From the NCBI RefSeq assembly GCF_032854445.1, contig NC_088300.1, forward strand, positions 68,112,984-68,176,983: a DNA stretch of 64,000 nt, given 5' to 3'. The notes beneath the pieces are model-generated. The model saw only the letters and a program-made list of their open reading frames with translations. It was not told the DNA's origin and did not search any database. This DNA comes from Liolophura sinensis. Lineage: Eukaryota > Mollusca > Polyplacophora > Chitonida > Chitonidae. Numbering within the stretch: the stretch's first letter is position 1; every line of letters starts with the position of its first letter. A program made the position numbers and the translations under genes. Shown one piece after another: positions 1-64,000 of this stretch.

Positions 1-499
1 CCTGGTTTTGTCAGGATCTATCTAAGTGACAGTTAAGTATCAAGTACACACATCATGTTGTAGGCTGTCTGTGGGTCATGTTTTGTCAGGATCTATCTAA
101 GTGACAGTTAAGTTTCAAGTATTCACATCATGTTGTGGGATGTCTATGGTCCTGGTTTTGTCAGGATCTATCTAAGTGAGTTAAGTATCAAGTACACACA
201 TCATGTTGTAGGCTGTCTGTGGGTCATGTTTTGTCAGGATCTATCTAAGTGACAGTTAAGTTTCAAGTACTCACATCATGTTGTAGGCTGTCTATGGTCC
301 TGGTTTTGTCAGGATCTATCTAAGTGACAGTTAAGTATCAAGTACTCACATCATGTTGTAGGCTGTCCATGCACCTGGATTTGTCAAGATCTATCTAAGT
401 GACAGTTAAGTATTAAGTACTCAAATCATGTAGTAGGCTGTCTATGGGCCTGGTTTTGTCAGGATCTATCTAAGTGACAGTTAAGTATCAAGTACTCAC
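1..499 (-). repeat. Tandem array of tetraspanin exon 4 end plus splice donor, 75 bp units
   Basis: The anchor 'gtcagg' (one copy reads gtcaag) recurs at 10, 85, 160, 233, 308, 383 and 458, and at 533 inside the true exon, so the unit is 75 bp (one is 73). Read on the minus strand, each unit carries the exon 4 sense sequence (DPDKT...SLQHD region), the donor and about 30 intron bases. Some copies have gtgagtac donors; others have gtgtgtac. The leftmost copies alternate between two variants (preceded by 'cctggtttt' or 'gtcatgtttt'), a dimeric higher-order pattern. The array continues past the left edge. Confidence 0.9.
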
Positions 500-598
500 A
501 TCATGTTGCAGGCTGTCTATGGACCTGGTTTTGTCAGGATCTATCTTGTACATCTGTAACATTGTGTCATTGAGATTTCTACTCAGCTCTCCCCTTAT
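500..598 (-). CDS. Tetraspanin coding exon 4 (start of large extracellular loop)
   Basis: 99 nt, acceptor 'cgttttacag', donor 'gtgagtac' (499-492). It encodes IRGELSRNLNDTMLQMYKID and on to DSLQHD. The 33-codon length and the 'EL..NL.DTM' pattern match the family. Its 3' end is the founder of the array at 1-527. Confidence 0.88.
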
Positions 599-3500
599 CT
601 GTAAAACGAAAAGCAAATTATTACCAAAACACTGCGTCTTCACTCAATGCAACACTTCATAGCTATTATCAAACCTACCAAGTACTGAACTCAGGCACAG
701 TTCAGCCTGTTCGCCACTTCAACCAAAAGGAAGAAATCACTGATATAAAAATGACAGTTTTCATTGGCTGAAAATCTAAATACAGTGACTTAATTATTTG
801 ATGATAAGCAACTTACTGCTCCCTCGTACATGTAGGCCAGAACTCCAGATATTGCTTCCAACAGGAATATCAGTAACAAGAAGAGGGCATACTGAAACAC
901 AGAATGGGCAGTTTCAAACATATATCCATGTGCAATCATTACAAGATCATTAATTTTATAAACCTCAAACCCACTGGGGCTACACAGTTAATTCACCCTC
1001 GCCATGTATCTAAATTTAATAATGATCTTGATCAGGACAATTTTATAAGTAATTGTGATACATGTACGTCTTTTCTTTCATCATGTTCGTTATTAAACAT
1101 TATCGAACAGATCATTCTTCAAATAGGACTTTACATGTAAGCATTCTTCAGATCAACTTTTGATATTCACAGAGAAAATCTGAAATGACGATAAAGAAAA
1201 CTGAGAATTTGTAGTATGTTCCCAGTAGTGTAAAACCCGACACTAGTTAGTGGTGTACTCATAACAATGAGGCAGACCCCGCTATCCTTTCAGACCCCCG
1301 GACATCCAGCAGTGTGAAACCTGACACTAGTTAGTGCTGCACTCACAATGATGAGACGGATCCTGCTATCCATCCAGACCCCCAGACAAGCAGCAGTGTA
1401 ACACTAGCTAGAGGTGTACTCACAATGATGAGTCACACTCTGCTGTCCTTCCAGACCCCCGGACATCCAGCAGTGTAAAACCTGACACTAGTTAGTGGTG
1501 TTGTCACAAACATGAGACAGGCTCTGCTGTCCTTCAAGATGTAAAGAGAACCAGCAATATAAAAAACCTGGCACAAGATAATGGTGTACTCACAATGGTG
1601 AGAGAGACCCTGCTGTCCTTCCAGACTACTGCACAGCCAGCAGTGTAAAACCTGACACTAGTTAGTGGTGTATTCGTAACAATGAGGCAGACCCTGCTAT
1701 CCTTTCAGACCCCCAGACATGCAGCAGTGTGAAACCTGACACTAGTTAGTGCTGCACTCACAATGATGAGACGGATCCTGCTATCTATCCAGACCCCCAG
1801 ACAACCAGCAATGTAAAACCTGACACTAGATAGAGGTGTACTCACAATGATGAGACAGAACCTGTTGTCCCTCAAGACCCCAGGACATCCAGTAGGGTAA
1901 AATCTGACACTAGTTAGTTGTGTAATCATATCAATGAGGCAGACCCTGCTATCCTTTCAGACCCCCAGACATGCAGCAGTGTGAAACCTGACACTAGTTA
2001 GTGCTGCACTCACAATGATGAGATGGATCCTGCTATCTATCCAGACCCCCAGACAACCAGCAATGTAAAACCTGACACTAGATAGAGGTGTACTCACAAT
2101 GATGAGACAGAACCTGTTGTCCCTCCAGACCCCAGGACATCCAGTAGGGTAAAATCTGACACTAGTTAGTTGTGTAATCATATCAATGAGGCAGACCCTG
2201 CTATCCTTTCAGACCCCCGGACATGCAGCAGTGTGAAACCTGACACTAGTTAGTGCTGCACTCACAATGATGAGACAGACCCTGCTATCATTCTAAACCC
2301 CCGGACATCCAGCAGTGTAAAACCTGACACTAGGTAGAGGTGTACTCACAATGATGAGTCACACTCTGCTGTCCTTCCAGACCCCCGGACATCCAGCAGT
2401 GTAAAACCTGACACTAGTTAGTGGTGAAGTCACAAAGATGAGACAGGCTCTGCTGTCCTTCAAGATGTGAAGAGAACCAGCAATATAAAAAACCTGGCAC
2501 TAGATAATGGTGTACTCACAATGATGAGAGAGATCCTGCTGTCCTTCCAGACTACTGCACAGCCAGCAGTGTAAAACCTGACACTAGTTAGTGGTGTATT
2601 CGTAACAATGAGGCAGACCCTGCTATCCTTTCAGACCCCCGGACATGCAGCAGTGTGAAACCTGACACTAGTTAGTGCTGCACTCACAATGATGAGACAG
2701 ACCCTGCTATCATTCTAAACCCCCGGACATCCAGCAGTGTAAAACCTGACACTAGCTAGAGGTGTACTCACAATGATGAGTCAGACTGCTGTCCTTCCAG
2801 CCCCTGGACATCCAGCAGTGTAAAACCTGACACTAGTTAGTGGTGTAGTCACAAAGATGAGACAGGCTCTGCTGTCCTTCAAGATGTGAAGAGAACCAGC
2901 AATATAAAAAACCTGGCACTAGATAATGGTGTACTCACAATGGTGAGAGAGATCCTGCTGTCCTTCCAGACTACTGCACAGCCAGCAGTGTAAAACCTGA
3001 CACTAGTTAGTGGTGTACTCGTAACAATGAGGCAGACCCTGCTATCCTTTCAGACCCCCGGACATGCAGCAGTGTGAAACCTGACACTAGTTAGTGCTGC
3101 ACTCACAATGATGAGACAGACCCTGCTATCATTCTAAACCCCCGGACATCCAGCAGTGTAAAACCTGACACTAGCTAGAGGTGTACTCACAATGATGAGT
3201 CAGACTGCTGTCCTTCCAGCCCCTGGACATCCAGCAGTGTAAAACCTGACACTAGTTAGTGGTGTAGTCACAAAGATGAGACAGGCTCTGCTGTCCTTCA
3301 AGATGTAAAGAGAACCAGCAATATAAAAACCGTGGCACTAGATAATGGTGTACTCACAATGGTGAGAGAGACCCTGCTGTCCTTCCATACTACTGCACAG
3401 CCAGCAGTGTAAAACCTGACACTAGTTAGTGGTGTACTCACAATGACAAGGCAGACTCTGCTGTCCTTCCAGACCCCCAGACAACCGAGGAAGCTGACAA

Positions 3501-5205
3501 GAATGATGAATCCCCCTGTGGCAAGGAACAAGTAGGTGGTCGTCGCATACATGTCATTGGACAACAGGCTGACATAGGAATGTTTGGCAACCATCGTCCA
3601 TACACCTACAGCCAGGAATGTTGCTCCAGAAAACTGCAATGACACATCACTGTTTGGTAAAGATATCGATATAACTCCACAAAAAATCAGTAATTTTAGC
3701 TTTATTTAAAGTTTTATGTACTTTAAGTTCATTGACCACAAAGCCATTTTGGACCCTTTTCACAATGCTTAGTTTTTGGTACTTCATGAAAGTTGAAATA
3801 ATGACAATACTGATGAGGAAAACAAAAATTTCTAAACCCAAATAAAAAGTTTTAAGATTGCATTACAAATTCAGAAATGGTTTTGTGAGACTGGTCCCCT
3901 GACCACACAGAATATGTAACTTGGCAAAGGTTGGTGATTTGCCCTTTCATGAAAACCCCATCTTCTCTTTCCAATGTATACCATCACAAAGTAAAGTGAA
4001 AAATTGTTAAGAATGATGTTAAACACCCATCAACTAAATATCTGTTTATTTATTTGATTGGTATTTTGTGCCTTACATGAGAGTATTTTACTTATATGAT
4101 GCAGCCAGCATTATGGTGGTAGGAAACTGGGCAGAGCCCTGGGAAAACCACAACCATCTGCAGGTTGCTGGCAGATTTTCTCACTTACCGCCGGAGTGGA
4201 AGCCAGTATGAGCTGGACTTGAAATCACAGCGACCACATTGGTGAGAGACTCCTGGGTCATTGTGCTGTGCTGGCCTGCTAACCCCATGAGCCATGGAGG
4301 CTCCCTCAACTCAATAAACAATATATCCATTAACAGGTTGGTGATTTGTATTTGTAGGTAAAACTAGACTTCCTACAAAGTCTGTGCCATAAATCATTAC
4401 GTCCAAACGGCGAGGACAGAAGTTTAATGATTTACTTCTACTTGACACAGATTTTTACTTGTGGCAACCTTATGATGTTCATACAAAGTTTATGGTAGAA
4501 ACTAGCCTGGTTTCCTACTCAAAATATGATGTGAAAGTCACCTGTATACCATCTATAACCTACATGTACATGTGTATGGCATGATGTCAGGTTTCTCTGA
4601 ACCGTGTTAGGCTATACCAGTTTAAATTGTTGTTTTCTGGGCAGTACAAATCTTTGTCCAATGTCAGAGCACTAAGCAGGGTATAAAAATAAAAATTGTC
4701 AAATTTGTGGGAGCTGTGGATTGTCCCAGCAATTTTCACCTGTACAAGACAGGAAAGTCAAAAAACAGGAAAAAAAATCATACAAACTGCCAAGACTGGA
4801 CAAAAGAAAAAGGTGGATTATCAATTTTATTTTCATTCCCTTTTTGGATTTTTTTTCAGTGTACATGCTTACTCGTAAAACAAAAAATAAACTGATGTTG
4901 CCTCTGAATTGTTTCTTAGCCTGCATGTTGCATTGTAGCATGATTTCCTACACAGATTATCCTGTTGAAATGGAACACACACGTGCATGTTTAACCACAC
5001 AGAAACAATATCCTACCCAGAATATGATGTTAAAGATGGTCAGGATATTGCGGAGAAAGAACAGCCCACAGACTCCATCTTTATCCTTTTTCTTACTCCG
5101 CTGTGTGCTCATGTTGGCTGCTGATGTCACAAACACCCTAATCTGGACTTATCTCCCCTTGTCAACCTCGTTTGTCCCACGGGCTGCTGTATTACGCTCA
5201 TGTAC
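500..5205 (-). CDS. Tetraspanin (CD151/TSPAN11-like), N-terminal four coding exons; 3' part outside window
   Basis: Four-pass membrane scaffold that organises receptors and integrins at the cell surface (family knowledge). Coding exons on the minus strand: 5112-5017 (96 nt, ATG at 5112), 3633-3442 (192 nt), 891-817 (75 nt) and 598-500 (99 nt), all in phase 0 with AG/GT borders. The 192-75-99 pattern is typical of tetraspanin genes. The 154 visible residues give a basic start (MSTQRSKKKDKDGVCG), TM1 (ILTIFNIIFW then FSGATFLAVGVW), a short first loop, TM2 ending GCLGVWKDSR, TM3 (YALFLLLIFLLEAISGVLAY) and the start of the large extracellular loop (ELSRNLNDTM). The diagnostic CCG motif would be in the next exon, left of position 1. 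A 5' UTR stretch (5113-5205) follows an acceptor (ctccag) and precedes the ATG, so an upstream non-coding exon is expected. Introns 2 and 4 contain tandem arrays made from the ends of the preceding exons. The family is certain; the CD151/TSPAN11 assignment is from resemblance only. Confidence 0.9.
599..816 (-). other. Tetraspanin intron 3
   Basis: Short 218 bp intron between coding exons 3 and 4, with gtaagt donor and tttacag acceptor. No repeat or other gene was seen in it. Confidence 0.8.
817..891 (-). CDS. Tetraspanin coding exon 3 (TM3)
   Basis: 75 nt, acceptor 'ctgtgtttcag', donor 'gtaagt'. It encodes 25 residues beginning YALFLLLIFLLE, including the conserved TM3 glutamate (LLE) and the AYMYE end. 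Confidence 0.9.
1221..3441 (-). repeat. Tandem array of tetraspanin exon 2 end plus splice donor, 84 bp units, about 26 copies
   Basis: On the minus strand each unit has about 45 nt matching the exon 2 end (GCLGVWKDSRVCLVI), then a donor-like 'gtgagtac' and about 39 nt of intron ('accactaactagtgtcagg' and on). The array fills most of intron 2, starting directly at the exon. A block with 'gaagagaaccagcaatataa' recurs near 1540, 2469, 2887 and 3308; the last three are spaced about 420 bp, that is five units, so there is a five-unit higher-order repeat. Several units stay open in the tetraspanin frame. Confidence 0.9.
3442..3633 (-). CDS. Tetraspanin coding exon 2 (TM1 end to TM2)
   Basis: Acceptor 'tcattgcag' before 3633 and donor 'gtgagtac' after 3442. 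It encodes 64 residues, FSGATFLAVG to KDSRVCLVI. The last 45 nt of this exon and the next 39 nt of intron are the founder unit of the array at 1221-3441. Confidence 0.9.
4045..4305 (-). mobile_element. tRNA-headed SINE (family A), near full length, in tetraspanin intron 1
   Basis: Reads 'tttatttatttgattggt' at its left (tail) end and a tRNA-like head ending in 'gccatggaggctccc' at the right. Between them are the shared body words (agcattatggtgg, gcaggttgctggcaga, ttgaaatcacagcgacc). The best full-length comparison copy is at 58291-58563. Confidence 0.85.
4620..4990 (+). repeat. Dispersed repeat, copy 1 (pairs with 10594-10890)
   Basis: Shares diverged but collinear words with 10594-10890: 'gggcag', 'caatgtc', 'ggtataaaaataa', 'gtggattgtc/gtggactgtc', 'aagactgg', 'gaaatggaaca'. 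Type unknown. It ends just downstream of tetraspanin coding exon 1. Confidence 0.6.
5017..5205 (-). CDS. Tetraspanin exon with 5' UTR tail and first coding segment
   Basis: Acceptor 'ttatctctccag' precedes 5205. The UTR runs 5205-5113 and the ATG is at 5112-5110. The coding part is 32 codons ending IFNIIFW, then donor 'gtagga' (5016-5011). The NIIFW ending at a phase 0 junction is the usual end of tetraspanin coding exon 1. Confidence 0.85.
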
Positions 5206-5832
5206 CTGGAGAGATAACAAGACAATACATTGTATAACAACACACAACTAAACATTGAAAATTGGTATTTTCATGCAATTTCTGAACATCTCACACAGGT
5301 GCCCATTAAAACAGGTAGTTCAAATTTGGTAAGAGAATCATCAGGGTAACACCAATCCCTATACAGGTGGCATAGACTACAGGGATGCTTCAAAGAATGT
5401 ATATACATGTCCCTACAGTCAGCGTAGAAGACAAGGCCCAAATAAAATTGTGATCGAAATATTTATCAATTGCACTGTAACAGGAGTATCTTTGGATATA
5501 ATCAACTTTTATGTGTTTCATGTTTTTCATGGAGATAATAAAAAAACAGAACGAGGAAGTCTAATATTCGCTTTGTATCTTGAGCAGAGTGCTCTATGAT
5601 ATCAAATGATACAAATTCAGAATGTTCTTATCAGACTGACAAGAATCTGGTTGGGCGTGCGTGCCAATGGGGAATGTATACCAGTCTTCTTTAAGACACC
5701 CAGGCTTTTAGACTTTCAGAACTCTCAAGTATAACTACTAAAAGCTGGATATACAAAATCAGATATTGTGGTTTAATGCGGGACTGTGACAATCTAATAT
5801 TGGTTACAAGTTTGTCTGAACGGAAAAGAGTA

Positions 5833-5878
5833 ATATGAGTGAGTGAGTGCTTGGGGTTTAACATCGTACTTGACAAGA
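5833..5878. mobile_element. SINE family B fragment
   Basis: 'gagtgagtgcttggggttta' followed by a 'acatcgtacttgacaag' end, matching the terminus of the element at 12305-12640. Confidence 0.6.
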
Positions 5879-6059
5879 GTAATGTCTCACAGACTGAGGT
5901 ACTGGGACAATGCTGGATACATCTGCCTTTCATTAGAATGGTACATGCACATTCAAGTCTGGAGCAGAGAACCTTGTCAACTGCATTAAAGTTTCACACA
6001 GCAGATTGAGAGCCATTTCACGTGTAGTTCCAGAAAACATTCAGACTCCCATAACAATC

Positions 6060-6240
6060 AAGTTGTATTGAAACTAACAAGTAAATTGAACAAAATACGA
6101 TGGTTTACCAATTAAAAGTTTGGTTTTCACACAAATTTCATTCATTCACAGATTTAAGAGCTCTCTGAAAGCAGCATTTTGAGTTGTGTTCTACAAAATT
6201 TCTTTATGCACATTCAAAATGCCAGCTTTTAAGTTTCTGA
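6060..6240 (+). repeat. Dispersed repeat, copy 1 (pairs with 23403-23570)
   Basis: Collinear words shared with PRMT1 intron 4: 'atgatggtt/acgatggtt', 'accaattaaaagttt/accagtgaaaagttt', 'attcacagatttaa.agctct'. Type unknown. Confidence 0.6.
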
Positions 6241-7189
6241 AGTTTTTCAGCTTTAATTTGGTAGATACATGTAAGGGCCTTCACCGGCATATTTGAATGT
6301 ACAAAAGATTAACAAGGTTTTGCCGCCCAAAATAGAGAGTTTGCCTCCACTCTTTAACAAAAACAGGTTATGGCTGCATTTTCCCAGCACCTAACAACTA
6401 AATGTCATTATACAGTGTAACAAATCTGAGAACAGAATATATGGCAAGACATCCAACGGTTCTTAAACATGAAAAAAAAAAGTTTAACGAATGCCAAAAA
6501 ATCCACTTTGCTACCTATATCCATGAGGCATTATTGCTAAGCTATTCATGACGACAGACATGTGAGTTAGTCGTTTTTGCATTGCACCATACTGATATCA
6601 ATCAATGGTCATGTTACTGTGTACATGCAGCCTACTCACACGAAGAAAAAAACCACGGATAGATGGCAGTAGAATGATAGACAGTCTAGTGTTGGGAGCA
6701 TTTTCCCATGCTGGCGACATATACACTGACACTTGTAGTTATAGCCACTTGGACAATGTTATTAATACATTAAAACGTTGCTTTTACTGATCACCTGAGT
6801 TTCCATAGAGACCTTATTTACCGGGCCATTCCGGGTTCTGATATTGACACTGTCTCTCCATTTGTTGCTAAGGACCACCAACCAATTTAGCCAAATATTG
6901 TCAGGATTTCATCCAGCACAGAAAAAAAAGGGACAACATGTGAAGTACATGTAACCACTTGGATCACTGGCTTCTTTGTATCATTGGAGGACAGAATTTC
7001 TACATATGAATGATAATGAAATTACACATACAGAGTACACATCCTTGTATGTAGTGCACAATCATGATCAACAGATGGGTATGCAAAATTAAGTGCTGCC
7101 ATCACACAGCCACTTGGTACTGTTGTACACACATGTGCGTCTATCGGGACTGGTAGATCCAGGATCAATCCTTGATTGAGTCACACCTA

Positions 7190-7232
7190 AGACTTTGTTG
7201 AGTACGACGTTAAACCCCAAGCACTCACTCAT
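7190..7232. mobile_element. SINE family B terminus
   Basis: 'ttgagtacgacgttaaaccc' followed by 'caagcactcactca' is the reverse of the SINE-B terminus seen at 12307 and the same as at 29674-29710. Confidence 0.6.
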
Positions 7233-10200
7233 GTGCATCTACACAGAGATAGATTTTTCTATACATTTGTGGAAATTTATATTTTAAAAGTTAGCAGTAG
7301 GATATATGTACAGATACATACATGTATACTGAAATTCGGTTTGAAATCAGACAATTCTGATACATATACGTGAACATTATGAGTGCATGTAAATATCCAA
7401 AACTGTTGGAACAGATGTAATCATAACAGCTACATGTATTTGAACTACATTTATACATGTACGCATAATTTCTCAAACCATCTCTCCAATATTTTGTGAC
7501 ATTCTGAGACAACTACGGGGCGCAGAGAAATAATTTGCACAGTTTTATGAAGCTTGCATCTCAAATGACACAAAAAAATCATCTTTGGTGTCATGTTAAT
7601 AATAACTGTACGCATAAATTCCACTGAAAAAAATGCTTTAGAGGTTGAAAAGCTTGAATATTTACGGTTTAATTATTAATATATCTACTTAAAACACTGA
7701 GTTTCAAAAGAGAGGCAATTTTCACAGCTTCACCCTTCATGCAATTCACATCGCTTCACCCTTCATGCAATTCTTCAACATTTCGTACCAATCAACAAAT
7801 GAACAATTTGGTAGGGTTGATTTTTCGTTTATATAATTACATATCATGTACATGGGCTAACTTCAGAGCTTCATGTTGGCCTACACAGAATTTATTAATT
7901 CAGGTTACATGCTTGGAGTACTGAAAAAATTGTGTGCAGTATAAACTACATGTAGCTGGCAGCTTACAACTTACCTATTACAACATTATCAGAGTGGCTA
8001 CACCTAAGTGTACATGTGATACTTCCCAAATAAGTCCAGTGAAATGATCTACATTACATGAGAAAAAAACATCACTTACTGCCTGTTGACCAACCTCCTT
8101 CAAAGGGATCAATGCATGTCTACAGTATGTACCACAACCCCCATGTACTTTGGCTGTTTTAAGCCTGTGTTTATAATAGGCACACGATTTTAACAAATCC
8201 CCATCACTCCATATAAGGTCACATACCAAGTTTATAGTAGCCCCCACCCCTTATTGCGTGCCTTAGCACAGTATACAGCAAGGCCAGACAAATTACTGTC
8301 CTTGTCTTAAGTTGGTATGAAATCTGACTCAGCCCTCAGTAACTAACACAGGTTTACAGCCTGTGTCAAAATGTCAGCCTAATTATAGATGTTTTACAGC
8401 ATGGAGGCTTGATCCAAATCCCCAATATATCAGCTGACACTTGAATAGTGAAAGAAAGCAGCTTATAGCATGTCTTATATCATGAAAGTTGCGTGAATAT
8501 TGATAGGAAATAAGAGGAAAACTTTGACTGACAATTGTCACCAATTTGTTTGGCAGTTTAATGTTACCTACCCTAAATCCTCTAAAAATTTCAACCACAA
8601 ACAATTTATTAAGTGCGTGTTTTGGCATATTAATGGAATGTTAATTTACCATATCTGGGTAGGTAATTCCAGATTATAAAATTCACAACGTGTCTCAATC
8701 CAAGCAAGACATTTTAATCTTTGAAAATGCTTCTGAAGTTGTGTTTAACTGGCTGAATTTGTTGAGGAGTCTGGGTACATATACTGTGTACAATCAGAAT
8801 GTACATGTATATGTAAGCCCAATTCTTCAGTCACTACTCATACCATTTCTCACCATTATATCTACACAGGCACACACTCTGGACAGTTTACTAATCAGAA
8901 CAAACTTCAATATACAATATACATGTACTGGACGAGACCCCACCAGAATTAATAAAAACTTGTCTAGGAAAACTGGATCACTTTCATTCACTTTCATGAA
9001 TTCTGATAAAAAAAATCTGACATCAGGCTCCACATTAAAAAATCCACACTCCTTTTAAAGGAAACACCTGCATATATGTAAATTTCAAACAAAAGCCCAA
9101 CCTTACTGAAGTACACCGTGTTCCAGTTATAAAATACAGGTATTGTCCTGCATGCACATATTCATGGTATTAATGAAAAGGGTCTGCATGTAGATCCCCA
9201 GAGGTCTCTATAGACATGTGTTCACACTCTAAACCTACAAGTACCTGTATGTCATGGCAGCACTTTCAAAGATATCTAAACACACCTTCATGCTGTTTAA
9301 AAGTGAGCAACACATTCTATTAGTTTTTTACAAGTGGCCACAAAACAGACTGGTAAAAAATGGACAATAAAGCACAAGTATACGTCTCTGAATTCTTAAA
9401 AATCTACACACTCAAAGCTGTTGTGCATGACGACATAGCAATATTGTATGTACATGTATCATAGTGAGTAAACACAGCTGCCAATCTCAGAAATGTTATC
9501 TATCACTGCATGAACTTCAAGCTCAATGTAGAAACTAAGGAGCAGGAAACACTGACATACAAACCATTTAGTTGTTCAGCCAGACTGCCGACAGCAATGT
9601 GGAGTCTCATCTGACCGAAGCCTCGAACATGCATGCAGAAAACCAGCAACTTGTGTGTGGGAATAGTCAAGCTTCAAAGGCACAACAAACAAATTCTTCT
9701 GCGGCTGACCATCCTGTCTTCATGTGGTCAGCATCAGGAAACACTGTTTAGATAATCCAGTCTGTTCTAGCCACACCCACCCTCACCCTAAAGGTCAAAA
9801 CTGGTATGTGGGAGAGGCTCATGTGCAAAAACAAGGAGCTAGAGTATAACCACATGATAAAAGCAATCATTGCCACCTGTGGGAATTGAACACTTGCCAC
9901 AGAACTGATCAACAAAACAACAACAGTAACAAACACATACAATGTCACTCTAAGTACAGTAATTCTCCATATCCTTTGTAAATGATTTTTGAAGGGATCT
10001 ATTAACAAATGGCTGGAGAATACTTCATTACTTGCTTAAGGTTGCTTTTGACATCCACTAAACATAAAGATGTACATTCAACATCAGGTCCATGCTTTTA
10101 AAAAGATGTTTGGGTAAATTTGCCTGGTAACAGGTCAAAAGGTTGTGGCATTGACAATACCCTATACTCTGTTTATGGAAAAGTGCCCTTGACGTTGAGG

Positions 10201-10593
10201 AATACTTGCTCTACATTATTGCACAATACATAAAGCTTATGTAACTTAATATTCCCAGGATACAGTACCAATTTCTGACACAATGCGTTAACAACACATA
10301 GGTGTACTGGCTAGCATCAAACATGCGTACAAAGTAGACATACATATGATATCATTAAGCTGGTAATGAGATTTGTCCATGCTAGAATGTTAATCTGGTA
10401 TTTAAACAATTGAACAAGAAATCATACCAATACCAACAAACCACTCATGCACTGAGTCACTGAGTTGACCTCACTGTACCAACAGTCAACCAGAACAGCT
10501 TTATGGTACCTGCTATGTGCTGACCAATCTGCAGTATATATATACCCCTTATTATATACCTACCAGCACTGCACTACTCTTTAGACCACACCA

Positions 10594-10890
10594 TTTAAAG
10601 TTTTTAGAATGGTTTTATGGGCAGAATGAGTCTTTTTTTCAATGTCTGAAGAAGGTATAAAAATAATTCAGTCATCTAATTTGCGGACATGTGGACTGTC
10701 TCAGATACTGTTCTGTTTAAAACATAATTGAAAAACAAGAAAGTCACCAAAACATTAAGACTGGGCAAAATAAATTTAACACGTTGATTATAAAATTGAA
10801 GCATAGAATCTTGTAACCTTTGTGTTCAAGTGGCCATAGGACTCTTCATCTTATAAAGTTTAATCAGAAGAAATGGAACAGACAAGTTCT
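10594..10890 (+). repeat. Dispersed repeat, copy 2 (pairs with 4620-4990)
   Basis: Same orientation and order of conserved words as the copy at 4620, with many substitutions and small indels, so an old interspersed element. Confidence 0.6.
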
Positions 10891-12304
10891 TACAGAATTA
10901 CATTTTTGATATATCACACACTTCCAAATACGCCTGCTCTACACAGGTACTACTGTTACCTGGATCTTTGTTATTTCACCATTGTCTCATTGTCAATTTT
11001 CACTCACTCTTGAAGGCTGCACATTCTTTTATTTATAGTTTATGTTTAAATGTTCAGATTTAAACCCAATTCTGAGAATAAAATGGTCACAGGTGCTTCC
11101 TGAATTTTAGTACTTAATAAACAGGTAGAAAAAAACCCCCACAACTGCAACTTTTAATATATCTTGCAAAAAATCCAATACCTCTTGTTCAGTTAATGTT
11201 AAGTCTAAAAGGATATCAAAAATTTGACCAGGCCTAGTGACAGACTCGCCTGTAAACAAAGCAAATGATAGTTGAGCAACATTTTGACTTTCTGCGATGC
11301 TATTTAATTGCATGTATACATACACAGGTCTCTTCCACTGAAAATGCTTCAGTGTACAGGATTGCTATTTCCACAAGCTCGCTCACACTGTCTGACCACA
11401 AAACTCAGTTGAGTCGATGGATTCTTAATTATCCTGACTACCCTACTTCTTTTAAAATTTGGGACACCTGGTCCGCTCATTTTAGCCAATATATATGTAA
11501 TTCTAGCAGGAATATTGAGATTCTAATGAACATACCTGTACTCATATCTTTACTCATATCTTTACTTTTCCAAAAGCCTGGTAAAGAAATGTAATATTCT
11601 GCTTTCAACACTACTAATGTCTTGTCACAAATTTTAGAAGAATTAAGGTATATCACAGCTCTGATTGTCTAGCTAATGTAGCTGCACATGATGAGCAGAT
11701 AAGAAATTATTGCCCTAAAACCATCATCAGGTTTTATATATACGTACCTAAATATACCTTTTTGAAAGCATTACAACCTCAGTGTTCATCAAGTCTATTA
11801 AATAAATAAATGCAATTAACTATGTGAGCTTTAAGGAACGATAACTTTCCCTGTTTGTAAATGTATGCATAAAATGACCACAGGCAGTAAAGTTTATCAG
11901 GAAGAAGGTGTTGTTTTGGTTATGCAGATACATGTACAGTTGAGTGTTAGTCTACAACATGTATACATGTAGATATGAATGAAAGTTTCACAAGACAAAA
12001 AAATAGAACTAGGATCGGTAGTTTTCACAAATGATGTTTATGCATGGAGTTTATATGACTGCTTTATACACTGCAGCTGTGTTAGACACAATACTGTCAC
12101 TGTGGCAGACAACATTGTGCACCCAAAGTTCATGCGCATGTAGTACTGTACATTCATACAGTGCAATTTCACGCACAGCGTATCTAGCATGATTTATTCA
12201 TGCATAACAGAACTGCAATTAAGGCAGTGACTAATGAGAATCATAGCATGATTAGATACCACATTACAATACCCTCAATACAAAGCTATAACTGTTTAGG
12301 TGAA

Positions 12305-12640
12305 GAAGTGAGTGAGTGAGTGAGTGCTTGGGGTTTAATGTCATACTTAACAATTTTTCAGTCATATGACGACGAATGAGTCCTTAGAGTGCATGCGATG
12401 TGCCTTCTTGTTGCAGGGCGGACTTCCACCACTCTTTTATCTAGTGCTCCTTCACGAGACGCCTTACCGAAGGCGAGTTAGTCACCCCCGCCAGAGCCAT
12501 TATACTGATACAGGTCAGTATCCCCTTCATGCTGAACGCCAAGCGAGGTTCTTTTAAGATCTTAAGTGTGACTCGACCCAGAACTGACCCTGAATCTACC
12601 GCTCCCGAAGCAGACACTCTACCAACTGTGCTATCTGGTG
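12305..12640 (-). mobile_element. tRNA-headed SINE (family B), near full length
   Basis: On the minus strand it starts with a tRNA-like head (box A-like 'tagcacagttggtagag', box B-like 'gggtcgagtcac'). It continues through a core with 'ctgatacaggtcagta' on the plus strand and ends in 'ttaaaccccaagcactcact'. Related termini are at 5833, 7190, 29655 and 53100. Confidence 0.75.
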
Positions 12641-12756
12641 TTAAGATGCAGGAGCGCGTTACGATGCACGTGTACATGTAAATATAACAGCACTATGACA
12701 AAGCCTAATTTGGACAAACTAATCTCATACTAGTGAGCCTGAAATTAACTCTACCT

Positions 12757-13340
12757 TTAAAGAAGAAGAAAATTTAAATATCAGTCAAATACCACTGGAA
12801 AAAGTATGCATTTCCTAGCAGGTACGATGCCATAACAAAAATTCTAATATGTACCTCAAGTTTATAAATTATAAATAAAGTCAGCGCCAACATCTGCTGT
12901 GGGCGACTCCATTTTGCCCAAGAACTAGTCCTGAAGTCTTCTGTGTTAGGAGGAGAATTGCCAATGGAAACCGCCGAAGTGCAGTTCGTACATTTCCGGT
13001 AGAACTCTTCTTCTCAGAAGGTAGCAAAAGAGTACAGTTCGTTTTCCGCCTGACGATAGGGAAACCAGAATGTTGGACGTAGGTTCCGAGTTTACACAAA
13101 CAAGTCGGCAGTTTTAACGACTCTCATTGGCTGAGAGGCAACACACCCCAGCATAAACTACAGGGTGTTAAAGATGGAGGACGCGATGGATTCAGCAATT
13201 TATGCCAGCTGTGCCGTTTTCAGGCTTTTCGTGTATGGCGAGGGAAAATCGCAATATTACGCAGCAGGCGCCACCAGACAGAAAAAAATGTGCTCTTTTC
13301 AGCCTATAATGTCATATTCTTAAGTCTTCTTCTCCTTTAA
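12757..13340 (+). mobile_element. MITE-like element, copy 1, TTAA ends
   Basis: Bounded by 'ttaaagaagaagaaaattta' and its near-inverse 'cttctcctttaa'. Inverted relative to the copy at 33108-33667, with which it aligns over nearly its whole length (shared words: 'gaactagtcc', 'gacttcgggactag' reversed, 'ataaataaagtcagcgcc', 'tggaggacgcgatggattc'). TTAA at both ends matches the target site of piggyBac-type transposons; that assignment is inference. No transposase ORF. Confidence 0.8.
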
Positions 13341-15510
13341 GTCTGAAATATCTCCTCCTTTACTACAAATCACGTATACTGTTTATTTGGCTTTCAGTAG
13401 ATGTGGTTAAAATGCTGTGTTTTCAGAACAATACCCCACTGTGGTAAGATTACCATAATTCTTCAACCTTTTCGCATGCTTGCAGGGTGTTTGTTCACGC
13501 ATATTCAGAAGACATTATTCTGTGTTGATTGATAAAATTATACTTTTGGTGAAGCCATGAAACTGGGACCCATCCTAACCAATATTGTTTTGTTTCCCAA
13601 AATCAAATTAAAAATGTGCACAAATTGCACTGAAAGTTGCTCTTTCATATATGTGGAAAGTTGAGGAATTACGGTGGAACTTCCTTGAAGTGAGCCAGCT
13701 CAAAAATGCATATACTTTATGCCACTTCTGGAAACCTAATAGTTTAATACAGCCAAATCTGTAAATGTTGAATGGTCGATGTATATTTATTTCTTCAACA
13801 ATATTTCTTCAGCTATAAATATAGGCCAAACATGGTGGAAGAATGGCAGGGTTTGATATAAAAAGCATCTAGCTCATGTGCAGGTGTCTCAGGTGTACCA
13901 AAGAATGATATTCATAATAGTAAGAAAAAAAAATTCACGAACGCTTACATAACAGCAATGACATACCAAATCTGACCTCTGACCTTTTCATACAGCCGGT
14001 ATGGAACAGAACTGGTTTTGCAAAATTCTTTCACGAAAAGCACTTGCGTACAATCATGAAAGGAGTCATGAGCAAGCCAAATTTTTCAGGTGACAACACA
14101 TTTGAACATTACTTAAAAAGTTAGAAGGATTTGCCCACCATGTTGTGCAAATGGAGCATACAGATGACAGACAACACTTTCAAACATTATCTACTGCACG
14201 CCATTGACTCAAAATTGCCCACACGATAAAAGAAAGCCAAAAGACTACCCAAAATGACCATAAATTTCGTCCATGACTAACTTGCCTATTTTTCCTAATT
14301 CTGAGAGTTCCACTGATTTTACAAAGGTGAGTTGAGGTTTGCTTGAAACATGGGATGATATTCTACTCGAAAATTGTAAGTTTCAACACTAAACTAATAT
14401 TTTGTGACATTTATTTGTCTCTAAAATGCACTTTTTGTGACAAAATTTTAGGTCATTTCGGGTATACTGCTGGCTTATTGCCAAAAAATTGATCAGCACA
14501 AATCCAATAAAATTTTTTTTAATGTTTTAGAATAGCCCAAATAATTACCTTTCAAAAAACATCACCTTTTCCTGTGCATGAGTTACAGTTCAAAATCAAT
14601 ACTAAAGTTAGCAAAAATGAAGAATATGGGTTGCTTTATAGATTTTAAAACTTTAGAATCATTTTATTACTATAACCAGAACAGACCTGTACAAGTCCGA
14701 TATATACTGAACGGCAATAATTTAAGCTATTTTTGGCAAAAACAGGAAACTGGATTTGATCAGTGGATATGGCCTCTTTTGTAGCATGGCCTCTATAAGC
14801 ATAGATGCATTGTACATATATTATAATATCCAAACTTAGCTCACATATGGATGGTTTGTGGCATGGAAACATTAGAAATATACCAGTTAGGGCAGACATA
14901 TTCATGCAGATATTAAATACTTGGAATTATTAAGAGATCAAATCAATCAGGTGATTACTGATGCCATTTAGTCCACGGGTTGAGAGAAGTGAAATTAAAA
15001 TGGAATATTCAGTGAGATAAGGATGTAATTATTCCTCATCAATTGATTTCATGTCTATTTATGAATTACACACCAGGCTGAAGTCAGTACATCAGGGAAT
15101 CAGACTGAGAACATGTGGAGATATTTGGAAAAATAATCATGGAAATTGGATGAATATTGATTTTTCTCCTCTCCTCGGATACTGTTGGAAAGCGACCAAA
15201 ATGAACCTCGGCAGATTACATGAAATTCTGCATGATTTAGTTTATTAGCAGTTGCCCAGACAGAGTCGTGTCCAATACTTGACTTCAGAATGACTGCCTA
15301 CAATCTATCTCCACGCAAAATACCTAGATACATGCACATGTACATGTTGTGATTCCATACCATAGAAATCTGAAGGCTTCAGAAACCAGAAATACATGCA
15401 CCAAAACAACTGAACACAGACATGCATTAATGTATACATACTTCATTTTGAGCCATTAGTTTCATTATAGTTTAATATACTCAATGAAATATAATGAAAT
15501 TTTTCATTTA
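13341..15510. other. Gene-free stretch with one dispersed repeat
   Basis: No coding signal was recognised. It includes the dispersed repeat at 14280-14480, similar to 48480-48680. The remainder is AT-rich single-copy-looking DNA. Confidence 0.5.
14280..14480 (+). repeat. Dispersed repeat, copy 1 (pairs with 48475-48680)
   Basis: Shares with 48475-48680: 'taattctgaga.ttc', 'ttacaaaggtg', 'gatgatat/gtgatatcct', 'caacatttatttgcccctaa / gacatttatttgtctctaa' and 'atgaaatatt'. Same orientation, diverged. Unknown class. Confidence 0.6.
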
Positions 15511-15516
15511 TATTAT

Positions 15517-15750
15517 AGCGAGTTGATCAGCGTGATAGCGCAGTGTAACGACACAGGAGCCTAACACCAACGCGATCCCTGTGAGTTCAAGTCCAGCTTA
15601 TGCTGGCTTCCTCTCTGCAACTTGCGAATGGTTATGGGTTTCTCCCAGGCTCCGCTCGGTTTCCTTCCACCATAATGCTGGCCGCCATCATACAAATGAA
15701 ATATTCGTGAGTACAGCGTAAAACACCAATCAAATAAAAAAATAAATATA
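15517..15750 (+). mobile_element. SINE family A, near full length
   Basis: tRNA-like head ('agttgatcagcgtgatagcg', 'gtgagttcaagtccagc'), body 'ccaccataatgctggccgcc', tail 'gcgtaaaacaccaatcaaat' plus A-rich end. A partial copy in opposite orientation ('tatggcggcaagctttatgg' to about 15840) abuts its tail. Confidence 0.85.
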
Positions 15751-15840
15751 TTATGGCGGCAAGCTTTATGGATGAAGGAAACCGAAGTGCTAGGTCAGGA
15801 GTAAACCTCTGCAATTCATGAGCACTGCAGAGAACTGGAT

Positions 15841-18475
15841 TTCAGCAAACAACCTTACAGTCAGTATGCAGACTATTCAAAGATATCTACATGCACAGGA
15901 AGCATTTGGGAAAGGTTTAGAGGCAACCTCAAAAGGAGTGGAGAGGTTGTTTTGTTTAATTGGATTCATTTAATTTTGTCACAAAGACCAAATATACACT
16001 TTATTTATACAAAAGGCTCACCCTCACTTGAACGTACATCTTAATGTAGTCACTGGATATACACTATATTCACAAACGTTCAAAATGGACAAATTAAAAT
16101 TTTGATGCTCAATTTACCTTCAGTCACAGCAAGATTTTGTAAGTTAAACTAACATTGTCCTATAATGACACAGGATATTTATTTGGTTACACTTTGACTG
16201 TCATGCTATGATACCTAAACAAGACTTACATAGAACTATATCAAAGGTAGAGGTAGAGGAGTTTTTCTTTGTGTATAGCCTGCTGTATATCCTGTAGGCC
16301 ATCACATGGTACACTGGTGAGCATTAGCAATGATCAGGGGGTGTTAAGCGTACATGTATGTCCACTTTGACCCCGGGCCTGACCTCACCTGTCCTATACC
16401 TGATCAAATTACCTGGCTATAACGCCAGACAGCATTATCGCCCCATGACCCAGTCATCTTAGAATCAAGGTCATTCGGTTCAGTCTCGTCGCCTCCGGCA
16501 GCTTAAGGAGCCGTATGGACCTGTGTGTGGATCATTACCGAAGTATTTCTGGAGTGGTACATGTAGCTGACAAAACTGGTCTCTTGATATCATGTACGTA
16601 CAAGGCTATACATGGATATCACTGAGAGCATCTTGTAATGGTCACGGTCTCTGTCAATATTTTTTTTCTTTCTAATTCATGCAAATATACATGTACAAGT
16701 ATGAATGATTGCCAAAGGGCACAAATGTATAATCCTTTCTCACTTTTTATATATATAGAAGACATATGTAAGTAATGAATATCAGTATTAAAAATTTTGC
16801 ATAACTTTCCGTTTAAATATATTCACATGGATTAAATGTACAGCAGTACATGTATATCTTTCACAACATTTTGACTTGGGATATTTTTTAAACATTTTAT
16901 ACACCTTAATATGTCAAGAAGCTAAAGAAAATGCACTGTATGAATGCAGAACAATGTAGCTATGACAGAGGACTCGAAATGCACCATACTGCTTGCCATT
17001 TCCAATATGAATAAGACACATTCTTACTTACTTCATTTTTTTAACTTGAAATATTGTGAGATCCTGTTTTACTTTTCTCTACTTTTCGTTCTAGATATAT
17101 ATATATGAATTTAGTGGCGATATTAAAAAAATCAGACTCATTAAAATTCTACATTGCAAATGCATTTGTCATCCACAGTTACTTGTGGCAAAAACATTCA
17201 AAAATTTTAACTGAAGCTACAAAGCAGACAGTGATACATGTGTCTTGAAATGTTGCTGCTTTATTACCTTCATGTTAAACCCAGCTTCAGTCTCAAACTT
17301 CAAAAGCCACAGCACTGCATGGGTGCTACTGCCACTGCTTCTGTAATGTGGATAGCCACACGTGTTTGGCTCAACTGATCTGATGATGTACAGATCTGCT
17401 CGGTTTGATAGTACATTATTAAATCAGGTGTTTGCTACACTCGCGGATCAAAAATCGAGTGTGCTCTGACTCCAATTAGGGTCATCGCTGGCTGAACAAA
17501 ATTTTGCCAAACTTAACATAAAAGCAATCTCATAGCACACAGTCAGAAACGCAAATGTGGCTTACTGTGAAGTTTAAAACAACTTATTTCAAGCATGTAT
17601 AGCCAATCACTCTGAACTGATTTAGAAATGTCATAATTATAATTATTCATTGGGTTGCTGCCTATTGTTTTCATTTTGAATTAACTGGAATTTGTAATTC
17701 TGCAATTTGAATACTTTAGGCTAAATTTACCTTGAACGTACATGTCCTACCAAAATAAACAATAACTGAGGAGAGATTGGTACCGATATTCATTTTCTAC
17801 AAATTTAAAATAAATTTAATGGTGTATTAAAGTTTGAAATTCTGGGCTTTAAAAGTTAATATTAAAATTAAATTAATGACAACAATCCATCCCAGCAAGA
17901 TGGTTAAATTATCAATCTTCAGTTTGACTGACTTAATAAGTAATATTAATAAATTATGACTTTGGGATTAGTCAACAGATATCATAAAAACTCACTCGTT
18001 TGTGCTAAGAAGAAAATCAAGGCAATATGAGAACAGTGTCAATGCACATGTCATAAATATACACTGACACTCAACAAGATAACCTTTGGCTTGAAATTGA
18101 GACGTCACAACTGATACATGTACGTTACGGTACTTAGTTTGTAACTTAGTCCGGCGCATTTTACAATAAATTTACGCCACGCGAGCTCAATTTAGTGTCA
18201 GGCTGGGCAGAGCCTAAAATAAAAACACCCGCTCTTAGTTGAGCATCTACACACTGTGATGCCCAAGAGGGGATTCCATTTTCATAAGCAAGTCATTACC
18301 AACCTGTTTCAAGCTGGCCTCCAACTGTTCCGATGTTCCAACTTCGAGCAGGTACCTCCCAGTCTGGGCCATTCAATTCATCGTCATCATACCGCGTGCA
18401 ATTCGTCACCAGCTTACCCTGGGGAAAAATACGTGACGTAGTACACAACCATGTGCAAAACCCCGCAAACTTAAA
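15841..18475. other. Intergenic stretch upstream of PRMT1
   Basis: No ORF with family resemblance. A more GC-rich patch at about 16360-16550 contains, on the minus strand, a donor-like 'gccag|gtaatttg'. It could be a non-coding first exon or promoter of the minus-strand tetraspanin, but this is a guess. CRE-like 'gacgtca' near 18101 and 'tgacgta' near 18433. Confidence 0.35.
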
Positions 18476-28030
<9,555 letters not shown>

Positions 28031-29000
28031 AGAAGATAGCCGCGAGACCAGAATGGACAGAGTGACTGTCAGCTAGTGACAGGACAACAGACTGTGATGT
28101 GGCATCAGTTATTGACTTGGAGCGGGGGTGTAGGCAGACACTGGGGGTGGGGATTCCACATGCTGTATGGTGCTGTTCTGTACAGCTGGTGTGAACTGCG
28201 TCTCTGCGACTTGGTTGTCTGTGCAGGCGGTCCTAATTGCTGGAGGGGCTCGCCAGTCGGTCAACACAGTTACAAGTCATGCTGCCTATTTTAGCCCAAA
28301 CGAAATATAAACACACTTACATTTATTGCATTTACAGCCTGAGAAACATGAACATTTGTCTCTTCCTCCCCTCCTCCCCTCCTCCCCTCCTCCCCTCATT
28401 TTGAAGCATAGCAACATTGTTTCCTTGTACTTTGATGTGGCCTATGAACTATTTCTGGATTGCAATTATTTTGTATCAACTTTTATTGTTCACATTCAAA
28501 GTAAGTTGCCAGGCTAAAGTCTGTTGCTGTTTCCTGGTTATAGCCTTTCTACATTTGATATATGTTTAATAAGGTGTTGAGCTTGCAGTAGAAGTGAGCT
28601 GTTTCAAATTTTTAATTGTAATGGGGGAAAAATGTTTTAAACAACAAAAGTACAAAAATTGAGTTGGTGTCACGTGAAGATGTGTATTGTTGATAACATG
28701 AACAAATGTCAAATAATGATCTTATCGGCGGCTTAGTGACTGAGAAATGGTGTTCACCATAATTTAAACTGATCCTGACTTTCTGTAGAAGTGTAGGAAG
28801 ACTGCATGCTATGACAATAACAGAACAGTCGACGGTGCACTATAGCTGCACTGTTTTCGGGGAAAGTCATTTTAATATCGCTCAAGATCAGGTACTGTAC
28901 CATGAAAATTGTCAGGAGTAAGATTTGTTCTGCTTTTTTTTTTGTATGGACTCGAAATCTGCCCTTACTTTTGCCAAAATTAAAATAAAAGGTACAGTTC
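28031..29000 (+). other. PRMT1: PRMT1 3' UTR (predicted extent)
   Basis: Follows the stop codon. Contains a (CTCCC)n-like run at about 28365-28397 and a candidate poly(A) signal AATAAA at 28984-28989. The end is inferred from that signal only. Confidence 0.4.
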
Positions 29001-29649
29001 TGGTAATTTCATATTTGATGATTTTGTGAAGTTTCATGGTCATGTTCTGGAAAATTCCTTTCAGCAAATCAAGTGAGTTTCGTGGTCACATGTTACAAAT
29101 GGTAATCGCTTGGACGGGACGGGGACCTGACTGGCTTGAACGGTTGAACAGTCATCTGGCGAAGATACTTAAGAGTGGTATAGCATTTTTTCGATGCAGA
29201 ACTCTTTGCTTTGACTACGTCGGACCTTGTCAGAAGCTTGTCATTTAGCGGGGAAAGCGTGATGGTCTACTTCACTTTTAAATCTGATCGTAGTCATATT
29301 AATGAATAATACTTTTGTACGACGTTTATCACCAAGAAATAAAATAAATAAATTTAATCTCGAACAGACAAGGTGTTGGTTCAGTCCCAGCCGGTTACCG
29401 GTAATTCTCTCGATCCGGTACTAGGCATTACAGGCTGTTCATGGTGCCTTTCTTGGCGAAAACTGGTTTGATAGTACGGCCGTCTACTCTAGGTGGGCGT
29501 ACATGAACTTCATTTAGAGTTCGAATGTACTCTGCTTCATAATTGTATCTAGGTCCGCTTAACCCGGGGCCAGGGGCGGTATATTCATGGGGTTGAATTA
29601 GATCGCCGCGTTAGATATATGAACAATTGCAACTCAGATACATATTTTA

Positions 29650-29710
29650 TTATCGTCGTCATATGACTGAAAAATTGTTGAGTACGACGTTAAACCCCAA
29701 GCACTCACTC
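29650..29710. mobile_element. SINE family B terminus
   Basis: 'cgtcgtcatatgactgaaaa' followed by 'attgttgagtacgacgttaa' and 'accccaagcactcactca', the inverse of 12307-12375. Confidence 0.65.
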
Positions 29711-30779
29711 ATATTTTATTACGGATAACTTATGATCTAGCATGGTACACGATTTGAATAGTGATTTTACTCATTCGGCTTGAACCTACCTTGTGCCTTC
29801 CCCTCATCACTGAAAAGTGTTGTCTGCCTCTGTTTGCACAATTTCATCATAATTTTTGTGCTTTATATACTTTCATTGTTCTTTGTTGGTTTGTGTTCAA
29901 CGTCTTTTGGGGGAATTGACCTTGCGGTTATTGCCCTGAATCGTCCATATTGGTTGACGGCTGGATACGAATGTCTGTTCCGATGCATAGCTTCAATCCA
30001 AGTGGCATTCGCATATGAAGCAAACATCTGCACATCGTGTGTATGAAAGTTCGCCAAATGGGAGTTGTTTACTGTATAGACATTACGGTTTCCAACACCC
30101 ATGAAACCTGCGTTGGTGTATGAGTGCAATATTCTTGTATTTAAATCAACAATCAGTCTGAAAGAAAATGTGACACGAAACATATTAAATGATCAAACTG
30201 GAGAGATTCAAGGTCATACTGGCATTCTGTTACAAATGTTCAAATCATGTGACAAATACATATCTGTAACCTAGGGTGATAATTCTTTCAAATTGTGAAA
30301 AGGTGGAGCTTAAGTAAAAAATACTAAAAAGAAAAAAACATACGCCTTTATAACTGATTACTCGTAACAATTCAAAGGAATGTCCTCGTATATACTCCAC
30401 ATATTAGTTATAATGCCAAATAAAAAATCCAACGTAATAGCGTTAAGAACAAAATCTGACATTCTGAAAACACGAATAACAGTGTTGTGAATCCTGACAA
30501 TTTGCTCTAAGATACCGGCAGCTTTGCTTCGACACTTCTGAAAGCTATAAGCTGGGAAAAATTAAACATTTCAAATCTATGCCTGAGCGTAGATCTACAA
30601 GTGTCTTGTTTCTAATCTGTTTCCACTCGCATTTTTCGTGGGGTATTTCTGTCAACCCCGGATGGTGGATGTATGACGTGTCATTGTATACCTAGTTGGA
30701 AGGTAAAGCTGACATCGACGCATATACCGAAACGGGGAACTGTTACTCAACACGTGAGTATATAATATAAATGACTGAT

Positions 30780-30970
30780 GGCCCATGCAGTTTCACGTGG
30801 ACTTGGTTCATGCCGGAACGGTGTGCCTTCTTTCGCCAACCTGTGCTGGATTTCATGTGGTTCGAGGAATCTACGTTGTTGAAACATGCATGGTGCTAGA
30901 AGTCTATGCCATCGCCACGATATGGCTGAAATATTGCCGATGTGGCGTTAAACCATAATCATTCAATCAT
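30780..30970 (+). mobile_element. SINE-like element (family C)
   Basis: Ends 'gccacgatatggctgaaata' + 'ttgccgatgtggcgttaaac' + ATTCAATC tail. The tail design matches the fragments at about 21958-22010 and 39408-39465. Confidence 0.5.
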
Positions 30971-31195
30971 CCCCGGGATTGGCTGCAGTCTTCCTGCATG
31001 CCCGATCTTAAAATGCATGTAGGTAAGAAGTATTGGCGAAAATAAACTATATAGGCCCCTATACGTAATTTTTTCACAACTTGATAACGCGAGAATCATT
31101 TCAGGGAATTGATAGATCAAAGTATTGAAGGTTCGATGCTCCTCTTCAGTTCGCCTTTGAAAGGTTCAATAACTTCATGTGCAGTCTGTTTCACA

Positions 31196-32165
31196 TTGCT
31201 TTCTTGGCGGAACAGTATAAGCAACCAAAGCTTACAGTGAGTTGAATCCTAAAGTGCTCATCATAACCAGTTTTTGAATAGCTTTCTGGACCACACAGTG
31301 TAGACAAGCAGATCTTACAGTGAGTTGAATCCTAAAGTGCTCATCATAACCAGTTTTTGAATAGCTTTCTGTGCCACACAGTGTAAACAAGCAGATCTTA
31401 CAGTGAGTTGAATCCTAAAGTGCTCGTCATAACCAGTTTTGGAATACCTTTCTGGGCGACACAGTATAAGCAACTAAAGCTTACAGTGAGTTGAATCCTA
31501 AAGTGCTCATCATAACCAGTTTTTGAATAGCTTTCTGGGCCACACAGTGTAGACAAGCAGATCTTACAGTGAGTTGAATCGCAAAGTGCTCGTCATAACC
31601 AGTTTTGGAATACCTTTCTGGGCCACACAGTGTAAACAAGCAGATCTTACAGTGAGTTGAATCGCAAAGTGCTCGTCATAACCAGTTTTTGAATAGCTTT
31701 CTGGGCCACACAGTGTAAACAAGCAGATCTTACAGTGAGTTGAATCGCAAAGTGCTCGTCATAACCAGTTTTTGAATAGCTTTCTGGGCCACACAGTGTA
31801 AACAAGCAGATCTTACAGTGAGTTGAATCGCAAAGTGGTCGTCATAACCAGTTTTTGAATAGCTTTCTGGGCCACACAGTGTAAACAAGCAGATCTTACA
31901 GTGAGTTGAATCGCAAAGTGCTCGTCATAACCAGTTTTGGAATAGCTTTCTGGGCCACACAGTGTAAACAAGCAGATCTTACAGTGAGTTGAATCGCAAA
32001 GTGGTCGTCATAACCAGTTTTTGAATAGCTTTCTGGGCCACACAGTGTAAACAAGCAGATCTTACAGTGAGTTGAATCCTAAAGTGCTCATCATAACCAG
32101 TTTTGGAATAGCTTTCTGGGCGACACAGTATAAGCAACTAAAGCTTACAGTGAGTTGAATCCCAA
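31196..32165 (-). repeat. Minisatellite, about 11-12 units of 83 bp
   Basis: Unit: 'cttacagtgagttgaatcct', 'aaagtgctcatcataaccag', 'tttttgaatagctttctggg', 'ccacacagtgtaaacaagca' + gat. On the minus strand each unit has 'actcact|gtaag', a good donor-like site. A degenerate unit continues to about 32240. It lies directly 3' of the cysteine-rich ORF at 32502-32690. Confidence 0.9.
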
Positions 32166-32501
32166 AGTACTCGTGGAAGTCCCTGTCACTTTATGCGGCT
32201 TTGGATAGTAGCTGCTTGGGCCACGCAATATATACATATAAACCAAGCTTATACTTTTGTATCTATGTACATATATACTGGTGTAGATTTTGAATAGCCA
32301 TGGAATAAGTAGGCCTAAGTGTATACAATCAAAGCTGCTATAGCAATTTGGATCTAACCTTACCAAGTTCAATGGTAAGTCCTGACACAAGCCGCTGTTG
32401 TTGGTTGATTTCGAAAAGCAATCGTGCGATTTGAATTCCAAAGTGGGTTTCTTGCACGCCAAAAACACGACCATGATTCTTCAAAATGAAATTGCACACA
32501 T

Positions 32502-32690
32502 TTATGTCATTCCGCACGCTTTACAACACGGACGACAGCAGAACTTCAAACACTGACACAACACACAGTCCACATTTCCAGCATGCCTCCTTCGGTGTTC
32601 GACCGAATCAAAGGAATCCACGCTTGTGTTGGAGTCACTGCTACCCTGCCTTGATCGGGACGGCTGTTTGACGACAGGTGACTGTGGCAT
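32502..32690 (-). CDS. Small cysteine-rich protein A, unrecognised
   Basis: From ATG at 32690 (MPQSPVVKQPSRSRQGSSDS), 62 residues: a polar, Ser-rich N-terminal half with a DSFDSVEH segment, then a cysteine cluster CVLCQCLKFCCRPCCKAC near the C-terminus. No signal peptide. The pattern C-x2-C-x-C-x3-CC, preceded by 'SF.S.EH', is shared with the ORF at 34781-35023 on the same strand, so the two look like diverged duplicates. Clustered cysteines after a basic/polar tail could be palmitoylated or bind metal, but nothing shows which. It may be one exon of a larger gene. An in-frame GTG lies four codons upstream but would not be used in a eukaryote. Confidence 0.5.
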   Translation of the reverse strand: MPQSPVVKQPSRSRQGSSDSNTSVDSFDSVEHRRRHAGNVDCVLCQCLKFCCRPCCKACGMT

Positions 32691-33107
32691 TTTGCTGGAC
32701 ACACGTGCAGCAGAGGGTTAGACTAGTATATGTACAGTTATCACCCACAAAATATGTGGACTAAATAGCCTTTAAATACTTTCGATTATAGGCCTATATA
32801 CTCACGGGGTTCTTGAAGAACTTGCGTATATATATAGTACTGTTTTATGCCTAACCTGCATGTATAATATACACTCTTCCACTCGTGCACAACTATAATG
32901 TTGTATTTCGGAAAAACGGGATCATGTTTATGCGCGTCCTGAAAGCATTGTCAATTTTACAAGTGTATATCTTATGCCATTCATTAGGGTCACTGGAGTG
33001 ATATACAAATGTGCCGGCTGTGTTTGTTTGGCTGTTGTCAATGGCCCCGGTGCAGCCGGCACGCATGGGACTATATATATATGTTAACTGTCAGTCAAGA
33101 TTTAACC

Positions 33108-33667
33108 TTAAAGGAGAAGAAAATTTAAAAAAGTACACTATAGGCTGAAAAGATCACATTTTTTCTAATAATTTTGTCATACACATAAAGCCTGAAAACG
33201 GCAAAGCTGGCATAAATCACCGTGTCCATCGCGTCCTCCATCTTTAACACCCTCTAATTTATGCTGGGAGTATGTGTCCTCACAGCCAACGAGAGCCGTT
33301 AAAACTGCCGGCTCGATCGTGAAAACTCGGAACCTACGTCCAACATTCCAATTTCCCGATCGTCAAGCGGAAACCACTGAAGCAACGCGAAGTACCGCTG
33401 GTTGGTATCTCACGTACATTTTCTATCGTAAATGTATGAACTACATGTCGGCGGTTTCCGACAAAACTTCTCCTCCTAACACAGAAGACTTCGGGACTAG
33501 TTCTTGGGCAAAATGGAGACGCCCACAGCGAAGTTTGGCGCTGACTTTATTTATAATTTATCAGCTTGAGGTACATATTTGTATTTTTTTTATGGCATGC
33601 ACATGCAAGGAAATGCATACTCTTTTCAATGGTATTTGTTTGATATTTAAATGTTCTTCTCCTTTAA
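33108..33667 (-). mobile_element. MITE-like element, copy 2, TTAA ends, inverted relative to copy 1
   Basis: Terminal inverted repeats 'ttaaaggagaagaaaattta' and 'aaatgttcttctcctttaa'. The internal sequence aligns in reverse with 12757-13340. The 165-codon ORF crossing it is not supported as a gene. Confidence 0.8.
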
Positions 33668-33689
33668 TACATGCGCAGGGCATAGGCCT

Positions 33690-33792
33690 ACTGGGTTTCC
33701 TCTGTGCTCTGACCGGTTTCTTTAATGCTGGAGGCCGTCGAATAAGTGAAATATTCTTGAGTACGGCGTAAACACCAATCAAATCAATAAAT
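33690..33792 (+). mobile_element. SINE family A fragment abutting the MITE
   Basis: 'gggtttcctctgtgctctga', 'taagtgaaatattcttgagt' and 'aacaccaatcaaatcaataa'. Starts about 25 bp after the MITE end. Confidence 0.7.
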
Positions 33793-34780
33793 GAGTTTAG
33801 GCAAACAGTACCGGTATGTTGTTTTGCATCTTTCTTATTATACGAAGAGAATTCGTAGGCTGTTATATATAATAAAATAAATCGGTTTTGAACCTATATA
33901 CAGGCCTTGATGCATGTTGCATTCGGTTGTTACAGGTTTAGCACCATGGTAAAGCCTTGTTTATTTATTTCCTCAAGATTTAACGTCGCTTTCAACAATA
34001 GTTTCGTTATATTACATTCCTCTGTGTGGCAGACCGGTTTTCATGACAGTATAGGGTGCTGCTTCACTAGGACAGCACGATGATGACACCATGCAGACAA
34101 GACCTTTATTTATGCAGCCAAATTATTTTCACCTCAACTTTAGAGCAACTATACTCCCCCCCCCCCAGAATATAATATTATAATGGTTATTTTTCATCAA
34201 AAATATAATATTGTACTATTACTGTTATAGAAAGTCATTTGAGATAGGGTAAGACGTTAGAAACCCAGTAAACTTACGATAAGACGGTAATTAATTCATT
34301 TGTTACAAGATTTATTGCTGAAACACGTCTGGATGGCAGAGAAATTTGTCACGATCGACCGTCATATACCAATACATAGACATGTACACAGTATTTTTAT
34401 TGCACCTTGTCAATGAGTCGTTGGCTCGATCTATTGTATGGCCATAGAGCAGCGCTCCAAGCAGACTTAATTTTACACAAATCAGAATTAGTCTAAATGA
34501 TCTTTTCAGGACATATATCCACATTGTTTCGACATTTTTTGTCTTTCCTTTCTTCGTTGTCCGACAGAAATTTTCGGTTACTCTTGAGTACTCCTGATAG
34601 TGCCCGTTGTAACGACTGCCAGAGATTGAACCAATGGAATTTTCAGCCACACTTCCATACTCTTTCCAGTGCGATGTTCATACACTCCTCACAGCGGGGG
34701 TACACCTCCCCATGCAATTAGTCTTTCCCGCTTTACAAATCACGCCCTTGTATTTTTATATTGTAAGTGGGTACGATAAA
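33793..34780. other. Gene-free stretch between MITE/SINE and cysteine-rich ORF B
   Basis: Contains a poly(C) run near 34157-34166. The minus-strand open stretch at 34312-34650 begins with GTG, not ATG, and resembles nothing I know. Confidence 0.4.
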
Positions 34781-35023
34781 TTATGTTCTGTCCGGTGACC
34801 TACACCAGCGCAGTCCACAGCACAGTCTCACACACCGGCAAAACTGACACTCGAACTGTCGATAGTGTTCATCTGAATTGAAAGAGTTTGTTTCGCCAGA
34901 GTTATCAGCCCTTGCCCTGGTATCCACACCGTCTACAACTTCCGAACCCGACACTGGTTGATCCTGGGCATTTTGATCTGGACCCACATTTTGTGACTTC
35001 TGTGTAGTAGACATCATTACCAT
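34781..35023 (-). CDS. Small cysteine-rich protein B, unrecognised, paralogue of the ORF at 32502-32690
   Basis: 80 residues from ATG at 35023 in a good context (cgcacaaATGG); the fourth codon is a second possible start (MSTTQKSQNVGPD). Acidic and polar N-terminal part, then NSFNSDEHYRQFECQFCRCV and RLCCGLRWC. The alignment with protein A covers 'SF.S.EH', C-x2-C-x-C-x3-CC and a short polar tail. The spacing of 2.1 kb on the same strand suggests a tandem duplication. No known domain was recognised. Cys-rich tails of this size occur in membrane-tethered small proteins, but that is analogy. Confidence 0.5.
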   Translation of the reverse strand: MVMMSTTQKSQNVGPDQNAQDQPVSGSEVVDGVDTRARADNSGETNSFNSDEHYRQFECQFCRCVRLCCGLRWCRSPDRT

Positions 35024-36382
35024 TTGTGCGTACCCACAAACTGCATCTAATCAGTGTTCTGGTGTCCGAAAGTGTTGCTCGCATAGGCTAACACAGCACG
35101 TAAAGAGGCACAAGTTTCAGTGGATCTTTGCAGGCCTACTCGGCCCGCTCGGTGATCCCTGGGGAGATAACTCTTGACTTACAAAGTATAACAAATGTTT
35201 CAAGTTAAATGTTAAATAGGGTGCAGGATTCGGAATATATGGTCTGTTCACAGTCGTTTTTTTCTTGACAACGTCGGTCCCGCATGGGTCTGACTGACCG
35301 AAACATCGAAAACGTCCTGCAAATATTTTTTGGCTGGATGTATTCAGTTTTGAAGTGATGTCATAACTGCCCTGACCCAATCATCAGCACACTCTTTGGT
35401 CACGTGATTACAGTGGAGGTGAAAACAAAGCGAATTTAACCAAGGTGAGATAGGCCTTGATTTAGAGTTTAGCTTGGATAATGAAAAAATAGATTTTTTG
35501 TTAAGAATTTTCTCATGGAATAGTAATCAGCATGTGTCTATAACCTTCAAATATGATAGTTTCATTGTCCAGTAGTTTTTTTCAACTTTAGAAATCGAAA
35601 TTTACATTATGGCTGGGACTAATATATGCTATACTGGTCACAGATTATGGCTGTTATGTTTAGGGGTGGATATGGGGAGCCTGCGACATCCACATTTACA
35701 GTGCAGGTCATCCTACGCCACACCACCAGCTGGGCCCCACGTAGAAACTTGGAGGACATCGCCTGGCATTGCCTCAAACTGGGCAAGGGTCTAGGTGTTT
35801 TTTTTTTTTTTTTGTGGAGCTGTATTGCATTTATGGAGCATTTTCGCATACTATCACAATGCATGGCTAGTCATCAGACGGAAATTCCCAACTTAAGACC
35901 GAGAGGGCTTCCTAAACACCTCTATTGTACCAGTATCTGATCTGACCCAATGGCTGAACTAATATATCAACCTTGCACATGCCCAAGCAACTTTCAGTGT
36001 GATCTATGCACCTTTTTAATTGGATTTTGGAGACAAAACTGCACTGGTTGGGTTGACAGATTCAGGGTTTTACAAAAAAAAAGTATAATTTTATCAGCTT
36101 TCACAGAATAATGCCTTTAGAATACGCATGAATAAACCCCAGGACAACAGGTGCGAAATGGTTGAAATATTAGACTTGAGTTGCAGCCATCCTGGATCTG
36201 TTAACTTTTTCATCGTGTCTCCAGGAATGAGTCTTTTATTTTGTCCATGTGCACTGGAGTGTGAAATTCTGCTGTTTATATAGATCCAAGTGCAAATCAT
36301 CTAGAGTGTTATTGTTCACACAACTGATAATTTCTTATGATTTTTTTGATAAACATCACAACACCAATTTTCCCGTAATCAG
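35024..36382. other. Intergenic stretch between cysteine-rich ORF B and RPL27A
   Basis: Short ORFs on both strands (for example 35626-35940 plus, 35117-35380 minus) without recognisable domains; a poly(T) run at about 35799-35813. Nothing supportable as a gene. Confidence 0.4.
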
Positions 36383-36388
36383 TTTATT
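36383..36388 (-). terminator. RPL27A: Poly(A) signal of RPL27A
   Basis: AATAAA on the minus strand, 28 nt after the stop codon, giving the very short 3' UTR usual for ribosomal protein mRNAs. Confidence 0.75.
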
Positions 36389-36416
36389 TTCATCTCTGGG
36401 TTTATGATACAAAGAT

Positions 36417-36545
36417 TTAGGCCACCAAAACACAGGCACCCCCAACTTCTCTAATTTTCTTCTCTGCTGAACGACTGAAGAACTTGGCCTTGACGATTAC
36501 AGGTTGTTTTGGGAGATGACCTTTGCCCAAAACTTTGTAGTAGCC
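36417..36545 (-). CDS. RPL27A: RPL27A terminal coding exon
   Basis: Acceptor 'cttctttgtag'. Encodes [20 protein letters not shown] through GGACVLVA and TAA (36419-36417). Confidence 0.96.
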
Positions 36546-39500
36546 CTACAAAGAAGAAAACAAAACACATTCTAATTGAGTATATAATTTATTTATTTGA
36601 TTGGTGTTTTATGCCGAATGAAGAATATTTCACTTATATGACGGCAGCCAGCATTATGGTGGGAGGAAACCGGGCTGGTGAAACCAACGACCATCAACAG
36701 GTTGCCGACTGACCTGGAGTGCTAACCATATTCGCTCCAATAAAAGCACACAAATGAACATACATGAAGTCCTTCAATTAATGACACCCTTAAATATTCA
36801 CCTCATTTTAACAGATAATCATAGCTTTTGAGGTATTTACTTACTCCTTTTTTTATATACCATATCCAAGATAATTTCACTTCAAAGTTTATGCATGAAA
36901 AATGTTTGGGAACGGCAAAAACAACTTGAGGAAAAACACTTTTCGAGTCAAGAGTCTGAAAAATACTGACAAATCATACACAATGACAAGTAACTGTTGG
37001 ACATGTAATATGGAACCACAATAGTAAAGACTTGAGCAAAGGAGTGAATTTGTGACTTCAGTCAGTATTCCAGCAATATCAATTGAGAGTTACCAAGAGT
37101 CAAGCAAAGGACCTTACGTCTACTCCAGGCAGAGACAGATTCTATTTACTGCGAAAGACAAGTGGGGTTTATGTATGTTCAATTGCAGACCAAGACCAGC
37201 TACATTTGAAGAGCGTCAGTGTTTGAAATGCTATTAGCAGTGACCTAAAATAATATAAAGGGGCCTTCCCTTATTAAAATAGGCTCAACTTTCGATGGAC
37301 TGCATTGCTACTTCTTATAATTTTTAGGACAGATATTAGTGCTGAAAGCAAAGAATTACATTTCTCTACCAGTTTTCTTGGAAAAATGAAGATACGAATA
37401 TGTTGTGCATTAGATGGACTAACCATGAGAAAAAAAAAAAGAAACAAAATATTCCCGCTACATTTACAAGTATACTGGCTAAAAAGAGCAGACCATGCGT
37501 CCTAGAAATGAGAAGAATTGGGGTATTTTTTGTTGACTGTTGGCTGAAAGTCATTTACATATATTAGATTGTTGCTTCATCCCCCAGCAAGAGGGTGAAG
37601 GGACATGTATAAAGCAAATCCCTCACTTGAATCTTGCCAGGCCTTAGCCAGGTTGTTCAGGTTTTGTTTGCATCTACACTTCTACTGAAAAAACAAAACC
37701 AAAAAACAATGTTTACTTACTGCGCGTGTGGTGTCGATGACAGGTGCTGTTCCATCTGCTTTCTTTTTGTACTGTAATCTGGTTTGTTCAGAGACCAGGG
37801 ACCAGAGCGAGTCAATGTTCACTGTAGGACAGTAGTATTTGTTTCTGGTCAAGTGGAATTGCCTCATGCCAACCTTTCCAAAGTAACCTGGATGGCTGTG
37901 GAAGGAAAGAAAACCCCGAAGCAGTTAGAACCAGAATGCCATAAGTGATATAAATGGCACATTGCCACTATGAGGTTTTGAGGCATTGATGATGGATTCT
38001 GTGCTGACATTATACAGACTTACTCTGTGGTGATGCTTATCAGACTTACCACCTGTCATAGTTGATTCTGTGGTAATGCTAAACAGACTTACTACTTGTG
38101 ATAGTTGATTCTGTGGTGATGCTAAACAGACTTACTATTTGTCATAGTTGATTCTGTGGTGATGCTAACCAGACTATTTGTCATAGTTGATTCTGTGGTG
38201 ATGCTAAACAGACTTACTATTTGTCATAGTTGATTCTGTGGTGATGCTAAACAGACTATTTGTCACAGTTGATTCTGTGGTGATGCTAACCAGACTATTT
38301 GTCATAGCTGATTCTGTGGTGATGCTAACCAGACTTACTATTGGTCATAGTTGATTCTGTGGTGATGCTAAACAGACTTACTACTTGTCACAGTTGATTC
38401 TGTGGTGATGCTAAACAGACTATTTGTCATAGTTGATTCTGTGGTGATGCTAACCAGACTTACTATTTGTCATAGCTGATTCTGTGGTGATGCTAACCAG
38501 ACTTACTACTTGTCAAAGTTGATTCTGTGGTGATGCTAAACAGACTATTTGTCACAGTTGATTCTGTGGTGATGCTAAACAGACTTACTATTTGTCATAG
38601 TTGATTCTGTGGTGATGCTGGCCACCAGCTTTACCACGACCACCTGGATGCTTCCTGTGTTTGCCTGAAAAAATGATTGTACACATTGGTAAAAAATATC
38701 AGGAAACTATATACGGGCATTATTTTTTCTTTAACCAGTGGAACAACAGGAGAAAAAAAACAATATAATAACACATCCACACAGTGTGGCTAAATAATTC
38801 TACATGAACAGCCGCTTTCTCCAATCAGAACAACCAAATGGTGAAGTTGTCTGTAACTACAGGTTATTAGTTTCAAATGCCTGATCAAAGAATTTAGTTT
38901 CCCAGTATATAATATTATAAGCCAGGTGCAAAACATAGGATTTCTCCAATACATATTTTAACCCATTTTCAAGAATAATTTACTTCATGGTAGTTGTTAA
39001 CTTTACTGATGGAGGTAAAGAGTAGCGGAAATCAAGATGAAATCAGCAGGTACACGCAGCCAAGCCAGCAAGACTATGGCCAGATGTTATTAACTTTTCT
39101 CAGGATGATTTTTCACTGAAATGCAAAACTCAAGACTATTTCACAGAGATGTGCTTGTTGTATATACAAGGTATTTGACTGGGAGGAAACTGACAGAGGC
39201 CAGGGGAAACTCACCACCATCCACAGGTTTCTCAAAGGCCTTCCTACATAGGACGGAAGTGGAAACCAGCATGGATTTCAACTCCCACCAACTGTATCAT
39301 TGTGCTGCGCTAACATGCTAACCGTTAGGCCACATAGGCCCCCTGTACACACCCCAAAGAACAACGTACGTTGTTACACTTCCAACACACAATGAATCTT
39401 TTTCCTGATATGGCTGCAATACTGCTGTTGTAGCATAATGAAGGCATAATCATTTATTCATTGGTTCAATGTCTTCCCATCACTCACCAATACGTCCGTG

Positions 39501-40777
39501 GCCATGGCTAACATGACCCCTCAACTTCCTGGTCTTCTTCTTGCTGGTAGTCTGACAAGAAAAACAGTAAGAAACAATGTTAGTCCACAGAAAAGAGGTC
39601 TGAGGACTTTCATTACTCGTCACATGAATTCAAGTCCAATGAGTTTTCCTTGCTTTGGTAATTATGTGAAAACTACCTTCTGTTCAACAACAACCGCATG
39701 CACAAAGGATATCACCATACAAGAAAGAGCATAAATAAGATGCAAATTGGTCCCTGACACACAGACTTTACTAACTATGATAAATATTTACTTTCCATTC
39801 AAAGTTTCCATATCAGAGTCCAGCTGCACTCTACAGGTGAACTGGGATTGACAGAGTACCCACTTTGATTAAGGAACCCTACTCCCTGGTCATATTTTTC
39901 CATCACCACTGTGACCTTGTCTCACCTAAAAGGACTCCTCAAAACCACATTGCCAAAAATTCACAAATTGATTTCCATGCAGTATTAAGCTCGTATCTTG
40001 TCAATGGGGCATATGGTACCTCGAGAGAAATGAACATGATTTATGTAACTAATTATGTAGTTAGTCAGAGAATTGTGTTTCTGCTAACTAAATTGGCAGC
40101 TGAGGGAGTAAACATCAAGTTTTGCAATGGGTATTACATTTATTACAATGATAGGTCAACTTGATAGTTAAATATCCATCAGAACATTTACAGCCAGTTG
40201 GTTAGGGTGATATGCTGGGAGCATGCAGCTGTTGAGAGGCAAGTAGTTTTCCTATCAGGATTTGATATTTATTTGATTGGTGTTTTACGCCGTACTCAAG
40301 AATATTTCTCTTAGGCGACGGCGGCCAGGATTATGAGCTCGTTTGCTTTCAGAAATGCAGAGGAACATAGTGACTGAATTATGTGTACCATCAGTTATCA
40401 CACATGTACATGAATTCATAATTTCACTCAAGATCACCTGCACCGTTTGTCAGGTGGTGCGTTAAAGTACAAAAACTTGACCAGTACCTCAGAATAATGC
40501 TAGTCCTAGCTTTGCTCCATTAAGATTTTCATATCTTCACTCCAGCTACGTTCAGATTATTTCCATGTCAACTGAACATGTTGTGCTACAGGAGATTGTT
40601 TATTTATATCTCGCAAATGTAGGGGTCTTACAAGGAAAAATTTAATTAAGCAGAAGTCGCATGAAGCTTGGAGACTAAAAGTGATACGCTCTATTTCACG
40701 TTATATGCAGTGTGGACCAACGATGACGATAGATTGGCGAAAACGAAATGCAGACGTGAAGCAACGTTACAGACCAT
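36417..40777 (-). CDS. RPL27A: 60S ribosomal protein L27a (uL15), complete
   Basis: Structural protein of the large ribosomal subunit, universal family uL15 (family knowledge). Coding exons on the minus strand: 40777-40775 (ATG only), 39551-39488 (64 nt), 38664-38589 (76 nt), 37895-37721 (175 nt), 36545-36417 (129 nt). Total 447 nt, 148 residues, exactly the human length. Conserved runs: [89 protein letters not shown] and the C-terminus GGACVLVA. Exon 1 is inferred from a TOP-like start at 40798 and a phase 0 ATG whose donor (gtctgt) is weak; the other exons have standard borders. Intron 3 contains a tandem array built from the end of coding exon 3 and its donor. Confidence 0.95.
36586..36718 (-). 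mobile_element. SINE family A 3' portion, in RPL27A intron 4
   Basis: 'tttatttatttgattggtgt' then 'agccagcattatggtgggag' and 'caacaggttgccgactgacc'. Starts about 40 bp from the terminal exon acceptor. Confidence 0.8.
37721..37895 (-). CDS. RPL27A: RPL27A coding exon 4
   Basis: Acceptor 'ttccttccacag', donor 'gtaagta'. Encodes [20 protein letters not shown] through PVIDTTRA. Confidence 0.95.
38000..38588 (-). repeat. RPL27A: Tandem array of RPL27A exon 3 end plus splice donor, about 14 units of 43/39 bp
   Basis: On the minus strand the 43 bp unit is 7 intron bases, 31 exon bases ('agcatcaccacagaatcaac' and on to 'caaata') and the donor 'gtaag'. Five of the 14 intronic units lack four bases, changing GTAAGTCTGT to GTCTGT. 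The unit next to the real exon is of the shortened type. The array runs directly from the real donor into intron 3. Confidence 0.92.
38589..38664 (-). CDS. RPL27A: RPL27A coding exon 3
   Basis: Acceptor 'ttttttcag', donor 'gtaagtct'. Encodes [20 protein letters not shown] then INYDK. The final 31 nt ([10 protein letters not shown] region) are the exon part of the downstream array. Confidence 0.95.
39176..39342 (-). mobile_element. SINE family A, 3'-truncated, RPL27A intron 2
   Basis: Body 'gggaggaaactgacagaggc' and tRNA-like head ending 'gctaaccgttaggccacata' + 'ggcccc'. The AAATA tail is missing. Confidence 0.7.
39488..39551 (-). CDS. RPL27A: RPL27A coding exon 2
   Basis: Acceptor 'cttgtcag', donor 'gtgagtg'. 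Encodes [20 protein letters not shown] then I and the first base of G. Confidence 0.93.
40266..40337 (-). mobile_element. SINE family A tail fragment, RPL27A intron 1
   Basis: 'tatttatttgattggtgttt', 'tacgccgtactcaagaatat', 'gacggcggccaggattatg', then unrelated sequence. Confidence 0.75.
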
Positions 40778-40798
40778 GATGGCTGGGTAGGAGAAAAG
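40775..40798 (-). promoter_or_regulatory. RPL27A: RPL27A transcription start, TOP motif and ATG exon (predicted)
   Basis: The minus strand reads 'cttttctcctacccagccat' then 'c ATG|gtctgt'. A C followed by a pyrimidine run at the cap and a 21 nt leader is the classic 5' TOP arrangement of ribosomal protein mRNAs. The ATG in phase 0 brings the total to 148 residues. The GTCTGT donor is non-consensus, so another ATG exon is possible. Confidence 0.6.
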
Positions 40799-40960
40799 AC
40801 CGATTCCGGAAGTGAGCGGGTTAAGCCGAACTTAGCGGAAATGACGTATATTTACAATATGGAGTCAGTCGGGATGTGCAGGTGGTAACGGAAGAAGGAA
40901 GAAAATGTCACAACGTATTAGGGTAATTTCTGTTGTTGTGCAACATGTTATGAAAAGACA
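40799..40960. promoter_or_regulatory. Shared divergent promoter region of RPL27A and DENND2 (inferred)
   Basis: Lies between the TOP start of RPL27A and plus-strand 'aagaaaatgtcacaacgtat' + 'tagg|gtaattt' (about 40900-40923), a candidate non-coding first exon of DENND2 with a donor. Contains 'aatgacgta', CRE-like. No TATA box. The DENND2 first exon is a guess from position and donor shape. Confidence 0.4.
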
Positions 40961-41616
40961 CCTTGCATTTTCACGCCTTTTCATTTCTTGAAATCCAAGA
41001 CTTTGACAAGATCGTCTTTTAAATATTGGCATGTCATGTACATCATACAGTAATCAGGCCGTGACACTGACTCCCACATGAAATTCATTCAGTGTGATTC
41101 AATTGACACTGTCAGTATCACTGATTCGTGTCAACATTTTCATTTGGTTTGACCTGCACTTATGTCGTTTGTTTTACTAGAGTCTTCGCGAAAGAGTTTT
41201 AAGTGTGTTAGTTCAATTTTGATGTTGGACCCCAATCAGCAAGGAAGTATTTACATGTAAAATTATCGGAACCGCGATAATTGTAAGAACAATAAGACTT
41301 GCTAACCGGTATCTGTGGTGGCTGCTTACCTGCTTCTCAGCAGATTCTTTGAGAAATTGACGTCACGCTACCACGTCACAACGACTTCTACCTCACATAT
41401 CTATTCAGTTTTTCTTTTTTCTTTTTGTTGCCTTGTGTTTAGTTCAGTGTAGACGTCAGTGTGCCACAACTCTAGGGTCCTTACCTCTATATTCTTCTTG
41501 GTGACGGAGAGCATGCTTGCATTGAACCACACTATTACAATTTCTTTCCTGTATTTAGTTTGAGTCGAAAACAAACATTGTTTTGTTGTTTACCTGTAAC
41601 TACCTGATGTGCCATA

Positions 41617-41776
41617 TGGGGGACCTTCATGGCTCAGTTGGTTAGCGTGCTAGCGCAGCGTAAAAACCCAGGAGCCTCTCACCAATGCTGTCACTGTCAG
41701 TTCAAGTCCAGCTCAGGCTGGCCATACGTGGGAAGGTCTGCCAGCAACCTGCTGATGGTTGTGGGTTTCCCCTGAT
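41617..41776 (+). mobile_element. SINE family A, 3'-truncated
   Basis: Head 'catggctcagttggttagcg' and 'gttcaagtccagctcaggct' to 'gtgggtttcccctgat'; tail absent. Confidence 0.8.
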
Positions 41777-42105
41777 CAAGATGATGTAATTTCTGAAAAA
41801 ACAATCCGACTGTTGATGGAAAATTTGCAAGATATAAAAATTACCCCAAAATGAACTTTTTTTAAACAAAAATTCTGGGGCATAATTTTCTTCATTTGGC
41901 ATAGAAACATAATCTTTGTTTTGTAATTCCTTTTCCTATATCGTTTTGTTTTGTTAGAAGTAGGGAGTCAATGACACTGAGACACTCCTCTGGGTAAACC
42001 TATAGTTTGGAGATATGGCCTTTCACGGCAGGTATATATCAAAACAATGTTTCGTCACTGAAATTAATGCAAGAAAAATAGGAAAATAATGTTTTTTTTT
42101 TTAAC

Positions 42106-43105
42106 AGTGATAGCAATTGAATTCAAATTCTCTTTCTGCCATTCTATACTTAAGGGAGGATAGGGACAGTGATAGCAGTTGCATTCAAATTCTCTTTCTG
42201 CCATTCTATACTTAAGGGTGGATAGGGACAGTGATAGCAGTTGAATTCAAATTCTCTTTCTGCCATTCTATACTTAAGGGTGGATAGGGATAGTGATAGC
42301 AGTTGAATTCAAATTCTCTTTCTGCCATTCTATACTTAAGGGTGGATAGGTATAGTGATAGCAGTTGAATTCAAATTCTCTTTCTGCCATTCTATACTTA
42401 AGGGTGGATAGGGATAGTGATAGCAGTTGAATTCAAATTCTCTTTCTGCCATTCTATACTTAAGGGTGGATAGGGATAGTGATAGCAGTTGAATTCAAAT
42501 TCTCTTTCTGCCATTCTATACTTAAGGGTGGATAGGGATAGTGATAGCAGTTGAATTCGAATTCTCTTTCTGCCATTCTATACTTAAGGGTGGATAGGGA
42601 TAGTGAAAGCAGTTGAATTCAAATTCTCTTTCTGCCATTCTATACTTAAGGGTGGATAGGGATAGTGATAGCAGTTGAATTCAAATTCTCTTTCTGCCAT
42701 TCTATACTTAAGGGTGGATAGGGATAGTGATAGCAGTTGAATTCAAATTCTCTTTCTGCCATTCTATACTTAAGGGTGGATAGGGATAGTGATAGGAGTT
42801 GAATTCAAATTCTTTTTCTGCCATTCTATACTTAAGGGTGGATAGGGACAGTGATGGCAGTTGAATTCGAATTCTCTTTCTGCCATTCTATACTTAAGGG
42901 TGGATAGGTATAGTGATAGCAGTTGAATTCAGATTCTCTTTCTGCCATTCTATACTTAAGGGTGGATAGGGATAGTGATAGCAGTTGAATTCAAATTCTT
43001 TTTCTGCCATTCTATACTTAAGGGTGGATAGGGACAGTGATGGCAGTTGAATTCGAATTCTTTTTCTGCCATTCTATACTTAAGGGTGGATAGGGATAGT
43101 GCAAT
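42106..43105 (+). repeat. Homogeneous minisatellite, 16 units of 62 bp, upstream of DENND2 coding start
   Basis: Unit: 'agtgatagcagttgaattca', 'aattctctttctgccattct', 'atacttaagggtggataggg' + at/ac. Most units differ by one to three bases. No exon sequence within it. Confidence 0.95.
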
Positions 43106-43957
43106 TTTTGGTAGAATCACTCTTTAAATCACCTAGAATCCATTTAATGCTGATGGGGCCTTGGTCACAATAAGCAATCAACAACACGTCAGCTGTTGTC
43201 ACGGTGTTTTTAACATATCAAACAATTTTATGGTTCAGAAATCATTTTGCTATACTCACAGGCCATTTTGCCATCCAGATGCCTAATTTGTTATGGTCAT
43301 CCCTCATTTCGTCCCCTTTTTCTTTGGTTTATTAATTGCCATATTTGTGTGCACTGCAAAGAGGGATATAGTACATATAGTCTGTTTTGAATTAAAAATG
43401 ATATGAGTAAACTTTTATATTGTCACGATCACCTGGTCTGTAAGAGCAGGATTGTCGAATTATTGCAATTTATCCGTAGTATCATAATATATCATCATTT
43501 TCATACCTTGTAACCCAGTTTACAGTGGAGAAAAATCAAGTGTAATGGCTACTTTGGTTTCATATAAGCTTATATAAACTGGGAAGCTGTGGTTTATTGG
43601 AAAGCCCATTTATTAGATGCTACGGGAAATTCTGAGTACATGTAGCTTTGCTGTTGGTGACTTCATGTGGGCGACATGAAAAACCTGATGTTCAGGTGGT
43701 GGTTGGCTTAGAAGAGTACAACCTGTATATACATCTATAATAAAACTGATTACTGAGGGGTAAATTTGTAAAACATACATTTTCATAATTTCTTGGCTTT
43801 TGTGGTGTCATTTTACGATGTCTGGGTAAAAAAAGCTGTGGTAAATTTCAGTTGAGTACATATAAAAGTAGGAAATGTTGTAGCACAACTAATATATGCT
43901 GGTGAAAACCTGTTGGCTGTAAACAGATCTTTATTCTTCAATATTTTGTGATTACAG
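43106..43957 (+). other. Probable 5' intron of DENND2, no other feature
   Basis: Unremarkable AT-rich DNA between the 62 bp array and the acceptor 'gtgattacag' before 43958. No gene or repeat seen. Confidence 0.5.
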
Positions 43958-45698
43958 CTGACTGTGAACTTAACGAAGACACAAATAAGGATAGACTACA
44001 AGATGGCTTGGTAAAGCTATGGAGAATGGCAATACGAACAGTGTGAGAAACCTTCCTCCAGGAAGGCTGAACAACATCAGGCAGCAGTTTGAGAAGAAGT
44101 CCAACAATGGGCATGTTGGACCAGCATTACCAACCAAAACATCCAGAGCGCCAAAAATTCCAGTCTCCAGAGGGGAAGGTGCAAAGTCGCCAAATGCGAC
44201 CACGGACTTCAACCAAGAGAATAAACTGGTACAGGAATATGGCGTGGATAGGTCTACTCCTCCAATACCACCAAAACAGATGGCTATACCACCTATACCA
44301 CCGAAAGAAAATTCTACCGCAAGTAAAATCCAGCTGTTCAGTCCCCCAGGCAATAATTTACCACAGTGCAACAGAGGAGTTACACCAGCAAGTAGGAATA
44401 GCCCAGTGGGGGGTAGTGTGTTGCCTATACCAATCAGCCCTAAAACTGTTATGGCAGAGGCAACTGGCAGCAAGGGAGACCACCATGATGTAAGGCAGCC
44501 GAAAGCTCTAGGACAAGAAGATATCAGCAAAATGTACGCTGTGGTGAACAAAACCAAGAATGGTGAAACATCTACTGAGAAAGCTGCCAGTGGAGCGAGT
44601 GCTCCACACACTGCTAAGTTGTTTGAAGGCAACTCACAACAAACAAACATAACTCCGAAAAAGCAAAAACCTCCATTAACAGACAAACCTAGACTGTCAA
44701 AGAAGCCCACTTTCAGTGACAGTGAAAGCTCGCCAAAGAAAACTGGTGTGCGACAACGGTCCCCAAAACGTCCCGCTCCTGTTCCCGTGAAGGCAAGCCT
44801 CAGCTCTCCAGGATTGAACAGCACAAAAACAAGCCCTGACCAAGCATTACGCGATGGAGAGAAATCAATCCAGGAAAGAGACGAGAGGACTTCAGCTCCT
44901 CCCAGGCCACCCCAGAAACCCCCAAGAACCCATGCTCACGACAAATACTTAGATCCGAAAATAGCAAATCTGAAAATCCGTATAAGTCCCCGCCAAAGTA
45001 TCCATTCAAATTCAAGCTCAAGTAAACAGGATGTGGCAGTGGCGAATACAACGAAAACATCCCTTCATCACAGTAAAGACCACAGAAATCAGGCATATTC
45101 TCAAATGGATATAGACTTTAGTGACACAAGTTTAGGGGATGAAATTAACAGGCGGCCGAGCAGACCCAAGCGACCTCCTCCCCCTAGGCCTAAGTCTAGC
45201 CCATCCTTTTCATCGGTGAAAGGTTTCAGCTACCAGGAGGATGTGTCCACAGGTCAGAAGAAGAAAGAACGCAGATCTCCAGTGTTTGACAAACATGGCA
45301 AAGTGCAGCAGCCTGAGATGGTGAGAAACATCATGTACGAGCCCAGTGCAGACTTCCTGCCACTTCCTGTCCTCAAGCCGTCCCCCAGGCCCATGCCTGT
45401 GACGTCTCCCCCAGGGGTGCACAATGCGCTGCACAATGAAATAAAGATGGGTCTGCTACCACCTTTCTTCAAATCTCCTCCTACAGTAGACAGAGGGATG
45501 TTTAGAAGCTGCAGTGATGAGTGTCTCTACATGGAGCCCAGTCTCTCTGGTGACCCAGTGTACATGGATCCTATGGAGTCGTGCAGAGTTACTGCCCTTG
45601 ATGACACTTATGCTTCTCATGATGTGGAGGTATACATTGATGCTGATGGCTATGCTGTTCCGCACAGGTTTAAGAAGCAAGGTGGGCCCCAATCACCG
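43958..45698 (+). CDS. DENND2: DENND2 large first coding exon (5' UTR end plus residues 1-560)
   Basis: Acceptor 'gtgattacag', start MENGNTNSVRNLPPG at 44019, donor 'gtaagtac' after QSP. Strongly polar, proline- and serine-rich, no folded domain until the end. The open frame runs 29 codons past the donor but that stretch is hydrophobic and unrelated. Confidence 0.88.
44003..44014 (+). promoter_or_regulatory. DENND2: Three-codon uORF just before the DENND2 start
   Basis: ATG GCT TGG TAA, ending four bases before the main ATG at 44019. If transcribed as predicted from the acceptor at 43958, ribosomes meet this first. Confidence 0.5.
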
Positions 45699-46574
45699 GT
45701 AAGTACTGTCCTTTGCTTGACTGTGTTTGCTTGCTGTGTGGCCTTGTTTTATTGTGGTTATGTTGTCAACACTAATGTTGTCTTGTAAATCTAGGTATAA
45801 AAATCTTTCTTTTATTACATGTAGCCCCCTTGAACTACTGAGCCCATGCATGTCAGTGTCAGTCAGGAAATCAAGTAAAAAGAAAAACATTGAAATGAGT
45901 TGCATTTAAAAGTTGATTTGTGTTTATCATGCCCTAGTATTAATTATTAACGGCAGTGTGATCTCTACAATGACTTGATCGCAGCTGTTAATGTTTGACT
46001 CCTGTTTTATTTTTTCTCCCTATTATTTGCAAGCATCTCGTATATAGGTGTGTTGCAAAGTCTTTTGTTTGGATTAGAGCTAGTAAGAATGTATAGCAGT
46101 TAATGTACATGTACCGTGTGTATGTGTACATGCAAGATAAATTAGCCAGACTGAGAACCAAAAGACGTTCAAGTTTTGTTTACAAGATGCGTTATAGTAT
46201 TCTATGACCGAGCCAGTGAAACATATGTTCATTGTCTTTGATGGCCTTCCAGTGAGACAGCACTGTAAATATGGCAGTATTTTCATCTGGACTCTCCAGT
46301 GACGAGGTTACAAGACACCTTTGTGGCAGTTGAGAAAAAAATATTAAAGGTGACTTTGAAAAGAATAAAGATTAATACAAATTCAACCAGCAAGCCTTTG
46401 TTATATTGTATATTTGTATGTTCTCAGGGCCCTGGTATGAAGGATAAATTCCGTGGCTTTTTCCAAATGTTCTCTGATCCACCACAAGATCAGGACACTC
46501 CTAGGAATCAGAAGAAGAGAATTGCTGCTGTAAGTATACAGTTCTGCATATATCATATATATTATGTATGTATA

Positions 46575-46628
<54 letters not shown>

Positions 46629-49600
46629 TAAAGTTCTGTAATGAAAACTTGGTCTGAAGGTGATTAAACTGGTATTGTCAGCTTTATGCAGTGTGTGGTG
46701 TATTCTTGAAGGTTGATATCTGACCCATTGTTTGTTATGTCTTGAATACAAATATTTGCAAATACAGTAACGTGACGCATGCTGTTGACATGTTTGTGAG
46801 AAATATATGACTGAAACGTTTGTAGATGTAGGTGTTCAAGTTCAATATTTCATCAACCTTTGAAATCTAATAGTTATAATATGAGGCCAGTATATTTGAT
46901 CGTGTGCCATGGATAGTTGTAATTTGAGGCCAGTATGCTTGATCGTATGCTATTAAGAGTTGTAATATGAGGCCAGTATGTTTGATCGTATGCTATTAAG
47001 AGTTGTAATATGAGGCCAGTATGTTTGATCGTATGCTATTAAGAGTTGTAATATGAGGCCAGTATGTTTGATTGTGTGCCATGGATAGTTGTAATTTGAG
47101 GCCAGTATGCTTGATCGTATGCTATTAAGAGTTGTAATATGAGGCCAGTATGTTTGATCATTTGACATTGATAGTTGTAATTTGAGGCCAGTATGCTTGA
47201 TCGTATGCTATTAAGAGTTGTAATATGAGGCCAGTATGCTTGACCGTATGCCATTGATAGTTGTAATATGAGGCCAGTATGTTTGATCGTTTGCCATTGA
47301 TAGTTGTAATTTGAGGCCAGTATGCCATTGATAGTTTAAGATGCCTGCTGTTTAACTTTTGACTGGGTGTGGTGTCTTGTATGTACAGTGTATTCTACAC
47401 GTCACATCGTGTCACATTATGCATGCATGTTATGTAGGTTTTGTGTTCATTGGAGTGGAACTGCATGCAGCATTAATATGAATGTATTGCTTCATTTTGA
47501 TGTAATTAATCTTTTGTTGACATTGACATTTACATGTATCTCAAGATTCATTATCAAATGGTACTCGAGCATACACACCAGTCCAGTGTGTGAAATGTTA
47601 ATTGCTGGTTTACAATCTTTTTGCTTTCAGCTGTCCAGTAGTGTACATGATCTCCATTGTTAGGGTTTGCACTTTCCTTATTGCCCAGCTGTACACTTAA
47701 CCTTCCATGTACTGTATTTTCAAGCGATAGAAAGTACGAGTTAATGTATGTTAGTTCAGGTGAACTGCATGTAGAACTCTTCAGCTATATGTACATGTAT
47801 ACACTGCAATGTAGTAAAAATAATATTGTACAATCAGCCTGCGGGAATATTTATAGCAGGCCAGTTACATTTAGAGATGATAGATTTGTTTGCTCACCAA
47901 ACAGTGTCTTACTCACATGATTTGTAAACTGGAGAGGGAAGTGTTTTATCAAGCGGCCATACAATGTTATGACTCTGTACATATCATACATATGTGTTTA
48001 CCTGTGTTAGAGATAGATGATTGAATTTGTATTCTGCTTTTACATGAATGTGTTTATGTATTGGAACATCGATTGACCAGTTTTACTTTATGTGTGTAGG
48101 GTGTGGTCCGAAAGTCCTGGGATGTAAGTTCGAGTTTTAAAGCTTTGCTTGTAACTTAAACCTGCGTTGGCCAATTCACAAATTTTTATAGGTCAGATGT
48201 GTAAATCTCAAACTTTCACATTCTCTGCATGGAATATGATGTGTATCTATCCCATTCAAAAGACGAAACTGAAAGCAGTTATTGAGGTCAGTGTAATTAT
48301 TTTTACAATATACATGTATCTTCACAGAGGTTTACAGGTAACATTCATGATATCTTGTGTTAAAGCATATATTAAAGCGTAACTGTTTATGTATATTAGA
48401 AGGTGTATATATAGGCCTACTGCCCTACATACAGTGTATATACAGTGATGCAAAATGTAGCCCAGACCAAGTTGCACATTTTACTTAATTCTGAGACTTC
48501 AATTTATCTTACAAAGGTGTCTTGAGCTTTATTTGAAAGGTACATGTAGGGTGATATCCTGCTGGAAAAAGTTAGGTTTCAGTACCAAAAGAAGTAATTT
48601 GCAACATTTATTTGCCCCTAAAAAGTAATTTTTTTGAGATGAAATATTAGTTTTTGCACTGAATATGGCTTGTAAACGCTGATGGTCAACCCAGAGCTAG
48701 CTTACATAACGCATAGATTTATGCACATTTAGTGGACAAACCAAGACATCTATAGTGTAGCTGTTATCTAAATAGTTTTTTCCATTAATTTGTTTTTCTT
48801 CTGATTCAAAAGTGCAACATGCATCCTGATTCTTCAACCTTTTTAGCCACTCGCTCTGCAACCAATATTTTGGAAAATTCAAAGAGAGCTATGAGGTGTA
48901 GAGAAATAGTGATGTCTCAAGAAGTACTGGTAATGTGTAATCAAACATTTTAACATGTCCAAAAGATGTTAATCTGACTGGTTCATCTTAATCAGACCTG
49001 ACTGAAGCCTGAATACTATTTCAGAACCTGCAGGAATATGTGAGTATGTGAATCGGTGTAGGCATTTCTCCAGACATATGTCCCCGATATGTCCCCAAAT
49101 ATCATGGTGTATTCATTTGGATCCAGAAACTCATAACCTATAACTCTGAGATATGCAGGACTTCAGTAAACAGCTTGATCAAATTGTTGTTATCGTGTTT
49201 ATATTGCAGTTTGGCCACTCTTGTTGGCACTGACCATCAGTTTGCACAGATGGCTTTGATACAGATATGCTTGCACATGTTTCTTGTTGCTGATGGAATG
49301 TATGCTTGCAATGCACTGTATGCAAGTGCTGCATGATGTCAGCTGTTGAAAGCTTTACACCCATATTTACTCTATTGTCTCTAAATCTTTGCATGAAAAA
49401 ATGCATCCTCTTAGAACTTTGATATACAGGCAAAACATAAAAACTTCTGAAATTTCGATCCATTACGATAAGTGCTCATTACTGGACGGCAGTTTTCTTC
49501 TATGTGTATATGGACACTGTGGCACCTATCACAAATGCAATTGCTGTGGGTTCAAGTGTAGCTCAAGCTGGCTTCCTCTCTGATCATACTCAGGACGGTC

Positions 49601-52600
49601 TGGCAACAACCTGTGGATGGTTATAGGGTACCTCTGGGCTCTGCCAGCTTTCCTCCCACCATGATACTGGCAGGCGTCATACATGTATAAGTGAAATATA
49701 GTAAAGTATGGCATAAAACACCAATCAAATTAAATAAGAACATTTTGTGGCAGTAATTTGTCCCTTTCTACATCTCAAAAATTGTACACACTCTGTTACA
49801 TTTTCCCATTCAGCGGGCTTGCTTTGGGGCTTTTAGTTTTCATGTTTAATGGTAAGGGTCCACTTTCATTATGTGAATCTCATTTGTGATAACTGTTTTG
49901 GTAAATGATGTCTGGCTGTTGTTGGAATCCTCTTACATGCTGTGGACATATGCATGATAAAAACCAAGCTTTTGGTAAGAAAAATCTGGATAATCTCTGT
50001 ACTTGTAAAGTGGACCTGAGTGAACATCAGGTGGAACAGGGAGTTCATTTCTCTTGTGCCATCTTTGTACGTGTTAAATTTACTCAGTAGGTTTATCATT
50101 TAGTTCTTAGCTTTTTAAATATTTGTAGTTTGGAGGAGGACTTAGGCTTTGGTGTTGTAGTTTCAAGCATATTGTGTTTTATATTATTGCTTCGAGTTTG
50201 AGGGTAACAGTTAGAAACTCTGCTGCATGTATGGCTCTTCAAAATGTGGATGATTTGTCAATGTTTTGGTCATGTTGTACTTTGTGGAGTGTCGGCATTA
50301 CTAGGCTTATGTACATGTGTATGCATCTTGGTTCCTTTTTAACATACGTAGGAAGGTCTGCAGCAACCTGCGGATGGTCGTGGGTTTCCCACAGGCCCTG
50401 CCCGGTTTCCTCCCACCATAATGCTGGCCGCCGTCATATAAGTGAAATATTCTTGAGTACGGCATAAAACACCAATCCAATAAATAAATAAATAAATAAA
50501 AACCTTTATATCAAACTATTAACATGTTTACACAACAGATTGAGATAACTATTTATGCGATATGCATGAGAACTGTGCTTAGATCATTCTTGTGGTTATG
50601 GTGAATACATCTGGATTCATGTGTTGAATAGACATTAAACTATCATCTTTGGTTAAAAAAAAACACACACATGTACATGTACACTTCATACCAGCTTTGC
50701 TTCCCAGCTGTGTATTTTCTCATATGTCTGTAATTAATCTGTATTTATTTTTAGTATACATGTAATTGTGAGAAGACTTCCACTTGCACATTTATGGTGT
50801 GTAATGGAAGAGCTCAGTCATCATAACTCCTGTACTGACCAAAACTATTTGGCTGAGAAAATCAAATGCTGTTTTTATCCTGTCATAGAGAATAGAGACA
50901 TGGTCTTTTAACAACAGCTGGTTTTTGTAACAATAGCTGGTCTTGTTACATGTACCACAGCTTGTCATGTAAGGTATTGGTAAGTTGGTATTGTAACTAT
51001 ACTGCTGGTTTTGTAACCTATGATGCTCCTGTAATCACGGCTGGTTTTGTAACTAAACCTGTTCTTGTAAACCGGTTCACAAGAATGGGAAGTGTGTACA
51101 TTTATCTGTAATAAAGCTGCCTGGCCTCATTCATAATGACATGGCTTTGTTCCTAAGGTACTTGGCATGCACATGTATTTTTGCCTGTCTTAAACTTTTT
51201 GTAGGTATGCATGCTGACAGGTGTATGAATGTTAAACTAGTGCTTTTTCTAATACCTGCAGGTCAAGCAAAAGGTCAACCAAGCCTTCTCCCTCTTACAG
51301 AAGATTGTTAAGAAGAGGGAATCATTTGGGGAAACAGTGAAGGAGAATCCAGATAGGCAGTCAAGTAAGTAGTCCATGTGTCAGTGTGAGAAATTTTCAC
51401 ATACCTTCACTTAGCACAGGTGACAGGTGTGACTCGCTAATCTAGGATATGTTATAGTCACTGTGTACATTTTACAGATAACGATGTTGTTTCCTGGTAG
51501 ACCAAGACCATGTAGGCTGCCTAAGGTATACTAAAAGGATTATTTGATCAACTTCCTGATTGAAAGATGAGTACCATAGTCTTGATTCTCAACCAGTTTT
51601 GTTTGGCTAAATTCTGCTTGTTTCGTTACACATGAATATGACGCCATAATGACCTTCATACAATGTATTGTTGCTGTTGACAATGACTTTGTAATACTGT
51701 CTAACGTCATGGATGTTGACAATGATTTTTCTAATAATTTCTGCGGTTGTTGATGACTTTTGTGGTTATTTCTGCTTTTGACATGGAAGACTTTACAATA
51801 TTTTCTGCAGTTGATAGTGACAGTTTTGTGGATGTCTCAGAGATAATGAGAAGAGTGGAATATGTCCAGTCTGTGAAAGTTAAAACAGTGAGTATTTCCA
51901 CTGGAATAAGTGGAAAGTAAGTTTTGTCTGCTGTGTGGATTAGGTAGATCAAATTGTAACAAACTGTTCTTATTTAATACCAAGTATTCATATGCTTTTC
52001 TCAGGTGACCCAATTAAATTTTAAACGTGGGAAAGTCTCATTTTTGATTTGAATAGTGTGGTATTTGATGGTGTAGAATTTTCTCTCAAAAGGGGCTCAG
52101 TTGGTTAGCGGGCTAGTGCAACGTAATGACCCAGGAGTCTCTCATGTCGTCTTTGTCTCCGGCCGTACGTGGGAAGGTGTGTCAGCAACCTGCGGATGGT
52201 CGTGGGTTTCCCCCCACCATAATGCTGTCGTATAAGTGAAATATTCTTGAGTATGGCATAAAACATCAATCAAATAAATGAATAAATTTTCTCTTAAAGG
52301 CTAATATGGACGTTGTTATATAGAAAACACAGGCATGTAGGTTTTATCTTGTGCACTCTCTATAGTGACTGTGCCACTATAGATATATATGTTTGTATAT
52401 ATATAGTGAGATTGCTTTACATGCATGTGTATATGTTTTTTTAGTGTGTAGTGTTTTTGTAAAAAATTTAAACAAATACATTGATTATGTATTTTCTATG
52501 CACTTGTTCTCATGTGAGCATATGTTCTACATGTGTTTGTAATTTTGTTTCTTTTGTATCTCACAGTATACCAGTGTAAGAAATGTACGTAAGTTTATGG

Positions 52601-55600
52601 ACAAGATTTACCCCCAGCTGTATGAGTGTGCCATTATTGTGGAACTTCATCGCAAACAGGTGGACGGCAGATTGGTGAACCAGCCTGAGATTAAACACAA
52701 ATTCCCAGAAATAGTGAGTTTTTTTTGACAACTTACAGGCAGGGATCTGCTTGATATATGCAGAGTTGGTTGCAGTTGTAACTGGTCAGGACTGTTTTTT
52801 TTGCTCTATAGCATGGCCTAGATGGCTTTGGTAGCGTGATGGTTAGAGGATCCACCTCAAAGTCGGGAGGCTTGGGATATCAAACCTAGGTCAGGTGATA
52901 ACAAAGACTGAAAATGGTACTTGTTGCTGCCTCACTTAGCACTGAGCACTGAGCGGTTAGAACAAGGAAACAGAACTGGTTGGCCCGGTGTCAGTATAAT
53001 GTGACTGGGTGGGATGTCATGTCTGGTGTCTTCTACATCATACCTCAATGGTGGCGGCACTTTGGCAGCATGGACTCACCCTGCCACAAGGGGACGCAGT
53101 ATGTGTACACATGTAATGACTCCTCGTCATCGTATGACTAAAAAATAGATAAGTAAACCGTAAAACCCCAAGCATACATACATATCTAGCCTGGCCCAAG
53201 GTCTGAATATTTTGAAAAGCTTTCTGCCAAACAAAGAACTGATTAACCATTATCATGTGTTTAAGTCAAAATGTTTTGGGTTTGAAATTTTCATTCTTTT
53301 CTTGACTCATAGAAGGTAAGAGCTTGTTTAAAAAAACAGTTGTGTGACACCGCCCAATGGTGTGATGTGTGACATCAGGTTGTCAGGTTGGCATTTTAGT
53401 GGATCAGCACAATGACATGCGCGTATTTAGGTTCTCCCTGCTAGACAGAGACATTGCATAAAGTTGAAAGTAACTATGTAAAAATGAGGTAAGTAAACAA
53501 ACTGAAGTGCAATACTTGACCAAGGATGTTTTACGATGTTTCTGCAGCGAGTGCCAATTGTCAGCCAGGACCCTAATTCCATAGCTGAGGGCCTGGTGAG
53601 TGACTCTCTTGGAATGATCTGCCTGACATCCACATGCATAGTGTCATTTTTTGAGTTTTTCGTCTAGATGTATATGTGATTTGATTTCCTTAGTTCAGTC
53701 ACCTTGGATATACAACACCTCACAGAGTGTATGATTCTGGGACTTTTGTTGTGACCTGTTTCTGATGGGCATTTGATAAACTGCATCAGTTCGGAAGTTT
53801 TTAAGCCAGAGCTTGTTTTATAGTGGATTTCCTTTCGCAAGATTTCAGGCCTACGTGTATGTATTGTTGCCACTGTTATGTGTGGCATGCTTGGTAAATG
53901 TTTATAATTTTTTTTTTGTTGAATGTATGATTTTCTTGATTTTCACTCATTTTTATGTTTTGATGCTTCACATTGATGTACATGTCATGTCATTTTCTGG
54001 TGATGTATTTTTCAGTTTCATTGGTTCACAAAGTACCATTTTTTTACCTACACATATATAGTATTGGCTTATTTTTACTGCATGTATTGAAAATGATACA
54101 CTTATGTCAAGCATGCTGCCTTCATAGTGCCAAATTGGTATTACGCCCCTTATCCACAGTTCAGAACACATGTCCAGTAATACGTCCAACTGATACATGC
54201 ACATATACATAAATAAATAGTGGAGACTTGGGGTAATACCTTCCCACAGATTCTTAAAAATCAGGCAATGTGTGTACATGATTATTCGTCTTTGATTTCA
54301 CTTCTGGTTATGGATTTATACATTGCAAGAAAAGAAGTGTACTTTTTTAAAGACAGTCTGTTAACAGTTTTCCTCCTCATGAGTTACATCGAATATTATA
54401 TTACAAATCAGCATATTTAGTATTGAGTAAAACTTTTGATTAGCCATATATGACACATTCCATCTCATTCTTCACTCCCTATTTTCTTCATTTTTTTTTT
54501 TTTTTACAGGTGAACATTGCAGAAACCATTCCATTATTCTGTTTTCCTGATGCTGAACATATTAATATTAGGTTGTTGCAGCCAAAGAAGAGGTGGGCTA
54601 TACAGTGCATGTACTTTATACATTCTCATGGCACTAATAACCAAAATCAGTCGGTTAGTGCGCTAGCGCAGCGTGATGACCCAGCAGTCTTTCACCAATG
54701 CGGTTGCTGTGACAAACTGTGAGTTCAAGTGTCGCTGTGAGTTCAAGTCCAGCTCATGCTGGCTTCCTCTCCGGCCATACGTGAGAAGGTCTGCCAGCAA
54801 CCTGCGGATGGTTATGGGTTTCCCCGGGCTGTGCCCGGTTTCCACCCACCATAATGCTGGCCGCCGTTGTATAAGTGAAATATTCTTGAGTACGGCGTAA
54901 AACACCAATCAAATAAATAAATAAATCTCTACATTGCTCCAGAATAAAATTACATTGCAGCAATTTTAATGAGACCTGAAAGCTTTGAATAAAAGTAATG
55001 AAATTGGAATGCACTGGCTTCCCAACCCGCTGTTAATGTTCACATTCAGATTACATTTGTAGTTTGACATCAGCTGGAAGATTTTTTGAAACCTAAGGCC
55101 ATTGGAATTGGGTTTAGTCGAATTTTGTGAGCACTCAGTTATGTGTCAGGGCTGTACTTAGCTCTTAGATCGGATGACCATGTTCCCAGCTTAGTCTCCA
55201 AATTAGTTGTTCTGAATAATTATTTTACTAACGTGGGATTCAGTCATGTAGCCTGTGCCGTACTCAAAGTCCCAACGTTGTATGCCATAAAAAATGTGTC
55301 CCTTGATCTTAAAGTAATTCTGAATTTATATCACCTCATTATGTGAGATAATAAAGACCATAAAATTGCATGTAACACAAATGTAATCTGCACATCCACT
55401 TGGACACCATCAGAATTTCACAATCCACATTTTTCAAATCATGTGACTCCGTTGCTATGGTGGACTTGGCTGCTCTTCCCAAAATTAAGATCATCTCCTT
55501 TTTTTCACAGTAGTTGATTACAAACACACAAATTAAAGTTAAGACACTCAAACCGTTTGTTAATCACCCTTTAGATTGGTTTCAATCCAGTTATTCCAGG

Positions 55601-58600
55601 AGTTTACCATTTTCCAGGCGATGCTGAGTACGGCTCACTCGAATTGAAAATGGCAGTTAGCAAAGTTTGTCTTGTGGCGGATGTGGCTGAAGCATTTTAT
55701 GGTCTTTATCATTCATGAATACAGGTTATGAGGTGATATGATGTCGGGATCACTGCAGGATTAGAGAAAACAAGTTTTTGTAGCGTACAGCTTTGGCATG
55801 TTCAGGACACCACACTTGGAAAGACTAAGTTCCAGGTTAGTCAGTGGAAGAGTACAGGTTTGTATTTCTCAAAGCTAAGCTAGGAAGAATTGAACTGGCA
55901 GTGTTGAAGCAGTTCCCTGTTTCATTGACCTTCAGTGCTGAAATGACAGGTCTTCTAGAGGATAAATCTGTTACAAATTTGCTGACACCTTGTCCAGTAT
56001 GATGGTTACTGATACCAAATATACGTGCATCTGAATCCTCCCACTTAGTAACATTTATATATATATACTTTTTTTACAGTGAATCTTATTCCTTTGTGTT
56101 GACTGATGCAGATGGCAGCCATGTATTTGGATATTGTAGACGTTACACTGTAAGTAATGCTTGGCATACAAGTATTGCCACACCCCAAGTTTAGTAGTTA
56201 ACATGTAGCCAGGGTACAGGAAGTAATGCCAACCTAGTCTCAGTCATTTTCAGGATCTCAGTACATGTATTCAAGGCACAGAAAACACTAAAATGATCTC
56301 AGATTTCAGATGAAAGACCGTTAAATACTGTCCATAGAAATAGTTTATTTTTTTAAGAATTTTTTTATCGTAGTGAAATGCACTTGAAAGTTTGCATTCT
56401 CCGGTGGCCTTCTCTGACAATATTGGGACCAGTGACATCACATCAGGGTTTTTTTTCAACTTAAAAGAAAAGAACACATTTATACAACCTATACCTTAAA
56501 TGAAAAGGCTATAGTTAATGTTAAATAAAACATCTAAATTTTCTGTCAGCAGGGCTTGTTATTTGAGTATTTAAAAGGTAAACATTGAAGGCTCAGAAGT
56601 CTCCTTTACGCCATCATTTGAACAGATTACATTTGTCATTGTAGGTATAATGTGGCCCTCTAGTACATCCCAAACTCTGCCTCTTTAGAGTCCGCTTTCA
56701 CAGATCTTAAAATCCACGATTATCATGATATACATACGTATTTAGCTGAGACTGCAAGTGCATGTTAATCATATGGTAAGAGTAAAACCTTTAGCACCTT
56801 GGAATCTCAATGAATATTCAAGAGGAAGAAAGGTGGCTTTTTGTTGGACAAGCCTAAAACATGGAAGAACTTTCAATGTGCCTCAAATCGGTGGATTTTG
56901 TAGAAAACCGTTTTTCTCTCTTACAAAAACTTTAAAAACCTAACACAGTAGAATTCTACACAGCTTATATAGCTCTTTCATTTAAAGTATAGTTTGTATA
57001 AATGTGTTCTTTTCTTTTAACACACATAGACTGCTACATTGCATCATTAAAAGTGCATATACATGTAGAATGGACCTTGAAACAAGCTATTTCAAGGGAA
57101 ACTATGCATGTTACATCACTGATACCATCTGGTTTGCTCCAGACCACCGTCGAGTCTGACATTTAAAAACATATTGTAAAAAAATTCTAAAAAAAATAAA
57201 TCAAACTACTTTCTTGCACAGTTTTTAACAGTCTATTGCCTGATGTACACTTCATTTTAGTGTTTTCTTTGCCTTTAAGTGGTAAACATTTTGTAGGATA
57301 TATGAAATACTTCCAGTGTTGGCAGACACAAACCTTTGTGATTTTAGAAATTCCTCCATCTCAACTGTTCTTGCGGCCTTTATGTCACTATAAAGCCGAG
57401 AGGCCTGGTTAGATTGTCGTAACGTGTATATGTGTTTCATTACAGCGTACTTACCGTTAACTAATTTGGTGCCTGATTGAAAATCTTTCCAAAACGTATG
57501 GGAAAGTTTACCAGTTACTGTGGTATTCTCTGAGATTCTCTAGAGGCTGTTGACAATCGAAGAGGAGAATTGAGAAAGTTTTCGACATAGAACCCCGGGT
57601 TTATCAATTATTATGGTATTCTCTGGGATTCCCAAGGGGCTGATGACCATCAACAGAGATGTGAATTGAGAAAGTTTTCAACACAGAATGCTGGGTTTCC
57701 CAAGAGGCTGATGACCATCAACAGAGATGTGAATTGAGAAAGTTTTCAACACAGAGTGCTGGGTTTATCAGTTACTATGGTATTCTGTGGGTTTCCCAAG
57801 GGGCTGATGACCATCATCAAAGATGTGAATTGAGAAAGTTTTCAACACAGAACGCTGGGTTTATCAGTTACTATGGTATTCTCTGGGTTTCCCAAGAGGC
57901 TGATGACCATCATCAAAGATGTGAATTGAGAAAGTTTTCAACACAGAACCCCGGGTTTATCAAATACTATGGTATTCTCTGGTTTTCCCAAGAGGCTGAT
58001 GACCATCATCAAAGATGTGAATTAAGAAAGTTTTCCAACATAGAATATCAGTCAGTCAATCCATGAAATGCTTGTTATTGTTGTAGTATGTGATAAACCC
58101 ATCTACATAAAACATGTTTCTGTTTGAAGGTAGTGGAAGAAGGGATGAAGAAGGTAGAAGTGATATGTATACTGAGTCCTGTCAGCGCCTTCCAGATGTA
58201 CTCACAGGTGAGCTCATGTTTCACTTTATTCTCACGTCATGAGCAGTGAGATATAGCATACATGTGTCAAACATAGGATCTGACTAGGTCATATTTATTT
58301 ATTTATTTATTTGATTGGTGTTTTACGCCGTACTCAAGTATATTTTACTTATACGACAGCGGCCAGCATTACGGTGGGTGGAAACCGGGCAGAGCCTGGG
58401 GGAAACCCACCACCAACCACAGGTTGCTGGCAGACCTTCCCACTTACGGGCGGAGAGGAAGCCAGCATGAGCTGGACTTGAACTCACAGTGACCGCATTG
58501 GTGAGAGGCTCCTTGGTCATTACGCTGTGCTAGCGCGCTAACCAACTGAGCCACGGAGGCCCCCAGTAAGATAGTAAGAAATAGGACATCATTCTATATT

Positions 58601-61600
58601 CTGAACTGTTTAAAAGAAGACAACACTCACAATATGAAGATGGACAGAGACAGACCAAACCAATTCAGCAAGAAATCATCTGAAAAATTCAATCATGTTC
58701 AGCTTTCTCCCAAAGCAGGACAGTGTTTACGTGACAGCTTTGTTGTTGGGTTGTAGAAGTAACTTGTGCCTGATCGGTTAAAATGGATAACATGGGGACA
58801 CCTTCAGTTTTCTCGATGTGAACGTTTTACCTTACTTTAAACTGCTATGGCTCTGTCATACAAAGTCACATATATAAAAATGCCGGGTTGGCATGCATTG
58901 TTCGGGATGCTTTATCGATTCATCTAGACATTTGGCTAAGTGTTACCTTTTCTTTTTAACTGTTTTTCGACTTGATGGAATGTTTTTAAGTTTTGGTGTC
59001 ATAAGTGGTAGGCTCAGGTGAAATCGTGGCTAAAGATTCAAGATTCCATGGAGGTTTTTTTTTGTTTGTTTGATGCAGGTGATGAGCAAGTTCTGTTAAA
59101 TGTCCGTGTACATGTGTAGTGTCTTCATACCTACTACTGTTACTGGGTGGAGTGTCATATCTGGTGTCTTTGGCACAGTGTTTTATTAAAGCAGGACCAT
59201 AAATATTGTATGCCAGTCCTAAGGTCACCAGCTACGAACATTACAATGAGACATTCCTTGATAATTTGGTTGATGTTTTGTGGTGTGATTGATAAACTGA
59301 AAGTGATATTAACTGCTCATGTGGTTAATGCATACAATTTATGTGTATGTATTCCAGTTGTTGGATAGCCTAGAAAGCTGCAGGAAGATCTCCTTATATT
59401 CAGCTCAGGAACTGATAGCGTCATCATTTGGCAGACCCCTGCCCAATCCTGGCAAGACAGTACAGATCAGGACCATGGTCAGCCATTTCTCTTGTTTTTA
59501 TAACTAATGCTTCACTTTTCTTCTAACTATAATTCAGTACATTTTCCTACTTTCGTCTGTCTGTTTACATTTTTATTTGTTTATTTATTTAGTTTTTTTT
59601 AGAGAAAGGCAATATACAGAACATTCAGAAGTATTCTTCTTTGATTTGTATCAAATGATTTCCAGGAAGATGAACATACTGTGTATCAATAATGAAGGTG
59701 ACTTTGTCAAGCTGATTTCCACGAACATGAACATACTGTGTATCAATAATGAAGGTGACTTTGTCAAGCTGATTTCCAGGAACATGAACATATTGTGTAT
59801 CAATAATGAAGGTTACTTTGTCAAGCTGATTTCCAGGAACATGAACATACTGTGTATCAATAATGAAGGTTACTTTGTCAAGCTTATTTCCAGGAACATG
59901 AACATACTGTGTATCAATAACGAAGGTGACTTTGTCAAGCTGATTTCCAGGAACATGAACATACTGTGTGTCAGTAATGAAGGTTACTTTGTCAAGCTTA
60001 TTTCCACGAACATGAACATACCATGTGTCAATAATGAAGGTGACTTTGTCAAGCTTATTTCCAGGAAGATGAACATACTGTGTATCAATAATGAAGGTGA
60101 CTTTGTCAGGCTGATTTCCACGAACATGAACATACTGTGTATCAATAATGAAGGTGACTTTGTCAAGCTGATTTCCACGAACATGAACATATTGTATATC
60201 AATAATGAAGGTTACTTTGTCAAGCTTATTTCCACGAACATGAACATACTGTGTGTCAATAATGAAGGTTACTTTGTCAAGCTGATTTCCAGGAACATGA
60301 ACATACTGTGTGTCAATAATGAAGGTTACTTTGTCAAGCTGATTTCCAGGAACATGAACATACTGTGTGTCAATAATGAAGGTTACTTTGTCAAGCTTAT
60401 TTCCACGAACATGAACATACTGTGTGTCAATAATGAAGGTTACTTTGTCAAGCTGATTTCCAGGAACATGAACATACTTTGTGTCAATAATGAAGGTTAC
60501 TTTGTCAAGCTTATTTCCAGGAACATGAACATACTGTGTGTCAATAATGAAGGTTACTTTGTCAAGCTGATTTCCAGGAACATGAACATACTGTGTATCA
60601 ATAATGAAGGTTACTTTGTCAAGCTGATTTCCAGGAACATGAACATATTGTGTATCAATAATGAAGGTTACTTTGTCAAGCTTATTTCCACGAACATGAA
60701 CATACCATGTGTCAATAATGAAGGTGACTTTGTCAAGCTGATTTCCAGGAACATGAACATACCGTGTGTCAATAATGAAGGTGACTTTGTCAAGCTGATT
60801 TCCACGAACATGAACATACTGTGTATCAATAATGAAGGTGACTTTGTCAAGCTGATTTCCAGGAACATGAACATATTGTGTATCAATAATGAAGGTTACT
60901 TTGTCAAGCTTATTTCCACGAACATGAACATACTGTGTGTCAATAATGAAGGTTACTTTGTCAAGCTGATTTCCACGAACATGAACATACTGTGTGTCAA
61001 TAATGAAGGTTACTTTGTCAAGCTTATTTCCACGAACATGAACATACTGTGTGTCAATAATGAAGGTTACTTTGTCAAGCTGATTTCCACGAACATGAAC
61101 ATACTGTGTATCAATAATGAAGGTTACTTTGTCAAGCTTATTTCCAGGAACATGAACATACTGTGTGTCAATAATGAAGGTTACTTTGTCAAGATGATTT
61201 CCAGGAACATGAACATACTGTGTATCAGTAATGAAGGTTACTTCATCAAGCTTTTAAATAAAATAATCCAGCTACATGTAGATGATGTCAGCATTGCAGA
61301 TTTACTGTAGAATTTTGTTGAGATGTTGATGATGGTTATAAGTTCCTGGAGATTATAGATTAGGTGTTATAGAATGATGAAGTAATTTATCAGTGTCTTT
61401 TCCGCAGACTGAGGAAGGTGAAGTAGAATCCCTCATTTTAAATCGAGCCTTTGACAACAGATTGGAAAATGTAAGTATTTAGGTACACTAGATTCACTGA
61501 AAAAGTAGAGGAAGCACTTTGTGGTTAATAGCTACACTCTCTTTACGCTTAGCCATGTGAGGCTATATTTAAACTGGTTTTTCATTTTATATGGACAAAT

Positions 61601-63521
61601 TTCTGTCACACAGTCACATCTGAAGGTATTGTCTAGAAAGATCTGTGGATCCATTTTTGCTATAAGTGTGTTCCATTTGTGTCAACCTGTCTGAAAAAGT
61701 CTTTGAGTAATTTGTCACCATGTCCTGTCTCCGCAATTACAGGTCCAGATTTTTGGTGCTATGTTCAAAATAGATTTTGCAGTTTGCAAATTTCCAAATT
61801 TTCTGTGCAATTCAGGTTTCTGGAACCATTTGTTCAAACACATGGACAGTGTATTAAACTTAAGCCAATGATATGAATCCTTCTACATGCACAAGTCTTA
61901 TCTCTATCAAATAAATGGCTCTCTAGTTTGGCCAAGTTTAATTCTGGGCTGTAAATGATTTGTTGAACATAATGTTTCTTCTCATCTTTATTATTTAGGC
62001 AAGTAGGGCAACAATCAATATCAGCCTTATTTTTAGCTGGTACTAAGCAGCTTTGTTAAAGGTGGTCATCCTGTTTCTTAAAGGTGGTCACATTTCTGAC
62101 ATTTTATCTTTTAGCCTGAATCTGCTGTTCTTAAGTGTGGGCCATTCACTCAACAATGGTCCTGAGTGTAAGATGGCACAAAATGCTATAGAGGGAATGG
62201 CGCAGGTGTTGAAAATTTGAGTTTGTTAAATTGTAAAAATGGTTTTCAATATAAGGTTTCATTAGCTCTCAATAGCAGCCCAACAGTACGTAAAGCTATG
62301 CCAGTAGCAAGGACCCTTCCCTGAATTGCTTTACTCTTTATGTTTTAGGTGAACTATGAGTGTTTGTTGTCAGTATTGGGTGTGGATAAGCTAGTGAAGG
62401 TGTTTGCCTCAGTGTTGCTGGAAAGAAGATTGCTGTTTTATGCTAGTAATTTAAGGTGAGTTAAATTTTCATACAATGTTGGAATAATCAAGACGTCGAT
62501 GTAGTTCTCACTATTGATGAACTCGGTAATAAGCTGTGTATGTATCTTAATTACTGTAAATTACCAAATTTTTGACTTTAGCACTTAATGTATTGAGCTG
62601 AAGTTTATGCATTCGTATGTCTCATACAGGCGAGCTGTTTTGTAGCCTTGTTAAATGTACAGCATATGTGTAGCTCATATATTTAGACCCATCTCCTGTT
62701 TATGTTTCAGTGTATTATCTTCCACCATTCAAGCATTGACAGCTCTGCTGTACCCATTCATATGGCATCACACATTCATTCCTGTTCTGCCTCCTGCACT
62801 CTTAGATATTGTCTGTGCGCCCACCCCTTACATTATCGGAGCATTGTCATCAGAAATGGTGAAAGTGGACACACTGCCAGTGGACGAGGTAAGTGGGGCT
62901 TTCATATTACACATCATGTCCTTCATGCAATCAAAATGACCTTCCAGCAAGAAATACATGCAACTTTTAGTGTCATGTTGGCATAACTAAAGAGTATAGT
63001 GGAGGGCTCATAATGCTAACAGTGGTTAGACTTGACCTAGAAAAGTTTGCTTAACCAATTTTTTTTGTGTTGTTTTTGATTTGGTTAAAGGTCAAACTTT
63101 GTTTGGTTTTGATTCAGTATACTCTATGATTTCACGTTCATAGCTACATTGTATTAGTCATATGAAATATCATACTGTAATGCCTCTAATGTAAAGTGCA
63201 TGATTGTCTAATACTAAATTAAGTTATTATTATTATTGCTTTCCAAATTTTCCCCAGGCTCTGTTCAATTTACTCCCACAATAATGCTGGCCACCTGTTC
63301 ATATATAAGGGAAGTATTCTTGGGTGCTGTGTAAAACAGCATTGAAGTAAAACATTGTCTGAAAATTGGGCTTATGATAGATTTTTGTTATTTGCAGGCA
63401 TTAATCATAGATTTGGACAGCAAATGCTTGCTTAAAGTCTTTGGAGATGAGTCAACAATTTTGCCCAAGAAGGTGCACAAGGCTTTGAAAACAGCTCTCA
63501 ATTTGTGTAGAATTGAGTCAG
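44019..63521 (+). CDS. DENND2: DENND2-family DENN domain Rab guanine-exchange factor, 3' end outside window
   Basis: DENND2 proteins activate Rab9-type GTPases in endosome-to-Golgi and actin-linked traffic (family knowledge). Exons: 44019-45698, 46428-46529, 48100-48123 (microexon, less sure), 51262-51364, 51811-51887, 52567-52713, 53548-53595, 54510-54592, 56080-56149, 58130-58207, 59358-59477, 61408-61470, 62349-62455, 62711-62888, 63398-63521; about 1001 codons, all phases consistent. The N-terminal 560 residues are one exon: low complexity, Pro-rich (PPIPPK at 81-86 and 91-96, APPRPPQKPP, RPKRPPPPRPKSS), with Tyr motifs (CLYMEP, PVYMDP). The uDENN part is about residues 663-730 (ECAIIVELH), the cDENN about 756-960 (SYSFVLTDADGSHVFGYCRR; FIPVLPPALLDIVCAPTPYI), and dDENN starts at ALIIDLDSK. 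Which of the vertebrate DENND2A-D it matches cannot be said; an invertebrate single ancestor is likely. Introns contain four minisatellites and many SINEs. Confidence 0.92.
46428..46529 (+). CDS. DENND2: DENND2 exon 2
   Basis: Acceptor 'ttctcag', donor 'gtaagta'. 34 codons: GPGMKDKFRGFFQMFSDPPQ and on to QKKRIAA. Confidence 0.85.
46576..46623. repeat. (AT)n microsatellite
   Basis: About 23 AT dinucleotides in DENND2 intron 2. Confidence 0.95.
46870..47335 (+). repeat. Minisatellite, about 11 units of 43 bp, DENND2 intron 2
   Basis: Unit: 'agttgtaatatgaggccagt', 'atgtttgatcgtatgctatt' + aag, with a variant carrying 'gtgccatggat'. No exon-derived sequence. Confidence 0.92.
48100..48123 (+). 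CDS. DENND2: DENND2 candidate 24 nt microexon
   Basis: 'tttatgtgtgtag|ggtgtg' to 'gggat|gtaagttc' encodes GVVRKSWD in phase 0 between two phase 0 exons, so it can be skipped without a frame change. Confidence 0.55.
48475..48680 (+). repeat. Dispersed repeat, copy 2 (pairs with 14280-14480)
   Basis: Same order of conserved words as copy 1; DENND2 intron 3. Confidence 0.6.
49520..49737 (+). mobile_element. SINE family A, diverged, head partly present
   Basis: 'gtgggttcaagtgtagctca' (box B region), 'gcttcctctctgatcatact', 'gcataaaacaccaatcaaat'. Confidence 0.75.
50345..50501 (+). mobile_element. SINE family A, 5'-truncated
   Basis: From 'acgtaggaaggtctgcagca' to 'caccaatccaataaataaat'; little divergence from the other copies. 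Confidence 0.85.
51262..51364 (+). CDS. DENND2: DENND2 exon 4
   Basis: Acceptor 'tacctgcag', donor 'gtaagt'. Encodes VKQKVNQAFSLLQKIVKKRE through NPDRQS, a basic helical linker. Confidence 0.88.
51811..51887 (+). CDS. DENND2: DENND2 exon 5
   Basis: Acceptor 'tttctgcag', donor 'gtgagta'. Encodes DSDSFVDVSEIMRRVEYVQS then VKVKT; 77 nt completes the split codon of the previous exon. Confidence 0.88.
52092..52287 (+). mobile_element. SINE family A with internal deletions
   Basis: 'ggggctcagttggttagcgg' head; lacks the box B stretch and part of the body; tail 'cataaaacatcaatcaaata'. Confidence 0.85.
52567..52713 (+). CDS. DENND2: DENND2 exon 6 (start of uDENN)
   Basis: Acceptor 'tctcacag', donor 'gtgagtt'. 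49 codons: YTSVRNVRKFMDKIYPQLYE, CAIIVELHRKQVDGR, KHKFPEI, corresponding to the 'LFEYFVVVSL' strand and 'FP' turn of DENND2 uDENN. Confidence 0.92.
52800..53190 (+). mobile_element. tRNA-headed SINE, near full length (tail of family B type)
   Basis: Head: 'tggtagcgtgatggttagag' and 'ggatatcaaacctaggtcag'. Core: 'ggttggcccggtgtcagtat', 'gggtgggatgtcatgtctgg'. Tail: 'tcatcgtatgactaaaaaat' and 'gtaaaaccccaagcatacat'. A fragment of the same core lies at 59115-59180. DENND2 intron 6. Confidence 0.75.
53548..53595 (+). CDS. DENND2: DENND2 exon 7
   Basis: Acceptor 'tttctgcag', donor 'gtgagtg'. 16 codons, RVPIVSQDPNSIAEGL. Confidence 0.85.
54510..54592 (+). CDS. DENND2: DENND2 exon 8
   Basis: Acceptor of a long T run plus 'acag', donor 'gtgggc'. 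Encodes VNIAETIPLFCFPDAEHINI; the 'IP.FCFPDA' motif is a DENND2 signature. Confidence 0.92.
54645..54927 (+). mobile_element. SINE family A, near full length, with duplicated box B segment
   Basis: 'gttagtgcgctagcgcagcg', then 'gtgagttcaagt' twice (54719 and about 54738), body and an 'aaataaataaataaat' tail. Starts about 50 bp after the exon 8 donor. Confidence 0.88.
56080..56149 (+). CDS. DENND2: DENND2 exon 9 (start of cDENN)
   Basis: Acceptor 'tttttacag', donor 'gtaagt'. Encodes ESYSFVLTDADGSHVFGYCR RYT, the DENN 'FVLT..DG...FGYCRR' motif. Confidence 0.93.
57545..58065 (+). repeat. Minisatellite, about 5-6 units, 96 bp type, DENND2 intron 9
   Basis: Unit words: 'ttgagaaagttttcaacaca', 'tttatcagttactatggtat', 'ccaagaggctgatgaccatc'. 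The first units are shorter. The last unit ends about 65 bp before exon 10. 96 bp keeps a frame open (57734-58066), but it has no start context or family. Confidence 0.88.
58130..58207 (+). CDS. DENND2: DENND2 exon 10
   Basis: Acceptor 'tgtttgaag' (AAG, non-consensus -3 base), donor 'gtgagc'. Encodes VVEEGMKKVEVICILSPVSA FQMYSQ, matching the 'VYCIVS..G.F..FS' strand. Confidence 0.9.
58291..58563 (-). mobile_element. SINE family A, full-length reference copy
   Basis: Plus strand from 'tatttatttatttatttatt' and 'gattggtgttttacgccgta' to 'ccaactgagccacggaggcc' + cc. Complete tRNA head, body and tail; DENND2 intron 10. Confidence 0.92.
59358..59477 (+). CDS. DENND2: DENND2 exon 11
   Basis: Acceptor 'gtattccag', donor 'gtcagc' (weak). 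Encodes LLDSLESCRKISLYSAQELI ASSFGRPLPNPGKTVQIRTM; 'PLPNPGKTV' equals the family's 'P.PGRTV' segment. Confidence 0.9.
59655..61255 (+). repeat. Minisatellite of about 28 units of 57 bp with continuous open frame, DENND2 intron 11
   Basis: Unit: 'gatttccaggaacatgaaca', 'tactgtgtatcaataatgaa', 'ggtgactttgtcaagct'. Variation is confined to a few sites (agga/acga, gtat/gtgt, gtga/gtta, ctga/ctta). 57 is a multiple of three, so one frame stays open from 59577 to 61310 (577 codons). It is separated from exon 11 by stops and from exon 12 by a TAG at 61308. Confidence 0.95.
61408..61470 (+). CDS. DENND2: DENND2 exon 12
   Basis: Acceptor 'tttccgcag', donor 'gtaagt'. Encodes TEEGEVESLILNRAFDNRLE N, the family's 'R.LDSRLEH' segment. 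Confidence 0.92.
62349..62455 (+). CDS. DENND2: DENND2 exon 13
   Basis: Acceptor 'atgttttag', donor 'gtgagt'. Encodes VNYECLLSVLGVDKLVKVFA SVLLERRLLFYASNL; 'FASVLLERR' is a DENN core motif. Confidence 0.94.
62711..62888 (+). CDS. DENND2: DENND2 exon 14 (cDENN core)
   Basis: Acceptor 'tatgtttcag', donor 'gtaagt'. Encodes VLSSTIQALTALLYPFIWHH TFIPVLPPALLDIVCAPTPY IIGA, the most conserved DENN block. Confidence 0.96.
63250..63347 (+). mobile_element. SINE family A 3' fragment, diverged
   Basis: 'cacaataatgctggccacct', 'gggaagtattcttgggtgct'; ends about 50 bp before exon 15. Confidence 0.6.
63398..63521 (+). CDS. DENND2: DENND2 exon 15 (start of dDENN)
   Basis: Acceptor 'ttatttgcag', donor 'gtaagg'. 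Encodes ALIIDLDSKCLLKVFGDEST ILPKK and on to LCRIES; the remaining dDENN is beyond the window. Confidence 0.93.
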
Positions 63522-63559
63522 GTAAGGACTTTGATTTTACACCATACGGCCATTTTGCT

Positions 63560-64000
63560 TGGAGATGAAATTAGTCATTGTGAGCCATAATATCTCAGTT
63601 GTATGGTGTTAATTATGAAGATAAAATTATTCGTTGTGGACCATAATATCTCAGTTGTTTGGTATTGATTATAAAGATAAAATTATTCTTTGTGGACCAT
63701 AATATCTCAGTTGTATGGTGTTGATTATGAAGATAAAATTATTCTTTGTGGACCATAATGTCTCAGTTGTTTGGTATTGATTATGAAGATAAAATTATTC
63801 ATTGTGGACCATAATATCTCAGTTGTATGGTGTTGATTATGGGTATAATATTATTCCTCATAGACCATAATATCTTAGTTGTTTGGTGTTGATTATGAAG
63901 ATAAAATTATTGTGGACCATAATATCTCAGCTGTATGGTGTTAATTATGAAGATAAAATTATTCATTGTGGGCCATAATATCTCCAACAGTGGTGTTGAT
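63560..64000 (+). repeat. Minisatellite of about 57 bp units, about 8 copies, continues past the window
   Basis: Unit: 'gttgattatgaagataaaat', 'tattcattgtggaccataat', 'atctcagttgtatggt'. Starts about 40 bp after the exon 15 donor but shares no sequence with that exon. Confidence 0.9.

Follow-up and report, generated by a model that had tools for sequence, protein, structure and literature searches.

Minisatellites that span splice donors in the chiton Liolophura sinensis

Several minisatellites in a 64-kb stretch of the genome of the chiton Liolophura sinensis (hereafter the window) begin inside a coding exon and run on across its splice donor into the intron. This raises the question of how often arrays are founded on splice donors in this genome, and whether such a position calls for a mutational process of its own. 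The assembly was published as Liolophura japonica, with 632 scaffolds and a stated total of 609,495,693 (PMC11068029, in part), and the species name was corrected to L. sinensis (PMC12441733). The genome as sampled here comprises 609,464,459 bases in 632 contigs, and the window lies on contig C6.

Arrays of the window and their host genes

Tandem Repeats Finder (TRF), run on the window with overlapping rows joined by hand, yields ten sizeable arrays (Table 1). Three of them (A, B and C), all on the minus strand, are donor-spanning minisatellites that start in an exon and extend into the intron, so that TRF and exon homology together confirm a preliminary description in which three of ten arrays were founded on an exon end plus its donor. 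Like the arrays of the wider sample described below, they are built of units of about 10-150 bases repeated head to tail, and the unit contains the authentic donor of the adjoining exon, as deduced from homology and sequence.

Table 1. Positions of arrays, exons and other features; numbering is that of the window or, for labels beginning with L, that of the sample
Feature	Position	Strand	Details
Array A	5-546	-	period 75; 7.3 copies within window; unit of 47 exon bases, GTGAGT donor and intron
Tetraspanin exon before array A	500-598	-	last exon base 500; donor 499-498
Tetraspanin middle exon	817-891	-	YALFLLLIFLLEAISGVLAYMYEGA; no array at its donor
Array B	1222-3483	-	period 84, higher-order period 419; 27 copies; unit of 42 exon bases, GTGAGT donor and intron
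Tetraspanin exon before array B	3442-3633	-	last exon base 3442; donor 3441-3440; start inferred from CAG at 3636-3634
Dispersed short repeat	~20235-20400		~156 bases
PRMT1/8-like gene	22036-28027		eight tblastn pieces
Comparison array	22386-22984	+	inside PRMT1/8-like intron, ~190 bases beyond donor; not donor-spanning
Array	31198-32174
Open frame	33196-33771	+
Next RPL27A exon, start	37850-37895	-	after CCACAG, the acceptor of the array C intron; assigned by reading; 37850 is where the reading stopped, not the exon end
Array C	38024-38619	-	period 43; 14 copies; unit of 31 exon bases, GTAAGT donor and short intron piece
RPL27A (uL15) exon before array C	38589-38664	-	last exon base 38589
Array	42106-43101
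Open frame	43995-45788	+	597 codons
Array	46868-47325
Open frame	50129-50467	+
Array	57506-58045
Array	59656-61252		57-base unit; 28 copies; 94% matches
Array	63563-63984
Myosin donor array L099	606-1161	-
Acceptor array L006	8753-9201
Acceptor array L037	19-440
Acceptor array L052	866-1161
Acceptor array L057	1-355
Acceptor array L132	1-379

Arrays A and B lie in one tetraspanin gene and array C in RPL27A, which agrees with the earlier statement that two genes of different function are involved. Joined in one phase, the exon before array B, the middle exon and the exon before array A give a Pfam Tetraspanin match over residues 2-121/122 (E=2.1e-23), and the same translation matches a Tetraspanin-7 chain (1.3e-15) through the last residues of the array A exon. 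The homology of the array A exon appears only when it is joined to the two preceding exons; its 33 residues alone gave nothing of note in Pfam and protein chain searches. The array C exon matches 60S ribosomal protein L27a/uL15 chains with E values down to 3.5e-11 and, as a short piece, has no Pfam match. The third gene of the window is PRMT1/8-like and contains a single array, which is intronic.

At the edge of array A the exon ends in CAACATGAT and the intron opens with GTGAGTACT (donor AT/GTGAGT, the slash marking the junction). The corresponding sequences are CTTGTCATT and GTGAGTACA for array B (TT/GTGAGT), and GACAAATA and GTAAGTCTG for array C (TA/GTAAGT). A DNA search shows that array A continues for about 700 bases leftward past the start of the window. 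Array C fills most of its 693-base intron, the acceptor of which (CCACAG/CCATCC) is unrelated to the repeat unit. Genome searches with pieces of the three arrays, in which very common words were skipped, found no dispersed or transposon-borne copies of the units beyond their own loci, so we infer that each array was founded in place.

Two details of the preliminary description need adjustment. The unit does include exon bases, but their number, given there as 31-45, is 31-47 in the window and 5-114 in the wider sample. The copies do accumulate on the intron side, but purifying selection on the exon would produce the same outcome, and the direction of growth is in itself no clue to mechanism.

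Other repeats and open frames were noted in the window. The array at 59656-61252 has one uninterrupted frame on each strand (600 and 542 codons), and the dispersed short repeat recurs at 90-95% identity in at least 39 other places of the genome. The long proline-rich open frame has a hydrophobic C-terminal stretch and no Pfam match at 0.001. The two shorter open frames end in a near-identical peptide (ISEIFLSTA) and are probably copies of one dispersed element.

Donors and acceptors in an independent sample

We sampled exons without a prior look at repeats by comparing the Pfam families PF00118 (chaperonin), PF12774 (dynein), PF00063 (myosin) and PF00225 (kinesin) with the genome. The sample comprises 276 exons of 353 Pfam matches, with 271,930 bases around them. 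It takes in 47 of 50 chaperonin matches (three long single-frame matches on contigs C5 and C6 were left out), all 90 dynein and all 81 myosin matches, and the 58 of 132 kinesin matches that fall within 52 regions picked in E-value order. To call splice sites we combined the match frame with a general animal matrix not fitted to this species; exclusion of donors scoring below 3 and acceptors scoring below 0 left 266 donors and 264 acceptors as distinct sites. After merging, the TRF rows with a period of at least 15 and a score of at least 100 gave 69 arrays, whose units average 54 bases and whose summed length amounts to 11.7% of the non-exonic sequence. Candidates overlapping an exon edge were read by eye, most arrays merely near an edge were not, and one donor (L006) was set by hand at 545, where the matrix call had been 829. 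The counts below thus refer to one assembly and four gene families, with splice sites inferred by homology and matrix.

Arrays that hold the exon end and repeat its donor are present at 15 of the 266 called donors (L001, L006 (two), L026, L032, L037, L045, L061, L065, L077, L099, L100, L137, L147 and L150), in about 13 genes or loci as judged by position. By family they were found at 3 of 47 chaperonin, 3 of 90 dynein, 6 of 81 myosin and 3 of 58 kinesin exons. Only 5-6 exon bases are included in two of them (L032 and L137). Mirror-image arrays cross 5 of the 264 acceptors, one of these arrays (L006) with almost no exon bases. L057 and L006 each show about eleven copies of tract plus AG in the fetched stretch, the last of which is the called acceptor.

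Three candidates were set aside. L086 had been taken as donor-spanning from its TRF start (-4), but its repeats begin about 30 bases inside the intron, and its removal lowered the count from 16 to 15. L115 begins 56 bases beyond the called donor, and L090 lies near an acceptor, not across it.

Random placement of founders in the non-exonic sequence of their own region predicts 4.4 donor and 4.7 acceptor crossings, against 15 and 5 observed (P=5.8e-5 and 0.50), and a global version of the test predicts 4.45 at donors (P=6.6e-5). In simulated placements the mean was 4.1 donor crossings, none of 5000 runs reached 15, and the donor-minus-acceptor difference was 10 or more in 0.1% of runs. The donor excess persists at the stricter array scores of 150, 200 and 300. 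The preliminary description had expected more donor arrays than chance allows, and the sample agrees; its further expectation of donor specificity, with acceptors as the control, holds in so far as donors exceed acceptors (15:5, two-sided p=0.041; 13:3, p=0.021, without the cases with few exon bases), but the arrays are not confined to donors, acceptors being crossed at chance level.

We also counted the exon-side edges of arrays in 60-base bins running outward from the last 60 bases of the exon. On the donor side the bins hold 11 (10 without L086), 8, 3, 3, 4 and 0 edges, with five more arrays starting deeper in the exon; on the acceptor side they hold 5, 7, 4, 3, 6 and 5, with none deeper. 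The far bins are under-counted in both series owing to short flanks.

Base composition accounts for part of the donor excess. The 49 intronic arrays are 1.7- to 1.9-fold over-represented above 38% GC and occur at 0.4- and 0.55-fold below it, and the mean GC of sequence windows is 43% over donors, 41% over acceptors and 37% in introns. Corrected for G+C, the expectation becomes 6.6 donors (15 observed, P=0.003) and 6.2 acceptors (5 observed), a control that rests on those 49 intronic arrays in coarse bins. As the correction raises the donor expectation from 4.4 to 6.6, composition can account for about one third of the excess on a log scale, leaving donors about 2.3-fold above expectation.

A whole-genome count of three spaced copies of AGGTAAGT gave 626 raw matches, against 468 for the same pattern read backwards, raw counts being inflated by many matches per array. 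Grouped by hand, the matches listed form 16 and 15 separate arrays, respectively, along contig C1 as far as 72.2 Mb, and the test is without power. The exact triple pattern is absent from the sampled regions, from all 15 donor arrays and from the window, with the octamer at only 9 of 265 called donors, and the count is therefore used in neither direction.

The repeat unit and its copied donors

Unit and donor statistics were taken over 18 donor arrays, the 15 sampled and the three of the window. Exon sequence makes up between 0.08 and 0.94 of a unit (mean 0.60), a spread not distinguishable from uniform (KS p=0.10), which places the donor inside the founder rather than at a fixed breakpoint or offset. 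The unit length is a multiple of three in 5 of the 18, showing no frame preference. Donor arrays have a G+C content of 45.5%, compared with 42.0% for intronic arrays (p=0.048). The G skew of their sense strand is +0.198 in the 15 sampled donor arrays versus +0.012 in the 49 intronic arrays (p=0.059), and +0.072 and +0.082 in introns after donors and in exons. We take this skew as a hint only, which could stem from the composition of the exon and donor.

After the 18 true donors we counted at least 118 repeated ones, a lower bound in that the copy walk skipped copies (one was found in L137). On the general donor matrix 89 of these score 5 or more, and 58 equal or exceed the true donor. The array mean of the copies is never above the true donor (7.7 versus 9.5 on average, Wilcoxon p=0.0015), as expected if selection keeps only the proximal donor. 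Use of the first repeated donor would cause a frameshift or add a stop in 16 of the 18 arrays, and the exon-proximal donor is thus presumably the one used.

In the myosin array L099 the donor CAG/GTGAGT is followed by 16 copies, 15 of which have weaker donors (GTCAGT, GTCACT, GTCAAT, GTTAGT). Either the true donor has been improved or the decoys have been weakened.

Origin of the arrays and comparison with known systems

The founders of these arrays cross splice junctions in place, donors are crossed more often than expected, and the copies lie on the intron side. On balance we consider it probable that they are ordinary minisatellites, the founding tandem duplication of which happened to include a splice junction; G+C-richer DNA would favour their birth or survival, and splicing would act as a filter. 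A segment made up of the exon end, the donor and the first intron bases would have been duplicated head to tail. The exon-side copy would stay in use, and the surplus copies would become intron, grow by the usual slippage or unequal exchange, and decay like any minisatellite. Such a duplication leaves one complete copy of exon and donor, and should therefore have next to no effect on fitness, provided that the exon-proximal donor prevails. Splicing presumably stays with that donor, although many copies are equally strong in sequence. The composition data show in part that arrays are born or survive preferentially in G+C-richer DNA, such as exon edges provide. Repeated donors downstream of the true donor would be better tolerated than repeated acceptors upstream of the true acceptor. 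Extra upstream acceptors stand in the way of recognition proceeding from the branch point, and harm is to be expected from them more often; this can account for the absence of an excess at acceptors. The broad exon share is as random placement of founders would give. The abundance of arrays in the sample, the confinement of arrays A, B and C to their own loci, the mirror class at acceptors and the lack of a frame preference in unit length also speak for ordinary minisatellites. However, filtering can lower the acceptor count but cannot raise donors above expectation, and the G+C-corrected donor excess (15 against 6.6) is not accounted for. This residual may be statistical, or may stem from an unmodelled sequence preference or from a mutational mechanism coupled to transcription or splicing. 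The tendency of donor arrays to a G-rich sense strand (p=0.059) counts against an origin as ordinary minisatellites, and a transcription-linked process would predict it too.

The preliminary description had proposed such a process, tied to the 5' splice site, with R-loops, U1-bound nascent RNA or replication slippage as examples. In the form weighed here, R-loops or U1-bound nascent RNA would expose single-stranded DNA just after the donor in the germline, and repair or fork restart would produce short tandem duplications that include the donor. We regard this as possible but rather unlikely, and the G skew, the hint on which it might draw, does not establish it. The donor excess that survives the G+C correction, together with acceptors at chance level, speaks for such a process, as does the skew, and array edges are raised in the first 60 intron bases (8, against 3 and 3 in the next bins), a count over called sites, most of which were not read by eye. 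However, the last 60 intron bases before acceptors are likewise raised (7, against 4 and 3), the arrays keep no fixed offset from the donor, the family frequencies alone show no clear link to breadth of expression, and the AGGTAAGT count shows no clear excess, although that test is powerless. We give a similarly low probability to the broader proposal that donors are hot spots of minisatellite birth, where duplications linked to germline transcription or splicing would arise 2-3.5 times as often as at other intron positions, leaving about one in 18 donors with an array of repeated splice sites.

Selection might instead keep the arrays, if strings of donors recruit extra U1 snRNP and thereby aid exon definition or guard the intron from premature polyadenylation. 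The many well-scoring copies are in line with this idea, which we nevertheless judge improbable: the copies are on average weaker than the true donor, nearly all of them in L099, such arrays occur at acceptors too, and the near-identity of copies elsewhere may simply reflect the youth of the arrays. A chance coincidence within one window, suggested by there being only three arrays, two of them in one gene, is refuted by replication at other genes in the sample and is very improbable indeed. Just as improbable is an origin in intron gain, with the arrays left over from the tandem duplication of an exonic AGGT segment. Both routes begin when a segment carrying a splice signal is duplicated in tandem, but the donor-spanning units hold intron as well as exon sequence, and in array C, the one array compared in this respect, the two intron ends do not derive from one exonic AGGT segment, its acceptor being unrelated to the unit.

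If the frequency of 15 in 266 holds genome-wide, thousands of chiton introns would begin with several near-identical donors in a row. These would form a natural experiment on how the spliceosome chooses one of several equal donors beside look-alike copies. They would also lengthen introns and perhaps make coding genes polymorphic in length. They are a trap for gene annotation, because a partial exon copy that carries a good donor resembles a real exon end. Should the G+C-corrected donor excess prove mutational, the birth of minisatellites would be tied to splicing or transcription.

Splice-junction-spanning minisatellites are a subclass that is unexpectedly frequent in this chiton, with ABCA7 as a human precedent. 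Among the titles and abstract openings listed by searches of an open-access library there was no report of recurrent donor-seeded minisatellites, and the words 'tandem' and 'intron' are absent from the main text of the chiton genome paper (PMC11068029, in part). The preliminary description knew of no named class; we likewise found none, but a human precedent is in print. Passages of PMC5954066 describe a VNTR in intron 18 of human ABCA7, with a 25-base unit, opening with the exon 18 donor, that is present in about 12 to 427 copies, and an isoform that keeps one unit through use of the first repeated donor. As described there, this minisatellite likewise adjoins an exon end directly, and its unit takes in the splice donor. 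Unlike the chiton units, the ABCA7 unit starts at the GT itself and repeats no exon bases, and it concerns one locus rather than a recurrent class.

In human segmental-duplication genes, internal tandem repeats at exon-intron boundaries alter splicing, with 27 intron modifications, according to passages of PMC2812944. Those repeats share with the chiton arrays their position at exon-intron boundaries and the program used to find them. They differ in being variable and in forming new introns in recent paralogues, and the passages give no donor and acceptor counts and no random-placement test. Tandem duplication of splice signals is also a model for intron gain (PMC4974935, in part), which has in common with the chiton arrays the duplication of a segment carrying a splice signal. 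In the part concerned, a new intron arises from exon sequence, whereas the chiton arrays extend an intron that already exists and multiply its donor.

Donor arrays resemble ordinary minisatellites (VNTRs) in their units of 31-140 bases, about 2-27 copies, 69-97% TRF matches and occasional higher-order periods, and the three tested are locus-specific. Unlike ordinary minisatellites, they derive from a founder that crosses a splice junction, and one edge is pinned in coding sequence.
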